Assembly: GCF_000421185.1 (NCBI RefSeq)
Contig: NZ_ATWJ01000011.1
Coordinates: forward strand, 1-64,000
Length of the DNA: 64,000 nucleotides
DNA from: Ornithinimicrobium pekingense DSM 21552
Lineage (GTDB): Bacteria > Actinomycetota > Actinomycetes > Actinomycetales > Dermatophilaceae
Direction: 5' to 3'
Each line of letters begins with the position of its first letter. The first letter of the stretch is position 1. Under the pieces are notes generated by a model, which saw only the letters and a list, made by a program, of their open reading frames with translations, was not told where the DNA came from and made no database searches. Position numbers and translations under genes: made by a program. Of the stretch, positions 1 to 64,000 are shown piece by piece.

Positions 1-143
1 TCTGCCGCACCTCGGGAGTCTCACCTTGTCGCGAAATACTCATCGGCCGGGGGTGGGCAGCCTGCTGACCGTCTCCCACTCGCCATCAACGAAGGAGGCC
101 AGGAGCGGCGTGATCGCCGAGGGCGCACGTCATCCCAGGCCGG
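1..143. other. window edge, no gene recognised
   Basis: No open frame here has a recognisable protein or a convincing start. The stretch lies downstream of the first acetyltransferase gene, which ends at 144 on the minus strand. It may hold the end of a gene whose body is outside the window, but I cannot show that. Confidence 0.4.
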
Positions 144-842
144 TCACCGGGTTTGGAGATTCTTGCGCTGGCGTCCTTGCGTGTCGAAGTTGGCAGGGTT
201 GAGCCACGTCTCGAAAGCAGCGCGAACGGCAGGCCACTCCTTCTCAGTAAGGGCGAACCACGCCGTGTCGCGATTGCGGCCCTTGTACACAAGCGCCTGG
301 CGAAAGGTCCCTTCGTATGTGAACCCTAATCGTTCGGCAGCCTTCCGTGACGGTTCGTTGAGGCTGTCGCATTTCCACTCGTAGCGCCGGTATCCCAGGT
401 CCTCGAAGACGTAGCGCATGAGGAGAAACTGCGCCTCGGTCGCCGCCGCTGTGCGTTGCAGGACATGAGACAAGACAATAGAGCCGACTTCGATGACTCC
501 ATTAGCCGGGTCATGGCGCATGAGCGCGAGGGTGCCGAGTGCCCTACCAGTTGCTGCGTCGGTGAGGGCGTAGTGCCGAGGATCGGGGCTATCGGCGGCA
601 GCGACCGACCACTGGTAGTAGCTTTCAAACGATAGAAACGGTCCGAAAGCCATGTAGGTCCAAGCACGGTCATCGCTAGCCGACGCGTATGCGGCATACA
701 AATCCACCGCGTGTCGGTCTGGGTCGAGACGTTCGAGTGCGCAGAACCTCCCGCTCAGTACATCCGCCGATGGGAGGGGGGCCGATGCCCAGCCAGGCAC
801 AGGGTCGCCGACGGGCTGATCGAACTCGTTCATCCTGGGCAA
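144..842 (-). CDS. GNAT family N-acetyltransferase (RimJ/RimL-like)
   Basis: Predicted acetyl-CoA-dependent N-acetyltransferase of 232 residues, slightly long for the RimJ/RimL branch because of an N-terminal extension. The fold is suggested by a beta strand ending in GTLALMRHD, the segment EVGSIVLSHVLQRTAAATEA where acetyl-CoA would bind, and the C-terminal signature SLNEPSRKAAERLGFTYEGTFR, typical of family members that acetylate protein N termini or small amines. The substrate is not evident. The start at 842 is the first ATG of the open frame; a second ATG three codons in is equally possible. It stands alone on the minus strand in an accessory region with mixed base composition, so acquisition by transfer is likely (inference). 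Confidence 0.8.
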   Translation of the reverse strand: MPRMNEFDQPVGDPVPGWASAPLPSADVLSGRFCALERLDPDRHAVDLYAAYASASDDRAWTYMAFGPFLSFESYYQWSVAAADSPDPRHYALTDAATGRALGTLALMRHDPANGVIEVGSIVLSHVLQRTAAATEAQFLLMRYVFEDLGYRRYEWKCDSLNEPSRKAAERLGFTYEGTFRQALVYKGRNRDTAWFALTEKEWPAVRAAFETWLNPANFDTQGRQRKNLQTR

Positions 843-1057
843 GGAAGATCCTTCCGATGCGAGGGTATGCTAGGAGCGCCTGGCTGCCGATTCTAGGCTC
901 GAGGGTGCACGCTCCTGCCGCTGTCGTCGCGTAGCGTCCGACCATGCCGCAGGTCGGACGCCTGCTTCGTGCTGAAATCCGTCGCGGGTCACTCGTCGGC
1001 TGTGGTCCAGACAGCAGCTCTCGACACCGAGGGCGCCCACCCGTCATACCTTGAGGT

Positions 1058-1543
1058 ATGCCTGTGACTATTCGCCTGGCCCGCCTTGACGACCTCTCCG
1101 CCATCGAGCGATTCGCGCTCGACGTCGTGCCTGCTCACTACGCTCCGATCCTCGGCGATGAAGGCGCACGAGCACAACTGCATTGGTGGACGACGGAGCG
1201 GATGAAGCCGGCCGTCGAAGCCAGTCGCGTCCATGTCGCAGTCGAGGGCGAGAAGATCATAGGAGTGGTGCAGATCGGTGTTCTGGGCGAAGACCACGTC
1301 GTATGGAAGCTGTATCTGGCGCCTGAGTTTCGCGGGCAGTCCATAGGGGCAGATCTACTGCAGCAAGCCATCGAACCCCTCCGAAGGGTGACCGACCACG
1401 TCCTTGTCGAGCACTTCGCCAGGAACACCGAGGCCGCCAAGTTCTACGAACGAGAGGGCTGGACCGTCGTGAGCGTTGAACCGTCTCGGAGCGGCGACCC
1501 CAACGCCGCGGTCGTCTGGCGCCGGACCACGTGGGCCACCTGA
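1058..1543 (+). CDS. GNAT family N-acetyltransferase
   Basis: Predicted acetyltransferase of 161 residues, normal size for a single GNAT domain. It starts with the common IRLARLDDLSAIERF motif. The strand VWKLYLAPEFRGQSIGADLLQQAI contains the acetyl-CoA pyrophosphate-binding turn (R/Q-G-x-x-G/A type). It ends with NTEAAKFYEREGWTVV, the usual C-terminal helix and strand. Substrate unknown. The ATG lies in the short stretch CATACCTTGAGGTATG, with a purine run very close to the codon, so the ribosome site is weak or the message is leaderless. It is divergent from the first GNAT gene; the roughly 210 bp between them hold nothing else I recognise except a weak copy of the boundary repeat at 908. 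Confidence 0.8.
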   Translation: MPVTIRLARLDDLSAIERFALDVVPAHYAPILGDEGARAQLHWWTTERMKPAVEASRVHVAVEGEKIIGVVQIGVLGEDHVVWKLYLAPEFRGQSIGADLLQQAIEPLRRVTDHVLVEHFARNTEAAKFYEREGWTVVSVEPSRSGDPNAAVVWRRTTWAT

Positions 1544-1579
1544 GGGGACTGCCGGCCCCGGACTTCGAGCGTTCGCGAG

Positions 1580-1598
1580 CGCACTACTCTGCCGCTGG
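1580..1598. repeat. 19-bp direct repeat, copy 1
   Basis: CGCACTACTCTGCCGCTGG occurs here and, identically, at 2269-2287. The two copies bracket one hypothetical gene (1615-2238) with a 689-bp period. Imperfect relatives lie at 908-924 and 3423-3442, also at gene boundaries. No integron attC core (GTTRRRY/RYYYAAC) was seen around it. Confidence 0.8.
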
Positions 1599-1614
1599 GC
1601 GCCTGCCAGGGCAG

Positions 1615-2238
1615 TTACCAGCTGTCGGCGTGCCAGGTGATGCGTTCGTATAGGTCGCGCAGAGTGCTGGGTGCGTTCCGATCGAAGTGTCCTTCGATCT
1701 GGCGCCTGATGAGCACCCTCACCAAGCGTCTGGGCTCGATCCAGCCTTTGGCGGTGCCAGCCACCGGCATATTTCGATCGATGTTGTTCGCGGGTCGCCG
1801 GGGGCCGGTCCTCCAGTCCAGGGCTGGGGAATTGGACACGACCACTTGTCCTAGATGTCTCGCAAGCAGGTCGATCACCCACAGCGTCGACGGAGCGAAC
1901 ACGCTGTAGTGGATTCGGTCGTGACTGAACCACGAAGGGAGCTCTTCAAGAGGCCCCAATGCGTCGAGAGTTGGGTCGTTACGCGACCAGGGATCCTTCG
2001 CGTAGTCGTATCCCTCTTGCCAGCCCAAGGGCCAGTGGGCGACGGTGACCTCCCAGAGGGGGTGCAGGGTGTCGGGCGTTGCTGCGTGCGCCAGGGCAGG
2101 GTCTGTGCCGGTTCTCGTGAGCATGCTGGCCAAGCGTGTCTGGCTTCCCGGCAACTCGGCGAGAAACTTCTGCAGATAGGCCTCGGCCTGTGGCTTAGAC
2201 AGATCGTGGAAGTGCGGGGGCAACGTCGCATTGACCAC
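1615..2238 (-). CDS. hypothetical protein, 207 aa
   Basis: I do not recognise a family. The protein is soluble-looking, rich in Trp, His and Leu, with no signal peptide or membrane segment. It has a stretch DRIHYSVFAPSTLWVIDLLARHLGQVVVSNSPAL that looks like a helix followed by a strand. Codon use is less GC-biased than in the core genes to the right. The gene is precisely bracketed by two identical 19-bp repeats (1580 and 2269), which suggests it moved in as a unit. The ATG at 2238 is the only good start in the frame. Confidence 0.55.
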   Translation of the reverse strand: MVNATLPPHFHDLSKPQAEAYLQKFLAELPGSQTRLASMLTRTGTDPALAHAATPDTLHPLWEVTVAHWPLGWQEGYDYAKDPWSRNDPTLDALGPLEELPSWFSHDRIHYSVFAPSTLWVIDLLARHLGQVVVSNSPALDWRTGPRRPANNIDRNMPVAGTAKGWIEPRRLVRVLIRRQIEGHFDRNAPSTLRDLYERITWHADSW

Positions 2239-2268
2239 AGGGCAGACCCTAGGGGACCTGGCGCCAGA

Positions 2269-2287
2269 CGCACTACTCTGCCGCTGG
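2269..2287. repeat. 19-bp direct repeat, copy 2
   Basis: Identical to the repeat at 1580-1598, in the same orientation. It lies 31 bp upstream of the start of the gene ending at 1615 and about 40 bp beyond the stop of the membrane protein gene at 2329. Confidence 0.8.
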
Positions 2288-2328
2288 TCGTTGGTTTCGG
2301 ACTGGCTTCCCCGTACGCTGCGGACTCG

Positions 2329-2805
2329 TCAACGAGCAGCAGTGACCCTCGCTCCTAGGGGCTGACGTGCGAGGGGAAGTTGCTCTGTTAGGAGCCCGGT
2401 CAGCCACATCGACAGCAGGGCCGCGCCCACCGCCTGTGCCAGTGCTGTAACGCTCACCACGGCCAGCATCATGCGGATCCGATCAACGTTCACGAAGTAC
2501 GAGACCAGGCCTGCCTCAGCGAGCATCGCCGCGAGCACAAGAGCCAAGCCCGCCACGAGCAGCAGTCTCGAACGTACCGTGACAGGTGACCGCCCGGTGA
2601 CCTTGATCAGGACGGCGAACGCGATCGTCACGGCCCCAACAAGTGCAAGGAGTCTGCCGACCATTGGCAATAAAGCCAGTACGAAGTTGATGAGATAGTC
2701 GACCGGGACCATGGGGGCGACCCGCAACGGGGGTTGCCCCCACACCATCAAAAGGCTGCCGAGAACGGCCAGCGCCAACCCCACGACTGCGACCCTGCGT
2801 GCCAT
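2329..2805 (-). CDS. small integral membrane protein, 158 aa
   Basis: No family recognised. Hydropathy read by eye gives about four membrane segments: VAVVGLALAVLGSLLMVW near residues 4-22, a second around YLINFVLALLPMVGRLLALV with AVTIAFAVLI, a third at LLLVAGLALVLAAMLAEAGL, and a fourth at AVVSVTALAQAVGAALLSMW. Loops are short, with basic residues between helices 2 and 3 (KVTGRSPVTVRSR). No enzymatic motif is visible. It stands alone on the minus strand between two repeat-flanked intervals of the accessory region. Confidence 0.6.
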   Translation of the reverse strand: MARRVAVVGLALAVLGSLLMVWGQPPLRVAPMVPVDYLINFVLALLPMVGRLLALVGAVTIAFAVLIKVTGRSPVTVRSRLLLVAGLALVLAAMLAEAGLVSYFVNVDRIRMMLAVVSVTALAQAVGAALLSMWLTGLLTEQLPLARQPLGARVTAAR

Positions 2806-3011
2806 ACACGGACACTAGCGGCCGAGGCGCCACGCGCGCTTGCACGGCAGCCGGTCCAGCAGTAGGAGCAGGCGCAGGACGCCGGGGGGTGAGCCTCGCC
2901 CTCCCACCCCCTCATGGGCAGTCACCCAGTCGAGCTCGGCAACCATCCGGAAATGCCGCCAGTCGCGCTCAGCGCTCCCCAGCGACCGCAGTGCTTGGTG
3001 AAGGCAGCGGC

Positions 3012-3392
3012 CTAGCTGGCATTACCCTCGATCAAGCTCACGAGCTCAGCACCAGACTCGACGTCGACGGCCTCCTCGCCCAGACCCTCAGGCAATTGCT
3101 CTCGCTGCCCCGGCGCGGTGAGGAAGACGGGGGCATCCATGGGCATGATGACCCAGTTGGCCGCCTGAGCGCCCAGCACCAGCAGATCCCAGGGCTCCCG
3201 GCCGGTGATGTGGTTAGCCAACATTCCGTCGTCCTCAAGGTAGACGTCGGCCTCCCCGTCGCCGTAGCGGACGTGAAGGAATGACTGTTCCTGGCGGTCC
3301 GCGTGAGGCGCTAGGACCGCCCTCATCTCAGCCGCCCCGCTACCTGATGACTCGCCAGCGTTGAAGCCCTGAAAGAGGACGACGTAGGACAT
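3012..3392 (-). CDS. hypothetical protein, 126 aa
   Basis: Small acidic protein without a recognised family. It begins MSYVVLFQGFNAGESSG and contains a strand-rich middle (QSFLHVRYGDGEADVYLEDDG), followed by WDLLVLGAQAANWVIMPMDAPVFL. There is no signal peptide or membrane span. The composition suggests an alpha/beta soluble protein of an accessory locus. The ATG at 3392 is the obvious start. A degenerate relative of the 19-bp boundary repeat lies about 30 bp upstream of the start (3423-3442). Confidence 0.5.
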   Translation of the reverse strand: MSYVVLFQGFNAGESSGSGAAEMRAVLAPHADRQEQSFLHVRYGDGEADVYLEDDGMLANHITGREPWDLLVLGAQAANWVIMPMDAPVFLTAPGQREQLPEGLGEEAVDVESGAELVSLIEGNAS

Positions 3393-3466
3393 GGCTGGAG
3401 TGTTCCAGAGAGCGAACTAACGCGCACTCACTTGCCGCACTGAGGACGCTAGCCTGCGGCGCGTCC

Positions 3467-3565
3467 GACTTTGCCGCGACGAGCTGAGGTATCCACCGGG
3501 GCTTTGCCCGTTCTCCCGCAAGGTCGATCTGCCAAGCCCGCTTGCCCCGGGCCGCCGGCAAAGTC
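3467..3565. repeat. short inverted repeat, possible MITE relic
   Basis: GACTTTGCCG at 3467-3476 is repeated inverted as CGGCAAAGTC at 3556-3565. The outer flanks GTCC and GGAC are also partly matching. About 79 bp separate the arms and contain no open frame. This is the size and layout of a miniature inverted-repeat element, but no target duplication was established. Confidence 0.35.
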
Positions 3566-3610
3566 GCGGGACGGTACTGAGCGAACCCACCCGCTCAGGA
3601 CGCCATGCGA

Positions 3611-3985
3611 TCAGCCCGCATCACCGATGTCCTGGTGCGGGTGCTCGCCCTGGTCTAGGTAGTCGCCCTCGGCGGCGTCGACCACCCCTCGGATGAGCCG
3701 GTGCACCTCCCATCCCGTCAGCGTCTCGGAACCGCACCATGCCAGCGCCTCTTGCGTCTTCATTCCCCCTTCCGCCATCAACGACCGCAGAGCTCGCCCT
3801 GCTCGCTGCTCGCACTCGGCTACCGCTGCGTCACGCTCAGCCAGTGCCACGACCACTGCCTCGCCCCACCGGGCCAGCCGCCGCTCCTTCTCGGCCTGCT
3901 CCTCGCGCACCTTCGCTCGAGCCTGCCGCGCTCGGAGCCGCGCCTGCTGCCTGTGCGCCTGCTTCTGCACCACGGACCCCCTCAT
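3611..3985 (-). CDS. hypothetical basic coiled-coil protein, 124 aa
   Basis: No family recognised. The N-terminal half is a long, highly charged helix: QARLRARQARAKVREEQAEK followed by an RRLARW segment, with heptad-like spacing. A shorter C-terminal part contains SLMAEGGMKTQEALAWCGSETLTG. Similar Arg/Lys/Ala-rich helix proteins occur on actinobacterial mobile elements. The open frame extends to 4051, but I chose the internal ATG at 3985 because the preceding 22 codons are Gly/Pro/Ser-rich without helix character. It sits between the repeat-bounded genes and the recombinase module. Confidence 0.5.
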   Translation of the reverse strand: MRGSVVQKQAHRQQARLRARQARAKVREEQAEKERRLARWGEAVVVALAERDAAVAECEQRAGRALRSLMAEGGMKTQEALAWCGSETLTGWEVHRLIRGVVDAAEGDYLDQGEHPHQDIGDAG

Positions 3986-4285
3986 CGACTCACTCGGCAC
4001 CTTCTGAACACCTGAAGCGGACGGCCCTGCCCCAGGGACCCACCGCCCCATCGACTAGCCCCTCCCCGACCCGCCCGTGCCCAGCACGCCTCGCGCAGAC
4101 TCACTCGTCCTGAGCCGCGTCCGTTCCACGCAGGCTCAGCAATCTTGACGCTGACCAAATCCGCCCGGCTCATGTCCCACACACCTCTTGCACTCCCGGC
4201 CCAAGCGAGCATTATCGCGTCAGAAGTCACACCCGTTGGGTGGTCTGCGGATTAGTAGGGACTTCGACGGCCCCCCGCGGGCCCG

Positions 4286-4314
4286 TTGACCAGGGACGCC
4301 TAACTAGGTGTAAC
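4286..4314 (+). promoter_or_regulatory. putative promoter of the recombinase module
   Basis: TTGACC at 4286-4291 and TGTAAC at 4309-4314 are separated by 17 bp. They fit a housekeeping-type -35/-10 pair and lie about 20 bp before the strong ribosome site (AGGAG near 4318) of the leader frame at 4330. Confidence 0.4.
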
Positions 4315-4329
4315 GTCAGGAGCAACAAT

Positions 4330-4365
4330 ATGGCTTCTGAGGCAACGACGGATCGGCGGTCCTGA
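4330..4365 (+). CDS. possible 11-codon leader peptide
   Basis: ATG at 4330 is preceded by AGGAG at ideal distance and opens an 11-codon frame (MASEATTDRRS). Its TGA at 4363-4365 overlaps the integrase ATG at 4365 (TGATG). The integrase itself has no good ribosome site, so its translation is probably coupled to this leader (inference). The peptide need have no function of its own. Confidence 0.4.
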   Translation: MASEATTDRRS

Positions 4366-5480
4366 TGGTCGGCATACCGGGCTCGGCGGGGCTGGTCCTG
4401 GTCGCCGGGGTGGCTCATCTGAACGAGGAGAGCGCCGTCTTCGAGGCGATGCTGACCGGCTGGGGTCGTCAGCAGCGGTCCCGGCTGCTGGGCGAGAAGA
4501 CCATCAGCGACCGGGTCCGGTTGGTCCGTCGGTTCACCGAGTTCGCCGAGTCCTACCCGTGGTCCTGGGGTCCTGGGGACGTGGAGGACTTCACCGTCTC
4601 CCTGGCCAGCGGGGACGGTCGGCGGTCACCCTCGACGATCCGCGGGTACCACCTGGGACTGCGGATGTTCTGCGATTACCTCACCGACGCGCGGTACGAG
4701 TGGCCCCGGCAGTGTCGCGACCGGTTCGGCTCGGTGCCCTCACAGGTGTGCCACGAGTGGAACACGGTGGCACATCTGAACGAGTACGAGGGCCGTCCGG
4801 CACGGCGACCGTTGACGTACGCCGAGCTGCAGGATCTCTTCGACCACCTGGACGCCCAGGTCGAACGCGCCGCGTCCTCGGGCCGCAAGGGAGCGTTGAG
4901 CGCGCTGCGTGACGCGCAGGTCTTCAAGACCGCCTACGCGTTCGGCCTGCGCCGCAACGAGCTGTGCCGACTGGACGTGGCCGACCTGCGACCCAACCCG
5001 CACGTGCCCCGGTGGGGCACCTACGGCTCGGTCCACGTCCGCTACGGCAAGGCTGTCCGCGGTGGAACCCCGCGCCGCCGCACGGTCCTGGCGGTGCCGG
5101 AGTTCGACTGGGCCATCGAGGGGATGCGCCAGTGGGTCGAGCAGGCAAGGCCGCTGTTCGGCGTGCCTGGCCACCCGGCCCTGTGGGTGACCGAGCGGCT
5201 CTCGCGGGTCTCGCTGCGCCACTTCGACGCCCGCTTCGCGGCGGTCCGCAACCAGGCGGGCCTGGACCCGGTGCTGTCGCTGCACTGCCTGCGCCACTCC
5301 TACGTGACCCACCTGGTCGAGTTCGGCTATCCCGAACGGTTCGTCCAGGAGCAGGTCGGGCACGCCTACGCCTCGACCACCGCGATCTACGCCTCGGTCA
5401 GCAACGACTTCAAGGACAAGACCCTCAAGGCCGCGCTGGCCCGCGTCTACGCACCCACCGATGAGGAGGACCAGGGATGA
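4365..5480 (+). CDS. tyrosine recombinase, Tn554 TnpA-like
   Basis: Site-specific tyrosine recombinase of 371 residues, first gene of a three-gene module. An N-terminal SAM-like DNA-binding domain (about 30-125) contains TISDRVRLVRRFTEF and STIRGYHLGLRMFCDYL. The catalytic domain follows: Arg in AYAFGLRRNELCRL, a Lys in the beta hairpin near RYGKAVRGG, LHCLRHSYVTHL (the H-x-x-R box), GHAYASTTAIYASV with the second conserved His and the tyrosine nucleophile. All catalytic residues appear present. It overlaps the next gene by 4 bp (ATGA), implying coupled expression. The start at 4365 is coupled to an 11-codon leader; homologs known to me begin near the VAGVAHL segment, so about 15 N-terminal residues may be optional. 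Confidence 0.9.
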   Translation: MVGIPGSAGLVLVAGVAHLNEESAVFEAMLTGWGRQQRSRLLGEKTISDRVRLVRRFTEFAESYPWSWGPGDVEDFTVSLASGDGRRSPSTIRGYHLGLRMFCDYLTDARYEWPRQCRDRFGSVPSQVCHEWNTVAHLNEYEGRPARRPLTYAELQDLFDHLDAQVERAASSGRKGALSALRDAQVFKTAYAFGLRRNELCRLDVADLRPNPHVPRWGTYGSVHVRYGKAVRGGTPRRRTVLAVPEFDWAIEGMRQWVEQARPLFGVPGHPALWVTERLSRVSLRHFDARFAAVRNQAGLDPVLSLHCLRHSYVTHLVEFGYPERFVQEQVGHAYASTTAIYASVSNDFKDKTLKAALARVYAPTDEEDQG

Positions 5481-5812
5481 CCGTCCGCACCGTGATGGGG
5501 TGGAACCTGCGCCAGGTGATGGCCACCCACGGCATGTACCAGACCTCCGAGCTCGTCCCGCTGCTGGCCGAGCGCGGGGTCCACCTGTCCCGAGAGCACG
5601 TCTACCGGCTGGTGGCCCGCACCCCGCAACGGCTGAACATGGACGTCCTGGCGGCCCTGTGCGACATCCTGGACTGCGAACCCAACGACCTGCTGGTCCC
5701 CACCGTCGTCGAGGACCAACCCGCCAAGACCGGCACCGGGGACCGCGGTCCGGGCATCGGTGACCTGCGCCCGATCCGGGCCCGGGTCCGCCGCCCGCCC
5801 GAGGGCCGGTGA
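5477..5812 (+). CDS. XRE-type helix-turn-helix protein of the recombinase module
   Basis: Small Cro/C1-type DNA-binding protein of 111 residues. The HTH runs about residues 8-76: WNLRQVMATHGM, SELVPLLAERGVHLSREHVYRLV, then MDVLAALCDILDCEPNDLL, the usual end of an XRE domain. The Pro/Arg/Gly tail is probably disordered. It is sandwiched between integrase and the Zn-ribbon protein with 4-bp overlaps on both sides, an arrangement seen in actinobacterial Tn554-like elements. It probably regulates or assists transposition (inference). Confidence 0.85.
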   Translation: MTVRTVMGWNLRQVMATHGMYQTSELVPLLAERGVHLSREHVYRLVARTPQRLNMDVLAALCDILDCEPNDLLVPTVVEDQPAKTGTGDRGPGIGDLRPIRARVRRPPEGR

Positions 5813-7272
5813 GCCCACGTCCGCGGCTGCCGCGCCAGGACTGCGCGCACTGCGGGCGACACGACCGGTGCACCCGGATCGTCCTGGAGGAGGCGGTCTG
5901 CCAGCGCTGCACCCTGCGCTTCGCCCGGACCGCCCAACCCTGCCCCGGTTGCGCCAACATCAGGGTGCTGGCCTTCTACGACGCCGACCGCCGGCCGGCG
6001 TGCGCGCCCTGCACCGGCAACGAGGCCGTCTACGCCTGCACCGCCTGCGGGAGGGAGGACTCCCCGTGGGGCCGGCTGTGCGGGCACTGCGCCCTGAAGG
6101 AGAAGACCACCGCGCTGCTGTCCGGCCCCGACGGCGGCATCAACCCGCGACTGCGGCCGGTGTACGAAGCCCTGATCTCGGGGCCACGACCGCAGACCAC
6201 CCTGTACTGGTTCACCCGCTCCACCGGCCCGGCCACCCTGGGCGCGATGGCCCGCGACGAGCTCGAAATCTCCCACGCGACCTTCGACACGCTCCCGGCC
6301 GACAGGACCAACACCTACCTGCGCGACCTGCTCACCGCCCTGGGGGTCCTGCCGCCCTTCCACGCCGAGCTCGAGCGGGTCAGCCCGTGGCTGGAGGAGC
6401 TGCTGGGCACCCTGCCGGCCGGGCAGTCCGAGGTACTGGCCCGGTTCGCCCGCTGGCAGGTGCTGAGCAGGCTGCGCCGCCAGGAGCAGCACGGGACCCT
6501 CACCCACGGCGCGATCTCCGCAGCCCGAGCGACCATCGTCGTCACCGCCCGCTTCATGAACTGGCTCACCGAGCACGGCACGGACCTCGCCGACATCGAA
6601 CAGGGTGACCTGGACCGGTTCGCCGAGGAGCACCGCGCCCGCGCCCTCGCGCTGCGACCGTTCCTGGCCTGGTGTGCCCGCACCGGCCTCGGAGGGGATC
6701 TGTCCGCGGCCACCCGCCCCACCACGCAGCCCGCCGTCACCCTCTCCGACGAGGACAGGTGGTCGCACGTCCAGCTGCTCCTGCACGACGACACGATCCG
6801 CCTCTACGCCCGCGTCGCCGGTCTCTTCGTCCTGCTCTACGCCCAACCCCTGGCCCGGGTTTGTCGCATGCGCGCCGACCAGATCACCGTTGACGCCGTC
6901 GGCGTCACCACGGCCACGTTCGACACCTTCCCCGTCGAGCTGCCGGGCCCGCTCGACCGCCTCGTCCGCACCCACCTGACCCGTCGCGGGCAGGCCTCCT
7001 ACGTCAGCCGTCCCGACACCTGGCTCTTCCCCGGCGGCATCCCGGGCAAGCACCTGGCGACGGAGAACGTCCGCGCCCAGCTCGTCGAACGCGGCATCCA
7101 GCCCATGGCCGCCCGCAACGCCGCCATGTTCCAGCTTGCTGCGAGCATGCCCACCCCGATCCTGGCAGAGGTGCTCGGCCTGGCCCCCAACACCGCCACC
7201 CGGTGGGCCGCACTGGCCTCACGAGACTGGAGCGCCTACACCGCCCAACGCGACACCCACCTCCGACGCTGA
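5809..7272 (+). CDS. Zn-ribbon recombinase-like protein, third gene of the module
   Basis: Protein of 487 residues with a GTG start overlapping the previous stop. The first ~110 residues contain repeated Cys pairs (CAHC, CQRC, CPGC, CAPC, CTAC, CGHC), about three zinc ribbons. The remainder resembles a tyrosine recombinase: a helical segment around VVTARFMNWLTEHG, then LYARVAGLFVLLYAQPLARVCRM, FPGGIPGKHLATENV, AARNAAMFQLAASMPTPILAEVLGLAPNTATRWAA and a tyrosine in WSAYTAQR. The H-x-x-R box is not intact (ARNA here), so it may be a non-catalytic partner or a divergent recombinase. Part of one transcription unit with integrase and XRE gene. Confidence 0.75.
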   Translation: MSPRPRLPRQDCAHCGRHDRCTRIVLEEAVCQRCTLRFARTAQPCPGCANIRVLAFYDADRRPACAPCTGNEAVYACTACGREDSPWGRLCGHCALKEKTTALLSGPDGGINPRLRPVYEALISGPRPQTTLYWFTRSTGPATLGAMARDELEISHATFDTLPADRTNTYLRDLLTALGVLPPFHAELERVSPWLEELLGTLPAGQSEVLARFARWQVLSRLRRQEQHGTLTHGAISAARATIVVTARFMNWLTEHGTDLADIEQGDLDRFAEEHRARALALRPFLAWCARTGLGGDLSAATRPTTQPAVTLSDEDRWSHVQLLLHDDTIRLYARVAGLFVLLYAQPLARVCRMRADQITVDAVGVTTATFDTFPVELPGPLDRLVRTHLTRRGQASYVSRPDTWLFPGGIPGKHLATENVRAQLVERGIQPMAARNAAMFQLAASMPTPILAEVLGLAPNTATRWAALASRDWSAYTAQRDTHLRR

Positions 7273-7321
7273 AGCTGATGACTTCCCGTTGCACCCCCGA
7301 CCTCACGGACGGTTCAGCACA

Positions 7322-7333
7322 AACTGTATAGTT
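7322..7333. promoter_or_regulatory. putative cmtR promoter and operator
   Basis: AACT-GTAT-AGTT forms a perfect 4-bp-arm inverted repeat, and TATAGT (7327-7332) inside it resembles a -10 hexamer. The GTG of cmtR lies only 7 bp beyond, so the transcript is probably leaderless and repressor binding would cover the -10. No convincing -35 was found. Confidence 0.5.
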
Positions 7334-7339
7334 CAGCCC

Positions 7340-7690
7340 GTGCTGACTACTTCCTCCAGGCTGGACGCGATGCATCGGATCGGCCGGGCCCTGGCAGATC
7401 CGACGCGGGCTCGGATCCTGCTGTCGCTGCTCGAACGGCCTGCCTATCCCGCTGGACTTGCCGAGGACCTCGGCCTGACGCGGCCCAACGTGTCCAACCA
7501 CCTGACCTGTCTGCGCGACTGCGGCATCGTCGTGGCCGAACCGCAGGGACGACAGACCCTCTACGCGATCGCCGACCCGCACCTCACCAACGCGCTGCTC
7601 GCGCTGGTCGAGGTGACCCTCGCCGTGAACGAGGACGCCCCGTGCCTGGATCCGCAGTGCCCCGTCGCCGGCTGCGAGGTCAGCCGGTGA
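7340..7690 (+). CDS. cmtR: ArsR/SmtB-family Cd(II)/Pb(II) sensor CmtR
   Basis: Metal-responsive transcriptional repressor of 116 residues. The winged helix covers residues 12-85, with recognition-helix text GLTRPNVSNHLTCLRDCG. The cysteines fall at positions 57, 61 and 102 from the chosen start, the numbering of the cadmium/lead-binding cysteines known for Mycobacterium tuberculosis CmtR. That agreement, plus the -10 just upstream, supports the GTG at 7340 over longer in-frame starts. Known role: metal binding releases the protein from its operator. It overlaps the next gene by 4 bp (GTGA), so sensor and transporter are co-expressed. It is cargo of the recombinase module. Confidence 0.92.
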   Translation: MLTTSSRLDAMHRIGRALADPTRARILLSLLERPAYPAGLAEDLGLTRPNVSNHLTCLRDCGIVVAEPQGRQTLYAIADPHLTNALLALVEVTLAVNEDAPCLDPQCPVAGCEVSR

Positions 7691-8283
7691 TCCTCACCAC
7701 GGTCCTGCAGGCGATCGGGCTGTTCATGGCCACCAACATCGATGACATCATCATTCTTTCTCTGTTCTTCGCCCGAGGCGCCGGCCAACGAGGCACCACC
7801 ACCCGGATCGCGCTGGGGCAGTACCTGGGGTTCGTCGGGATCCTCGGTGCTGCGCTGCTGGTCGCCTGGGGGGCCGGGCTGGTCCTGCCGTCCAGCGCCA
7901 TTCCCTACTTCGGGCTCATCCCCCTGGCGCTCGGTATCTGGGCGGCGTGGCAGGCATGGCGAGGCGACGGTGACGACGACGACGAGAAGGTCGAGGGCAA
8001 GAAGGTCGGCATCCTGACTGTCGCCGCGGTCACCTTCGCCAACGGCGGAGACAACATCGGCGTCTACGTCCCGGTGTTCCTGAACGTCAGCACGGCAACC
8101 GTGGTCATCTTCTGCGTCGTGTTCCTGCTGCTCGTCGGCGTGCTGGTCCTTCTCGCCAGGTATGTCGCCACCCGCAGGCCTATCGCCGAGGTGCTCGAGC
8201 GATGGGAACACGTGCTCTTCCCGATCGTCCTGATCGGCCTCGGCATAGCCATCCTCGTCAGCGGCGGCGCATTCGGACTCTGA
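7687..8283 (+). CDS. cadD: cadmium resistance transporter CadD
   Basis: Membrane protein of 198 residues with about five or six spans and the family motifs ATNIDDIIILSLFFA near residue 20 and FANGGDNIGVYVPVF near residue 120; the acidic residues inside these helices are characteristic of CadD/LysE-like exporters. An acidic cytosolic loop (DGDDDDEKVEGKK) links the two halves. Known role: Cd(II) resistance by efflux or sequestration at the membrane. The start is the GTG at 7687 overlapping cmtR; the frame runs further upstream but that part has cmtR coding sequence in another frame. Pairing with a Cd/Pb-sensing CmtR makes the substrate assignment strong. Confidence 0.9.
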   Translation: MILTTVLQAIGLFMATNIDDIIILSLFFARGAGQRGTTTRIALGQYLGFVGILGAALLVAWGAGLVLPSSAIPYFGLIPLALGIWAAWQAWRGDGDDDDEKVEGKKVGILTVAAVTFANGGDNIGVYVPVFLNVSTATVVIFCVVFLLLVGVLVLLARYVATRRPIAEVLERWEHVLFPIVLIGLGIAILVSGGAFGL

Positions 8284-8417
8284 CAAACCGGGACCCTACG
8301 AAGCGCCGAACGACGGAGCGTGACGCCTCCCATTCCGGGCGCCTGACCTGCGGGGCGTCGCCTGCTTCGGGCCAGCTATAAGGACTGGTTCCGATAGGGC
8401 TGTCCACCAGTATGGTA

Positions 8418-8433
8418 TATCGTTGGCACGATA
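8418..8433. promoter_or_regulatory. palindromic site upstream of the zinc-finger gene
   Basis: TATCGT-TGGC-ACGATA has perfect 6-bp arms, and GGT and ACC flank it symmetrically a few bases out. It lies 36 bp before the ATG at 8469. It could be a repressor operator, or the core site of the recombinase module, which ends nearby. Sequence alone does not decide. Confidence 0.4.
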
Positions 8434-8468
8434 AAGAACCGTGTAGTAGCGACCCACCGGAGACGCAG

Positions 8469-8927
8469 ATGGACACCACTGCCAGCAACGTCCCCAGTGT
8501 TGGGGACGCACCAACAACGCCTCGCGCATCGGGGCAGAAGGTCGTCTGCGGATGGTGCCGGACGGAAGTGACCGTTCCTCCCCGCGGGCGCGTCCCGAAG
8601 TGGTGCTCCAGCTCCTGCCGGCACCGCGCGTGGGAGCAACGGCGTGCCGCCGACGCCGGCCTCGCCGCAGTCGAAGTCGTCGACCGTGTGGTCGAGGTGG
8701 TGAGAGTCGAGAAGGTCGTCGAGGAGCGTCGCGTGCAAGTGCCCGTGCCCCGGTCCCCTCGGTCGACGCGGGACTGGGTTGACGTGCTGAACCGACTCGA
8801 TTGGGCGTTGCAGACCAACCGCATGGAACTCGACGACCTGGCCGAGATAGAGCCGGCTCTGGCCCGAGTCATCGCCGCCTACCGCGCTCGGAGCGACAAG
8901 CTGCACCTGCGTCGGGGGCGTCGATGA
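8469..8927 (+). CDS. zinc-finger-containing hypothetical protein
   Basis: Protein of 152 residues from the ATG at 8469; an ATG at 8412 in frame lies inside the palindromic control region and is unlikely to be the start. Near the N terminus it has CGWCRTEVTVPPRGRVPKWC-type spacing followed by SSSCRHRAWEQRRAA, a C-x2-C/C-x3-C treble-clef finger known from many uncharacterised actinobacterial mobile-element proteins. A Val/Glu/Arg-rich helix (VDRVVEVVRVEKVVEERR) probably forms a coiled coil, and a C-terminal helical region ends in a basic tail. Nucleic-acid binding is likely; specific function unknown. Confidence 0.6.
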   Translation: MDTTASNVPSVGDAPTTPRASGQKVVCGWCRTEVTVPPRGRVPKWCSSSCRHRAWEQRRAADAGLAAVEVVDRVVEVVRVEKVVEERRVQVPVPRSPRSTRDWVDVLNRLDWALQTNRMELDDLAEIEPALARVIAAYRARSDKLHLRRGRR

Positions 8928-9156
8928 CTCCTCCAGTTACAGGGCAACCCCGACGTCGTCATTGCCGACGCTACGGTGTGCAACCACCGCGGTGCTCAAC
9001 ACCGGGCACAAGGCCACAAGCCTGCAATGGGATCACCGCCCGGGGTCTGTCAAACGCGGCGAAGTGACGCGGTCTCCTGATGACGTGACCCGCCGCGACG
9101 CTGGGGTGCTGCTGAGGTGCTGCCCTGCCCGACAGGAGTGCGCCAACTAGGCTCTA

Positions 9157-9164
9157 TTGTACAA
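9157..9164. promoter_or_regulatory. palindrome before the toxin-antitoxin operon
   Basis: TTGTACAA is a perfect 8-bp palindrome 28 bp upstream of the antitoxin ATG at 9193. Its first six bases can serve as a -35 (TTGTAC), with TACCGT at 9181-9186 as -10 after 18 bp. Phd/YefM antitoxins bind short palindromes overlapping their own promoter, so autoregulation here is plausible. Confidence 0.45.
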
Positions 9165-9192
9165 AATCGCGGTTATGAGATACCGTTGATCC

Positions 9193-9456
9193 ATGAGTGA
9201 GATCACTGTCAGCGACGCCCGAGCTCGACTGGCGGATGTCGTCGATGCCGCCCGCATCGGGCACGACCCGATCTACCTGACCCGTCGTGGCCGGCGGGTG
9301 GCTGCCGTGATCGATGCCAACGATCTGGACGGGTTGATCGCAGCCGCGGAGGACCTTGCCGACATCGAGGCCGCCCGGGCCGCCCGAGCCGAGCTTGACG
9401 AGGGCGAGGCTGCCATCCCGTGGGATCAGGTCAAGGCTGACCTCGGCCTGGCATGA
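9193..9456 (+). CDS. type II antitoxin, Phd/YefM family
   Basis: Antitoxin of 87 residues. The N-terminal DNA-binding domain begins MSEITVSDARARLADVVDAA and continues to PIYLTRRGRRVAAVIDANDLDGL, the Phd/YefM fold. The acidic, Ala-rich C-terminal tail (about 55-87) is the usual toxin-neutralising part. Its stop overlaps the toxin start by 4 bp (ATGA), the standard translational coupling of such pairs. Known role: binds and inhibits the RelE-type toxin and represses the operon. A short or absent 5' leader is likely, given the -10 only 6 bp away. Confidence 0.9.
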   Translation: MSEITVSDARARLADVVDAARIGHDPIYLTRRGRRVAAVIDANDLDGLIAAAEDLADIEAARAARAELDEGEAAIPWDQVKADLGLA

Positions 9457-9707
9457 CATATCGCGTCGAGGTCGCGCCTGCCGCGGTGCGCCAGCTGCGT
9501 AAGCTCAACCCAGATGCGCGGCGCCGCGTGCAGGCAGCGGTCGAGCTGCTCGCGGACCAACCCCGGCCCAATGCGGCGAAGAAACTCGTCGGTGGAGACG
9601 GTGAGTGGCGGGTTCGCACTGGCGACTACCGCATCATCTACGAGATCCGCGACGACGTCCTTCTCGTCCTGGTCGTGGCCGTCGGCCACAGACGCGACAT
9701 CTACTAA
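9453..9707 (+). CDS. type II toxin, RelE/ParE superfamily
   Basis: Toxin of 84 residues, normal for RelE. Signature parts are YRVEVAPAAVRQLRKLNPDARRRV at the start, the KKLVGGDGEWRVRTGDYRIIYEI core with the Arg residues that contact RNA in known RelE proteins, and VVAVGHRRDIY at the end with the terminal His-Arg-x-x-x-Tyr motif. Expected to be a ribosome-dependent mRNA endonuclease, as for RelE of known function. All key residues appear intact, so the module is probably active. It is co-transcribed with the antitoxin and lies in the mobile region, where such modules stabilise islands. Confidence 0.9.
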   Translation: MTYRVEVAPAAVRQLRKLNPDARRRVQAAVELLADQPRPNAAKKLVGGDGEWRVRTGDYRIIYEIRDDVLLVLVVAVGHRRDIY

Positions 9708-9733
9708 CGTCGCTGACGATCCACCGAGTCCCA

Positions 9734-9934
9734 CTACGCCGGCGCAGGTCCGCTCGCGGCGGTAAGTTCCTCTTCCCGCTTTCGCAATGTGTTCCTAGTC
9801 AGGCTTCCCGAGTCCTCGAGAAGCTGGTCGAGGTCGTCGTGGTCGACGGTCCGTGAGGGCCATTCGGCGATGATTGCCCGTGCCCGCTCTGCTTGGGTGG
9901 GGTCTAGCTCGACCCCCAGCTCACGGTTGGCCAC
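9734..9934 (-). CDS. possible small helical protein, 66 aa
   Basis: Weak call. From a GTG at 9934 the minus strand encodes a protein of natural composition (TQAERARAIIAEWPSRTVDH, then DDLDQLLEDSGSLTRNTL), predicted all-helical and acidic. The upstream part of the same open frame looks like non-coding GC-rich sequence. It may be the surviving end of a larger gene of the mobile element. No family recognised. Confidence 0.3.
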   Translation of the reverse strand: MANRELGVELDPTQAERARAIIAEWPSRTVDHDDLDQLLEDSGSLTRNTLRKREEELTAASGPAPA

Positions 9935-10141
9935 GGCGGAGCTGCCTAGGTGTACTCGGCCGTCCCGGGCTCCCCGGTGCCCAACCGGGTCGAGCCCGCC
10001 CGGGAACCCACCCCGGCAGGGCCGCGCCGTGGCGCGGGCAGTGAGCGTGACCAAGGAATCGAACGGTGACAGGGAAAGACTGATCAGGATGAGCATCCAG
10101 GACAGCGACGGTGTGGACGAGGAGATGCATGGGTCACGCAG

Positions 10142-10978
10142 GTGGCCATGACGGCGGCCGCGCGGCTGGGTGAGCAGTTCGCCCGGTCGCGCGAGCAGCA
10201 GGCACACCAGGCCCAGGCGCACAGCGAGCAGGCGGCCCGGGAGCACCGGGAGCGGGTCAACGCCGAGCGGGAGGCGGCGCGGGCGTCCCTGGCCCGGGTG
10301 CACCAGCCGCAGTGGTGGGACAGTGCACGGGCCGAAGACGTCACCAACGCCTACGCCACCGCGAAGGCGTGGAGCGGGTTGGACCCCGAGGCCGTCCGTG
10401 CCGAGCAGCGCATCGCTGAGCAGGTGCACGCCCGGTACGGCCTCGACATCACCCGGGCCAGTGACCCCGCCGAGGTCAGCGCTGCCATGGGACGGGCAGA
10501 CGAGGCCAGGGCAGGGGCCGGTGAGCAGCGCATGGCGACCGGTGGGGACCGGGCCAAGGCGACCGGTGGGGACCGGGCAGAGGCGGCCGCGGTGATGGCC
10601 ACCGCCGAGGTCACCGACCGGGCCGCCGAGACTCACGCCCAGGACCTAGGCCACGGGCCGGTCGACGTGGCCGAGCCGCTTGCCGACAGCGGCTCAGTTC
10701 TGCCGCAGGTCGCCGCCGAGCAGGACCGCGCGGAGGACCTGCGTGGTGAGGCCGGGATTGCCTACGACAGCGCCGCACGGCGCGAGGCGATGGCCCAAGG
10801 GCTCGACCACATCGAGAACCGGGGGGCCGTCGAGGCGCGGGTGCGCTCGGACGTCGCCCAAGGCCGCCCACCCACGGAGGCGGTGACCAGCGCGCCCGGG
10901 CGGGCGCCCAAGGCCCGCAAGACGAGGGGTGCCCCACAGGCGGCCCGCGCGGTGCAGCGCACCGGACGCAGCCGGTAG
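10142..10978 (+). CDS. conjugative-element associated helical protein
   Basis: Hydrophilic protein of 278 residues from GTG 10142; an ATG two codons later (10148) is as likely. Residues 1-60 form an extremely Gln/Arg/Glu/Ala-rich helix, followed by a more conserved block around QPQWWDSARAEDVTNAYATA and EQRIAEQVHARYGLDI. Similar WW-D and RYG-D blocks occur, as far as I remember, in unnamed proteins of actinobacterial integrative conjugative elements. A short tandem repeat (ATGGDRAK/ATGGDRAE) lies near residues 131-147, and the C-terminal tail is basic and Ala-rich. A strong hairpin terminator follows immediately. Function unknown; a mobilisation accessory role is inference. Confidence 0.55.
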   Translation: MAMTAAARLGEQFARSREQQAHQAQAHSEQAAREHRERVNAEREAARASLARVHQPQWWDSARAEDVTNAYATAKAWSGLDPEAVRAEQRIAEQVHARYGLDITRASDPAEVSAAMGRADEARAGAGEQRMATGGDRAKATGGDRAEAAAVMATAEVTDRAAETHAQDLGHGPVDVAEPLADSGSVLPQVAAEQDRAEDLRGEAGIAYDSAARREAMAQGLDHIENRGAVEARVRSDVAQGRPPTEAVTSAPGRAPKARKTRGAPQAARAVQRTGRSR

Positions 10979-10997
10979 GTCCACGCAGCGGACAAAG

Positions 10998-11032
10998 CAA
11001 GGGGCCGACCCTGTCGCGGGGTCGGCCCCTTG
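10998..11032 (+). terminator. rho-independent terminator, 14-bp stem
   Basis: CAAGGGGCCGACCC (10998-11011) pairs perfectly with GGGTCGGCCCCTTG (11019-11032) around a 7-nt loop, followed by TCTTGT. It closes the gene ending at 10978. Confidence 0.85.
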
Positions 11033-11103
11033 TCTTGTCCCCCGGCGAGCTTGCCGCCGAGTACGGACCTCGCCCCGGCGCGCAAAGGTTAGTGCCCCTT
11101 CGT

Positions 11104-11350
11104 CATTCAGGGCGAAGTACCGACGGATCTCCAGCCGAAGAGGGCCGATGAAAGCCAATGTCGCCATTCAACATGCGATGCTCACAGTGATCTGGCACAT
11201 GTCAGCACCGGTGAGGTCTACGAGGACCTCGGCAGCGACTACCACACCCGGCGTCGCCCGGAGCGCGCCATAAACCGCGCCGTCGCCCAGCTCGAAGCCC
11301 TCGGCTATGAGGTCACTCTCCAGACGCCTTGCCCGGGACCGAGCACCTGA
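11104..11350 (+). pseudogene. C-terminal fragment of an IS110-family transposase, frameshifted
   Basis: Reading from about 11104 gives KYRRISSRRGPMKANVAIQ and HAMLTVIWHM, the conserved approach to the end of IS110/IS1111 transposases. One base is missing near 11205. In the next frame the text continues as STGEVYEDLGSDYHTRRRPE and then NRAVAQLEALGYEVTLQ, stopping at 11350. The N-terminal DEDD catalytic domain is absent. This is a dead relic at the right edge of the accessory region. Confidence 0.85.
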
Positions 11351-11585
11351 ATCTTCGCGTCAGGGTGTAGCGGGCGCTGGCGCGTCGGTCCGGGGGTAGG
11401 TGTCGAGGTCTTCGGAAGATGGAGGTTCTCACACCACCCATCTGGAAGACTTCACGTCACAGAGCGAGTGGGAGGGGCTCTACGAGCGGACGAGTCGGAG
11501 CTCGAGCCGGTCTCGGCACAGGCCCCCGTCCCGCCCTGAGTGCCCAGGGGTGCCACATTCGCGGCCTAGCCGAGCTGCGGACGGG
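11351..11585. other. intergenic, no gene recognised
   Basis: About 235 bp between the IS110 relic and the nrd promoter. No convincing frame, repeat or structure was seen. Confidence 0.4.
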
Positions 11586-11614
11586 TTGACGAACTACACG
11601 CGTGTGACTACTGT
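11586..11614 (+). promoter_or_regulatory. promoter of the nrdHIEF operon
   Basis: TTGACG (11586-11591), a 17-bp spacer and TACTGT (11609-11614). The predicted start of transcription, about 7 bp downstream, coincides with the first pairing base of the cobalamin riboswitch at 11621. Confidence 0.7.
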
Positions 11615-11620
11615 CCCTAG

Positions 11621-11823
11621 TGCTGGTTCGCTACACCGACCCCCACATGTTGGGTCGGTGTGGCGAGGCAAGAGGGAACCCGGTGTGACTCCGGGACTGC
11701 CCCGCAGCGGTATGAGGGAACGACCGGCGGCATTACGCACTGGCCCCACCAGGGCTGGGAAGCGTCGCCCAGTAGGACCACGCCACCTCGGCGTCCGCCC
11801 TCGAGTCCGAAGACCTGCCAGCG
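11621..11823 (+). promoter_or_regulatory. cobalamin (B12) riboswitch
   Basis: The aptamer core is directly readable: GGAACCCGGTGTGACTCC, then ACTGCCCCGCAGCGGTA (the B12 box region), and further on GAGTCCGAAGACCTGCC. The closing stem pairs TGCTGG (11621-11626) with CCAGCG (11818-11823). Downstream, GCCCGGT at 11833 can pair with ACCGGGC at 11868, a candidate expression platform before the nrdH ribosome site (GGAGAG, 11911). Known behaviour: adenosylcobalamin binding lowers expression of the downstream genes. Here these are a B12-independent ribonucleotide reductase, which implies a B12-dependent reductase elsewhere in the genome (inference). Confidence 0.93.
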
Positions 11824-11919
11824 CCCGGGTCCGCCCGGTTTGTCCGACCCATCGGTCTCGCGGGAAGACCGGGCGCACATCGGTGCTCCCCTCGCGCGAC
11901 CCTGCTTCGAGGAGAGAGC

Positions 11920-12168
11920 ATGTCGAGCGTCCCGATCACCGTCTTCAGCAAAGAATTTTGCGTGCAGTGCACCGCGACCTACCGCGCCCTGGACAAGCTG
12001 GGCCTGGACTACACCGTCGTCCGCATCGATGAGGACGAGGAGGCGCTGACCGCCATCATGGCGATGGGCTACATGCAGGCCCCCGTCGTCATGGCCGGCG
12101 CCCAGCACTGGTCGGGCTTCCGCCCCGACCTCATCAAGGCCCTGGCCGTGCAGACCAGCGTCGCCTGA
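11920..12168 (+). CDS. nrdH: glutaredoxin-like NrdH redoxin
   Basis: Thiol-disulfide protein of 82 residues that delivers electrons to class Ib ribonucleotide reductase, itself reduced by thioredoxin reductase. Redox motif CVQC at residues 14-17. The NrdH-specific signature WSGFRPD lies near residue 63, and there is no glutathione site. The ATG at 11920 has a good ribosome site (GGAGAG). First gene of nrdHIEF, 22 bp before nrdI. Expression is expected to respond to cobalamin through the upstream riboswitch. Confidence 0.96.
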
Positions 12169-12190
12169 CCCGCCTCGCCGCTGGCGCGCC

Positions 12191-12573
12191 ATGCAGGTCG
12201 TCTACTTCTCCGCGGCCTCGGAGAACACGCACCGCTTCGTGCAGAAGCTGGGCGTGGAGGCCGCGCGCATCCCCCTGCACCGCGCGGACGAGCCCCTGAA
12301 GGTCACCGAGCCCTACGTCCTGGTCGTCCCCACCTACGGCGGTGGGAGCACCGGCGGGGCCGTGCCCAAGCAGGTCATCCGCTTCCTCAACGACCCGGAC
12401 AACCGGGCCCTCATCCGCGGAGTGGTCTCCGCGGGTAACACCAACTTCGGCGAGGCCTACTGCCGTGCCGGCGACATCGTGGCCGCCAAGTGCTGTGTCC
12501 CCCACCTGGACCGTTTCGAACTCCTGGGCACCCCCGACGACGTCGTGCGGGTGCGCGAAAGGCTCACCACCTC

Positions 12574-12577
<4 letters not shown>
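12191..12577 (+). CDS. nrdI: NrdI flavodoxin-like protein
   Basis: Flavodoxin-like protein of 128 residues that supplies the oxidant for assembling the dimanganese-tyrosyl radical cofactor of NrdF. Visible parts: [18 protein letters not shown] (FMN phosphate loop), [19 protein letters not shown], and [17 protein letters not shown] contacting the flavin. It lies between nrdH and nrdE, and its stop overlaps the nrdE start by 4 bp (ATGA). Confidence 0.96.
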
Positions 12578-15744
<3,167 letters not shown>

Positions 15745-15745
<1 letters not shown>

Positions 15746-16323
15746 TGAGCGGCACCGAGAGCCAGGGCGTCGCGACGGAGGGCAACCTGTGGGCCGAGCG
15801 GACCGTCGTGGACCCCGGGGCAGCCGGTCGCACCGCTATCGACAGCGACCGATTGGGGGACAAGGCACCCGCCGACAGCCGCATCAGGCTGGCCCACATC
15901 ATGAGCGGCGCGGACACCAACCTCTACGGCTCCGTCCATGGCGGAGCGGTGCTCAAGCTGATCGACGACGCAGCTGCTGCCTCGGCCGCCCGCCACTGTG
16001 GCGGTCCCGCCGTGACCGCTTCAGTCGAACGCCTGAACTTCCTGGCTCCAGCCCAGGTGGGGGACTTGCTCACCGTCACCGCCATCGTGGCGGCAGTCGG
16101 CCGCACCTCGCTCGAGGTGCTCACCACCGTGGTCGCCGAGCGCTGGAACACTCCTGGTGAGGAACGTCAGATCGCCCGTGCCTTCCTCACCTTCGTGGCC
16201 GTCGACGCCGCGGGCACGCCCCGGGCAGTGCCCCGCCTGGTGCTCAGGACCGAGACCGACAACGCGCTCAACAAGGAAGCTGTCAGCCATCGTCAAGGGC
16301 GCGTCAGGACACCCCGGGAGTAG
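15745..16323 (+). CDS. hotdog-fold acyl-CoA thioesterase
   Basis: Predicted acyl-CoA thioesterase of the BACH/cytosolic type, 192 residues. The core reads IRLAHIMSGADTNLYGSVHG followed by GAVLKLIDDAAAASAARH, with the Asn and the HGG/GAV helix typical of the family. VERLNFLAPAQVGDLLTVTA and a C-terminal strand ARAFLTFVAVDAAG complete one hotdog domain. The first 40 residues are a poorly conserved extension; an internal start at the end of that stretch is possible. Start-stop overlap with nrdF places it in the nrd transcript, an unusual partner for a reductase operon; no metabolic link is obvious. Confidence 0.82.
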
Positions 16324-16469
16324 CCACAGAGCAACGACCCTCGGGCCCGCCACCCCGACCAGGCGACGGGAGCCGCATACTCGATCCCGGTCACCCTTGT
16401 TGAGCCCCTCCGAGGGAGAGTCATCACCGTGGGGTCGGCCAGCGTAGTAGCGTCGCCGACCTCACGTTT

Positions 16470-16890
16470 TCGGCGACGTCAGGTCGCCGCGCCCCCGGGG
16501 ACCTGGCTGACGCTACCTTCACGCGCCCCGGCCCGACGACCTCCACTGGCTTGGACGCACCTCGGCCTGGTGGTGACGGGGCAACGACTCGAACCGCATC
16601 GTGCGGTCCTGACCTGTCGGGGCGTGGAGCCGGACGACTGGTGTCGCCGGTGCGACTGCCAGGGCGTCCCTCGCGGCACCGTGGTCCGCCGGCTGGCGCA
16701 CGAGCCGTTCGGGTGGCGCCCCCCGACAGTGCTGCTCACCGCGCGCCGCTACCGGTGCACCGTTGGCGGTGTTCCAGGACACGGCCAGGCCCTCGGCGAC
16801 GCGGGCCGTCGACGCCGTCCTCGCCGAAGGCCAACGCGCTGCTGATCGCTGACCTGCCCGGCTGGACGGCGTTTGATGGGCTTACCGACC
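16470..16890 (+). pseudogene. degenerate ISL3-family transposase
   Basis: Transposase text is spread over frames: DATFTRPGPTTSTGLD in one frame, then LGLVVTGQRLEPHRAVLTC and VEPDDWCRRCDCQGVPRGTV in the next, then RRLAHEPFGWRPPTVLLT and RRYRC, the N-terminal zinc-finger domain of ISL3 transposases. Later pieces are DAVLAEGQ and LLIAD, with a large internal deletion between them, and the DDE catalytic domain is missing. An inverted repeat CGTCGCCGA/TCGGCGACG (16451-16478) sits just upstream. Frameshifts at about 16553 and 16840. A dead element. Confidence 0.8.
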
Positions 16891-17022
16891 CCGGACGTGC
16901 CAGCGTCCACTCGGGCGAAGTGACGTATCGGCGAGCGATCGCCCGGGGAATTTCGCTGAAGGGCCTGTTGGCGGCTGGGCGTGATGAGACGCCCCTCCGA
17001 GTCGGGACCTCCGACACCCCAA

Positions 17023-18147
17023 TCACTCTTTCGGGGGGCGGGCGAGTTCGGAGAGCTTGGCGGCGATCTCGGCGTCCCGACCCGCGGCTGCGTGCTGGTA
17101 GCGCAGCGCGGCCGCCACAGTCGAGTGGCCGAGGCGAGCCTGCAGCTCGGCGAGGGTGGCTCCAGTCATGGCGGCCATCGTGGCGCCGGTGTGCCTGAGG
17201 TCGTGGATCCTGAGGTCCTCGCGGCCGGCAGCGGCTCGGGCTTTGCGCCACGCCGTGTGCAGCACCGTCGGCTGTAGATGACGTTGGTGATCACGCATGG
17301 AAGGGAACAGCAGGGCGTCCGCTCCGGGCCGCACGTGCTTCTCCATGTGCTGCTCCAGGACGGGGACGATGTGCGGCGGCACGCTCACTTCGCGGGTCCC
17401 AGCGGCCGACTTCGGCGTGCCGACGATCGGTTGGCCGCGGACCCATGAGACGGCCCGGGTCACCTTGACGACGCCGCGGTTCAGATCGAGGTCGCGCCGG
17501 CGCAGCTCGAGCACCTCCCCCACGCGCAGCGCGCACCAGGCGCACAGCAGGACGAGGGCACCGAGCTGGTCCGGCATCTCCTTCACGAGCACGTCCAGCT
17601 CGGCGAGCGTCGCCGGACGGATCTCCTTCTTGGTCGGCGGGTTTGAGGCGGCACGGACGCGGCACGGGTTGCTGGCGAGGAGCTCGTCGGTGACCGCGGT
17701 GGTGAGGATGGCTCGCAGCAGCGCGTAGGCGCGGGCGTTGACCGTCGGGTGCTCCGGGAACAGGCCGGCCCACCACCGGCGCACAAGCGCCGGCGTGAGG
17801 TCGGAGACGAGCAGGTCGCCGAACTCCGGCGCGAGGTAGCGCCGCAGCAGGTGCTCGTATCCCTCGCGGGTCCGCGGCTTGAGGGACCGGTCGGCGAGCC
17901 ACTGGCGCGCGTACTCGCCGAACGTCGGCGGTGCCATCCGCCTGGCCAGCTCCGCCCGCCGCTTCGGGGCGACCCAGCCGTCCCCGTTCACCAGGGCCCA
18001 CTCCTTCGCCAGCCAGGCCTCGGCGTCAACCTTCGCGACGAAGGTGTGGGGAGCGGTGTGCCGCGCGAGGTCGGGCCCCACGTAGGTGGCCTGCCATCGC
18101 TTGGACGGCAGCCGCCTCAGCGTTCCGAAGCCTCGTCTCGATGCCAT
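17023..18147 (-). CDS. phage-type tyrosine integrase
   Basis: Integrase of 374 residues. It has an AP2/arm-binding type N-terminal region (RWQATYVGPDLARHTAPHTF), a SAM-like core-binding domain (PTFGEYARQWLADRSLKPRT onward), and a complete catalytic domain: Arg in CAWCALRVGEVLELRRRDL, a hairpin Lys in GTPKSAAGTREV, DLRHTGATMAAMTG (H-x-x-R), LQARLGHSTVAAALRYQHA with second His and the tyrosine. It starts 140 bp from the 3' end of a tRNA-Thr gene and reads away from it, the classic layout of an integrase that used the tRNA as attachment site. Only degenerate DNA follows, so the rest of the element seems lost. Confidence 0.92.
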   Translation of the reverse strand: MASRRGFGTLRRLPSKRWQATYVGPDLARHTAPHTFVAKVDAEAWLAKEWALVNGDGWVAPKRRAELARRMAPPTFGEYARQWLADRSLKPRTREGYEHLLRRYLAPEFGDLLVSDLTPALVRRWWAGLFPEHPTVNARAYALLRAILTTAVTDELLASNPCRVRAASNPPTKKEIRPATLAELDVLVKEMPDQLGALVLLCAWCALRVGEVLELRRRDLDLNRGVVKVTRAVSWVRGQPIVGTPKSAAGTREVSVPPHIVPVLEQHMEKHVRPGADALLFPSMRDHQRHLQPTVLHTAWRKARAAAGREDLRIHDLRHTGATMAAMTGATLAELQARLGHSTVAAALRYQHAAAGRDAEIAAKLSELARPPKE

Positions 18148-18251
18148 CGCGTCCCCATTTCGTGCATCATACGTGCACTAAAGGTGCCACTTCGTGCCCA
18201 CTTCTGACAACGTGTGACCACGACTGTTCAGGGCATGCCAGCGGCGTTTTT

Positions 18252-18281
18252 GCTGGTCAGAGGGGTGAAAACGCTGGTCAG
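18252..18281. repeat. paired 9-bp direct repeats in the attachment region
   Basis: GCTGGTCAG occurs at 18252-18260 and 18273-18281, 21 bp apart (two helical turns), each followed by a purine-rich G stretch, between the integrase start and the tRNA 3' end. Position and spacing suit integrase or excisionase arm-binding sites (inference). Confidence 0.4.
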
Positions 18282-18287
18282 GAGGAG

Positions 18288-18360
18288 AGCTGGCGAAGGG
18301 ACTCGAACCCTCAACCACCTGTTTACAAGACAGGTGCGCTACCAATTGCGCCACGCCAGC
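18288..18360 (-). tRNA. tRNA-Thr (anticodon TGT)
   Basis: On the minus strand the acceptor stem GCTGGCG pairs with CGCCAGC. The D arm is GCGC-AATTGGTA-GCGC, and the anticodon arm CCTGT-CTTGTAA-ACAGG places TGT at the anticodon. The T arm reads GAGGG-TTCGAGT-CCCTT. Length is 73 nt with discriminator, and CCA is not encoded. Its 3' end points at the phage-type integrase; no second copy of the 3' end was seen to the left in the window. Confidence 0.96.
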
Positions 18361-18442
18361 GGGCGGCCGGGGACGTCCCGGCCACCCGTCGATGATAAGC
18401 CGCTGCCGGCGCCTCTCCGACGCGGGTGGCGGGGCCTTTGCC

Positions 18443-19645
18443 TCAGCCGATGACGTTGGCGTTCAGGTACTTCTGCAGCGCGACCACGGTGCGGTAGTTC
18501 ATGTAGGTCGAGCCGTCGCGCGTCAGACCAATGCGGCTCTGTAGCGCAGCCTGCGAGGCCGGGCCCCACAGGCCGTCGGCGTTCGTGCCGACGGTGCGCT
18601 GCAACGCCTTGATCGTCCCGTTGTCCCAACGGCCGGTCTCGGACACGCCCGCCCAGCGCTGGATCGCCTTGACGGTGAGCGGCCCGCGGCTGCCGTCCAG
18701 GGCGAGCGGTGCCATGGTGCTGGTCCCGCCACCGCCGGCGGACCCGCCCGAGCCGCCGGAGGCCGGCGCCACGATCGTGCCGCTGATCCACCCCCGGCCG
18801 TCGGACAGCTTGAGCCAGCCGTTGGTGCTGATCTGTCCCGCCAGCTTGGTGCCGTGCGCCGCTCCCCCGACCACGCCGTAGGACGTCGACGGACCGGAGC
18901 GGATGTTCGCACCCGCGGCGGCCGTCACCGTGTAGGTGCCCGACTCCGCCGGCGGCTGTGGGGCAGGAGCGGGCGCGGGAGCCGGGGTCGGCGTGCCGGA
19001 GACCGGCGCCACGATCGTGCCGCTGATCCACCCCCGGCCGTCAGACAGCTTGAGCCAGCCGTTGGTGCTGATCTGCCCAGCGAGCCTGGTGCCGTGCGCC
19101 GCTCCCCCGACCACGCCGTAGGACGTCGACGGACCGGAGCGGATGTTCGCACCCGCGGCGGCCGTCACCGTGTAGGTGCCCGACTCCGCCGGCGGCTCCG
19201 GAGCCGGGACGGGGGCGGGGGCGGGCGCCGGGGTGTCGCCACCGGGGTACGGCGCCGAGCCGTTCTCCATCGTCAGGCCCGCGCGCACCGAGCAGACCGG
19301 CCAGGCGCCCGGGCCCTGGACCTTGAGCACCCGCTGCGCGACGGTGACCTGTTGGACCTTCGTGGCCTGGTGGGCGTAGTCGGCAAACTCCTTGCCGCCG
19401 AAGCCGGTCCACGTCGGGTGCCAGAACTGCAGGCCGCCGTAGTAGCCGTTGCCGGTGTTGATGTCCCAGCGCCCGCTCGACTCGCAGTCGGCCACCCGGT
19501 CCCACACGTTGTGGTCGTCGGCCTGCGCGGCAGGTGCGAGGACCGTCAGGGAGCTGACCGAGGCGACGGCGCCGGCGAGCGTGACACCGCCCGCCCGGCG
19601 GCGCAGGCGGGTCGATCGGGGGCGACGGTGGGCAGCGGTAGCCAC
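18443..19645 (-). CDS. secreted Rpf-like transglycosylase with SH3 repeats
   Basis: Cell-wall hydrolase of the resuscitation-promoting-factor type, 400 residues from the GTG at 19645 (AAGGATC ribosome site; the frame continues 33 codons upstream without one). An Arg-rich signal peptide ends at APAAQA. The Rpf domain follows (VWDRVADCESSGRWDIN to PVCSVRAGL), with the catalytic Glu in CESSGRW. Two almost identical bacterial SH3 domains (GTYTVTAAAGANIRSGPSTS to WISGTIVAP) are separated by Pro/Ala linkers, and a C-terminal peptidoglycan-binding-like domain ends the protein. The DNA of the two SH3 modules repeats with an exact 240-bp period. A CRP/GlxR-like site lies about 100 bp upstream. Confidence 0.88.
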   Translation of the reverse strand: MATAAHRRPRSTRLRRRAGGVTLAGAVASVSSLTVLAPAAQADDHNVWDRVADCESSGRWDINTGNGYYGGLQFWHPTWTGFGGKEFADYAHQATKVQQVTVAQRVLKVQGPGAWPVCSVRAGLTMENGSAPYPGGDTPAPAPAPVPAPEPPAESGTYTVTAAAGANIRSGPSTSYGVVGGAAHGTRLAGQISTNGWLKLSDGRGWISGTIVAPVSGTPTPAPAPAPAPQPPAESGTYTVTAAAGANIRSGPSTSYGVVGGAAHGTKLAGQISTNGWLKLSDGRGWISGTIVAPASGGSGGSAGGGGTSTMAPLALDGSRGPLTVKAIQRWAGVSETGRWDNGTIKALQRTVGTNADGLWGPASQAALQSRIGLTRDGSTYMNYRTVVALQKYLNANVIG

Positions 19646-19745
19646 AGGGGATCCTTCCGGCCGGACAAGTGCGCCGCACGGGACAGAAGTGGCGCAGGGG
19701 ACGAAGAGCCACCGTAGGTGGGCAGCATCACTCAGGGGAAGCACA

Positions 19746-19761
19746 TGTGACCAGCATCACG
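19746..19761. promoter_or_regulatory. CRP/GlxR-like binding site
   Basis: TGTGACCAGCATCACG matches the cAMP-receptor consensus TGTGA-N6-TCACA at nine of ten fixed bases. It lies 101 bp upstream of the Rpf-like gene start. CRP-type control of rpf genes is known in mycobacteria and corynebacteria. Confidence 0.55.
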
Positions 19762-19819
19762 CGTGTCACACCAGAAACAACCGTCACACAACCGCTATCC
19801 GTCCGACCGCTGGATCAGG

Positions 19820-21640
19820 TCAGAAGCGGTCGGGGATGACGGCCCGCGGGTCGAAGTCGGGGCCGAGCGGCCACCAGGAGGCGGCCCCCTCCAGGTAGGC
19901 GTAGGAGGCGATCGCCGCACCGCCGACCAGGCAGAGGGTGACCACCACGAGCGTGACGGCGCCGCGCGGCACCGCCCCCCGCACCAGCGTCCGCGACCCG
20001 CGACGCAGCGACGTCGACCCCAGGCCCCACCAGGCGAGCCAGGCGGCCGCCAACGACCCGGCACCCAGCGCCAAGGGGTGGTCGACCGGGATTCCCGACA
20101 TCGTGCCGCTGGACGTGAGGAAGCGGGAGAGCCCGACCGCAACCACCAACGCCGCGGCGGCCGGAAGCAGCAGCGCGAGGACGGTCGAGACCAGGCTGGC
20201 GACGAGGTGCCACGGGGAGCTGACGACCAGCAGCGGCACGTCGCTGCGCCGGGGGCCGGCGACGTGGCGGCGCAGCACGAGGCTGGTCAGCACGCGGTCG
20301 ACGGTGCGCGCCGTCACGCCCCACACCACGAACAGCGACCACGCGACCAACGGCGCCGCCGCAGCCAGCCCGACGAAGCCGACGAGCATCGCGGTCAGCG
20401 TCCCCACGCGCGAGCTGCGGCCGATCCGCGGGTCGGGGCTGCCATGGTCGACGGGGTCGGGCAGGGCGAGGTCTCCTTGGTGCTGCGGCGACACCGGGTA
20501 TGGCGCGCCACCGGGCTCCGCTCGGTGCGGCCCCGGCCACCGCTGCTCCTCCCACTGCTCCTGCTCCGCCCACTGCTGCTGCTCCCACCGCGCAGGCTCG
20601 CGCCGGGGCCGGACCGGCTCACGCTGCGGTGCCGGGCGCGGCGCAGGACGCCGCCGCGGCGTCTGCCGCGTGACCGGCGAGCGCGGCTGCAGCCGGGTCA
20701 GGTCGCCGTGGTCCAGACGGGTGGGGTCGTCGTCGTGCCAGGTGGGCAGCGCGGTCGTGACGTCCTCACCGCGCGAGTAGCGCTCCAGCCCGGTCAGCAC
20801 CTGCTGCTGGGAGGGCCTGCGCGCCGGGTCGGGGTCGAGCGCCGCGGCGAGCAGCGGCCGCAGGGCGGGGTCGACGCCGTCGAGCTGGAGACGCCCGCGC
20901 ACGACACGGTCGACGACGACCGTCAGGGGGCCGCGGCCGAAGGGCGGCTGGCCGCTGGCCGCGAACGCCAGGGTCGCTGCCCATCCCCACCAGTCGGTCG
21001 CCTCGCCCACGTCACCACCCTCGACGACCTCCGGCGAGAGGTAGCCGGGCGTACCCATCACCAGCCCGGTCGCGGTGAGCCGCACGTCGTCGGCCACCTG
21101 CGCGATCCCGAAGTCGATCACCACCGGCTCCAGCGTCCCGTCGTGGTCGACCAGCAGGACGTTGCCCGGCTTGAGGTCGCGGTGGACGATGCCCGCACCG
21201 TGGATCGCCCGCAGCGCCTCCCCCAGCCCGCGGCCCAGACGCAGCAGGTCATCCCCCCGCAACGGGCCGTGCTCCTCGACGACCCGGTCCAGCGGCCGGC
21301 CGGGGACGAACTCGGTGACGATGTAGGGGGCCGGCCCGTCGACGTCCGCGTCGATGACCGCGGCCACCCGCGGGGAGTGCACCCGCGCGAGCGTGCGCAC
21401 CTCGCGGCGCAGCCGGGCCCGGGCCTGCTCGTCGTGGGCGATGTGCTCGCGCAGGACCTTGACGGCGACCTCGCGCCCGTCCCCGGAGCGCGCACGCCAT
21501 ACCACCCCCATGCCGCCCTCGCCGACGCGCTCGCCCAGCCGGTAGTCGCCGAGCACCCGCGGCACCACGACCGGCACCGGGCGCGTGGGCGCGCCGGAGG
21601 AGCCGGACGTGCGGGGCAGCTCGGACGTCACAGGGTCCAC
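19820..21640 (-). CDS. transmembrane Ser/Thr protein kinase
   Basis: Kinase of 606 residues from the GTG at 21640 (GAGGAG 11 bp upstream). A complete Hanks-type domain is visible: glycine loop VGEGGMGVV near 39-47, ATP-binding Lys61, HRDLKPGN from 153, DFG from 176, and LSPEVVEGG as the APE region. It is followed by a disordered Arg/Pro linker with an odd Trp/Gln/Glu-rich stretch (WEQQQWAEQEQWEEQRW). The C-terminal third has about four or five membrane spans instead of the single span plus PASTA or sensor domain of PknB-type kinases. Divergent from otsA. Substrate unknown. Confidence 0.9.
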   Translation of the reverse strand: MDPVTSELPRTSGSSGAPTRPVPVVVPRVLGDYRLGERVGEGGMGVVWRARSGDGREVAVKVLREHIAHDEQARARLRREVRTLARVHSPRVAAVIDADVDGPAPYIVTEFVPGRPLDRVVEEHGPLRGDDLLRLGRGLGEALRAIHGAGIVHRDLKPGNVLLVDHDGTLEPVVIDFGIAQVADDVRLTATGLVMGTPGYLSPEVVEGGDVGEATDWWGWAATLAFAASGQPPFGRGPLTVVVDRVVRGRLQLDGVDPALRPLLAAALDPDPARRPSQQQVLTGLERYSRGEDVTTALPTWHDDDPTRLDHGDLTRLQPRSPVTRQTPRRRPAPRPAPQREPVRPRREPARWEQQQWAEQEQWEEQRWPGPHRAEPGGAPYPVSPQHQGDLALPDPVDHGSPDPRIGRSSRVGTLTAMLVGFVGLAAAAPLVAWSLFVVWGVTARTVDRVLTSLVLRRHVAGPRRSDVPLLVVSSPWHLVASLVSTVLALLLPAAAALVVAVGLSRFLTSSGTMSGIPVDHPLALGAGSLAAAWLAWWGLGSTSLRRGSRTLVRGAVPRGAVTLVVVTLCLVGGAAIASYAYLEGAASWWPLGPDFDPRAVIPDRF

Positions 21641-21755
21641 GGTATGCGGTCTCCTCGTGGGTGCGCGGTCGGACGCGGTCGGGTCGGGTCGACCGGGAGA
21701 GCCGCCCGGACCGCCGACAACTAGGGTTGGGACGGTCAACGAACGAGGAGAACGG

Positions 21756-23234
21756 ATGGTTTCCCCAGCGCCCGCGCGCACCTACGACTTCGTCATCGCC
21801 GCCAACCGGCTGCCGGTCGACCGCACGGTCGGCCCCGACGGCGAGGAGACCTGGACCACCAGCCCGGGTGGCCTGGTCACGGCGATGGAGTCGGTGATGC
21901 GCGACCGCGAGGCGGCCTGGGTCGGGTGGGCCGGGTTCCCCGGTGACGCGCCGGAGCCGTTCGACGACGGGCCGCTGCGGCTGTGCCCCGTGCCGCTGTC
22001 GGCCGAGGACGTCGAGCACTACTACGAGGGGTTCTCCAACGGCACCCTGTGGCCGCTCTACCACGACGTGATCGTCCCCCCGACCTTCCACCGCTCCTGG
22101 TGGAACGTCTACCGGGAGGTCAACCGGCGCTTCGCCGACGCGATCGCCGAGGTTGCCGCCGAGGGCGCGACCGTCTGGGTGCACGACTACCAGCTGCAGC
22201 TGGTGCCGGCGCTGCTGCGCGACCAGCGCCCCGACCTGCGGATCGGCTGGTTCAACCACATCCCCTTCCCGCCGGTGGAGCTGTTCGCCCAGCTGCCCTG
22301 GCGCGCCACGATCCTGCGCGGGCTGCTGGGCGCCGACTTCCTGGGCTTCCAGCGACCCGACGACGCCCGCAACCTCATCCGCTCCTGCCGCGCGGTCCTC
22401 GGGGCCACGCACAAGGGCGACGTCGTGACCTGGGCAGGGGCCGACGACGGCCGGCCCGGGGCCTCGCCGCGGGCGGTCCGCGCCGCGTCGATCCCGATCT
22501 CGATCGACGCCGCCGGCTTCCGCGAGCTGGCCGACCAGCCGTCGGTCAAGGCACGCGCCAAGGAGATCCGCGAGTCGCTGGGCAATCCCGACGTCGTCCT
22601 CCTCGGGGTCGACCGGCTCGACTACACCAAGGGCATCCGCCACCGGCTGCGCGCCATCGAGGAGCTGCTCGAGGACGGGGCGATCTCCCCGCCCGAGGTG
22701 GTCTTCGTGCAGGTCGCGACGCCGAGCCGCGAGCGCGTCGAGGCCTACCGCACGCTGAAGGAGCAGATCGAGGGCACGGTCGGCCGCATCAACGGCGACT
22801 TCTCCCACCTCGGTGACACCGCGGTGCACTACCTGCACCAGTCCTACCCGCGCGAGGAGATGGCCGCGCTCTTCCAGGTGGCCGACGTCATGCTCGTCAC
22901 CCCGCTACGCGACGGCATGAACCTCGTGGCCAAGGAGTACGTCACCGCCCGCCACGACGGCGGCGGCGCCCTGGTGCTCAGCGAGTTCACCGGCGCCGCC
23001 GAGGAGATGCGCGCGGCCTACCTGTGCAACCCGCACGACATCACCGGGCTCAAGGAGACGATCCTGCGCGCCATCCGCGACACCCACGAGGAGAAGCGCC
23101 GGCGTATGCGGTCGCTGCGCCGCCAGGTGCGCACCTACGACGTGCAGGCCTGGGCTGATAGTTTCCTGCGTGCCCTGGAGGTCGCTCCCGGCCGGCCGGC
23201 CCGGTCGCGCAGGAGCATCTCCCCCATGGTCTGA
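21756..23234 (+). CDS. otsA: alpha,alpha-trehalose-phosphate synthase
   Basis: GT20 glycosyltransferase, 492 residues, making trehalose-6-phosphate from UDP- or ADP-glucose and glucose-6-phosphate. Signatures include [60 protein letters not shown] and [15 protein letters not shown]. The ATG at 21756 follows the ribosome site GAACGAGGAG; TAGGGT at 21722 is a good -10, so the leader is about 20 nt. 55 bp upstream of otsB, forming the two-step OtsAB route for an osmolyte and storage disaccharide. Confidence 0.96.
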
Positions 23235-23289
23235 CCGGTCCGCCCTCCTCCCGCCGCCCCGCCACCGCCCTGCCCGAAAGAAGCTGTCC

Positions 23290-24084
23290 GTGCCGCTGCC
23301 CCCTGAGCTCACCGACGCCGTCGCCCGCTTCGCCGCCCACCGCGAGGTCCTCGTCGCCACCGACTTCGACGGGGCCCTGGCCCCACTGGTCCTGGACCCG
23401 ATGAGCGCCCGCCCGGTCGAGGGGGCCATGGAGACGCTCACCGCCCTGTCCGACCTGCCCGGCACGACCGTCGCCCTCGTCTCGGGGCGCGCCCTGGAGC
23501 CGCTGCGCGAGCTCTCCGGCGCCGACGACCCCATCGTGCTGGTCGGCTCGCACGGGGTCGAGAGCTCCGCCCGGCCCGACGGGCTGGTCCTGACCGACGA
23601 GCAGCGCGGCCTGCTGGACCACCTCGAGGAGGCGCTGGACCGGCTCTCCGAGGACTACCCGGGCGTCCGGGTCGAGCGCAAGCCGGCCGGGCGCGTGGTC
23701 CACACCCGCGGCCTGTCCCGCCCCCTGGGCGAGGAGGCGCTGGAGGCCGCCGAGGCCCTGGGCGAGCTGCATACCTCGCTGGTGGTGACCCCGGGCAAGG
23801 AGGTCGTCGAGCTCGCGGTCGCGCACGTCGGCAAGGGCGCGGCGCTCGTGGGGCTGGCCCGCGAGCTGGGCGCCGACGCGGTGCTCTACGCCGGTGACGA
23901 CGTCACCGACGAGGACGGCTTCGCCGCCCTGGCCGACGACCCCGACACCGAGCGCGCCGCCCGGCACCTGTCCGTGCGCGTCGGCGACGGGCAGACGCGG
24001 GCCCGCTTCCGGGTCGCCGACGAGCACGAGCTGGTCGAGCTGTTCCGGGCGCTGCTGGAGGCTCGCGCCGGCGCGGTCACTTGA
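23290..24084 (+). CDS. otsB: trehalose-6-phosphate phosphatase
   Basis: HAD-superfamily phosphatase, 264 residues, second step of the OtsAB pathway. Motif I is ATDFDGALAPLVLDP; it reads D-F-D-G-A-L where D-x-D-G-T-L is usual, an Ala for Thr change that can be tolerated. Motif II is ALVSGR, and motifs III/IV are seen in KGAALVGLARELG and YAGDDVTDEDGFAAL. The GTG at 23290 is the first sensible start, with GAAAGAAG upstream. Its end overlaps the convergent permease gene by 8 bp. Confidence 0.93.
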   Translation: MPLPPELTDAVARFAAHREVLVATDFDGALAPLVLDPMSARPVEGAMETLTALSDLPGTTVALVSGRALEPLRELSGADDPIVLVGSHGVESSARPDGLVLTDEQRGLLDHLEEALDRLSEDYPGVRVERKPAGRVVHTRGLSRPLGEEALEAAEALGELHTSLVVTPGKEVVELAVAHVGKGAALVGLARELGADAVLYAGDDVTDEDGFAALADDPDTERAARHLSVRVGDGQTRARFRVADEHELVELFRALLEARAGAVT

Positions 24085-25000
24085 TCGCGCCGCGGGTCAC
24101 GCCCTCCATGATCCAGCGCTGGGCCAGCACGTAGACGACGATCGTCGGCAGCATCGCCATGAGGTAGGAGGCGAAGGCGATGTTGTAGTTGGTGGCGAAG
24201 GCCAGCTGGAAGATGTTCTGGACCACCGGCAGCGTCTGCTCGGTCGGGTCGGAGGTTATCAGCGACGGCATCATGAAGTCGTTCCACGACGCGAGGAAGG
24301 CGAAGATGCCCACGGTCGCGTTCATCGGGGCCAGCAGGGGGAAGATGATCCGCCAGAAGACCTGCCAGGTGCTGGCGCCGTCGACGCGCGCGGACTCCTC
24401 GATCTCCTCGGGGATCGAGCGCAGGAAGGCGCTGTAGAGCAGCACCGAGAACGACATCTGGAACATGACGTGCAGGACGGTGACGCCCACCGGCCCGTCG
24501 ATCCCCAGCATCGCGGTGAGCTTGACCTGCGGCAGCGCCACCACGGGGAAGGGGATGAACATCGCGGCCAGCAGGTAGAAGTAGGACCAGCGGAAGAGCT
24601 TGCGGTCCCAGTTGCGGGCGATCGCGTAGGAGGCCATCGAGGACAGGATCAGCGTGCCGACGACCGTGCCGACCGCGATGAGCAAGGAGATGGTGAACGA
24701 GCGGGGGAAGTCGGTCAGCGTCCAGGCGTCGGCGAAGCTCGCCCAGTTCATCGGCCACGGCCAGGTGAAGCCGGTGCCCTGCACCGCCTGCTCGGGCGTC
24801 TTGAACGCCATCGCCAGGGTGAAGTAGAGCGGGACGAGGACCGACAGCGAGGCGAGGACGAGCAGCAGGGTGGCGGGCCAGTTGGTGGGGCCGCCGCGGT
24901 CCTTGCGCAGGCGGGGTCCGCCCCGGCGTCGTCGCGCCTCCTGCTCGCGCGTGGCCGGGACCGTGGCGGCGGTCTGGGTGGAAGCGGGCTGGGCGGTCAC
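24077..25000 (-). CDS. carbohydrate ABC transporter permease (MalG type)
   Basis: Inner-membrane permease, 307 residues, about six spans. The EAA loop reads EEIEESARVDGASTWQVFWR, the contact site for the ATPase. A charged N-terminal cytosolic stretch (REQEARRRRGGPRLRK) precedes the first span. It is last in the binding protein-permease-permease unit and overlaps the upstream permease by 4 bp. No ATPase gene belongs to this unit; the MsiK/UgpC-type ATPase at 32878 may serve it (inference). Sugar not determined; adjacency to otsAB suggests an alpha-glucoside such as trehalose, weakly. Confidence 0.9.
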   Translation of the reverse strand: MTAQPASTQTAATVPATREQEARRRRGGPRLRKDRGGPTNWPATLLLVLASLSVLVPLYFTLAMAFKTPEQAVQGTGFTWPWPMNWASFADAWTLTDFPRSFTISLLIAVGTVVGTLILSSMASYAIARNWDRKLFRWSYFYLLAAMFIPFPVVALPQVKLTAMLGIDGPVGVTVLHVMFQMSFSVLLYSAFLRSIPEEIEESARVDGASTWQVFWRIIFPLLAPMNATVGIFAFLASWNDFMMPSLITSDPTEQTLPVVQNIFQLAFATNYNIAFASYLMAMLPTIVVYVLAQRWIMEGVTRGAIK

Positions 25001-25929
25001 AGCTGGACTCCTCGCCGACGGATGAGCAGGAGCTGGAGGACGGAGACGATGACGGTGACCAGGAAGAAGATCACGGCGTTGGCCATCTGGTAGGCGTAGT
25101 CGCCGGAGTTGAAGCCGGTGAAGATCGACATGGCCACGCTCATCGTGGAGGTGCCGGGCCCGCCGTTGGTCAGGCCGACGATGATGTCGTAGGCGTTGAG
25201 GAAGTTCTTGACGCCGAGGACGGTGTTGATCACGACATACCCGGCCATGAGCGGAAGCGTGATCGCCCAGAACTGCTTGCCCGGGGTCGCGCCGTCGAGC
25301 GCCGCCGCCTCGTAGACCTCGTCGGGGATCGCCTGGAGCCCGGCGAGGTAGATGATCAGCGCCATCGGGATCGACTGCCAGGCGGTGACGATGACGATGG
25401 AGAGCCAGGCGAGGTCCTCGTTGGCCAGGATGCTCTGCGACAGCGGCCCGCCGACGCCCAGCGACTGCACGATGCTCGGCAGCGAGGTGGAGAAGAGGTA
25501 GTTGAAGACGTAGGCGATGACGATGCCGCTGATGACCATCGGCACGAAGAAGACGCCGCGCAGCGCGGTCTTGAGCCGGATCTTGGCGTTGAGCCCCAGC
25601 GCCAGCAGCATCGCCAGCACGTTGACCACGATGACCGTGACGACCGAGAAGCCGATGGTGAAGACGTAGGCCGACAGGATCTTGGGGTCGGTGAACATCA
25701 CCCGGTAGTTGTTGATCCCGACGAACTCCCAGTCGCCGAACCCCACGTAGTTGGTCAGGCTGAACAGGGCACCGGCCAGCGCGGGAAGGGTGATGAAGAA
25801 GGTGAACAGCGCCAGGGCCGGGAGGAGCATCAGGTAGTAGGTGCGCGGGACGCGGGACCGGTGCCGGGGCGCCTCCGCACCCGGGTCCGTGGCACGGGTG
25901 CCGGGGCTGGTCGCGGTGTCGGTGGTCAT
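24997..25929 (-). CDS. carbohydrate ABC transporter permease (MalF type)
   Basis: Permease of 310 residues with six spans and no large periplasmic insertion. The EAA loop is PDEVYEAAALDGATPGKQFW. A start at 25929 gives a short basic N terminus (PRHRSRVPRTYYLM) before the first span. Overlaps the following permease by 4 bp and lies 10 bp after the binding-protein gene, so the three are co-transcribed. Confidence 0.9.
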   Translation of the reverse strand: MTTDTATSPGTRATDPGAEAPRHRSRVPRTYYLMLLPALALFTFFITLPALAGALFSLTNYVGFGDWEFVGINNYRVMFTDPKILSAYVFTIGFSVVTVIVVNVLAMLLALGLNAKIRLKTALRGVFFVPMVISGIVIAYVFNYLFSTSLPSIVQSLGVGGPLSQSILANEDLAWLSIVIVTAWQSIPMALIIYLAGLQAIPDEVYEAAALDGATPGKQFWAITLPLMAGYVVINTVLGVKNFLNAYDIIVGLTNGGPGTSTMSVAMSIFTGFNSGDYAYQMANAVIFFLVTVIVSVLQLLLIRRRGVQL

Positions 25930-25939
25930 CGTCGGCTCC

Positions 25940-27238
25940 TCACGCGGACCGCAGCGCCAGCCGGCGCCAGTCCTCGTCGAGCTTGCGCAGGAAGGCCTGC
26001 GGGTCGCCGGTGATGAGCAGCTCCTGCAGGTAGTTGGCGAGCGGGATCGTCGGGGGGATGAAGGTGCTCGGGCCCTGGTAGAACCGGCCGGAGTCGACGT
26101 ACTCCTGCAGCCCGGCTACCCGCTCGTCCGGCTGGGCCGGGGCGTCCTCCAGCGGCGAGTAGTAGAGGTTCTCGGCGTTGTAGGTGTTGATGATGTCCGG
26201 CTGGAAGAGGTAGGTGAGCAGGTCCATCGCCGCCTCGCGGTGCGGTGTCTGCGCCGGGATCCACATGCCCAGGTCGAGGTTGACGCGGCACTTGGTGTCC
26301 TCGGGGTCGTCGGTCATCGGCAGCGGGAAGGTCGCGACCTGCAGGTCCGGGTCGACCTTCTCGATCTCGCCCAGCGCCCACGGGCCCTGGAGGTACATCG
26401 CCGCCTGCCCCTGGCCGAAGGCGAGGTTGCCGTCGGAGTAGCCGCGCGCGGCCGCGTCCTCGTTGTCGAACTCGGCCAGCTCGGTCATCCGCGCGACCGC
26501 GTCGGCCATCACCACGCTGAAGGAGTAGTCGGCGCCCGCCTCGAACTCGTCCCCCACCTCGCGCAGGCGGGCGTAGAACCCGGCGACGTCAATCATGCCG
26601 CCGACGCAGTAGTCGAAGATGCCCTGCGCCATCGTCCAGCCCTCCTGGTAGGTGCCGTAGATCGGCACCACGCCGGCGTCCTGGAAGGTCTGGCAGGCCT
26701 GGATCACCTCGCTCCACGTGGTGGGCACCTCGACCCCGTTGTCCTCGAACAGCGCCACGTTGTAGATCACGCCCGCGGCCGCGGTGGAGTAGGGCAGGAC
26801 GTGGAAGCGGTGCTCCTCGTCGGCGAACTGGCTGACCAGCTCCTGCACGTGGGGGGCGATCTGCTGCGCGGGGGCGGTGTCGCGCAGGTCGGTCAGCACG
26901 TCCCGGTTGACGTAGGTCGACGCCTCGTACTGGTAGTTGTAGCAGGCCAGGTCGGGCGGGACGCCGCGGACGAACTGCGCGGAGATCGAGGTCGGCGTGC
27001 TGTCGAAGAAGACGGGCGGACGCCCGCTCTGCTCGTTGTATGCCGTGATCAGCTCACCGAAGTAGCCGACGACCTCGGGCTTGTTCATCAGGAAGCGCAG
27101 GGTGTCGTCACCGAGACCGCCTGAGCAGCCGGCGAGGCCGCCGGAGCCGACGCCCAGGGCACCGACGCCCAGGGCCTTGAAGAGGGTGCGGCGGCTCAGG
27201 CCGGAGCCCGGGGTCACCGATGACACGCTGTGGTCCAC
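25940..27238 (-). CDS. extracellular sugar-binding lipoprotein (family 1)
   Basis: Solute-binding protein of 432 residues from the GTG at 27238, preceded by GGGGAGGA. The N terminus has a twin-arginine motif (SRRTLFKALGVGALG) and a lipobox (LAGC), so export by Tat as a lipoprotein is likely. Typical family-1 text follows: YGTYQEGWTMAQGIFDY, AMYLQGPWALGEIEK, FQPDIINTYNAENLY. It feeds the two permeases downstream. Ligand unknown. Its promoter lies in 27239-27322, which lacks the TTGCAA operators of the mal-type operon, so its regulation is probably different. Confidence 0.9.
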   Translation of the reverse strand: MDHSVSSVTPGSGLSRRTLFKALGVGALGVGSGGLAGCSGGLGDDTLRFLMNKPEVVGYFGELITAYNEQSGRPPVFFDSTPTSISAQFVRGVPPDLACYNYQYEASTYVNRDVLTDLRDTAPAQQIAPHVQELVSQFADEEHRFHVLPYSTAAAGVIYNVALFEDNGVEVPTTWSEVIQACQTFQDAGVVPIYGTYQEGWTMAQGIFDYCVGGMIDVAGFYARLREVGDEFEAGADYSFSVVMADAVARMTELAEFDNEDAAARGYSDGNLAFGQGQAAMYLQGPWALGEIEKVDPDLQVATFPLPMTDDPEDTKCRVNLDLGMWIPAQTPHREAAMDLLTYLFQPDIINTYNAENLYYSPLEDAPAQPDERVAGLQEYVDSGRFYQGPSTFIPPTIPLANYLQELLITGDPQAFLRKLDEDWRRLALRSA

Positions 27239-27322
27239 GTCCTGTCCTCCCCGTGTGGGTGGGATCACCGTGACACGTGGGGTCAGGTCCTGCAGCCCGA
27301 ACGGGAGGGCACCGCCCGCTCC

Positions 27323-27372
27323 GGTATGGCGTGCACGGGGCCCTCACGTGAGTGGCCGGTGCACGCCATACC
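27323..27372. terminator. long hairpin, probable bidirectional terminator
   Basis: GGTATGGCGTGCAC (27323-27336) pairs perfectly with GTGCACGCCATACC (27359-27372) around 22 nt that can pair further (GGCC/GGCC with CACGTG inside). It separates the end of the LacI gene from the start of the binding-protein gene. There is no T-run. The arm sequence also appears at the joints of the 32-bp arrays near 49.7 kb. Confidence 0.6.
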
Positions 27373-27414
27373 CGTCTGCGGCGTGCACAAGGCACCCACC
27401 TGCGTGGCGCCTGC

Positions 27415-28440
27415 TCAGGGGGCGGGGGCGGTGGAGCGGCGCAGGATGAGCTCGGGCTCGAAGAGGTACTCCCGGTGCTCGACCTTCTCCCCCGCGATCT
27501 CCTCCAGGACGGCGTGCACGGCCGCCTCGGCCATCCCGGTGACGTCCATCCGCACCGTGGTCAGCGGCGGGTCGATGAAGGACATGAAGGGCACGTCGTC
27601 GCCGCCGATGACCGACAGGTCCTCGGGGACGCGCAGGCCCAGCTGGCCAGCGGCACGCAGCACGCCGAGCGCCATGACGTCGGAGGCCGCGATGACCGCC
27701 GTGGCGCCGGACTCGACGAGCTGGCGGGCGGCCGTGGCCCCTCCCTCGATGGTGAACAGGGTCGTGCTGACCAGCGGCTCCCCACCGCCCGGGACGTCCG
27801 CCATCGCCTCGGTGAAGCCGGCGATGCGCCGCTGCACCGGGACGTAGCGCGCGGGGCCGGTGGCGAAGCCGATCCGGGTGTGGCCCAGGTCGCGCAGGTG
27901 CCGGACCGCCAGGCGCATCGCGGCGGCGTCGTCGTGGGAGACGAAGGTCGCGTCGATCCCCTCCCGGTAGCCGTTGATGAGGGCGATCGGCAGGCCGCGG
28001 CGCCGCAGGTCGAGGTAGCGGTCGGTGCTGGCCCGGGTGTCGGCGTGGAAGCCGCTGACGAAGACGATCCCGGAGACGCCGCGGGCGAGCAGCATCTGGA
28101 CGTACTCGTCCTCGTGCACGCCGCCCGGTGTCTGGGTGCACAGCACCGGCGTGTAGCCGCCCGCGGCCAGCTGGGTCTCGATGACCTGGGCGAACATCGG
28201 GAAGACCGGGTTGGTCAGCTCGGGCACGACCAGGCCGACGAGGCCGGCGCTGCTGCGCTTGAGCTTGCTGGGCCGCTCGTAGCCGAGCACGTCCAGGGCC
28301 GTGAGCACCGCCTGCCGGGTGCCGGCCGCCACCCCCGGCTTGTCGTTGAGGACCCGGCTGACCGTGGCCTCGCTGACGCCCGCGTAGGCGGCGAGGTCGG
28401 CGAGCCGCCCGCGGGAAGAGGAGGAGAGCGTCGTCGTCAC
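27415..28440 (-). CDS. LacI-family transcriptional regulator
   Basis: Repressor of 341 residues. The HTH is at the N terminus (RLADLAAYAGVSEATVSRVL), followed by the hinge helix and a periplasmic-binding-protein-like effector domain (VGLVVPELTNPVFPMFAQVI, IALINGYREGIDATFVSHDD, SVIGGDDVPFMSFIDPPLTT). The GTG at 28440 overlaps the malG-type stop by 4 bp (GTGA), so it is expressed with the transporter. The twin TTGCAA palindromes before malE (32686) are LacI-type half sites and are its most likely operators. Expected to respond to maltose or a related sugar (inference). Confidence 0.92.
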   Translation of the reverse strand: MTTTLSSSSRGRLADLAAYAGVSEATVSRVLNDKPGVAAGTRQAVLTALDVLGYERPSKLKRSSAGLVGLVVPELTNPVFPMFAQVIETQLAAGGYTPVLCTQTPGGVHEDEYVQMLLARGVSGIVFVSGFHADTRASTDRYLDLRRRGLPIALINGYREGIDATFVSHDDAAAMRLAVRHLRDLGHTRIGFATGPARYVPVQRRIAGFTEAMADVPGGGEPLVSTTLFTIEGGATAARQLVESGATAVIAASDVMALGVLRAAGQLGLRVPEDLSVIGGDDVPFMSFIDPPLTTVRMDVTGMAEAAVHAVLEEIAGEKVEHREYLFEPELILRRSTAPAP

Positions 28441-29378
28441 TTCACCGCGCCGCTGGTCAGGCCGCCGATGAGCTGCTTCTGCAGGCCGAGGTAGACCAGC
28501 ACCGGCGGGATGGAGGCGATCAGCGCACCGGCGCAGAACATCCCGAAGTAGGCGTTGCGGTCGGCCAGGTTGAGCGAGTAGAGGCCGATGCCGAGCGTGC
28601 GCACGTCCTGGTCGAGCAGGAAGATGCTGGCCAGCAGGAACTCGCCCCACAGCATGACGAACGACAGGATGGCCACCGTGGCCAGGATCGGGGCGACCAG
28701 GCGCAGGGTCATCGTGAAGAAGATGCGGGCGTGGCTGGCGCCGTCCATCTTGGCGGCCTCGTCCATCTCCTTGGGGATGGTGTCGAAATAGCCCTTGAGC
28801 AGCCAGACGTTGGCGCCCATCGAGCCGCCCAGGTAGACCAGCAGCAGGCCCCACAGGGTGTTCAGGCCCAGGCCGGGAAGCACCTCGCCCAGGCGCAGGA
28901 ACATGATGTAGAGCGCCGAGAAGGCCAGCAGCACCGGGAACATCTGCGCCAGCAGCAGCGTCATCAGGCCCGCGCGGCGCCCGGCCCAGCGCAACCGGGA
29001 GAAGGCGAAGGCGGCGGCCGCGCCGATGAAGACCTGCAGCACCGTGCCCAGCCCGGCCACGATGAGCGAGTTCTGGAACCACGTCCAGTAGGGGAAGGTG
29101 GTGGAGGAGAACAGCCGCTCGAAGTTGCGCATCGAGAACTGCTGCGGCAGCGGCGAGGAGGAGCTCAGCGTGCCGGCGGGGTTGAGCGCCGCCGAGAGGA
29201 TGAACAGCACCGGGAACAGCGCCCAGACGAGGGCGACGAGCGCCAGCAGGTGCCGCCACCAGACGCCGGAGCGGGGCTTGGACACGGCGCTCGCCGCGGC
29301 CTTCTTCTCTGCGGAGACCGGTCGCGGCGCCGGCGACTTCGCGTCGGCTGCGGGGGTCTGGGCCGTGGGCTGAGACAT
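28437..29378 (-). CDS. malG: maltose-type ABC transporter permease MalG
   Basis: Permease of 313 residues with six spans after a cytosolic Pro/Ala/Lys-rich head. The EAA loop reads PKEMDEAAKMDGASHARIFF. The C-terminal part, QKQLIGGLTSGAVK, is characteristic of MalG-like proteins. Start ATG at 29378, two bases after the MalF stop. Partner of the large MalF and of MalE; assigned to maltose or maltodextrin uptake mainly through the MalF architecture. Confidence 0.85.
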   Translation of the reverse strand: MSQPTAQTPAADAKSPAPRPVSAEKKAAASAVSKPRSGVWWRHLLALVALVWALFPVLFILSAALNPAGTLSSSSPLPQQFSMRNFERLFSSTTFPYWTWFQNSLIVAGLGTVLQVFIGAAAAFAFSRLRWAGRRAGLMTLLLAQMFPVLLAFSALYIMFLRLGEVLPGLGLNTLWGLLLVYLGGSMGANVWLLKGYFDTIPKEMDEAAKMDGASHARIFFTMTLRLVAPILATVAILSFVMLWGEFLLASIFLLDQDVRTLGIGLYSLNLADRNAYFGMFCAGALIASIPPVLVYLGLQKQLIGGLTSGAVK

Positions 29379-29380
29379 GC

Positions 29381-31039
29381 TCAGTTCACCTCTTCCAGGG
29401 CGTTGGACTGGCGGAAGCCGAGGTAGCTGATGATCCCGACCAGGCCGAAGATCACGATGCTGACGGCGGACGCGAGCCCGATGTTGGGGGTGCCGGACTC
29501 CAGCGCGATCCGGTAGGCGAAGTTGATGAGCAGGTCGGTGTTGCCGACCAGGCTGTTGCCCGAGTCGAACGGCCCGCCCCGCGTCACCAGGTAGATGAGC
29601 GTGAAGTTGTTGAAGTTGAAGGCGAAGCTGGCGACCAGCAGGGGCCCCACGGCCACCAGCAGCAGCGGCATCGTCACCGACACCAGCGTGCGCACCGGCC
29701 CGGCGCCGTCGACGGCGGCCGCCTCCTTGACGTCGTTGGGGATCGACTGCAGCGCACCGGTGCAGATGAGGAACATGTAGGGGAAGCCCAGCCACAGGTT
29801 GGTGATGAGCAGCGCGGCGCGCGCACCCCAGGGGTCACCGAGCCAGTTGATGTTGAGCCCGGTCACCTCGTTGATCAGGCCGAACTGCTGGTTGAACATC
29901 GCCGCCCAGACCAGGCCGGTGACAAAGATCGGCAGCGCGTAGGGGAGCACGAGCAGGGAGCGGTAGACCGCCTTGCCCTTCAGGCGCGGGTCGTTGAAGA
30001 GGAGGGCGAGCAGCATACCGAGCAGGAAGGTGCTGACCACGCTGAGCAGGGGGAAGGCGAGGTTCCACAGGAAGATCTTGAGGAAGCCGCCGCGGAAGGC
30101 GGGGTCGAGGAAGATCGTGCGGAAGTTCTCGAAGCCGACGTTCTCGGTCCAGCCGGCGGGCAGCACCGGGCCGACCCCGTCCTCGGGGACGAAGTTGCCG
30201 TCCTGGGCGACGTAACGCCGGCCCTCCGCCGTCGTCATGACGTCGGCGTCCTCGTCGTAGGAGATCGTCGGGCGGCCCACGAACGCCTGGGAGGTGGTGG
30301 CCGCCTTGACGGCCGAGCCCTCCTCGCCGACGGGCACGGCCAGCTCCTGGACCTCCTGGGCCCGCTGGTTGGCCTCCATGAGGTTGAGCACCCGGAACCC
30401 GGGCGCGGCCGCGACGGTGCCGTTGCCGCGCAGCTCGACCCCCTCGGCCGGCAGCGGCTCGAGGCCCTCCTCGGTGCCCACGAAGAGCTGGTAGCCGTCA
30501 CCGGTGACGTTCTCGCCCCCGGCGTCGGCGCCCTCGCCCAACTCCTCCTCGAGCTCGCCGGCGTCCTCGGCGGGGGCGACCGTGAGCAGGAAGGACAGCT
30601 CACCGGTCTCGATCGCCGCACCCTCGGGGATGGCGACCGACATGCCGTAGCGGGGGGCGTCGGGGTCCTGGCGCACCGACTGCGCCTGGATCGCCTGGAC
30701 CGCCTCGTCCTTGCTCAGGGTGTGTCCGTCGCCGTAGTTGGTGAACGCGGTCGCGGCCGTGTAGACGATCGGCCAGATCTGGAAGAGCAGCAGCAGGACC
30801 AGACCGGGCAGCAGGTACTTCGCCGGGATCGCGCGGCGGGTGGAGTAGACCACCAGCACCGACATCGCGATGAAGGCCACGACGATGACGATGAGCCAGG
30901 AGCCGGCCTCGATCGCCTGCTGCGCGACATACCCCAGGCCGAGGAGCGTCAGGGCGATGAGCCCCCACCTCGCGGCGTGCACCCATGCGGGGGTGTGCCC
31001 GACCTCGCTGGTCGGCGGGTCGGTGACGGTCTGGGACAT
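29381..31039 (-). CDS. malF: maltose-type ABC transporter permease MalF
   Basis: Permease of 552 residues, much longer than the ~300 of generic sugar permeases. Three spans near the N terminus are followed by an extracellular insertion of roughly 200 residues (about 105-305, acidic, with segments such as ELSFLLTVAPAEDAGE and GFRVLNLMEANQRAQEV), as in MalF of maltose systems where this loop touches the binding protein. Five further spans contain the EAA loop KEAAAVDGAGPVRTLVSV. Start ATG at 31039 with GAGGAGACA upstream. Two strong hairpins separate it from malE. Confidence 0.88.
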   Translation of the reverse strand: MSQTVTDPPTSEVGHTPAWVHAARWGLIALTLLGLGYVAQQAIEAGSWLIVIVVAFIAMSVLVVYSTRRAIPAKYLLPGLVLLLLFQIWPIVYTAATAFTNYGDGHTLSKDEAVQAIQAQSVRQDPDAPRYGMSVAIPEGAAIETGELSFLLTVAPAEDAGELEEELGEGADAGGENVTGDGYQLFVGTEEGLEPLPAEGVELRGNGTVAAAPGFRVLNLMEANQRAQEVQELAVPVGEEGSAVKAATTSQAFVGRPTISYDEDADVMTTAEGRRYVAQDGNFVPEDGVGPVLPAGWTENVGFENFRTIFLDPAFRGGFLKIFLWNLAFPLLSVVSTFLLGMLLALLFNDPRLKGKAVYRSLLVLPYALPIFVTGLVWAAMFNQQFGLINEVTGLNINWLGDPWGARAALLITNLWLGFPYMFLICTGALQSIPNDVKEAAAVDGAGPVRTLVSVTMPLLLVAVGPLLVASFAFNFNNFTLIYLVTRGGPFDSGNSLVGNTDLLINFAYRIALESGTPNIGLASAVSIVIFGLVGIISYLGFRQSNALEEVN

Positions 31040-31097
31040 CGGTGTCTCCTCGGGGCAGGGCCGTGGGCGAGACGGGCGCGGGGCGGTGACGGGACCT

Positions 31098-31144
31098 CGT
31101 ATGCCGTGCCGGCCCCGCTCTCGCGGCGGGGTGCACGGCATACG
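31098..31144 (-). terminator. hairpin between malE and malF (12-bp outer stem)
   Basis: CGTATGCCGTGC (31098-31109) pairs perfectly with GCACGGCATACG (31133-31144), with an inner CCCCGC/GCGGGG stem. Together with the next hairpin it can lower permease expression relative to the binding protein or protect the malE message 3' end. Confidence 0.65.
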
Positions 31145-31156
31145 ACGTCCCGCCGG

Positions 31157-31195
31157 GCGGGTGGGTGCCCCTGGTGTGCAGCGGCACCCACCCGC
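31157..31195 (-). terminator. hairpin just after malE (13-bp stem)
   Basis: GCGGGTGGGTGCC (31157-31169) pairs perfectly with GGCACCCACCCGC (31183-31195) around a 13-nt loop, 25 bp beyond the malE stop codon. Confidence 0.65.
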
Positions 31196-31219
31196 GCGCG
31201 GCGGTCGGTCAGCGCTCGG

Positions 31220-32560
31220 TCAGAGCGCGGCCTCGACCTCGGACTGGGCGGTCGCGAGGCGCTCGGCCGGATCGGACCCGGTGACGATGTCGGCCGTGGC
31301 CTTGCCCAGCGGGCCCCAGACGGCGTTCATCTGCGGGATGTTGGGCATCGGCGTGCCACCCTCGGCGGCGGCGCCCCAGGCCTCGATGTCGGTGTTGCCC
31401 TGGGAGACCTCGTCGTAGGCCTCGACCAGCGCCGGCGGACGGTCACCGGCCTCGTACAGGGCGACCTGCACGTCGGGACGGCTCACGTACTCCTGCACGA
31501 AGGTCTGCGCGATCTGCGGGTTCTTCGACTCGGCGGAGACGTAGAAGCCCTGGACGCCCAGGAACGGGGTGGTCTCGCCGCCGTCCTCGAAGTCCGGCAT
31601 CGAGGTGATCTCGTAGTCGATGCCGGCGTCGACGATCTGCGGGATGGCCCACGGGCCGGAGATCAGGTAGGGGGTGTTGCCCTCGATGAACTGCGGGATG
31701 GTGTTCGAGCCGTCGAGGTTGACGGTCAGCGCCTCCTGCTCACCCAGCCAGGCGATCTTCTCGCCGCCCTGGATCGTCTCCTCGGAGTCGATGATGACCT
31801 CGGTGGAGTCGAAGCCGCCCTCCTCCAGCACCGGGAAGATGCCGCCGCCGTAGGCCGCGAGGTAGGGGTACATGTTGTAGGCGTCGCCCTCCTGGCCCAG
31901 CTGCTGGGCCATGACGAGCTCGGTCTCGCCGGCCTCGACCATCTCCTGGCCGGTGGCGACGAGCTCCTCCATCGTGGCGGGCTCCTCGGGCGCCATCTCC
32001 GTGTTGCGGATGAGCGCGAGGGACTCGACCGAGTACGGCACGCCGTAGGTCTGGCCCTCGTAGGTGAAGGCCTCGACCGACTCGGGGGTGAACTGGCCGG
32101 CGAGGTCGGAGGACAGCTGCACGGGGGCGACGACGTTGTTCTGGACGAGCTCGCCCAGCCAGTCGTGCGCACCGACGGCGATGTCCGGGCCGGCGCCCGC
32201 GCCGACGGAGTCCTTGAACTGCTCGCGCAGGTTCTCGTTGGCGACCACCTGGAGGGTCACCGGCACGCCGGTCTCCTCCTCGAAGATGGCGGCGACGTCC
32301 TCGAGCGCGGCGGCCCGCAGGTCATCGGCCCAGATGACGAGGCTGGTGCCGTCGCTCATCGCGGTCTCGGAGGCGGCGTCACCACCGGCGGCGGCGTCAT
32401 CCTCGGTGGTCTCGGCGGCGTCGTCGCCGGCCGTGTCCTCGGCGGCGTCCTGGGTGTCCGCGGGCGTCTGTCCCGCGGGGGTCTCGCTGTCGCCGCCGCA
32501 GGCGGAGAGCAGCAGGGCCGCGGCGCTGGCGATCGCGACTGCCCCGGTGGTGCGCTTCAT
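31220..32560 (-). CDS. malE: maltose-type sugar-binding lipoprotein MalE
   Basis: Solute-binding protein of 446 residues. The Sec signal ends in the lipobox LSAC, giving a lipid-anchored Cys. An acidic Asp/Ala/Thr/Glu-rich linker (about 25-75) precedes the family-1 domain: SLVIWADDLRAAALEDVAAI, VPYSVESLALIRN, LISGPWAIPQIVDAGIDYEI, and PFLGVQGFYVSAESKN. ATG at 32560 with AAGGAGCACCT upstream. First gene of malEFG-lacI; its promoter overlaps a LacI-type operator. Confidence 0.9.
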   Translation of the reverse strand: MKRTTGAVAIASAAALLLSACGGDSETPAGQTPADTQDAAEDTAGDDAAETTEDDAAAGGDAASETAMSDGTSLVIWADDLRAAALEDVAAIFEEETGVPVTLQVVANENLREQFKDSVGAGAGPDIAVGAHDWLGELVQNNVVAPVQLSSDLAGQFTPESVEAFTYEGQTYGVPYSVESLALIRNTEMAPEEPATMEELVATGQEMVEAGETELVMAQQLGQEGDAYNMYPYLAAYGGGIFPVLEEGGFDSTEVIIDSEETIQGGEKIAWLGEQEALTVNLDGSNTIPQFIEGNTPYLISGPWAIPQIVDAGIDYEITSMPDFEDGGETTPFLGVQGFYVSAESKNPQIAQTFVQEYVSRPDVQVALYEAGDRPPALVEAYDEVSQGNTDIEAWGAAAEGGTPMPNIPQMNAVWGPLGKATADIVTGSDPAERLATAQSEVEAAL

Positions 32561-32663
32561 AGGTGCTCCTTCGAACCTCGTCCCGGCGGACGCACAGGGA
32601 TGTGGCCTCGTCGCCGGGTGCCTCCCGGCCTGGTGGCGCGGTCGGCGGTGGTGTGGTGCGATC

Positions 32664-32692
32664 AGTATGCAGTTCCCTGGCGGTCTTTGCAA
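32664..32692 (-). promoter_or_regulatory. malE promoter
   Basis: On the minus strand TTGCAA (32687-32692) and CATACT (32664-32669) are separated by exactly 17 bp. The -35 is the outer half of the LacI-type operator, so repressor binding would block polymerase. Confidence 0.65.
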
Positions 32693-32713
32693 GATCTTGC
32701 AAAGCGCTTTGCA
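32686..32713. promoter_or_regulatory. two overlapping LacI-type operators
   Basis: TTTGCAAGATCTTGCAAA (32686-32703) is an 18-bp perfect palindrome. TGCAAAGCGCTTTGCA (32698-32713) is a 16-bp perfect palindrome sharing one TGCAAA half with it. The central CG and the TTGCAA halves fit LacI/MalR-type sites. They lie between malE and the divergent ATPase gene. Confidence 0.8.
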
Positions 32714-32877
32714 TCTTCTCTGCTACGGTGATCCTCGTCACCCGGCACCGTCGCCGTGGACGCCTCTGCGGCCTCCCGTCGAGATGTCGGCACGACACCG
32801 CCCTCCGGCACCCGCCGGTGGGTTCCTTTACAACGGATCGTCCGGCACGTACCTGCCGGTGAAGGAAAGGCACGCAC

Positions 32878-33960
<1,083 letters not shown>

Positions 33961-33968
33961 CCGCTGAC

Positions 33969-34013
33969 GAGGGCCGGGTGGGCACGCCGCGAGGCGTCGC
34001 CCGCCCGGCCCTC
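33969..34013 (+). terminator. terminator after the ATPase gene
   Basis: GAGGGCCGGG (33969-33978) pairs with CCCGGCCCTC (34004-34013), extended inward by GGGC/GCCC with a bulge. It lies 8 bp after the stop codon. Confidence 0.75.
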
Positions 34014-34020
34014 TGACGTC

Positions 34021-34155
34021 CCACCCCCACCGACGACGTCGGGTGCACGCCCCCCCCCCCACCGACGACGCCGGGTGCACGCTCCCACCCCCACCGACGA
34101 CGCCGGGTGCACGCTCCCAGCCCCACCGACGACGTGGCGTGCACGCCATACCTGA
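34021..34155. repeat. 32-bp repeat array A (4 units)
   Basis: CACCGACGACG occurs at 34028, 34060, 34092 and 34124, an exact 32-bp period. Each copy is followed by a GTGCACGC element and C-rich filler. Same family as arrays B-E, here in the reverse orientation relative to array B. The gene 34218-35249 lies between A and B. Confidence 0.9.
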
Positions 34156-34217
34156 CTTGTCCACAGGCGAGCCATGCGGCTCGGCGCGCGAGAGCCGATC
34201 CGCGGCACGGTTGCGGG

Positions 34218-35249
34218 ATGAGTCCATCCCGCCCGACCGTCCCGTTCACCTACCAGGATGCCGTCGAGCGCTACTCGGGCCGACGCAGCCTCGACAGGCG
34301 CCTGCGCGACGGCGACGTGTGCCGCCTCGGCCGGGGGATCTACGCCGAACCGCTCACCCTCGGCAGCGCGACGGAGACGTGGGTGGCGCACCGCACCGAG
34401 CACCTGCACCGGCTGCGGGCCGCCCTGCACCGCTTTCCCGGGATGGTCGCGAGCCACACCAGCGCGGCGGTCGTGCACGGGCTGGAGCTCGTGATCGCCG
34501 CAGAGACGCCGGTCGAGCTGACCGTGGTCCGAGGAGCGCCCCAGTCCCGGTCGCTGCCGGGCGTGCGGATCCACCACACCGACTCGACCGTCACCCCGCA
34601 CGTCCTCGTCGACGACATCCGGACGACCACCATCGCCCGGACGGTGGCGGACGTGCTCCGCACCCGGCGTGCCCCCCACGCGGTGGCGATGACCGATCGC
34701 GCGGTGGCCGACGGCGCCGTCGACCTCGCAGGCATCACGGCCGCCCTCGACGCCCAGGTGCGCTGGAAGGGAAGGCCACGGGCGCGGGAGTCGCTCGCCG
34801 CCGTCGACCTCCGGCGCGAGAGCTGGCTGGAGTCCTACTCCTTCGTGGCCCTGCACGAGCAGGGGCACCCGCTGCCGCTCCCGCAGGTCAGCGTCCACGA
34901 CGAGCACCTGCGCTTCGTCGGGCGCGTGGACGGGCTCTGGCCGCGCGAGAAGGTCTTTGCCGAGGCCGACGGAGAAGGCAAGTACTTCCTCGGGCCCGGT
35001 GACCAGGTGCCGCTCGAGCCCGAGACGACCGTGCGCAGGCGGCTGGCCGAGGAACGCGAGCGACACGCCCGGCTCGAGGCGCTCGGACTGGTCGGGGTGC
35101 GCTGGACCGGGGAGGAGATCATGAACCGCCCGGAGGCGGTCGCCCTCAGGGTCGAGCTGGCTCGCGAGCGCGCACGAGGTATGCAGTTCCACGGCTGGGT
35201 GCGCCGGGGTGCTGATCTCGTCCGGCTGGAGTCGTTGTTCGCCGCGTAG
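34218..35249 (+). CDS. AbiEi-like protein with a nuclease-like C-terminal domain
   Basis: Protein of 343 residues. The N-terminal ~100 residues resemble the AbiEi-type winged-helix antitoxin domain (RRSLDRRLRDGDVCRLGRGI to HTSAAVVHGLEL). The C-terminal part carries a Vsr/DUF559-like PD-(D/E)xK pattern: SYSFVALHEQGHPLP, FVGRVDGLW, FAEADGEGKY, then ERHARLEALGLVGVRWTG. No cognate toxin gene lies nearby. I chose the ATG at 34218; the frame upstream consists of array A. Bracketed by inverted 32-bp arrays A and B. Function not known; DNA binding with a cryptic nuclease is inference. Confidence 0.7.
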   Translation: MSPSRPTVPFTYQDAVERYSGRRSLDRRLRDGDVCRLGRGIYAEPLTLGSATETWVAHRTEHLHRLRAALHRFPGMVASHTSAAVVHGLELVIAAETPVELTVVRGAPQSRSLPGVRIHHTDSTVTPHVLVDDIRTTTIARTVADVLRTRRAPHAVAMTDRAVADGAVDLAGITAALDAQVRWKGRPRARESLAAVDLRRESWLESYSFVALHEQGHPLPLPQVSVHDEHLRFVGRVDGLWPREKVFAEADGEGKYFLGPGDQVPLEPETTVRRRLAEERERHARLEALGLVGVRWTGEEIMNRPEAVALRVELARERARGMQFHGWVRRGADLVRLESLFAA

Positions 35250-35256
35250 ACCGAGC

Positions 35257-35371
35257 ACAGCACGTCGTCGGTCGCCGCTGGAGCGAGCACACCACGTCGT
35301 CGGTCGCCGCTGGAGCGAGCACACCACGTCGTCGGTGGGGACGGGAGCGCGCACACCACGTCGTCGGTCGG
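35257..35371. repeat. 32-bp repeat array B (4 units)
   Basis: CGTCGTCGGT occurs at 35263, 35295, 35327 and 35359, an exact 32-bp period, each preceded by GCACAGCA or GCACACCA and separated by TGGAGCGA-type filler. The array begins 8 bp after a stop codon and ends 4 bp before the -10 (TAGGCT, 35375-35380) of the next gene. Confidence 0.92.
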
Positions 35372-35386
35372 GCATAGGCTGATGGG

Positions 35387-36634
35387 ATGGCGCTCGACTT
35401 CACCGCGGTCAAGCCGGACCCGGCGCTGCTGGACCTGCCCTGGCACGTGCCGCTGGAGGAGTGGCCCGAGCACCACCTGGCGGCGCTCCCCCGCGGCATC
35501 TCGCGGCACGTGGTGCGCTTCGTGCGGCTCTCCGGCCAGGTCATCGCCGTCAAGGAGATCACCGAGCCCCTCGCGCGCCGCGAGTTCCAGACCCTGCGCA
35601 ACCTGCGTCGGCTGGGCCAGCCGGCGGTCGAGCCGCTGGCTGTCGTGGCCGGCCGCGTCGACGCCGAGGGCAACCCGCTGGACGCCTGCCTGGTCACCCG
35701 GCACCTGAAGTTCTCCCTGCCCTACCGCGTGGTCTTCTCCCAGCGGCTGCGTGCCGACACCGCCCGGCGCACCCTGGACGCCCTGGCCGTCCTGCTCGTC
35801 CGCCTCCACCTGGCCGGCTGCTTCTGGGGTGACGTGTCGCTGTCCAACACGCTGTTCCGGCGCGATGCCGGCGAGTACGCGGCATACCTCGTCGATGCCG
35901 AGACGGCCGAGCTGCACCCCCAGCTCTCGCCCGGCCAGCGCGAGCACGACCTGTACATCGCGCACGGCAACATCGCCGGGGAGCTCATGGACCTCGAGGC
36001 CGGCGGCCAGCTCGACGAGGGCGAGGACCCCATCGAGATCGCCAACCGGATCATGCACCGCTACGACCTGCTGTGGAACGAGCTGACCGGTGAGGAACGG
36101 TTCGAGCAGGGCGACCGGTGGCGCGTCGACGAGCGCATCCGCCGGCTCAACAACCTCGGCTTCGACGTCGACGAGCTCGAGATGAGCACCGACGTGGACG
36201 GCACCTCCATCCGGATCCAGCCCAAGGTCGTCGACGCGGGCCACCACTCCCGGCGGCTGATGCACCTCACCGGCCTCGACGTCGAGGAGAACCAGGCGCG
36301 CCGGCTGCTCAACGACCTCGACTCCTACCGGGCCGCGACCGACCGGCAGAACGACGACGAGGAGCTGGTCGCGCACGACTGGCTGGCCCGCATCTACGAG
36401 CCCGTCACCCGCTCGGTCCCCCGCGAGCTGCGCGCCAAGCTCGAGCCGGCCGAGCTCTTCCACGAGCTGCTCGAGCACCGGTGGTACCTCTCCGAGCGCG
36501 CCGGTCACGACATGTCCATCGAGGACACCGTCGCCGACTACGTGCACACCGTGCTGCCCGACCGCCCCGACGAGGTGGCCGTCGTGGGCGTGGACACCGG
36601 GGAGATCCCCATCCGGGCGCACCTGGAGGGCTGA
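35387..36634 (+). CDS. DUF4032 domain protein, kinase-like fold
   Basis: Protein of 415 residues, normal for the actinobacterial DUF4032 family. The N-terminal part resembles lipopolysaccharide-kinase/WaaP-like folds: VVRFVRLSGQVIAVKEITE (strand with a Lys), LLVRLHLAGCFWGDVSLSNTL (catalytic-loop-like D-V-S-L-S-N) and YLVDAETAELHPQ (a DFG-like Asp). The C-terminal DUF4032 half includes DVDELEMSTDVDGTSI and AHDWLARIYEPVTRSV. TAGGCT (35375-35380) sits 6 bp before the ATG, so the mRNA is probably leaderless. The biochemical role is not established for this family. Confidence 0.82.
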   Translation: MALDFTAVKPDPALLDLPWHVPLEEWPEHHLAALPRGISRHVVRFVRLSGQVIAVKEITEPLARREFQTLRNLRRLGQPAVEPLAVVAGRVDAEGNPLDACLVTRHLKFSLPYRVVFSQRLRADTARRTLDALAVLLVRLHLAGCFWGDVSLSNTLFRRDAGEYAAYLVDAETAELHPQLSPGQREHDLYIAHGNIAGELMDLEAGGQLDEGEDPIEIANRIMHRYDLLWNELTGEERFEQGDRWRVDERIRRLNNLGFDVDELEMSTDVDGTSIRIQPKVVDAGHHSRRLMHLTGLDVEENQARRLLNDLDSYRAATDRQNDDEELVAHDWLARIYEPVTRSVPRELRAKLEPAELFHELLEHRWYLSERAGHDMSIEDTVADYVHTVLPDRPDEVAVVGVDTGEIPIRAHLEG

Positions 36635-36738
36635 CGACACGCCCGAGTCACCGCGGGCACCGACCGGCACGTCGCACGGCCGTGCGGCGTGCGGCCGTCC
36701 GGCGTGCGGAACCCGCAGTCAGGGGCATACTCAGGCAG

Positions 36739-37230
36739 ATGACCAGCCTGACCTCCAGGCGCCGATCGGTGTCCGCCGTGCTCGCCGCCGCCCTCCTGGG
36801 CGGCTGCGGCATCCAGATCCCGACCGATCCCGACGGCACCCTCGAGGAGATCCGCGCCTCGGGCGAGCTGCACGTCGGGGTCTCGCCCCATCCCCCGTTC
36901 ACGACGCTGCCGCCGTCCGAGGGACAACCGCCCGGCGGCTCGGAAGTCGAGCTGGTCAGCGCCTTCGCCGAGACCGTCGGCGCGGAGCCGGTGTGGGTCG
37001 TCGGCGGCGAGGAGGCGCTGGTCAAGCAGCTGGAGAAGGGCGAGATCCAGCTGCTGGTCGGTGGACTGACCGAGAAGTCGCCCTGGAGCACCAAGGTCGC
37101 GCTCACGCGTCCCTACGTCACCACCCCCGAGGACGGCGAGCAGGTCAAGCACGTGATCGCGGCCGTGCCCGGGGAGAACGCCCTGCTCAGCGAGCTGGAG
37201 CGCTACCTGGACGGGGAGGGGGGACGATGA
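36739..37230 (+). CDS. short lipoprotein related to family-3 binding proteins
   Basis: Lipoprotein of 163 residues: a basic N terminus, hydrophobic stretch and lipobox LLGGC. The rest matches the first lobe of amino-acid-type binding proteins (TLEEIRASGELHVGVSPHPP, ELVSAFAETVGAEPVWV, VKQLEKGEIQLLVGGLTEKS) but stops where the second lobe would begin, about 90-100 residues short. It ends cleanly overlapping the cation-efflux gene by 4 bp (ATGA), so it looks like a functional half-domain rather than a random truncation. CATACT 8 bp before the ATG suggests a leaderless message. Metal or substrate sensing for the efflux partner is speculation. Confidence 0.7.
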   Translation: MTSLTSRRRSVSAVLAAALLGGCGIQIPTDPDGTLEEIRASGELHVGVSPHPPFTTLPPSEGQPPGGSEVELVSAFAETVGAEPVWVVGGEEALVKQLEKGEIQLLVGGLTEKSPWSTKVALTRPYVTTPEDGEQVKHVIAAVPGENALLSELERYLDGEGGR

Positions 37231-38210
37231 GCGAGCGCCGCCGCACCCACTTCGGCGACACCGAGCTGCCCGAGGACCTGCAGCACGTCCTGCGCAGGGC
37301 GCGCCGCCTGGAGTGGGTCACGTTGGCCTTCCTGGCCACGGCGATCGCGCTGCTCTACCTGGTGATGGGCAGCTCCCAGGCGATGAAGGCGGCCTGGCTG
37401 GAGGACATGCTCTCGCTCATCCCGCCGATCGCCTTCCTGGTCGGTGCCCGGTTCGCCCAGGTGCGGCCGGACCGGCGCTACCCCTTCGGTCGGCACCGCT
37501 CGGTCGCCGTGGGCCACCTGCTCGCGGGTGCGGCCCTGGTCACGATGGGCCTCTTCCTCGTCTACGACTCTGGGTCGGCGCTGGTCAAGGCCGAGCACCC
37601 GCCGATCGGCACCATGCGCATCCTGGGCTGGACCGTCTGGGCCGGCTGGCCGATGGTGGCGGTGCTGGCCTACACCCTCGTCGTGCCCGTCATCCTCGGC
37701 AGGCTCAAGCTGCCGCTGGCCGAGCAGCTGCACGACAAGGTGCTCTACGCCGACGCGGACATGAACAAGGCGGACTGGATGACCGCCGCGGGCGCGATCG
37801 TGGGCGTGCTCGGCATCGGCGTGGGGCTGTGGTGGCTCGACGGCGTCATGGCGCTGCTGATCTCGGCCAGCATCCTGCGCGACGGCTTCGGCAACATCAC
37901 CAGCGCGGTCGCGGGTCTGATGGACCGGACCGCCCAGACCGTGGACATGACCGAGGAGCACCCGCTGGTGCGACAGGTCCAGGACTACCTCGACAGCCGT
38001 CCATGGATCGACCGGCACCACACCCGCGTCCGCGACATGGGCCACGTCTTCCACGTCGAGGTGCGCTTCGTGCCGGCCGGCGGGAGGGTGGACCTGGCCC
38101 GCATCGACCAGACGGTCGAGGACCTGCGGGCCATGGACTGGAAGCTGGACGACATCACCGTGGCGCCCGTGCGCTCGCTGCGCGAGGGCGAGACCCAGAC
38201 CGCGCGGTGA
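37227..38210 (+). CDS. cation diffusion facilitator family transporter
   Basis: Membrane transporter of 327 residues with about six spans and a C-terminal cytosolic domain. CDF landmarks: YPFGRHRSVAVGHLLAGA between the second and third spans, and HDKVLYADADMNKADWMTAA before the fifth, with Asp residues where the metal site lies; VFHVEVRFVPAGGRVDL belongs to the ferredoxin-like tail. The second helix reads DMLSLIPPIAFL rather than the usual Asp/Ser-rich DSLHSLLD form, so ion selectivity is uncertain. Co-translated with the half binding protein upstream. Confidence 0.85.
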   Translation: MSERRRTHFGDTELPEDLQHVLRRARRLEWVTLAFLATAIALLYLVMGSSQAMKAAWLEDMLSLIPPIAFLVGARFAQVRPDRRYPFGRHRSVAVGHLLAGAALVTMGLFLVYDSGSALVKAEHPPIGTMRILGWTVWAGWPMVAVLAYTLVVPVILGRLKLPLAEQLHDKVLYADADMNKADWMTAAGAIVGVLGIGVGLWWLDGVMALLISASILRDGFGNITSAVAGLMDRTAQTVDMTEEHPLVRQVQDYLDSRPWIDRHHTRVRDMGHVFHVEVRFVPAGGRVDLARIDQTVEDLRAMDWKLDDITVAPVRSLREGETQTAR

Positions 38211-38220
38211 GCCGCGCGGG

Positions 38221-40218
38221 TCAGAGGTTCTCGACGCTCACCTCGGGTATGTCGTCCGCGAGCCGGAGGCCGAGCACCTGGGCGTAGAAGGACAGCTCGG
38301 CCTCCAGCGCGCCGACCTGGTTGTCGAGCCAGCGGAAGCCGTGCCCCTCCCCCTCGAAGAGCACCAGCGCGACCGGCAGGCCCTTGCGCCGCAGCACCTC
38401 GGCCATGGCCTGGGCCTGCGACGGGGGCACGACCTTGTCCTCGAGCCCCTGCAGCAGGATCAGCGGGGTGGCCAGGCGGTCGACGTGGTGGATCGGCGAC
38501 CGGGCGGTGAAGGTCGCCTCCCCCTCGGGCCAGGGCGCGACGAGCCCGTCGATGTAGCGGGACTCGAGCTTGTGCGTGTCCTGCGCGAGCGTGGCCAGGT
38601 CGGAGATGCCGAAGTGGCTGGCCCCGGCCGCGAAGGTGTCGGTGAAGGTCGCGGCCGCGAGCGTGGTGAAGCCGCCCGCGCTGCCGCCGGTGATGAGCAG
38701 CCGGCTGCCGTCGACCGCACCGCTCTCGGCCAGGTGCCGGGCCCCGCTGGCGGCGTCCTGCACGTCGACCTCGCCCCACCGCCCGTCGAGCCGCTCGCGG
38801 TAGGCGCGCCCGTAGCCGGTCGACCCGCCGTAGTTGACGTCCAGGACGGCGAAGCCGCGCGAGGTCCAGAAGGTGCGGCCGGCCGACAGGCCGGGCGTGG
38901 CGCAGGCCGTCGGCCCGCCGTGCAGCGTCACGATCAGCGGTGGCAGGTCGCCCTCAGGGGCCTGCACGTCCGGGTGGGTGGGCAGGTAGAGGAACCCGTG
39001 CGCGGTGGCCCCGTCCGGGGTGTGCCAGCTCACCGGCTGCGGCAGCGCGGCGAACCCGTCGGGCACGGTGGGCGCCCCGGTGCCGACCGAGGGACGCACC
39101 TGCCCGGTGGGCAGGTGGACGAGCAGCACGTCGGCCGTCGCGTCGGCGCGGGCGGCGTCGACGGCCACCTCGGTCGCCGAGAGCACCGCCACGTCGCGGA
39201 CGTATGTGGTGCTCGTCTCGACCTCCTCCACCTCCCCGGTGGCCAGGTCGACGACCACGAGGTCGCGGAAGCCGTCCCGGGAGCGGCCGCTGACCACCCG
39301 GCCGCCGGCGAGCAGGTCGTAGGAGCGCGTGTCGGGCACCCAGCGGGGGTGGCCGAGCTCGAACGGCTCGTCGGTGACCGCCTCGAGGCCCGCGTCGGCC
39401 CGGCTGACGTCGAGCCGGTGCAGGTTGCTCCAGCCGGAAGCATCACCGAGCACCAGCAGCGTCTCGTCGTCGAGCCAGAGCGGCTGCTCCAGCGACTGCT
39501 CACCGGTGCCGACAGCCCGTTCGTCGACGAGGTCCCCCGCGGCGTCCAGCACCCCCAGCCACAGTGTGGTGCGGTGCCACGGCATGGCCGGGTGGTCCCA
39601 GGTGAGCCAGGCCAGCCGGGTCCCGTCCGGCGAGAGCACCGGGTCGGCGACGAAGTCCGGGCCGGGCAGGTCGTCCCCTGCTCCGTCGGCCCGTGCGGCG
39701 ACCGGTCGTTCCTTGCCCGCGACCAGGACGCTGCCCAGGTCGGCGTTGTCGCCGTCGAGGTCGAGCCGGACCAGCGAGACCACCGGCTCGAGCGTCTCGT
39801 CGCGCAGGTCCTCACGCAGGCAGAAGACCACCCGGCGGCGCGGGTCGACCCGGAAGCAGGACCACCGGACGGCGCCGTTCGTGCCGGGGGTGAGCGGGCG
39901 CGCCTCCTCCCCCGGGGCGGCACGCCATACCCGCTGGGTGGCGCCCTCGACCCACAGCACGGTGCCGTCGCGGACGCCATAGTCACCTCCTCCGTACTCG
40001 AGGTAGCGCGTGCGCACATCGTGCCCGGCAGGACTGACATCCTCGACGACACCGTCCCGGCGGCGCACCAGCGTCGTGCTCCCCGCGTCCTCGGGCCGCG
40101 CCTCGAGCCAGTAGAGGTCGGCACCGTCGGCCCGCGGGGCGTCGCGGCGGGTCACGCCGGACAGCGTGCGCCGGGCGTCCACCGGTGAGGGCCAGGACCC
40201 GTAGGGCAACGTCTGCAT
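38221..40218 (-). CDS. S9 family prolyl-oligopeptidase-like serine peptidase
   Basis: Cytosolic peptidase of 665 residues: an N-terminal beta-propeller (repeats such as DPVLSPDGTRLAWLTWDHP, DLLAGGRVVSGRSRDGF) and a C-terminal alpha/beta hydrolase domain. Catalytic Ser in GGSAGG, Asp in GLEDKVVPPSQA, His in EGEGHGFRW; oxyanion region YGGSTGYGRAYRERLDGRWG. No signal peptide. It probably cleaves short oligopeptides, or is a dipeptidyl aminopeptidase/acylaminoacyl peptidase. The gene ends 10 bp from the convergent cation-efflux gene; array C lies upstream of its start. Confidence 0.92.
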   Translation of the reverse strand: MQTLPYGSWPSPVDARRTLSGVTRRDAPRADGADLYWLEARPEDAGSTTLVRRRDGVVEDVSPAGHDVRTRYLEYGGGDYGVRDGTVLWVEGATQRVWRAAPGEEARPLTPGTNGAVRWSCFRVDPRRRVVFCLREDLRDETLEPVVSLVRLDLDGDNADLGSVLVAGKERPVAARADGAGDDLPGPDFVADPVLSPDGTRLAWLTWDHPAMPWHRTTLWLGVLDAAGDLVDERAVGTGEQSLEQPLWLDDETLLVLGDASGWSNLHRLDVSRADAGLEAVTDEPFELGHPRWVPDTRSYDLLAGGRVVSGRSRDGFRDLVVVDLATGEVEEVETSTTYVRDVAVLSATEVAVDAARADATADVLLVHLPTGQVRPSVGTGAPTVPDGFAALPQPVSWHTPDGATAHGFLYLPTHPDVQAPEGDLPPLIVTLHGGPTACATPGLSAGRTFWTSRGFAVLDVNYGGSTGYGRAYRERLDGRWGEVDVQDAASGARHLAESGAVDGSRLLITGGSAGGFTTLAAATFTDTFAAGASHFGISDLATLAQDTHKLESRYIDGLVAPWPEGEATFTARSPIHHVDRLATPLILLQGLEDKVVPPSQAQAMAEVLRRKGLPVALVLFEGEGHGFRWLDNQVGALEAELSFYAQVLGLRLADDIPEVSVENL

Positions 40219-40239
40219 GGCACCACCCTCACACAGTCA

Positions 40240-40345
40240 CGCCGGTCGAGGCGGGCACAGCACGTCCCCGGTCGGGCCGGGAGCGGGCACAGCACGTCGC
40301 CGGTCGGGCTTGGAGCGGGCAGACCACGTCCCCGGTGGGTGGGGT
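40240..40345. repeat. 32-bp repeat array C (3 units plus a partial)
   Basis: CGTCCCCGGT or CGTCGCCGGT occurs at 40263, 40295 and 40327, exactly 32 bp apart, each preceded by GCACAGCA/GCAGACCA. A partial unit (GCCGGTCG) stands before the first. The array fills the gap between the peptidase start and the rlmB stop. Confidence 0.9.
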
Positions 40346-40352
40346 GGTCAGG

Positions 40353-41309
40353 TCAGCGGGCGCGGCGGGAGCGGTCGATCTCGTAGAGGGTCACGGCCGC
40401 GGCGATGCCGGCGTTGAGCGACTCCGTCGCCGCGGCCATCGGGATCGAGACGATCTGGTCGCAGGTCTCCCGGACAAGGCGGGACAGACCCTTGCCCTCC
40501 GAGCCGACGACGACCACGAGCGGCTGGTCGGCCAGCTCCAGGCCGGGCAGCTCCACGTCGCCGTCGGCGTCGAGGCCGATCACGAAGAAGCCCGCCTTGC
40601 GGTAGGACTCCAGCGCCCGCGTCAGGTTGGTCGCCTGCGCGACCGGGACCCGGGCGGCAGCGCCCGCCGCCGTCTTCCACGCCGAGGCGGTCATCCCGGC
40701 CGAGCGCCGCGCCGGCACGACGACCCCGTGCCCGCCGAAGGCCCCGACCGAGCGGATGATCGCCCCGAGGTTGCGCGGGTCGGTGATCCCGTCGAGGGCC
40801 ACGATGAGCGGCGTGCCCGGCAGCTCGACCGACAGCAGGTCGTCGGGGTGGGCGTACTCGTAGGCCGGCACCTGCAGCGCCAACCCCTGGTGGACGGCTC
40901 CGTCGGTGATCCGGTCGAGCTCGGTGCGCGGCGTCTCCAGGACGGCGATCCCCTGCTCGGTCGCCAGCGTGATCGACTCGCGCACGCGGTCGTCGGACTC
41001 GAGCCGCGAGGCCACGTAGAGCGTCGACGCCGGGATGTGGGTGCGCAGCGCCTCGACGACGCTGTTGCGCCCGGCGACGATCTCCGAGGACGCCTTGCCG
41101 GACCGGCGCGGGCCGCGGCCTCCGCCGCCGGCGCCCGAGGCCTTGGCGTCCCGGGCGGCCCGGCGCGCGGCCGGGTGCCCGACCCGGTCCTCCGCCCGCG
41201 GGGTCGGCCCGCGGCCCTTGAGCTGCTTGCGGCGCTGCCCGCCGGAGCCGACGACCATGCCCTTCTTGTTCGACGTGCGCGCGTTGCGGCGCTGCTGGTT
41301 ACCGGCCAT
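40353..41309 (-). CDS. rlmB: 23S rRNA 2'-O-ribose methyltransferase RlmB
   Basis: SPOUT-class methyltransferase of 318 residues acting on 23S rRNA (G2251 in E. coli numbering). A basic Gly/Arg/Lys tail (about 1-75) precedes the substrate-binding domain ([12 protein letters not shown]). The SPOUT domain motifs are [17 protein letters not shown] (motif 1), [12 protein letters not shown] (motif 2) and [18 protein letters not shown] (motif 3, knot with SAM site). Start chosen at 41309 because AGGAGG is too close to the alternative ATG at 41318. It follows cysS by 27 bp, the usual actinobacterial order. Confidence 0.94.
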
Positions 41310-41336
41310 CTGCCTCATACCCTCCTGGTCGACACG

Positions 41337-42800
41337 TCAGCGCAGCGCCCAGCGGGCGCCGGCCGGCGTGTCCTCGATGACGACGCCGAGCGCCGTCAGC
41401 TGGTCGCGGATGGCGTCGGCCGTCGCGAAGTCCTTGTCGGCGCGGGCCTGCGCCCGCGCGTCGAGCCGTTCCTGCACCAGCGCGGCGAGCACCTCGCCGG
41501 TCCGGTCTCCCCCGTCGCCGACGGCACCGCCGCCCCACGCGGGGTCGAGCGGGTTCACCCCCAGAACGTCGAGCATGGCCAGCAGCTGCAGCAGGGTGTG
41601 CCGCACCGCGCCCGCGTCGACCGCGTCCGGGGAGCCCTCGAGCGCCTTGTTGCCGTCGCGCACCACCCCGAAGACGACGGCCAGCGCTCCCGGCACGTTG
41701 ACGTCGTCGTCCAGCGCCTCGCGGAAGGCGGCTGGGAAGGCGTCCTCGACCGCCAGTGCGTGGGACGCGTCGAGCAGCATGTCGGCCGGCTCGCCGACGA
41801 CCTCCAGCGCGCGCGCCACATACCCCTCGATGCGCTCGACGGCGGCGAGGGCCTCGGCCAGCGAGCCCTCGCCGTACTCGATCGTCGACCGGTAGTGGGC
41901 GGCGCCGAGGTAGTAGCGCAGGACGAGGGGGCGCACGGTCTTCGTCAGCTCGGTGACCGCGAGCGCGTTGCCCAGCGACTTGCCCATCTTGGAGCCCTTG
42001 ACCGTCACCCAGGCGTTGTGCAGCCAGAAGCTGGCGAAGTCCAGACCCGCCGCGCGCGACTGCGCCTGCTCGTTCTCGTGGTGCGGGAAGCGCAGGTCGA
42101 CCCCGCCGCCGTGGATGTCGAAGGCGTCGCCGAGGTATTTGCGCGCCATCGCCGAGCACTCCAGGTGCCACCCCGGGCGGCCGCGGCCGTAGGGGGTCGG
42201 CCACGAGGCGGTGTCCGGCTCGCCGGTCTTGTGCCCCTTCCACAGCGCGAAGTCACGCGGGTCGCGCTTGCCGCGCGGGTCGGCGTCCCCGGCCGGCTCC
42301 ATGTCGTCGAGCCGCTGCCGGGTCAGCTCCCCGTAGGCCGGCCAGGAGCGCACGTCGAAGTAGACGTCCCCCGAGCCGTCCTCGGCGGCGTAGGCGTGGC
42401 CCTTCTCGACCAGGGTGTCGATCATCTCCACCTGCTCGGTGATGTGACCGGTGGCCCGCGGCTCGTAGGTCGGCGGCAGCACACCCAGCAGCTCCAGCGC
42501 GCGCGCGGTCTCCCGCTCGTGCTGGTAGGACCACGCCCACCACGGCTCCCCCGCCTCGGCCGACTTCGCCAGGATCTTGTCGTCGATGTCGGTGACGTTG
42601 CGGACCAGGGTCACGTCATACCCGTGCCCGCGCTCGAGCCAGCGCCGCACGATGTCGAAGGCCACCGCGAAGCGCACGTGCCCGATGTGCGGGCTGCCCT
42701 GGGTCGTGAGGCCGCAGATGTACATGCCCACCCGTCCGGGCTCGAGCGGCGCGAACGGCCGCAGGGTCCGGGAGGCGGTGTCGAACAGGTGCAGGCTCAC
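41337..42800 (-). CDS. cysS: cysteinyl-tRNA synthetase
   Basis: Class I aminoacyl-tRNA synthetase, 487 residues. HIGH motif in GSPHIGHVR, zinc ligands around Cys in ICGLTTQG and CSAMARKY with HHENE, and KMSKS motif as KMGKSLGN. The DALR-like anticodon domain follows. It is not the mycothiol ligase MshC: length and C-terminal domain are those of CysS. The GTG at 42800 is favoured by TAGCCT 7 bp upstream, a leaderless arrangement; the much longer open frame upstream is antisense to another gene. Confidence 0.95.
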
Positions 42801-43074
42801 CCGGTCAAGGCTACCGGGGGTATGGAGTGCCGCCCGACGCGCGCGGAAGGCGGCGTGGGCCGGGCGCTGACCGGGGAGGTCTGCGTGCGGCCCACCACCT
42901 CGTCGGCCCCTGACGGCTGGGCAAGGTTGTGCACCGCAGGCGACGACACGGACGGTGCATCTGGTGCACAAGGTGGTCCGTCCGGGTCCGATCCGCAGAG
43001 CACCCGTCGCCATCCCGGCCGAGGCTGTGGACGACGACCGACCGTCCAGCGCCGACGGCGGCACACTCAGGCAC
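42801..43074. other. intergenic with GTGCAC-containing elements
   Basis: About 270 bp between divergent genes. It contains AAGGTTGTGCACC near 42922, whose inverse (GGTGCACATCCTTG) recurs in the repeat at 44191 and 44242, and several further GTGCA motifs. No complete 32-bp unit was seen. Confidence 0.5.
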
Positions 43075-44067
43075 ATGTCAGAAGGGATCACGCGCCTGCT
43101 CGAGGCGCAGGGTGGGGTGGCGAGCGCACGGGAGGTGCTGGTGGCCGGCTTCTCCCGCCGCACCGTGGAGAGGATGGTCCGGCGCGGCGAGCTGGTCCGG
43201 GTGCGCCGCGACGCGCTGGTCCTCGCGAGCGTGCTGACCGGCGCCACCCCCTGGGAGAAGCGTGCCCTGGCCGCCCGCGCCGTCGGACGGAGCCTCGCCC
43301 AGTCGCCGGGCGCGGCGACGCACGCGCTGAGCCACGAGAGCGCCCTCATGGTGCACGGCCTGCCCTGGTTCGGCGAGGACGGGCTCGTCCACCTGGTGCG
43401 GACGGACGGGCGCCGAGGCCGCCGGGACGACACCGTGTGGGTGCATCGGCCGGTGGACGCGCGCTGGGTCGGTGTGGTCGACGGCCTCCGCGTGGTGTCA
43501 CCGGGCCTGGCCGCCCTCCAGGTCGCTGCCACCCACGGCGTCGAAGCCGGGCTGGTGGCGGTCGACGGCGTCCTGCACCAGGCCGGGACTGCCGACCTGG
43601 CGGACCACACTCGATGGGACGCGGCGGCGGCCGCGAGGATGCGGCACGAGGTGGCCCGGGCGCTCGGGACCGTGCGCGGAGCCGGGGCGTCCGCGGCCGC
43701 CCTGGTCCTCGAGCATGCGGACGGCCGGAGCGAGTCCGCGGGTGAGAGCCGCAGTCGCTGGCTCGTGCACTCCCTGGGCCTGGGGCCGTGCACGCCGCAG
43801 TTCGAGGTGCGTGACGGCCCGTTGCTGGTGGGGATCGCCGACCTCAAGCTCGACCGGTGGCCCGTCCTGGTCGAGTTCGACGGCGCCGGGAAGTACACGA
43901 GCCACGAGTCGCTCCTCGCGGAGAAGGACCGGGAGGACCGCATGCGCACGCTCGGGTACGAGCTGGTCCGGATCCGGTGGAACGACCTCGCCCGGCCGCA
44001 GGTGGTCCGTCGACGGCTCCTCGAGGCGGTCGCCCGGGCCGAGTCCCGGGCGACGGCTGCCGGGTGA
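43075..44067 (+). CDS. AbiEi-like protein with DUF559/Vsr-like nuclease domain
   Basis: Protein of 330 residues. The AbiEi-like winged helix at the N terminus reads [20 protein letters not shown], then [20 protein letters not shown]. The central domain has [14 protein letters not shown]. The C-terminal nuclease-like signature is clear: [20 protein letters not shown], then [20 protein letters not shown], with Glu-x-Asp and Lys in DUF559/Vsr positions. Same architecture as the gene at 34218 but with little close similarity, and also flanked by intergenic repeats. There is no AbiEii toxin neighbour. Confidence 0.72.
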
Positions 44068-44185
44068 GACCCAGGCAGGGGCACGCCCTCCGGGCACGGC
44101 CCGGCACGGCCAGGCACGGCCTGGAGGCCTCCTCGGCGCGCGGCCTCCTCGGTGACAAGGTTGTGCACCACGGACGCGGCGGACC

Positions 44186-44281
44186 ACCGTGCCAACGGTG
44201 CACATCCTTGCCCACGAGGGTGGATGACCGTGGACAACCGCGCCAACGGTGCACATCCTTGCCCGCGAGGGTGGATCGCTC
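44186..44281. repeat. 51-bp tandem duplication
   Basis: GCCAACGGTGCACATCCTTG occurs at 44191 and again at 44242, each followed by CCC, one variable base and CGAGGGTGGAT. The period is 51 bp, so this is not the 32-bp family. An inverted, shorter relative (AAGGTTGTGCACC) lies at about 44157 and 42922, on both sides of the nuclease-like gene. Confidence 0.8.
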
Positions 44282-44305
44282 CTCGGTGGCCGTACGGCCG
44301 CCGGG

Positions 44306-45067
44306 TCACCGACGTCCGTGCCTGATCCGCCGCAGGCTCGCGCGCTCCAGCAGCCCCCACATCGTGCTCGTCACCAGGTAGAGCCCGGCCGCCAGCGGCA
44401 GCGAGGCGACCGCCGCGACGGTGAGGAAGGACAGCAGCGGCATCACCTTGGTCACCTGCTCCATGCTGTCGGCCATCGCCTGCTGCTGCGCCGACAGCTG
44501 CGTGGCCGTGGACGGCCGACCGGCCGCCGCCTGTGCCGCCACCGCCCTGTCCTCCGCCATGTGCCGCCGCAGCTGCCAGGCGGAGAACGCGGCGACCGTC
44601 AGGGTGAGACCGATCAGGACCAGGAAGATCCACCGGTCGCCGGCTCCCGCACCGACGAGGTGCTGCGACAGGGGCGTGCCCAGCACCGTGTGGTCCAGCA
44701 GCCGGTTGTGCGCACCGGCGATCTCGGGCGCGGTGAAGAGCCGGTAGACCATCCCGAAGACCGGCACCTGGAGGAGCGCCGTCAGGCAGCCGGGCGCCAG
44801 CGGGACGCCCTCCTCGCGGTGCAGCTCGAGCACGGCACGCTGCATCGCCTGCGGATCCTTGGCGTGCTGGGAGCGCAGCTGCGCCAGCCGCGGCTCCAGC
44901 TCCCGGCGGCGGACCGCCTGGTGCTGGGTGCGGCGGTTGAGCGGGTGCAGGACCAGGCGGAGCGCGAGGGTGAGCAGCACGACGGCGAGGCCGGCGGGGA
45001 CGACCGGTGACAGGGCGTCGAGGAGGTCGTGGACGGGGAGGAGGACAGGGTCGAGGAAGGAGAACAC
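44306..45067 (-). CDS. yidC: YidC/Oxa1-type membrane insertase (paralog)
   Basis: Membrane protein insertase of 253 residues, shorter than housekeeping YidC. Five spans; the cytosolic hairpin is [20 protein letters not shown] to [20 protein letters not shown], with the family Arg in [15 protein letters not shown]. The later segment [22 protein letters not shown] is the usual C-terminal span. The GTG at 45067 is supported by AAGGA upstream; the longer open frame is artefactual. A small membrane protein gene of the DUF6412 type precedes it, a pairing I recall from other actinobacteria. Probably an alternative insertase; rpmH and rnpA are not adjacent. Confidence 0.85.
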
Positions 45068-45216
45068 GCGGGGTCCTTGTGGTGCGTGCGCACGCGACGG
45101 TGCGCGGCGGGCAGGGTCGTCAGGACGACCCGACCGGGCAGCACGCAGAGCGTCTCGCGGGTATGCCGAAGGAGGCGGACCTGCGGAGGACGCCGCGGCC
45201 GGGGCGGCGGGTCGGC

Positions 45217-45510
45217 TCAGCCCAGCCCGGGAGCCCGCGGGCGCACGTGGCCCGGGCGGTCGGGGTCGCTCGCGCGCACGCCGGCGGCGCGGCATACCTC
45301 GCTGCGGTGCCGCACCGAGACCACCCGCGCGCCGACCGGCACCGCGTGCGAGCGGGCGGCGAGGGCCGCCATCCCCGCCAGGGCCAGCGCGAGGAGGGCG
45401 TGGTCCCCGGTGCTGACGGTGGCCGACAGCAGCGCCACGGTGGTGAGCAGGGGCAGCAGCAGCCCCACGAGGGGCACGCGCTCGGCTCCGAAGCTCACGA
45501 CGCCGAGCAT
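45217..45510 (-). CDS. small membrane protein, DUF6412-like
   Basis: Protein of 97 residues from ATG 45510 (GTG 45498 possible). Two hydrophobic segments near the N terminus (VPLVGLLLPLLTTVALLSAT and HALLALALAGMAALAARS) are followed by a basic, Arg/Pro-rich cytosolic tail. The family name is from memory of the neighbourhood with YidC, not from a search. Lies 150 bp upstream of yidC in the same orientation. Confidence 0.55.
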   Translation of the reverse strand: MLGVVSFGAERVPLVGLLLPLLTTVALLSATVSTGDHALLALALAGMAALAARSHAVPVGARVVSVRHRSEVCRAAGVRASDPDRPGHVRPRAPGLG

Positions 45511-45619
45511 ACCGACGGTTACGCCGCGCGGCCTCCGACCCAGGTCGGAGATGCGGCGCACCGCGGATCCGACCGCTGACGGATGTCCCCGCGAGGCGCT
45601 GGCCCCTAGCGTGGCGGTC

Positions 45620-46279
45620 ATGATCGTCGCCGAAGAACTGCTCCTCGTCGGCACCGACCCCGAGGGCCGCAACCTGCTCGGGTCCCATCGCCAGATCGCC
45701 CTCGGCGGCGCCCTGCTGACCGACCTGGTCGTCCGCGAGCGCCTCGACGTCGACGACCGCGGCCGGCTGCGGGTCGTGGACGGGAGCACGGTCGGGGAGC
45801 CACTGCTGGACGAGGCCCTCGTGCGCTTCGCGGAGCGCGAGGGCAAGAAGCCCAAGGACGTCCTGGGCACGGTCGGCAAGAAGATCGAGCAGCCGCTGCT
45901 CGACAGCCTGGTGCGCCGCGAGCTCGTGCGGCCCGACCCGGTGAGGGTCCTCGGCCTGACGCTGACGACGCGCTGGCCGGCGCTGACGACCGCTGCGCGC
46001 GACGCCACGCTCGGCGACCTCGTCCACGTGCTGACCGGCGCACGGGGGGCCGACACGCGCACCGGCGCCCTCGTCGCCCTGCTCCAGGCGGTCGACGCCC
46101 TGCACAAGGCGGTGCCCCAGCAGCTGCGCCCGGGCATGACCAACGGCGAGGTCAAGCGCCGCGGCAAGGAGGTCGGCCAGGGCCGGTGGGCGAGCGAGGC
46201 CGTGGTGAAGGCGGTGCAGGACGCGACCGCCGCCGTCATGGCCGCCGTCGTCGCCGGCGGGGCGGCTTCGAGCAGCTGA
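45620..46279 (+). CDS. GPP34 family phosphoprotein
   Basis: Protein of 219 residues of the Golgi-phosphoprotein-3-like (GPP34) family, common and unexplained in actinobacteria. The start MIVAEELLLVGTDPEGRNLL and ALGGALLTDLVVRERLDVDD are the typical opening. The middle helices FAEREGKKPKDVLGTV and LVRRELVRPDPVRVLGLTLT agree with the family. In eukaryotes the fold binds phosphoinositide; the bacterial role is unknown, a lipid-surface function is possible. TAGCGT (45607-45612) is 7 bp from the ATG, suggesting a leaderless message. Confidence 0.85.
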   Translation: MIVAEELLLVGTDPEGRNLLGSHRQIALGGALLTDLVVRERLDVDDRGRLRVVDGSTVGEPLLDEALVRFAEREGKKPKDVLGTVGKKIEQPLLDSLVRRELVRPDPVRVLGLTLTTRWPALTTAARDATLGDLVHVLTGARGADTRTGALVALLQAVDALHKAVPQQLRPGMTNGEVKRRGKEVGQGRWASEAVVKAVQDATAAVMAAVVAGGAASSS

Positions 46280-46323
46280 CGGCCACCCGGCGCCGGCAGC
46301 GCCGATGTGGTTGGGTCGCTGCC

Positions 46324-48639
46324 ATGCGCATCGTCCACGAGAGCGACCGTGCCCGGGTCACCGTGCTCAGCCCGCACCTGGTGCGCTACGAGTGGTCGCC
46401 GACCGGCACCTTCACCGACGCCGCGACGCAGGTGGTGGTCGACCGCTCCTTCGGCGACCGTCCGGACGTCGAGTTGACTGCCGAGCCCTGGCGCGACGGC
46501 GTGCACGTCGTCACCGACGGGTTCGAGCTGCACTACGACGGGCACGAGCCCACCCCCTCCGGGCTGTTCCTGCAGGTCCGCGGCGGCGTCACGACCTACC
46601 ACTCCACCTGGAGGTATGGCGTGCCCGCCCGCGCGCACCGCCTCCTGGACGGGACCGCCCGGACCCTCGACAACGTCGACGGCCGCGCGCCGCTCGAGCC
46701 CGGCGTGGTCTCCCGCGACGGGTATGCCGTGCTCGACGACTCGGCCAGCCTGGTCCGCACCGGTCCCGGCGTGACGCAGGTCGCCCCGCGCGAGCCGGGT
46801 GCCGTCGACCTCTACGTCTTCGCCCACGGCCTGGACTTCCGGGCGGCCCTGCGCGACCTCCACGGCCTGACCGGGCCGGTCCCCCTCGTGCCGCGCTACG
46901 TCCTGGGCAACTGGTGGAGCCGCTACCACCCCTACTCCGAGGAGGAGTACCTCGCGCTGCTGGACCGCTTCGCCGCCGACCGCCTGCCGTTCTCGGTGGC
47001 GGTGCTGGACATGGACTGGCACCTGACCGACGTCGACCCGGTGCACGGCTCGGGCTGGACCGGCTACACCTGGGACCCCGCCCTGTTCCCAGACCCGCAG
47101 CGCTTCCTCGACGAGCTGCACTCGCGTGGCCTGCGCGTGACCCTCAACGACCACCCGGCGGACGGGGTGCGGGCGTTCGAGACGGCATACCCGGCGATGG
47201 CGGAGGCCATGGGGATCGACCCGGCGACCGGGGCCGCGGTCGCCTTCGACGCGACCTCCGAGGAGTTCCTGTCGGCGTTCTTCGAGCACGTGGCGCACCC
47301 GTTGGAGCGCGACGGCGTGGACTTCTGGTGGATCGACTGGCAGCAGGGCCGGCACACCGCGGTGCCGGGGCTCGACCCGCTGTGGGTCCTCAACGAACGG
47401 CACTTCGCCGAGCTGGCCTCGACCGGGCGGCGGCCGGTGGTCTTCTCCCGCTACGCCGGGCCCGGGTCGCACCGCACCCCTGTCGGTTTCTCCGGCGACA
47501 CGGTGATCAGCTGGGCCTCGCTGCGCTTCCAGCCGGAATTCACCGCCAGCGCGGCCAACATCGGCTACGGCTGGTGGAGCCACGACATCGGCGGCCACTG
47601 GGACGGGCGCAAGGACGTGGAGCTGGCGGTCCGCTGGGTGCAGCTGGGGGTGTGGTCGCCGGTCAACCGCCTGCACGCGACGGCCAGCCCGTTCCAGGGT
47701 AAGGAGCCGTGGCGCTTCGGGACCGAGGCCGAGCAGCTCATGGGCGACGCGCTGCGGCTGCGGCACCGGCTCGTGCCCTACCTGGCGACCATGAACGAGC
47801 GGTCGGCCGTCGAGGGCATCTCGCTCGTCGAGCCGGTCTACCACCGGCACCCGCAGCGCGACGAGGCCTACGAGCACCGGGCCACGTACTTCTTCGGCGC
47901 CGACCTGCTCTGCGCACCGGTGGTCGAGCCGCGTGACGCCCGGGTGGGGCTGGCCCGCGTCGACCTGTGGCTGCCGCCGGGGACCTGGTACGACCTGCAG
48001 ACCGGGCGCCGCTACCGGGCGGGCGAGCACGGGCGGCAGGTCGCGGCCTACCGCGACCTGGCGCACACCGTCGTGCTGGCGCCCGCGGGGACGGTGCTGC
48101 CGCTGGTGGCCGAGGACGAGGTGGCCAACGGCGTCGAGCTGCCCCGCTCGCTGGAGGTGCGGGTCTTCGACGGCTCCGACGGAGAGCACGTGATGGTTGA
48201 GGACGACGACGGCCCGGTGGGGACGAGGCGGGTCGCTCGCACCCCGCTGCGGCTGGACCGGGCGGCGGGCACGCTGACGATCGGGCCCGCCGAGGGTGAC
48301 GTCGACGTGCTGCCCGGGACGCGGACCTGGACGGTGGTGCCCGTCGGGGTCGCCGTCGAGCCGGTCAGGCTGGCTGACGTGCCGGTCGGCGAGCCGGTGG
48401 TGGTGCAGCTCCACGGCGAGGAGACGGTGCCGCCCGTGCTGGACGACTGCTTCACGGTCCTCGACGCCGCGGAGGTGGAGCACCGCACCAAGGACGAGGT
48501 ATGGCGCGTGCTGTCCCGGGGCGCGGGGCGCGGACCGGGCAGCACGTCAGCCGCGCTGGTCGGCCAGCTGTCGACGATGCGCCTCGACGACGCCCTGCTC
48601 GGCGCGCTGGTGGAGGTGCTCACCGTCGACGAGGCGTGA
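46324..48639 (+). CDS. glycoside hydrolase family 31 alpha-glycosidase
   Basis: Retaining alpha-glycosidase of 771 residues. Galactose-mutarotase-like N-terminal domain, then the catalytic barrel: LGNWWSRYHPYSEEEYLALL, SVAVLDMDWHLTDVDPVHGS, and the nucleophile Asp in DFWWIDWQQG. The acid/base Asp is in VFSRYAGPGSHRTPVGFSGD. WWSHDIGGHW and ATASPFQGKEPWRF belong to the +1 site. There is no signal peptide, so it acts on intracellular oligosaccharides, plausibly products of the sugar importers (inference). Substrate (alpha-glucoside versus xyloside) not decidable here. Start ATG at 46324. Confidence 0.92.
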   Translation: MRIVHESDRARVTVLSPHLVRYEWSPTGTFTDAATQVVVDRSFGDRPDVELTAEPWRDGVHVVTDGFELHYDGHEPTPSGLFLQVRGGVTTYHSTWRYGVPARAHRLLDGTARTLDNVDGRAPLEPGVVSRDGYAVLDDSASLVRTGPGVTQVAPREPGAVDLYVFAHGLDFRAALRDLHGLTGPVPLVPRYVLGNWWSRYHPYSEEEYLALLDRFAADRLPFSVAVLDMDWHLTDVDPVHGSGWTGYTWDPALFPDPQRFLDELHSRGLRVTLNDHPADGVRAFETAYPAMAEAMGIDPATGAAVAFDATSEEFLSAFFEHVAHPLERDGVDFWWIDWQQGRHTAVPGLDPLWVLNERHFAELASTGRRPVVFSRYAGPGSHRTPVGFSGDTVISWASLRFQPEFTASAANIGYGWWSHDIGGHWDGRKDVELAVRWVQLGVWSPVNRLHATASPFQGKEPWRFGTEAEQLMGDALRLRHRLVPYLATMNERSAVEGISLVEPVYHRHPQRDEAYEHRATYFFGADLLCAPVVEPRDARVGLARVDLWLPPGTWYDLQTGRRYRAGEHGRQVAAYRDLAHTVVLAPAGTVLPLVAEDEVANGVELPRSLEVRVFDGSDGEHVMVEDDDGPVGTRRVARTPLRLDRAAGTLTIGPAEGDVDVLPGTRTWTVVPVGVAVEPVRLADVPVGEPVVVQLHGEETVPPVLDDCFTVLDAAEVEHRTKDEVWRVLSRGAGRGPGSTSAALVGQLSTMRLDDALLGALVEVLTVDEA

Positions 48640-48649
48640 GCCACCCACG

Positions 48650-48780
48650 CACCACGACCGACGACGTCGTGCGCACGCCCCCAGCCGCACCGACGACGGC
48701 GTGTGCACGCACCCATCCCCACCGACGACGTCGTACGCACGTCGAGTGGGTCACCGAGGACGTCGTGCGCACCGCGGGCC
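48650..48780. repeat. 32-bp repeat array D (4 units)
   Basis: ACCGACGACG occurs at 48657, 48689 and 48721, with ACCGAGGACG at 48753, exactly 32 bp apart. Same orientation as array A. It lies between the GH31 stop codon and the broken cyclase gene. Confidence 0.9.
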
Positions 48781-48813
48781 CTGCCAGCGTTGACAGCACC
48801 CATCACTGCGGAG

Positions 48814-49559
48814 ATGGACGTGACCGTCCTCGTCGCGTCGTTCGGCATGCTCGTGCCGATGTTCGGGTGCTTCCTCCAGCGGCTCACCGCCGAACGGGCC
48901 CGGTCAGAGGCGCTCATCCTCAACATCCTGCCCGTGACGGTCGCGCGTCGGCTCAAGAGCGGCCCGGCCATGATCGCGGACCGTCACGAGCACAGCAGCA
49001 TCGTCTTCGCCGATCGTGTGGAGTTCACCAGCCATTCGAGGGCAAGGACCCGGCGCGGATCGTCCTGGAGCTCAACACGATCTTCTCGCGGTTCGACGAG
49101 CTGGCTGTCGAGCGGGAGGCCGAGAAGATCAAGACCATCGGTGACGGTTACATGGCGGCCTGCGGGCTTCCCGACGCGGATCCGGACCACCTGGTTCACG
49201 CCTGCGACCTTGCGCTCGACATGGTCGCGGCGATGCCTGCTCTGAACGCCGCGCTGGGCACTCACCTCGAGCTTCGCGTCGGGCTCAACTCGGGAGGCGC
49301 GGTGGCCGGAGTCGTCGGCACCAGCACGTTCTCCTACGACGTCTGGGGCGAGATGGTGAACGTCGCCTCCCGGCTGGAGTCCAACGGCGTGCCCGGGTCC
49401 GTGGTCACCAGTTCTACCGTCGCCGCCGCCCTCCGTGACCGCTACGAGGTCCGCCCGCTCGGTGTGAGGGACCTCAAGGGCGAGGGCAGGACCGAGCTGT
49501 TCACCGTGGTCGGCCGACAGGGCGGTGCGCGCGCCTCCTCTCCCGGTCCGAGCACCTGA
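48814..49559 (+). pseudogene. broken class III adenylate/guanylate cyclase
   Basis: From ATG 48814 one frame gives a short hydrophobic segment (VLVASFGMLVPMFGCF), a linker helix (ALILNILPVTVARRLKSG) and the first metal-site region SSIVFADRVEFTS. One base is missing near 49035, and the next frame continues FEGKDPARIVLELNTIFSRF, EKIKTIGDGYMAACG, RVGLNSGGAVAGVVG, and YDVWGEMVNVASRLES to a stop at 49559. The usual multi-span N-terminal sensor is absent. Also FADRVEF instead of FADVVGF, and GEMVN instead of GDTVN, indicate decay. A Lys in EKIKTIGDGY would specify adenine in the intact ancestor. Confidence 0.85.
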
Positions 49560-49644
49560 CTCCGTGATCGACCCACCCAGCACCACCGTCGGCGACGTGC
49601 GTGTACCGAGGGGCCGTGCCAGGGCGCGCGGGACCTACGGGTCA

Positions 49645-49805
49645 GGGTGCACATGCCGTCCCAGGTCAGGCGTGGAGCGCGCACACCGCGTCGTCGGTCA
49701 GGTGTATGGCGTGCAGCCGCCGTCCCCGGTCACGCGTGGAGCGGGCACACGGCGTCCCCGGTCGGGTGTATGGCGTGCACACCGCGTCGTCGGTCGGGGG
49801 TGGAA
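49645..49805. repeat. 32-bp repeat array E (5 units)
   Basis: CGTCCCAGGT, CGTCGTCGGT, CGTCCCCGGT, CGTCCCCGGT and CGTCGTCGGT stand at 49657, 49689, 49721, 49753 and 49785, exactly 32 bp apart. Units alternate between TGTATGGCGT and CGTGGAGCG filler. It fills the gap up to the stop codon of the MBL gene at 49808. Confidence 0.92.
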
Positions 49806-49807
49806 GC

Positions 49808-50434
49808 TCAGTGGCCCCGGTCGACCCACTCCTGCAGGTGCGGCTTCTCGGCACCGATCGTGGTGTCACCGCCGTGGCCGGTGTGCACCACGGTGTCCTC
49901 CGGCAGCGTCAGCAGCCGCTCGCCGATCGAGCGGATGATCGTCGGGAAGTCGCTGAACGAGCGCCCCGTCGCACCCGGCCCGCCCTCGAAGAGCGTGTCG
50001 CCGCTGAAGACCACACCCAGCTCCGGCACGTGCAGGCAGCAGGCACCTGGGCTGTGGCCGGGCGTGTGCAGCACCCGGAGCGTGACCCCGGCGACCGTGA
50101 GCTCCATACCGTCCGCGAGCTCGGCGTCCGGCGCCTCGTGGTGCACCCGGTCCCACAGCATGCGGTCCTCGGGGTGCAGGTAGGTCGTGGCGCCGGTGCG
50201 GCGGGCGACCTCCGGGGCGGCGTCGATGTGGTCGTCGTGGCCGTGGGTCAGGACGAGCGCCCTGACGGTCCGCCCGCCCACGACCCCGAGGATCGTCTCG
50301 GCGTCGTGCGGGGCGTCGATGACGATGCACTCGGTGTCGTCGCCGATCACCCAGACGTTGTTGTCGACCTCCCACGTCCCGCCGTCGAGGCTGAACGTGC
50401 CGGTCGTCACGGCGTGGTCGATGCGGGCGGTCAT
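49808..50434 (-). CDS. MBL-fold metallo-hydrolase
   Basis: Metallo-beta-lactamase-fold hydrolase of 208 residues. Metal ligands are visible: THGHDDHID (H-x-H-x-D-H), [21 protein letters not shown] and the final His in [10 protein letters not shown]. Its ATG overlaps the mycothiol-dependent dehydrogenase stop by 4 bp, so the pair is co-translated. In mycobacteria and other actinobacteria an MBL hydrolase sits beside this dehydrogenase; a role in hydrolysing the mycothiol thioester product (S-formylmycothiol) is a reasonable inference. Confidence 0.92.
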
Positions 50435-51585
50435 GCCGGCACCTCCGTCCCGGCACCGGCGCTGCCGGCGGCGGCAGCGCCCTCGTCCAGGACGACGACC
50501 GAGCGCAGCACCTCCCCGGCGTGCATCTTGTCGAACGCCCCCTCGACGTCGCCCAGGCCGATCGTCTCGGTGACGAAGCCGTCGAGGTCGAAGCGACCCT
50601 GCCGGTAGAGGTCGATGAGCATCGGGAAGTCGCGGCTGGGCAGGCAGTCGCCGTACCAGCTGGACTTCAGCGCCCCGCCACGGCCGAAGACATCGAGCAG
50701 GGGCAGCGTGATCTCCATCTCCGGCGTGGGCACGCCGACGAGGACGACGGTGCCGGCCAGGTCGCGGGCGTAGAAGGCCTGCTTGTAGGTCTCCGGCCGG
50801 CCGACCGCGTCGATGACGACGTCGGCGCCGTTGCCACCCGTCAGCTCTTGGATGGCCAGGACCGGGTCGGTGCCGGAGCTGTTGACGGTGTGGGTGGCGC
50901 CGAAGTCCCGGGCGCGCTCCAGCTTCCGGTCGTCGAGGTCGACGGCGATGATCTTCGTCGCCCCGGCGATGGCGGCACCCGCGATCGCCGCGTCGCCGAC
51001 CCCGCCGCAGCCGATGACGGCCACGGAGTCGCCGCGGGTGACGTTGCCGGTGTTGACCGCCGCGCCGAAGCCGGCCATCACACCGCAGCCGAGCAGGCCG
51101 GCCGCCACGGCCGAGGCCTCCCGGTCGACCTTGGTGCACTGACCGGCGTGGACGAGGGTCTTCTCGACGAACGCGCCGATCCCCAGCGCCGGGCTCAGCT
51201 CGGTGCCGGCCATCGGGTCACCCTCGGCGAGCGTCATCTTCTGGGCGGCGTTGTGGGTGTTGAAGCAGTACCACGGCTCGCCCTTGGCGCACGCCCGGCA
51301 GTGCCCGCAGACGGCCCGCCAGTTGAGGATGACGAAGTCCCCCGGGGCCACGTCGGTGACGCCCTCGCCGACGGCCTCCACCGTCCCCGCGGCCTCGTGG
51401 CCGAGCAGGAAGGGGAACTCGTCGTTGATGCCGCCCTCGCGGTAGTGCAGGTCGGTGTGGCACACGCCGCACGCCTCGACCCGCACGACCGCCTCCCCCG
51501 GCCCCGGGTCGGGCACGACGATGTCGACCACCTCGACGTCGGCTCCCTTGCTGCGCGCGATGACGCCCTTGACGACCTGCGACAT
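50431..51585 (-). CDS. S-(hydroxymethyl)mycothiol dehydrogenase
   Basis: Zinc-dependent class III-like alcohol dehydrogenase, 384 residues, oxidising the adduct of formaldehyde and mycothiol (MscR/AdhE2 type). Catalytic zinc: [10 protein letters not shown] and GHEAAG; structural zinc: [15 protein letters not shown], with one Cys spacing typical of the mycothiol branch. NAD site: [15 protein letters not shown]. The C-terminal 20 residues (Ala/Gly-rich) are a likely disordered extension. ATG at 51585 with GAGGAGGGTCAC upstream. Consistent with the MshA gene later in the window. Confidence 0.93.
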
Positions 51586-51716
51586 ACGTGACCCTCCTCG
51601 GTCCTGGGGTTGGGCTGCTGGCCCCACCGTATGCCGTGCGCCCCGCCGGTGCGCAGGGGGCCGCGACGGGTGGGGCGGGCGGCCGGCAAGGAGGTGACGG
51701 GCCGGGGCGCGGACGC

Positions 51717-51736
51717 AACCTACGCGAGCGTAGGTT
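51717..51736. promoter_or_regulatory. 20-bp palindromic operator before the acyl-CoA ligase
   Basis: AACCTACGC-GA-GCGTAGGTT: 9-bp arms are perfectly inverted around a 2-bp centre. It ends 6 bp before the GTG of the ligase. Size and symmetry fit a TetR-family fatty-acid regulator site; the regulator gene is not in the window. Confidence 0.75.
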
Positions 51737-51742
51737 AGGGGC

Positions 51743-53446
51743 GTGCCACCGGAGAACGACCTGCCCGTGCCGACGCCCCTGACGGTCACGCCGGCCCCGA
51801 CGACCACCGCCCTGCTGACCGAGGCCGCCCGCCGCTGGCCGGAGCGGGTAGCGATCGACTTCCTCGGCGCGACCACGACGTATGCCGAGCTCGCCGACCA
51901 GGTGCGCGCGGCCGCCTCCGTCCTGCACGGGCTCGGGGTGCGGCGCGGTGACCGGGTGGCGCTGGTCCTGCCGAACTGCCCGCAGCACGTCGTCGCCTTC
52001 TACGCCGTGCAGTCGCTCGGGGCCACCGCCGCCGAGCACAACCCGCTGGCCGCCCCCGAGGAGGTGCGCGACCAGCTGCGGCTGCACGGCGCCCGGGTCG
52101 TCGTCGCCTGGGAGCACGCCGTCGCCACCGTGGCGCCGGAGGGCCGCACGGAGGGCCGCACCGTGCTGGCCGTCGACCTCACGGCGGCGATGCCGCTGCG
52201 CAGCCGCCTCCTGCTCCGGCTGCCGGTCAGGGCGGCCCGCGCCCAGCGCGCCCGGCTGCGTGCCCCGGTGCCGTCGGGCGTCGGCTCCTGGGACCGGAGC
52301 GTGGCGCAGGCCCGCGGGCCGCATGCGACCGTCGCCGCGCCCGGGCCCGAGCCGCACGACGTCGCCGTGCTGCTGCCCACCGGCGGCACGACCGGCAGCC
52401 CCAAGCTGGTGCCGCTGACCCACGCCAACCTTCTGGCCAACGTGGCGCAGGGCCGGCAGTGGGTCCCCGGCCTGCGCGAGGGCGAGGAGACCTTCGGGGC
52501 GGTGCTGCCGTTCTTCCACGCCTTCGGTATGACGCTCTGCCTCACCTTCGCGGTGTCGATGGGGGCGACCCAGGTGGTGCTGCCCAGCTTCGACGTCGAC
52601 CTGGTGCTGGCCGCGCTGCGGCGCCGCCCGCTGACGTTCCTGGCCGGCGTCCCGCCGATGTTCGACCGGCTCGAGGCCGCGGCCGGCGCGAAGGACCCGC
52701 GTCTGCTGCGCTCGTTGCGCTACGCGATCTCCGGGGCGATGGCCCTCGACCCGGCGGTCGCCTCGCGCTGGGAGGCCGCCACCGGCGGGCTCATCATCGA
52801 GGGCTACGGGATGACGGAGGCCTCCCCGGTGCTGCTGGGCAACCCCTTCGGCCCCGACCGTCGCCCCGGCACGCTCGGCCTGCCCTTCCCGGACACCCAG
52901 GTGCGCATCGTCGACCCCGAGGCGGTCGAGGACGACCCCGACGCCCCGGACGTGCCGGACGGTGAGACCGGAGAGCTGCTCGCGCGGGGGCCCCAGGTCT
53001 TCGCCGGCTACCTCGACGCGCCGGAGGAGACGGCCGCGGTGCTGCTGCCCGGCGGCTGGCTGCGCACCGGCGACCTCGTGCGCCGCGACCCCGAGGACGG
53101 GTTCGTCACCCTGGCTGACCGGCGCAAGGAGCTCATCGTCTCCGGCGGCTTCAACGTCTACCCCACGCAGGTCGAGGAGGCCGTCCGCGGCATGCCCGGG
53201 GTGGTGGACGTGGCGGTGGTGGGGGTGCCGGACGCCTCGCTCGGCGAGCACGTCGTCGCCGCCCTCGTGCTGGAGCCGGGTGTCACGGTCGACCTCGCCT
53301 CGTTGCGCGAGTGGCTGCAGGGCCGGGTGTCCCGCTACGCCCTCCCGCGGGCGGTGCACGTGCTCGAGGAGCTGCCACGCAGCCAGCTGGGCAAGGTGCT
53401 GCGCCGCCGGGTGCGCGACCTGCTCCCCGGACGGCAGTCCGACTAG
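51743..53446 (+). CDS. long-chain fatty-acid-CoA ligase (AMP-binding)
   Basis: Acyl-adenylate-forming enzyme of 567 residues. P-loop [18 protein letters not shown], adenine pocket [12 protein letters not shown], hinge and ribose contact [18 protein letters not shown] with [16 protein letters not shown], and the catalytic Lys in [10 protein letters not shown] near the C terminus. It activates fatty acids for degradation or lipid synthesis. An Ala/Arg-rich insertion around residue 150 is unremarkable. The start GTG at 51743 lies directly after a 20-bp palindromic operator, suggesting tight control and a very short leader. Convergent with ispF, 8 bp apart. Confidence 0.93.
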
Positions 53447-53453
53447 GCCCCTG

Positions 53454-53951
53454 TCAGCCGAGGTCGGCCGGCACGACCAGGGCGGTCGCCAGCCCGACGA
53501 GCCCCTCCCGCCGACCGACGAGCCCGAGCCCGTCCGTGGTGGCGGCGCTGACCGAGACGGGGGCACCCCCGAGCGCCTGGGACATCGCGGCCTCCATCTC
53601 GGGGCGACGCGGTCCGAGGCGGGGGCGCGCGGCGACCACCTGCACCGCGACGTTGCCGATCGTCCAGCCCTCGTCCTCCAGCAGGCCGCGGACGTGTGCA
53701 AGCATGTGCGCGCCGGAGGCGCCGGCCATCTCGGGCCGGTCGGTGCCGAAGACCGAGCCGAGGTCGCCCAGGCCGGCCGCGGACAGGAGGGCGTTGCAGG
53801 CGGCGTGGGCCGCGACGTCCCCGTCGCTGTGACCCTCGATCCCGCGCTCGCCAGGCCACTCGAGGCAGCCGAGCCACAGCGGGCGGTCGGCCTCCTCGGA
53901 GGCCCAGGCGTGGACGTCGACGCCGATGCCGGTGCGCGGCCAGGTCGTCAT
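53454..53951 (-). CDS. ispF: 2-C-methyl-D-erythritol 2,4-cyclodiphosphate synthase
   Basis: MEP-pathway enzyme of 165 residues, normal length. Metal-binding signature GIGVDVHAW (D-x-H) and the family motif [20 protein letters not shown]; later [20 protein letters not shown]. It converts CDP-ME 2-phosphate to MEcPP in isoprenoid synthesis. ATG at 53951 overlaps the IspD-fusion stop by 4 bp (ATGA). Confidence 0.95.
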
Positions 53952-55273
53952 GGCCGGTCCTCCTCGGTGGTGGCCTCCTCGCGGAGGCGGGCGACGACGG
54001 CCAGGACGCGGTCGGCCGCGTCCTCGACGTCGAGGTCGGCGGTGTCCAGACGCAGGTGCGCCTCGGGCCACGGCGCGAGCCCCCGGGTGGCGGTCTGCTC
54101 CCAGTCCGGCAGCCGGTGACCGGGGATGTCGGCCGTGCGGCCCTCGACCCGGCGACGGTGCTCCTGCGGGTCCGAGCACTCGACCAGCACCCTGACGACG
54201 GCCGCGCGCCCCGCGGCGGCGGCGCTCTCCCACCCGGCCCGGGCCTCGTCCACGCCGTTGACCATGTCGGCCACCACGGACAGCCCGACGTCGAGCTGGT
54301 CGGCGGCGACGGCATATGCCGCGCCGTAGCCCTGCGCGCCCAGGTCCCCCGCCGGCAGCCCGCCGCGCAGCAGGCCCTGCTCGACGGTGTCGACGCGCAG
54401 GTGCGCCGCCCCGAGCCGGGGGCACACCGCCCGGGCGAGCGAGGTCTTGCCGACCCCGGGCAGCCCGCTCAGCACGACGAGGACGGGCGCAGCCGGAGCC
54501 ACCACCGCACGGGCCTGCTCCACCCACGCCGCGGCGATCGCCAGGTCGGACGCGGTGGTGATCTTCATCGCCCTCGGCGAGCCCGGGACCACGGTGACGG
54601 GGACCCCGAGCGCCTCGACCAGGCCGCAGTCGTCGGTCGCCGCGCTCGTGCCCGCCCCGGTGTGCGCCCGCTCCAACGTGCTGCGGTCGAAGCCTTGCGG
54701 CGTCTGCACCGCCCGCAGGACGGAGCGGTCGAGCGTGGCGACCACGCGCTCCATGCCCTCCGTGCCGGCCTGGGGCGAGACCTGCTTGACGGTGTCGGTC
54801 ACCGGCACCGCCGGGGTGACGGCCGGGTGGCCTGCACGCAGCGCGTCGACGACCCGGTCGAACACCTCGACCGGCGCCAGCGCGCGAGCGGCGTCGTGCA
54901 CGAGGACGGTGCCCACCTCTGACGGCAGGGCGCGCAGACCCAGGGCGACGGAGTCCGAGCGCTCGGCACCTCCGGGGACGACCTGCACCTGGACGTGGCC
55001 GGCGGCGTCGACCACCTCGACCAGGGCGTCGCGGACCTCGGCGAACGGCTCGGGGTCTGCCGGCGCGACCACGACGACGTGGGTGAGCGCCGAGCAGCGC
55101 AGGGCGCCGCGCAGGGCGTGGACGACCACCGGCTCCTGGTGCGGGGCGCGGCCGAGGGGCACGAGGCCCTTGGGTCGGCCGGCACCCAGGCGGGTGCCCT
55201 GCCCGGCGGCCACGAGGACGAGCCCGAGGCCGGCCCCGGCAGCGGTGCCGGGCCGACCTGGTGCCGTGCTCAG
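53948..55273 (-). CDS. ispD: IspD cytidylyltransferase fused to a P-loop kinase domain
   Basis: From the CTG at 55273 the protein has 441 residues; IspD alone needs about 230. The N-terminal domain has IspD motifs: [46 protein letters not shown]. It is fused in frame to an AAA_33-like kinase domain with Walker [10 protein letters not shown] (about 270-278), a DTVEQGLL switch region, NGVDEAR and [18 protein letters not shown]. Canonical starts would begin at GTG 55213 inside the first beta strand (LVAAGQG), deleting it; CTG at 55273 restores [10 protein letters not shown] and overlaps the carD stop by 4 bp. Substrate of the kinase domain unknown. Confidence 0.88.
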
Positions 55274-55752
55274 GAGGCGAGGACCTCGTCGAGAGTGGCC
55301 TCGGCGGTGTCCTCGTTGGTCTTCTCGGCGAGCGCCAGCTCGCTGACGAGGATCTGGCGGGCCTTGCTCAGCAGGCGCTTCTCACCGGTGGACAGCCCGC
55401 GGTCCTTGTCGCGCCGCCACAGGTCACGCACGACCTCGGCCACCTTGATGACGTCGCCGGAGGCGAGCTTCTCGAGGTTGGCCTTGTAGCGCCGGGACCA
55501 GTTGGTCGGCTCCTCGGTGTGCTCGGCGCGGAGCACGGCGAAGACCTTGTCCAGGCCCTCCTTGCCGACGACGTCGCGCACGCCGACGAGGTCGCAGTTC
55601 TCGGCGGGCACCTCGATGGTCAGGTCGCCCTGGGCTACCTTGAGCTTCAGGTAGAGCTTCTCCTCGCCCTTGATGGTGCGTGTCTTCATCTCTTCGATGA
55701 GAGCGGCTCCGTGGTGCGGGTACACGACCGTCTCGCCGACCTTGAACGTCAT
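55270..55752 (-). CDS. carD: CarD-family RNA polymerase-binding regulator
   Basis: Transcription regulator of 160 residues that stabilises open complexes at rRNA and other promoters by binding RNA polymerase beta and DNA. The Tudor-like RNAP domain reads [20 protein letters not shown]. The helical DNA-binding domain includes [19 protein letters not shown], with the Trp that wedges into the promoter, and [23 protein letters not shown] at 55752 after AAAGGGGC; TATTCT near 55783 is a good -10. It heads the carD-ispD-ispF unit. Confidence 0.96.
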
Positions 55753-55997
55753 TGTGAGTAAGCCCCTTTCGCGGACTCCCAGAATACCACGCGGGTCCAC
55801 CGCCCCGGAATGGCACGCGTGACATTTGTGCTGGTCAGGGACTTGCATATCGCTGTCGGATGTGCATCGGGAGGCCCGGCGCCACGACCCCTGCGCGCCT
55901 GACGCGCAGGTCAACCCGGGTCCTACGCATCGTCGGACGGCGCCGCGCCCGACTCCGCGTGGCCGCCGAGTCGACCCGCCCCGCTAGGCTGTGCCCC

Positions 55998-56543
55998 GTG
56001 ATCACCGCACGCTCCTCCCGCACGCGCCGCCGCGCGACGACCCTGACCGCCGCCGTCGTGGGCGCCCTGGCCCTGTCGGGCTGCCAGGTCACCAACCCGA
56101 CCACGACGATGCTGCGCTACGCCCCCGCCGACGGCGTCGAGCTGGACGGCGACGCGCTCGACGTGCGCGACCTCTTCCTCGTCAGCCAGGGTGGCGGCGC
56201 CCCGGCCGTCGTCTCCGGGTCGCTGGTCAACTCGGGCACGGAGCCGCTGACCGTCACCGTGAGCGTCGCCGGCGAGGAGCTCTCCCCGCAGGTCACGGTC
56301 GAGCCCGGCAGCTACGTGCGCCTGGACGGAGTGCAGCCCGACGGCACCGAGGGCGAGCGGATGGTCGTCCCGGCGCTGGACTCCCCCGCCGGGCAGAGCG
56401 TCGAGGTGCGCATCTCCGCCTCGGGCGAGGACACGCTGGCCACCAACGCCCCGGTCCTGCTTCCGCGAGGCCCCTACGAGCAGTTCGCCGACGACGCCGG
56501 CGGCACCGTCGAGCCCCGGGAGACCGAGGACACCGACCACTGA
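55998..56543 (+). CDS. lipoprotein, LpqE-like
   Basis: Lipoprotein of 181 residues. An Arg-rich N terminus, hydrophobic stretch and lipobox ALSGC lead to a mature immunoglobulin-like beta domain (LFLVSQGGGAPAVVSGSLVN, SGTEPLTVTVSVAGEEL, VEVRISASGED) and an acidic tail. In M. tuberculosis the lpqE gene is likewise divergent from carD, and size and fold agree; function remains uncertain. GTG at 55998 lies 8 bp after TAGGCT, a leaderless arrangement. A 15-bp hairpin terminator follows. Confidence 0.78.
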   Translation: MITARSSRTRRRATTLTAAVVGALALSGCQVTNPTTTMLRYAPADGVELDGDALDVRDLFLVSQGGGAPAVVSGSLVNSGTEPLTVTVSVAGEELSPQVTVEPGSYVRLDGVQPDGTEGERMVVPALDSPAGQSVEVRISASGEDTLATNAPVLLPRGPYEQFADDAGGTVEPRETEDTDH

Positions 56544-56566
56544 CGCCCCTCCCCCCGATCACGCAC

Positions 56567-56600
56567 AGAGCGCCGGTGCCCGTCCGGGCACCGGCGCTCT
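56567..56600 (+). terminator. terminator with 15-bp stem
   Basis: AGAGCGCCGGTGCCC (56567-56581) pairs perfectly with GGGCACCGGCGCTCT (56586-56600) around GTCC, followed by TTG. It also lies beyond the convergent phoU end, so it may act from both sides. Confidence 0.88.
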
Positions 56601-56637
56601 TGCGCGTGCGGGTCGCGGTGATCAGGTATGCAGCCGC

Positions 56638-57330
56638 TCAGGGCTCGGCGCGGTGCACGCGGCCGGCGTCCGAGAGCGGGACCTGCTCGTCGTGCCAGCT
56701 GCCGGTGACGAGGAAGACGACCCGGATCGCGACCGACACCGCGTGGTCGGCGTAGCGCTCGTAGTAGCGGCCCAGCAGCGTCATGTCGACGACCTCCTGA
56801 CGACCGCGCTCGGTGTCGTGGTCGAGCAGCAGGCGGAACACCTCCCGGTGCAGCCGGTCCATGCCGTCGTCACGGGACTGCAGCTCGGCGGCGCCGCTGG
56901 GGTCGTGGGCGGCGACGACCTCGCCGGCGCGCACGATCATCTCCTCGGCCAGCACCGACATCTCCTTGACGATCGGGCGCAGGTCGTCGGGGACCGCGAC
57001 CAGCGGGTAGCGCATGCGGGCCAGCTTGGCGACGTGGCGCGCGAGGTCGCCGCTGCGCTCCAGGTCGGCGCACATCCGCAGGGCCGTCACCAGCTGGCGC
57101 AGGTCGGTGGCCACCGGCTGCTGGCGGGCGAGCACGTCGATCGCCCGGTTCTCCAGGTCGCGCCGGACGGCGTCGATCTCCTCGTCGTCGGTGATGACCT
57201 GCTCGGCCAGCTCGAGGTCGGCCTCCAGCAGCGACCTCGTGGCGCGCTCGAGCGCCTCGGCCGCCATCCGGCTCATCCGCACCAGCTGGTCGGAGATGAA
57301 GTCCAGCTCCTCGTGGAAGAGACTGCGCAC
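56638..57330 (-). CDS. phoU: phosphate signalling regulator PhoU
   Basis: Helical-bundle protein of 230 residues with two PhoU repeats (about 1-110 and 115-215). The metal-binding E/D-x3-D signatures are visible in ITDDEEIDAVRRDLENRAID and GRYYERYADHAVSVA. Known role: links phosphate transporter status to the SenX3-type kinase; it lies divergently beside senX3-regX3, as expected. I chose the GTG at 57330 (AAAGGTGAG upstream), matching known PhoU starts; the ATG at 57357 would add nine residues. Confidence 0.93.
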   Translation of the reverse strand: MRSLFHEELDFISDQLVRMSRMAAEALERATRSLLEADLELAEQVITDDEEIDAVRRDLENRAIDVLARQQPVATDLRQLVTALRMCADLERSGDLARHVAKLARMRYPLVAVPDDLRPIVKEMSVLAEEMIVRAGEVVAAHDPSGAAELQSRDDGMDRLHREVFRLLLDHDTERGRQEVVDMTLLGRYYERYADHAVSVAIRVVFLVTGSWHDEQVPLSDAGRVHRAEP

Positions 57331-57557
57331 GTGCTCACCTTTCGTTCGTTCGCTCACGCCGGTCGGTCCTGACCCGGTCCCCCGGTCCGCGCAGAGCCTC
57401 GCACCGTCGGGTGAACAGCCTACGACCCCCCGGTGAACCCCGGACGCCCCGGCGGTGGCGGCCCGTGGACGCCGGCGGCAGCGACCTTGCGCCCGGGTGA
57501 GGGCGGCGGTGTGGCCCGGTTCCCGGCCCGTGCCGGTGCGCCTTCTAGTCTTGCCCC
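57331..57557. promoter_or_regulatory. phoU/senX3 divergent control region
   Basis: About 225 bp between divergent phoU and senX3. TAGTCT (57546-57551) is a good -10 for senX3, 6 bp before its GTG. I saw no clear direct-repeat PHO box by eye. Confidence 0.45.
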
Positions 57558-58826
57558 GTGGACCCCGTCACCGCAGCCCTGCTCGGCGCCCTCGTGGGTG
57601 CGGCGCTGACGGCCGTCGTCCTCGGCCTGCGCGACGGCCCCGCGCGGCGTGGGCCGTCCTCGCCCGGCGCACCCCATACCCCGGCGGAGGACGAGGTCCC
57701 CGGTGGCGTCGGCGAGGTGCTGGCGGTGCTGCGGGCCGGGGGGATCGTGGTCGACAACGCCATGCGGGTGCGCCTGGCCAGCACCTCGGTCGTGCCCTTC
57801 GGCCTGGTGCGCGGCGAGGACCTGGTGCGTCCGGAGCTGCGTGACCTGGCCGAGGCGGTCCAGCGGGACGGGATGATCCGGGAGCGGGAGTTCGACATCG
57901 CCCGGGGCCCGCTCGGCGAGGGCCGCATCGTGCTGGGCGCCCGCGTGGCCCCGATCGGCTCCGGCCTCGTGCTCATCCTGGTCGACGACCGCACCCAGGC
58001 CCGCCGCGTGGAGGAGGTCCGCCGCGACTTCGTCGTCAACGTCAGCCACGAGCTGAAGACCCCGGTGGGCGGCCTGGCGCTGCTCGCCGAGGCCGTGCAG
58101 GACGCCGCGGACGACCCCGCGGCGATCGCCCGCTTCGCCGGCCGGATGAAGACCGAGACCGAGCGCCTCACCCGGCTGGTCAGCGAGATCGTCGACCTGT
58201 CCCGGCTGCAGACCAGCGACCTGCTCGCCGACATGGTCGTCGTCGACGTCGCCGCCTGCGCCGAGCAGGCCGTCGACCACACCCACCTGCTGGCCGGGCA
58301 CCGCGACGTGCTCGCGCTGACCACGCAGGACCCCCGGCTGCTGCGGGTCTACGGCGACCACGAGCTGATCACCACGGCGATCCGCAACCTGGTGAGCAAC
58401 GCGATCTCCTACTCCGAGGACAGCACGCGTGTCAGCGTGGTCACCCGGCGGGTCGGCAACCTGGTCGAGGTGGCCGTGACCGACCAGGGGCGCGGCATCT
58501 CCCTCAGCGACCAGGAGCGCATCTTCGAGCGCTTCTACCGCGTCGACGCCGCGCGGTCGCGCAGCACGGGCGGCACCGGTCTGGGGCTGTCCATCGTCAA
58601 GCACATCTGCGACAACCACGGCGGCGAGGTGACGGTCTGGAGCCAGGAGGGCGAGGGCTCGACCTTCACCATGCGGCTGCCGGCGGCGCTCGACGACCTG
58701 CCGGTGGGCGCCCTCGCCCCGCACCGGCCCGGACAACCCTCCCGGGTCGCCGACCCGGCCCACGGCGACGCCATACCATCGGAGGCGTCCACCCCCTCAC
58801 GCCCAGGGAAAGGCGAGCACAGATGA
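57558..58826 (+). CDS. senX3: sensor histidine kinase SenX3
   Basis: Membrane histidine kinase of 422 residues with a single N-terminal span (VTAALLGALVGAALTAVVLG), a PAS-like domain (about 50-145), the dimerisation helix with His164 in NVSHELKTPVGG, and an ATPase domain with N box (LVSNAISYS), G1 (VTDQGRGIS), F box (FERFYRVD) and G2 (GGTGLGLSIV). Known role: phosphate-starvation signalling to RegX3 together with PhoU. GTG start with a leaderless -10. Overlaps regX3 by 4 bp. Confidence 0.95.
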   Translation: MDPVTAALLGALVGAALTAVVLGLRDGPARRGPSSPGAPHTPAEDEVPGGVGEVLAVLRAGGIVVDNAMRVRLASTSVVPFGLVRGEDLVRPELRDLAEAVQRDGMIREREFDIARGPLGEGRIVLGARVAPIGSGLVLILVDDRTQARRVEEVRRDFVVNVSHELKTPVGGLALLAEAVQDAADDPAAIARFAGRMKTETERLTRLVSEIVDLSRLQTSDLLADMVVVDVAACAEQAVDHTHLLAGHRDVLALTTQDPRLLRVYGDHELITTAIRNLVSNAISYSEDSTRVSVVTRRVGNLVEVAVTDQGRGISLSDQERIFERFYRVDAARSRSTGGTGLGLSIVKHICDNHGGEVTVWSQEGEGSTFTMRLPAALDDLPVGALAPHRPGQPSRVADPAHGDAIPSEASTPSRPGKGEHR

Positions 58827-59506
58827 CGCGGATCCTCGTTGTCGAGGACGAGGAGTCCTTCTCCGACCCCCTCTCCTACCTGCTCGAGCGGGAGGGGTAT
58901 GACGTGGCCGTCGCCGCGACGGGCCCGGACGCGCTGACGGAGTTCGACCGCAACGGTGCCGACCTGGTGCTGCTGGACCTGATGCTCCCGGGCCTGCCGG
59001 GCGTCGACGTGCTGCGCACGCTGCGCCAGCGCTCCAGCGTCCCGGTGATCATGCTGACCGCCAAGGACTCCGAGATCGACAAGGTCGTGGGGCTGGAGGT
59101 CGGGGCCGACGACTACGTCACCAAGCCCTACTCCGGGCGTGAGCTGCTGGCCCGCATCAAGGCCGTGCTGCGCCGCCTGTCCGAGCCCGAGGAGCTGGTG
59201 CCCTCGACGGTGGAGTCCGGCCCCGTGCGGATGGACGTCGAGCGGCACATCGTCCAGGTCGGCGGCGAGACGGTGTCGATGCCGCTCAAGGAGTTCGAGC
59301 TGCTGGAGATGCTGCTGCGCAACGCCGGGCGGGTGCTGACCCGCGGTCAGCTCATCGACCGCGTCTGGGGCAGCGACTACGTCGGCGACACCAAGACCCT
59401 CGACGTGCACATCAAGCGCCTGCGCGCCAAGGTCGAGCCCGACCCGGCCAAGCCGGTGCACATCGTCACCGTGCGCGGGCTGGGGTACAAGTTCGACGCG
59501 GAGTGA
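58823..59506 (+). CDS. regX3: response regulator RegX3
   Basis: OmpR/PhoB-type response regulator of 227 residues. Receiver domain with phospho-acceptor Asp52 in LVLLDLMLPG, acidic pocket VVEDEES, and Lys in VTKPYSGREL. The C-terminal winged helix contains VLTRGQLIDRVWGSDYVGDT and RLRAKVE. Its ATG overlaps the senX3 stop. It regulates phosphate-responsive genes. All functional residues are intact. Confidence 0.96.
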   Translation: MTRILVVEDEESFSDPLSYLLEREGYDVAVAATGPDALTEFDRNGADLVLLDLMLPGLPGVDVLRTLRQRSSVPVIMLTAKDSEIDKVVGLEVGADDYVTKPYSGRELLARIKAVLRRLSEPEELVPSTVESGPVRMDVERHIVQVGGETVSMPLKEFELLEMLLRNAGRVLTRGQLIDRVWGSDYVGDTKTLDVHIKRLRAKVEPDPAKPVHIVTVRGLGYKFDAE

Positions 59507-59684
59507 CCCGGGCGAGCGGGGTCGCAGCAAGCCCGTGGGAGCTCCGCGCGGAGCTAGGAGCGCGGAAAGCGTTTTCGTGCCGAGGAAGCTTCCCCGGCAC
59601 GAGGAGGGGTGTGCCGGCACAAGGCGGTTTCCCCCGCACGGGGAGGTGCCACGCGCACAACCGGGGGCGAACCCCCGGGGCTGC

Positions 59685-60440
59685 CTACCTCCTGCCCTGG
59701 TTGGCGACCTGCTCGATCGCGGCGGCGGCGGCCTCGGGGTCGAGGTAGCGGCCACCGCGGGTGACCGGCTGCAGGCCGGCGTCGAGCTCGTAGAGCAGCG
59801 GGATGCCGGTGGGGATGTTGAGGCCGACGATGTCGTCGTCGGAGACACCGTCGAGGTGCTTGACCAGCGCGCGCAGGCTGTTGCCGTGCGCCGCGACCAG
59901 GACGGTGCGGCCCTCGCGCAGGTCCGGCACCACGTCGGAGTCCCAGTAGGGCAGCATCCGGGCGATGACGTCCTTGAGGCACTCGGTGCGCGGCATCTCC
60001 TCCCCGAGGCCGGCGTAGCGGGGGTCCCCGGCCTGGGAGAACTCGTTGTCGTCCTCGATCACCGGCGGCGGGGTGTCGAAGCTGCGGCGCCACAGCATGA
60101 ACTGCTCCTCGCCGTACTTCTCGCGCGTGGCGGCCTTGTCCAGGCCCTGCAGCGCCCCGTAGTGCCGCTCGTTGAGGCGCCACGACCGCCGCACCGGGAT
60201 CCAGTGCCGGTCGGCGACGTCGAGGGCGGAGTTGGCGGTGGTGATCGCCCGGCGCAGCAGCGAGGTGTGCACGACGTCGGGCAGCAGCTGCTCGGCTGCC
60301 ATCAGCTCGCCGGCGCGCACGGCCTCCGCGCGGCCGCGCTCGGTCAGGTCGACGTCGACCCAGCCGGTGAACAGGTTCTTGGCGTTCCAGTCGCTCTCGC
60401 CGTGGCGGAGCAGGATCAGGGTGTGCGCGGCATCCGTCAT
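59685..60440 (-). CDS. gpmA: 2,3-bisphosphoglycerate-dependent phosphoglycerate mutase
   Basis: Glycolytic enzyme of 251 residues interconverting 3- and 2-phosphoglycerate. Phospho-histidine His13 in [31 protein letters not shown] and the second His in [15 protein letters not shown] complete the dPGM site. TAGGGT 7 bp before the ATG at 60440 suggests a leaderless mRNA; the ATG nine bases upstream is less likely. Its neighbours senX3-regX3 and ybjN-mshA reproduce the conserved actinobacterial order. Confidence 0.95.
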
Positions 60441-60450
60441 GGCGCCCACC

Positions 60451-60999
60451 CTACTGGGGGCCGGGGGCGCTCTCCCGCGGGCCGGGTATGCCGTCGCCGG
60501 CGGCGTCGAGGGCCTCGAGCTCGGCGCGGAACGCCTCGAGGTTGCGGGTGGGCTCCCCGCGGGCCCTGCGCCAGGCCCACTCGCGCCGGATCGAGGTCCA
60601 GAACCCCAGCCGCAGCAGCTCGTCGAAGGGCTCGTCGCAGGCCGTCAGCACCGCACCCATCAGCTCGTCGACCGCCTGGTCGTCCAGCCCGGCGAGCAGC
60701 ACCCGGCCGGTGACGAAGACGTCCCCGGTGCTGTCGACGGCGTAGGCGAGCCCGGGCATGCGCAGGCCGCGGCGCAGCAGGTAGCGGTAGACCTGCTCGT
60801 GGTTCTCGTCCGGGTTGCGCACCACGAAGGCGCGCACCTCCAGCGCACGGTCCCCGACGACCAGCGAGGCGACGGTGCGCAGCTTGCGCTCACCGGGCAG
60901 GGTCACCACGAGCTCGCGGGCGTGGGCCCCGTCCTCGACCTCCAGCCCCAGGGCGAGGAGCTGGTCGCGCAGCCGCCCCAGCGCGTCGGGGCCGCTCAC
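60451..60999 (-). CDS. YbjN domain protein
   Basis: Protein of 182 residues with a YbjN-type alpha/beta domain ([60 protein letters not shown]) and a basic/acidic C-terminal tail (about 140-182). It resembles type III secretion chaperone folds; the function in actinobacteria is unknown. Its start overlaps mshA by 4 bp, and this mshA-ybjN-gpm linkage is conserved (Rv0486-Rv0487-Rv0489 in M. tuberculosis). Confidence 0.88.
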
Positions 61000-62378
61000 G
61001 CGCTCTCCCTCGCGGGCAGGTCGCCCGCCCGCGGCAGCCCACCTTGCGGCAGCCCACCCGGCACCGGCTGCGCGCCCTCCAGGGCCGCGAGCGCCTCACG
61101 GCGGGCGGCCACCGCCTCGGCGTAGACCGCCACGAGCTCGTCGACCGTGTGCTCCCAGGAGAACTGCTCGGCGTGCTCCACGGCGCGCGCGCTCCATACC
61201 TCCCGGTCGCGAGGGTCGGCGAGCGCCTCGAGCGTGGAGCCGAGGGCGTCGGCCCAGTCGCGGGGCTCGTGGCCGTCCACGAGCACCCCGGCCTGCCCCA
61301 CCGCGACCGGCAGGCCGCCGACGCGCGCGGCGACGACCGGGGTGCCGCTGGCCAGCGCCTCGACGGCGACCAGGCCGAAGGACTCGTTGTAGGAGGGCAC
61401 GGCGACGAGGTCGGCGGCGCGGTACCAGTCGGCCAGCTCCTCGCGGGAGACCGGCGGGCCGTAGCGGACCACGCCCTCCAGGCCCTCCTGCTCGACGACC
61501 CGCCGCAGCGCCTGGGGACGGGACAGGCCGGAGCCGGACAGCCCGCCGAGGATGACCACCTGCAGCCGGTCCCGCAGCGCGGGGTCACGGCGCACCAGCT
61601 CCCCCGCCGCGCGCACGAGCACGTCGGGGGCCTTGAGCGGCTGGATACGGCCGACGAAGAGCAGCACGACCGCGTCAGGGTCCACCTCCACCCGGGCGCG
61701 GGCCTGCGCGCGCGGGCCGGGCCGGAAGGTCTCCAGGGCGACACCGGGCTGCACGACGTGCACGGTCGCGGGGTCGGCACCGTAGAGGTCGACCAGCTGG
61801 CGCGCCTCGTCGCGGGTGTTGGCCACCAGCGCGTCCGCCGCGGCGACCACCTGCTCCTCGCCGATCTCGCGGCCGCGGGGCTCGGGGTCGTCCCCCGCGG
61901 CGAGCGCGCGGTTCTTGACCTTGGCCATGGTGTGCATGGTCTGCACGAGCGGGACGTCGAACCGGTCGGAGGCGAGCCAGCCGACCTGCCCGGAGAGCCA
62001 GTAGTGGGCGTGGATGAGGTCGAAGTGCCCCTCGGGGCGGCCCGCCAGGTGCGAGGAGAAGTCGGCGGCGAAGGCGCACAGCTGGCCGGGCAGGTCGTGC
62101 TTGCCCAGGCCCTCCAGCGGACCGGCGGTGACGTGGTGGACCGTGACCCCGGGCGCCAGGCGCACCGAGTCGCCCTGCGAGCCCGAGGTGGCTCTCGTGA
62201 AGATGTCGACGAGCACGCCCCGCCGCGCGAGCCGGGTGGCGGTCTCGACGACGTAGACGTTCAGGCCCCCGGCGTCGCCGGTGCCCGGCCGCTCCAGGGG
62301 CGAGGTGTGCACCGACACCATGGCCACGTGGCGCAGGCCGCCGTCGGGCCGGCCGCCGCCGTTCCTGCTCGTCGTCAC
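60996..62378 (-). CDS. mshA: D-inositol-3-phosphate glycosyltransferase MshA
   Basis: GT4 enzyme of 460 residues catalysing the first step of mycothiol synthesis: UDP-GlcNAc plus inositol-3-phosphate. N-terminal Rossmann domain HVAMVSVHTSPLERPGTGDA with GGLNVYV, AHYWLSGQVGWLAS and QTMHTMAKVKN. C-terminal domain VLLFVGRIQPLKAPDVLVRA, and the nucleotide site SYNESFGLVAVEALASGTPV with the conserved E-x7-E. The GTG at 62378 is 6 bp after CAGACT, possibly leaderless. Overlaps ybjN. Supports assignment of the mycothiol-dependent dehydrogenase at 50431. Confidence 0.95.
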   Translation of the reverse strand: MTTSRNGGGRPDGGLRHVAMVSVHTSPLERPGTGDAGGLNVYVVETATRLARRGVLVDIFTRATSGSQGDSVRLAPGVTVHHVTAGPLEGLGKHDLPGQLCAFAADFSSHLAGRPEGHFDLIHAHYWLSGQVGWLASDRFDVPLVQTMHTMAKVKNRALAAGDDPEPRGREIGEEQVVAAADALVANTRDEARQLVDLYGADPATVHVVQPGVALETFRPGPRAQARARVEVDPDAVVLLFVGRIQPLKAPDVLVRAAGELVRRDPALRDRLQVVILGGLSGSGLSRPQALRRVVEQEGLEGVVRYGPPVSREELADWYRAADLVAVPSYNESFGLVAVEALASGTPVVAARVGGLPVAVGQAGVLVDGHEPRDWADALGSTLEALADPRDREVWSARAVEHAEQFSWEHTVDELVAVYAEAVAARREALAALEGAQPVPGGLPQGGLPRAGDLPARESA

Positions 62379-62441
62379 CGTTCCAGTCTGGCACGCGTGC
62401 TGCGGGCCGGCCGCCGCACCGGGCCCCCCTACCCTGGTCGG

Positions 62442-63278
62442 GTGACTCCTCGACCCGGGCGCGCGCACGGCCGTCCGGTCGGCACGATCACGCGTGGCAC
62501 CACCAACCCCAACCGGCTGCGCCGGGTCGACCGGTGGATGGCGTGGGCGCTGCGCGACGTGCTGCGCGCCCCGTCGGAGCCGCCGGTCGTGGTCGACCTC
62601 GGCTACGGCGCGTCGCCCGTCACCGTGCTCGAGCTCGCGGGCCGCCTGCGCGCGGTCCGGCCGGACGTGCGGCTGGTCGGGGTGGAGATCGACCCCGAGC
62701 GCGTCGCCCGGGGGCGGGCCGTGGCCGACCCGCCGCGCGTCGACTTCGTCCTGGGCGGCTTCGAGGTGCCGGTGCCGCCGGGCGCGGGAGCGGCGCCGCA
62801 CGTGGTGCGGGCCTTCAACGTGCTGCGCCAGTATGCCGAGGAGGAGGTCACGGGCGCCTGGGCGCAGGTGGTCGACCGGCTGGTGCCCGGCGGGGTGCTC
62901 GTCGAGGGCACCTGCGACGAGGTGGGCCGGCTGGCGGCGTGGGTCGACGTGCGGCGCGACGCCGCCGGGCGCCCCGAGCCGCGCACCCTGACGCTGGCGT
63001 GGCGCCTCGCGGGCCTGGAGCGGCCGTCGGTGGTGGCCGAGCGCCTGCCCAAGGCCCTCATCCACCGCAACGTCCCCGGCGAGGGGGTGCACGCACTCCT
63101 GGCCGAGCTCGACTCGGCCTGGGCGCGGCACGCCCCGCTGGCGGGGTACGGCGCACGCCAGCGCCTGGTGGCGTGCGCCGAGGACCTGCGGGCCCGGGGC
63201 TGGCCGGTGCACCACGGCCCGGGCCGGTGGCGGCTGGGCGAGCTCACCGTCGGCTGGGCGGCGGTCGCCCCGCGCTGA
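62442..63278 (+). CDS. class I SAM-dependent methyltransferase-like protein
   Basis: Protein of 278 residues with a Rossmann methyltransferase core: VVVDLGYGASPVTVLELAGR (motif I, with Y in place of the second Gly of G-x-G-x-G), DVRLVGVEIDPERVARGR (post I), VRAFNVLRQYAEEEVTGAWA (motif IV region). A C-terminal domain around PRTLTLAWRLAGLERPSVVA is unassigned. Substrate unknown. GTG at 62442 lies 6 bp after TACCCT, leaderless style. Divergent from mshA by 63 bp. Confidence 0.8.
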   Translation: MTPRPGRAHGRPVGTITRGTTNPNRLRRVDRWMAWALRDVLRAPSEPPVVVDLGYGASPVTVLELAGRLRAVRPDVRLVGVEIDPERVARGRAVADPPRVDFVLGGFEVPVPPGAGAAPHVVRAFNVLRQYAEEEVTGAWAQVVDRLVPGGVLVEGTCDEVGRLAAWVDVRRDAAGRPEPRTLTLAWRLAGLERPSVVAERLPKALIHRNVPGEGVHALLAELDSAWARHAPLAGYGARQRLVACAEDLRARGWPVHHGPGRWRLGELTVGWAAVAPR

Positions 63279-63302
63279 GGTGCGTGGTGGCCCCGGGCGC
63301 GG

Positions 63303-63776
63303 TCAGGCGTCGCCGGGAGTGTCCTCGTCGCCCTCGACGCAGCGCGCGTAGTCGTCCTGCAGCCGGATGATGTCGGCCTCGTCGAAGCGCCCGAAGGCCA
63401 GCTCGAGGACACGGGTCGGCTCCGACGTGGAGTTGCCCAGACGGTGGACCGCACCGGGCGGCACCCACACCATGTCACCGGGACGGGCGCTCCAGGCTCG
63501 GTCGTCGACCTGCACGTCCGCCACGCCGTCGAGCACCTGCCACATCTCGGCACGGTGGCCGTGGGTCTGCAGCGAGAGCCGGCAGCCGGGCTCGATCGTG
63601 ATCGTCTTGACCGTCACCGGCTCGTTGGTCGAGAACTGCTGGAAGCGGCCCCACGGACGCTCCACGACGAAGACGTCCTCGGTGCGGTCGCGCTCGGGCC
63701 GCTCCGCCACCGCGGGCTCCTGCGGAGAGGGGTCCCGCCGCGTCCCCACGCGCGGGTCCTGGATGGACTGCGTCAT
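63303..63776 (-). CDS. cupin-domain protein, phosphomannose isomerase-like
   Basis: Single-domain cupin of 157 residues related to the C-terminal part of mannose-6-phosphate isomerase/GDP-mannose pyrophosphorylase. It reads VERPWGRFQQFSTNEPVTVK, LSLQTHGHRAEMWQVLDGVA (metal ligands H-x-H, Glu) and PGDMVWVPPGAVHRLGNSTS (second His). ATG at 63776; the first 35 residues are disordered-looking. A sugar-binding or isomerase role is likely but not provable from one cupin alone. Confidence 0.82.
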   Translation of the reverse strand: MTQSIQDPRVGTRRDPSPQEPAVAERPERDRTEDVFVVERPWGRFQQFSTNEPVTVKTITIEPGCRLSLQTHGHRAEMWQVLDGVADVQVDDRAWSARPGDMVWVPPGAVHRLGNSTSEPTRVLELAFGRFDEADIIRLQDDYARCVEGDEDTPGDA

Positions 63777-63826
63777 TGCTTCCTCCTCGCCGGTGCGCCC
63801 TGCACGCCCCGGCCGTCGACGACCTC

Positions 63827-64000
63827 TCACCGCTCGGAGAGGAAGGCACCCACGATCTCACGGGTCTGCTGACGGTGCTCCCACATGATGCCACCCGGGG
63901 GCGCGACGTGCACCGATCCGGCCGGCAGCGCCTCGGCCAGCTCGCAGGCGACGGACGCGGGATGCGTGTCGTCCTCCTCCTGCCCCAGCACCAGGACCGG
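63827..64000 (-). CDS. partial alpha/beta hydrolase, C-terminal end
   Basis: The last 57 residues of a protein whose start lies beyond the window. The text PVLVLGQEEDDTHPASVACE and LAEALPAGSVHV, then PGGIMWEHRQQTREIVGAFL, is typical of the end of an alpha/beta-hydrolase fold: the Asp-bearing strand and a late His helix. The family assignment is tentative because the nucleophile region is missing. Confidence 0.6.
   Translation of the reverse strand, partial: PVLVLGQEEDDTHPASVACELAEALPAGSVHVAPPGGIMWEHRQQTREIVGAFLSER

Follow-up and report, generated by a model that had tools for sequence, protein, structure and literature searches.

A genome-wide, asymmetric DNA word in a Gram-positive bacterial family and its possible use in DNA uptake

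The cyanobacterial word HIP1 is very abundant genome-wide and, as a palindrome, has no orientation; KOPS-type signals are polar along the replichore; and Chi is recognized in RecBCD by RecC, with a PDDEXK_1 nuclease domain expected in AdnAB and RecB. Words that identify self DNA for exchange are well known in two Gram-negative families, the Pasteurellaceae and Neisseriaceae, according to PMC7811141. As portrayed in PMC3630211 and PMC2397512, the DUS of the Neisseriaceae is about 10 bp long, occurs in thousands of copies, forms inverted pairs at terminators, is rarer in acquired DNA and exists in one-base dialects, with one genome carrying two of them (PMC3630211).

Here, we describe a word from the chromosome of Ornithinimicrobium pekingense DSM 21552 and its relatives. 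Like HIP1, it is very abundant genome-wide but, unlike that palindrome, it has an orientation. It resembles the DUS in the features listed above, with scarcity in acquired DNA seen in one integrase-bearing segment (1-11,400) and not in another (11,401-18,400). Its host, however, is Gram-positive, high in GC and unrelated, the PilM_2 marker is without a match in 179 of 186 family genomes, no reader was found, copies exclude each other on the same strand only, and one clade carries an unrelated word. The strand-specific spacing rule also separates it from the Pasteurellaceae USS, for which PMC1939737 describes uptake in Haemophilus influenzae that is independent of orientation. With the Chi sites of RecBCD and AddAB, the word has in common that it is short, asymmetric and apparently read in one orientation, and it may share the preference of Chi for the core genome over acquired genes that is described in PMC8022716; however, it shows neither strand polarity nor a tie to RecC, and E. 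coli Chi, put through the same spacing and polarity test, gives a different result.

Enrichment and spacing of the word

The window, that is, the whole stretch of DNA analysed, comprises 64,000 nucleotides of contig NZ_ATWJ01000011.1. Between 18,400 and 64,000, GTATG or its complement CATAC holds 46 of the 60 TAT and ATA trinucleotides (29 and 31, respectively), against 13.3% expected from composition (binomial p ~1e-28), which bears out the earlier note's count of about 46 of 58. The contrast it had drawn with the left part of the window was likewise reproduced, 11 of the 54 TAT/ATA trinucleotides in 1-11,400 fitting the pattern. The word extends past GTATG, with G at +7 in 44 of the 46 native sites; in full it approximates gGTATGnCGtgC, and its core is GTATGNNG, inside which base changes almost never occur, the word being rigid and asymmetric. 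It is present in both orientations, in every frame and in sequence outside called genes.

The native segment (18401..64000) carries 44 GTATGNNG sites, 24 on the + and 20 on the - strand (0.96 per kb), and the segment at 11401..18400 matches this density with 7 sites in 7 kb (1.00 per kb), whereas 1..11400, the one word-poor segment, has 5 (0.44 per kb). The suggestion that the word marks foreign DNA fits this last segment, where genes for an integrase (4365-5480) and a cadmium transporter lie. However, a second integrase gene (17023-18147), adjoining a tRNA, lies in the word-rich 11,401-18,400; the mark thus fails for at least one stretch with an integrase.

Genome-wide, GGTATGCC occurs 817 times and its reversed word 11 times, and GTATGNCGTGC 307 times against 4; the octamers that top the order-3 expectation belong to the word, for example ACGGCATA (104 observed, 4.0 expected). 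Genes were called with a GC3-based caller covering 74% of the sequence, so that "outside genes" includes missed genes. In the called genes, codon-aware shuffling predicted ~70-80 copies where 312 were observed; shuffling lowered the number of GTATGNNG 3.9-4.5-fold and that of GTATGNCGT 14-23-fold (z 26-64 for both words). Within 845.6 kb of genome, the word contains 103 of the 191 TAT and 35 of the 69 ATA codons of called genes, and these TAT codons inflate the codon-null expectation, so that the enrichment is understated. The chromosome carries a genome-wide DNA-level word. A codon-aware null of equal frequency, or no enrichment elsewhere in the genome, had been set in advance as refutations; the shuffles gave far fewer copies, the rest of the genome was enriched, and the idea of a frame-independent signal selected genome-wide is supported by the counts, the octamers, the presence in all frames and the shuffles. 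An apparent avoidance of near misses (GTACGNNG at 0.31 of expectation) was dismissed as non-specific, all GTAC being at 0.40.

In the four genomes tested, copies that share a strand keep apart up to ~1 kb, and copies on opposite strands do not, so that each strand has its own spaced series, or comb. Same-strand pairs closer than 1 kb numbered 45 against 131.6 expected in G000, 73 against 133.5 in G124, 120 against 207.5 in G141 and, with CGAAGGGG, 53 against 109.2 in G064 (Poisson p 2e-18 to 7e-9); the corresponding cross-strand values were 140/131, 116/125, 241/206 and 96/98, and the control word GTCTGNNG gave 106 same-strand pairs against 90.8. The commonest same-strand spacing is 2-3 kb (109 vs 61.5), and a few long gaps raise the overall CV of same-strand spacing above random (1.20 vs 1.07). 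Because exclusion within ~1 kb is limited to same-strand copies, reading in a single orientation is the simplest account of the word: such exclusion is expected of an orientation-read signal and not of codon or local mutation bias.

Strand polarity was not seen: + and - copies balance out over long stretches of G000 and over 20-kb stretches of G124 (in which the origin was not located), where the first ten stretches contain 71 + and 67 -, the last ten 82 and 88, and the stretches together are not one-sided. Under the same test, E. coli Chi is split 90:18, and it shows no clear same-strand exclusion (14 vs 18.3; 108 sites, low power). Neither the strong replichore skew that is the hallmark of KOPS/FtsK nor the leading-strand polarization of Chi was found for the word, so that a KOPS-like signal and a leading-strand Chi were rejected; the evidence is thus against the chromosome-organization motif proposed in the earlier note, in the KOPS sense of that term.

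Distribution, dialects and candidate readers

Across 186 genomes of the family, the word is strong in 104, weak in 16 and negative in 66; the 228 genomes sampled from 18 other families of the order include no strong case. Related genera bear a one-base dialect or an unrelated word in its place; in the Janibacter-type clade, the word found instead is unrelated and of similar copy number. CGAAGGGGG reaches at least 797 copies in 19 of the 186 genomes, all GTATG-negative, and GGATGCCG exceeds 2,000 copies in 7, with G036 and G037 having both words. The dialects follow phylogeny; g27 and g36, each represented by a single genome, came out as sister genera in two trees, and part of the GGATGCCG genera were placed on a tree. 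Fifteen of 53 genera are negative and without a nameable word, the de novo search having covered g46 and g53. No convincing second comb word emerged in G000 or G124, nor a first one in G160, and AGTAGGTG, a candidate in G184, was rejected as a local tandem array. In G038, the candidate GGAGTTG has 10 copies in 16 kb. Single sites show no clear conservation between genera: 41 of 128 aligned sites retain the core, against 29-48% at random positions, with three Ornithinimicrobium loci and one Serinicoccus locus above random, L002 and four Serinicoccus loci below it, and L001 contributing one site.

None of five gene families tested tracks the word, and the reader protein was not found. ComEC is present in 180 of the 186 genomes and the Tad-type ATPase family TIGR03819 in 168, word-negative genomes included in both cases; for the latter the curated cut-off was used because E 0.001 also matched 13 of 14 control genomes. 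PDDEXK_1 proteins match in 186 of 186 and, among the matches listed, many of the best are in open frames of 1,000-1,200 aa. These three families are near universal and therefore uninformative about the reader. A ComEA match was obtained at all 20 com loci examined, and also in word-negative genomes; in these 20 loci, called with a crude caller that missed genes, no gene beside comEA/comEC tracks the word. RecC, counted in 89 of 186 genomes after removal of a weak G010 match (E 3.7e-4), is present in 46 of the 104 genomes with a strong word, 7 of the 16 with a weak one and 36 of the 66 without it, and was discarded as the reader since its presence is uncorrelated with the word. The T4aP marker PilM_2 was matched in just 7 genomes and is absent from G000, for which reason we do not class the word as a DUS read by a ComP-type protein.

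Possible roles of the word

At close to even odds (probability about 0.48), we take gGTATGnCGtgC to be a self-recognition word for the uptake and recombination of outside DNA by natural transformation in a Gram-positive family. The preference for word-bearing DNA would lie with part of the Tad/Flp-ComEA-ComEC competence route or with a cytoplasmic factor that encounters the single strand on import; strands imported with the word would recombine more, and the word would spread through biased conversion. An imported strand that already carries one copy would gain nothing from another, giving one comb per strand, and copies on the opposite strand would serve the import of that strand, leaving the two combs independent. 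The uptake-like sequence, one of several ideas in the earlier note, is retained as the leading mechanism, on indirect evidence. The word is scarcer in the integrase-bearing left segment, though not in the neighbouring one with the second integrase gene. In favour of this reading are features expected of uptake sequences, namely over-representation beyond the nulls, no polarity, dialects following phylogeny and the presence of competence machinery; a known sequence-specific receptor of the Neisseria kind (ComP on T4aP), as for DUS, was not among the features found. Transformation of Micrococcus luteus needs Tad/Flp pili, as reported in PMC6370729. Conversely, none of the competence genes tested tells word-positive genomes from word-negative ones, single sites show no clear intergeneric conservation, the same-strand CV exceeds random, and 15 of 53 genera lack a nameable word. 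The orientation independence of the H. influenzae USS, moreover, means that the classical mechanism does not predict a strand-specific comb. Our literature search found no uptake sequence in Actinobacteria, where this kind would be unprecedented as far as we know, and no demonstration of competence for members of the word-bearing family.

A Chi-like signal is the less likely but serious competitor: a candidate helicase-nuclease (AdnAB or other) degrading broken or incoming dsDNA would read the word on one strand and switch to recombination, with a separate comb for each direction of travel. Chi is read in one orientation, which predicts same-strand redundancy and cross-strand independence, PDDEXK_1-domain proteins are found in every family genome, and the low density of the word in the left segment resembles the rarity of Chi in recently acquired genes described in PMC8022716. 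Against this stand the absence of the polarity so marked in E. coli Chi, the failure of RecC to track the word, the lack of clear same-strand exclusion in E. coli Chi itself (at low power), and G160, which has six PDDEXK_1 matches, yet no comb word in 400 kb. Some other orientation-read chromosomal signal with a ~1 kb range per strand, such as a signal for partition or repair or an asymmetric modification site, would suit a word that is asymmetric and rigid at GTATGNNG, and the combs alone name no pathway; we nevertheless regard it as improbable, given that KOPS-type polarity is not seen, that the reader would have to be able to change specificity to explain the one clade with an unrelated word in similar copy number, and that, to our knowledge, modification or restriction sites are normally neither enriched nor spaced. 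That the word arose as a side effect of codon usage, base composition or a local bias in mutation or repair is very hard to credit. At 72-74% GC, TAT is rare and any context preference looks large, but codon-aware shuffles fail to reproduce the word, which occurs in both orientations, all frames and outside called genes; a local process predicts neither the 1-kb same-strand exclusion nor the preferred 2-3 kb spacing; and, among the families sampled, the enrichment is confined to this one. The shuffles and the strand-specific spacing led us to reject this explanation.

Extending the uptake reading, it is possible, at somewhat under even odds, that this Gram-positive family uses short self words that change fast (GTATGNCG, GGATGCCG, CGAAGGGGG, perhaps among others) and are strand-read, most simply on the imported single strand in transformation, one of them having been replaced outright by an unrelated word in the Janibacter-type clade. 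If true, this would provide an independent high-GC Gram-positive case with at least three words in one family and several differing close species pairs, a series that would show how reader specificity shifts and how thousands of sites come to be rewritten in a genome; the turnover of strand-read self words would be a bacterial counterpart to that of recombination-hotspot motifs. As a test, the same-strand spacing rule needs genomic sequence alone; it is usable on any genome, including those of H. influenzae and Neisseria, and could part one-orientation signals (Chi-like, single-strand-read) from either-orientation signals.

Sites in the native segment

On the + strand, GTATGNNG lies at 20498..20505, 21642..21649, 23104..23111, 27038..27045, 32665..32672, 35179..35186, 38247..38254, 39202..39209, 42820..42827, 45161..45168, 51629..51636, 51880..51887, 52527..52534, 56626..56633, 58897..58904, 60486..60493 and 62831..62838, and on the - strand at 21495..21502, 23767..23774, 25233..25240, 30011..30018, 30925..30932, 34144..34151, 35880..35887, 39923..39930, 41313..41320, 41816..41823, 42614..42621, 45290..45297, 50102..50109, 51580..51587, 57672..57679 and 61192..61199. 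Other copies supply the rare codons that the word had been said to force; all are in frame, although most of the positions assigned to them were off by one or two. Corrected, these are TAT at 46615 (word at 46614..46621, +, in a GH31 gene) and 46723 (46722..46729, +), GTA at 48499 (48499..48506, +), TAC at 47188 after GCA (47183..47190, -) and ATA at 58773 (58769..58776, -). Two inverted word pairs are predicted to fold into hairpins, one at 27324..27371 (27324 +, 27364-27371 -; -43.2 kcal/mol, z -4.9) and one at 31099..31143 (31099 +, 31136-31143 -; -52.1 kcal/mol, z -7.2). The + copies at 49704..49711 and 49768..49775 form a rare close same-strand pair.

The word in the source genome

The window is part of contig C11, in a draft assembly of 3.85 Mb. 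An earlier note had counted by eye about 46 of 58 TAT/ATA trinucleotides within GTATG or its complement CATAC between 18,400 and 64,000, and the count was right: 46 of 60 were measured, along with 11 of 54 in the segment 1–11,400. Beyond the five bases, the window's 46 native GTATG sites prefer G at −1 (33/46), C at +6 (31/46), G at +7 (44/46) and T at +8 (27/46), and 517 sites in 845.6 kb yield the fuller consensus gGTATGnCGtgC. The core is rigid, with any GTATG base swapped in GGTATGNCGTGC leaving 0–5 copies vs 48 for the unswapped word. Genome-wide, GGTATGCC occurs 817 times and GTATGNCGTGC 307 times, vs 11 and 4 for the respective words read backward.

Both null models named in the earlier note leave this excess standing. 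An order-3 Markov model of the sample ranks fragments of the word highest among octamers; observed and expected counts are 104 and 4.0 for ACGGCATA, 180 and 16.3 for CGGCATAC, and 142 and 12.7 for GGCATACC. A codon-aware null drew on 565 called genes, with 40 rounds of synonymous shuffling inside each gene and 40 rounds between genes; GTATGNNG was observed 312 times, with about 80 (within) and 69 (across) expected and 103 in the highest shuffle, and GTATGNCGT 128 times, with 9.2 and 5.6 expected and a maximum of 15. Over half of the TAT (103/191) and ATA (35/69) codons of called genes lie within the word, which is oriented with the gene 196 times and against it 127 times. Its density per kb differs little between called genes (0.52) and the remaining sequence (0.60), and gene ends show a modest excess. 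Separately, GTAC stands at 0.40 of the codon-shuffle expectation in called genes, as if a palindromic restriction site were being avoided; AGCGCT and TCGCGA are low too.

The left part of the window carries a phage-type integrase gene (4365–5480) and, inside the word-poor segment 1–11,400, a cadmium resistance transporter gene of the Cad family (7642–8283). The stretch 11,401–18,400, where word density equals that of the native part, includes a cobalamin riboswitch (11607–11836) followed by class I ribonucleotide reductase genes; another phage-type integrase gene (17023–18147) adjoins a tRNA (18288–18360).

Spacing on each strand

Of 89 pairs of neighboring words less than 500 bp apart, 75 point in opposite directions (p about 3e-11), a bias that stems mainly from avoidance between same-strand copies. 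Same-strand spacings below 750 bp are depleted (29 vs about 87 expected), those of 2–3 kb form a peak (109 vs 61.5), and those of 12–20 kb are again depleted (2 vs 16.4); the overall coefficient of variation nevertheless exceeds the random value (1.20 vs 1.07; z 2.5), an effect we attribute to a small number of long gaps, 3 of them longer than 20 kb. Below about 4 kb, the distance to the nearest opposite-strand copy follows the shift null closely, apart from a certain surplus at 300–600 bp (94 vs 71.6); long distances are depleted.

This same-strand-only spacing, a new observation, is based on four genomes and two 16-kb stretches (from G178 and G092). Observed and expected pairs within 1 kb were 45/131.6 on the same strand and 140/131.1 across strands in the source genome, 73/133.5 and 116/124.9 in G124 of the same genus, 120/207.5 and 241/206.0 in G141 (genus g43), and, with the word CGAAGGGG, 53/109.2 and 96/98.3 in G064 (genus g27); the control word GTCTGNNG gave 106/90.8 and 80/88.2. 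Hairpin pairs or uneven density may underlie both the small surplus of cross-strand pairs in G141 (p 0.02) and that of convergent pairs below 100 bp in G064 (17/4.6); two inverted word pairs of the window fold as strong hairpins. In the G092 stretch, CGAAGGGG forms 1 same-strand pair vs 6.8 expected, and a further 16-kb stretch of G064 with 10 sites is neutral (3 vs 3.0). When all enriched 6- to 8-mers were scanned for same-strand avoidance, GTATG words ranked top in the source genome and G124, and CGAAGGG words in G064, with no convincing word in 400 kb of G160.

Single sites turn over. Between the window and ten named relatives, the six core bases are kept at 41 of 128 aligned sites (random positions, 29–48%), and the flanks are more diverged (identity 0.69–0.82 vs an aligned average of 0.78–0.88); thus, the comb of spaced copies is kept while many of its teeth come and go.

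Distribution and replacement words

Genomes were scored positive with at least 200 GGTATGNNG sites and three times the count of the reversed word. Among 186 family genomes, 104 were positive, 16 weak and 66 negative, and 31 of 53 genera included at least one positive genome. An order-wide draw of 248 genomes contained 20 of this family; by visual inspection of the table, the remaining 228, drawn from 18 families, included no genome that passed, which confines the word to this family within the sampling. The family as sampled appears to hold both Ornithinimicrobiaceae and Intrasporangiaceae, to which NCBI taxonomy assigns Ornithinimicrobium and Janibacter, respectively; genus names attached to g-numbers are inferred. 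Judged by its DUF4032 gene (35387–36634), the window has its nearest named relatives in Ornithinimicrobium and Serinicoccus, except for one contig labeled as an Acidobacteria MAG (L001). The DUF4032 protein of L001 shares 90% identity with the window's, and L001 has 4 GTATGNNGY in 6 kb; this contig probably comes from an Ornithinimicrobium relative. G009 falls under the positive threshold yet above the control. G008 has the word at control level and is also the only one of the five g4 genomes to carry RecC, which is split into several pieces.

The comparison of related genera proposed in the earlier note shows a word shared by many, with other words or small shifts in some, such as CC after GTATG in named loci of Serinicoccus and Knoellia. 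GTATG-negative G064 has CGAAGGGGG instead, and Janibacter terrae (L028) agrees. Across the family, 19 of 186 genomes (16 from g27, 3 from g36), all GTATG-negative, have 797–1,939 copies of CGAAGGGGG, and no other genome exceeds 80; g27 and g36, represented by one genome each, are sisters among GTATG genera in LeuS (17 rows) and ComEC (20 rows) trees, so one replacement suffices. In the 16-kb stretch of G178 (g51), GGATGCCG occurs 16 times, 8 per strand, with 1 same-strand pair below 1 kb vs 7.7 expected and 8 cross-strand pairs vs 7.7. It exceeds 2,000 copies in 7 of 186 genomes (two of g9, four of g15, one of g51), the next highest count being 1,336. G036 and G037 (g15) hold both words, with 557 and 538 GGTATGNNG and 2,195 and 2,099 GGATGCCG. 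In g46, G153 and G158 have 1,210 and 1,336 copies of GGATGCCG, 1.3–2.2 times those of the other ten genomes (614–949), perhaps a word arising or fading.

Eighteen genera are wholly negative. Three of them, g27, g36 and g51, carry a different word. For the other 15 none can be named; the search there covered g46 (G160, 400 kb) and g53 (G184, 56 kb) only, with nothing convincing. A 56-kb scan recovers the known words of the source genome, G124 and G064 but reveals none in G084, which is a negative member of the mixed genus g33. Separate from CGAAGGGGG, G064 (L171–L190) has a palindromic dispersed repeat around GCAARACCCTAGGGTYTTGC at about 26 places in 400 kb (tallied once per strand, 52 and 53). 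The G184 locus L251:18440–19652 contains tandem arrays, one of 24-bp and one of 59-bp period, that have TCGAGTAGGTGCGGA in common on opposite strands; this is apparently a local repeat.

Possible roles in uptake or recombination

Same-strand without cross-strand redundancy points most simply to a signal read in one orientation, with one copy within about 1 kb being enough. Two known pathways could produce it. A Chi-type recombination enzyme reads its word from one direction, and this explanation could accordingly account for the spacing; we nevertheless regard it as less likely than uptake. In 500 kb of E. coli K-12, presumably lying wholly on one side of the origin, the same test finds Chi divided 90:18 between strands, with 14 same-strand pairs below 1 kb vs 18.3 expected. 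The strand asymmetry that the earlier note suggested examining was not seen here: +/− counts are 80/73 and 125/132 in long stretches of the source genome and, in 20 stretches distributed over the complete G124 genome, whose origin was not located, 71/67 and 82/88 by halves (individual stretches vary between 1/5 and 8/3 or 16/11).

The other pathway is natural transformation, in which the word would serve self-recognition. DNA would enter as a single strand that needs the word; a second copy on that strand would add nothing, and opposite-strand copies would serve other imports. The lack of polarity, the dialects, the genomes with two dialects, the absence from some lineages and the DUS-like density point toward exchange of DNA between cells; we therefore tentatively place uptake, with a probability of about 0.48, ahead of a Chi-like signal.

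None of the candidate genes marks the word: among the 186 genomes, ComEC is found in 180, PilM_2 in 7, PDDEXK_1 in all, the Tad-type ATPase TIGR03819 in 184 at E 0.001 (168 over its cut-off), and RecC in 90, or 89 once one weak match is dropped (46/104 positive, 7/16 weak and 36/66 negative genomes), and ComEA matches occur in 20 of 20 com loci from positive and negative genomes. Among the literature matches listed, with subscription journals thinly covered, titles and abstract openings describe no uptake sequence or Chi-like word for Actinobacteria or these genera. In Haemophilus influenzae, uptake did not depend on USS orientation according to PMC1939737, whereas the word here obeys same-strand-only spacing; even as an uptake signal, it would therefore belong to a variant system.
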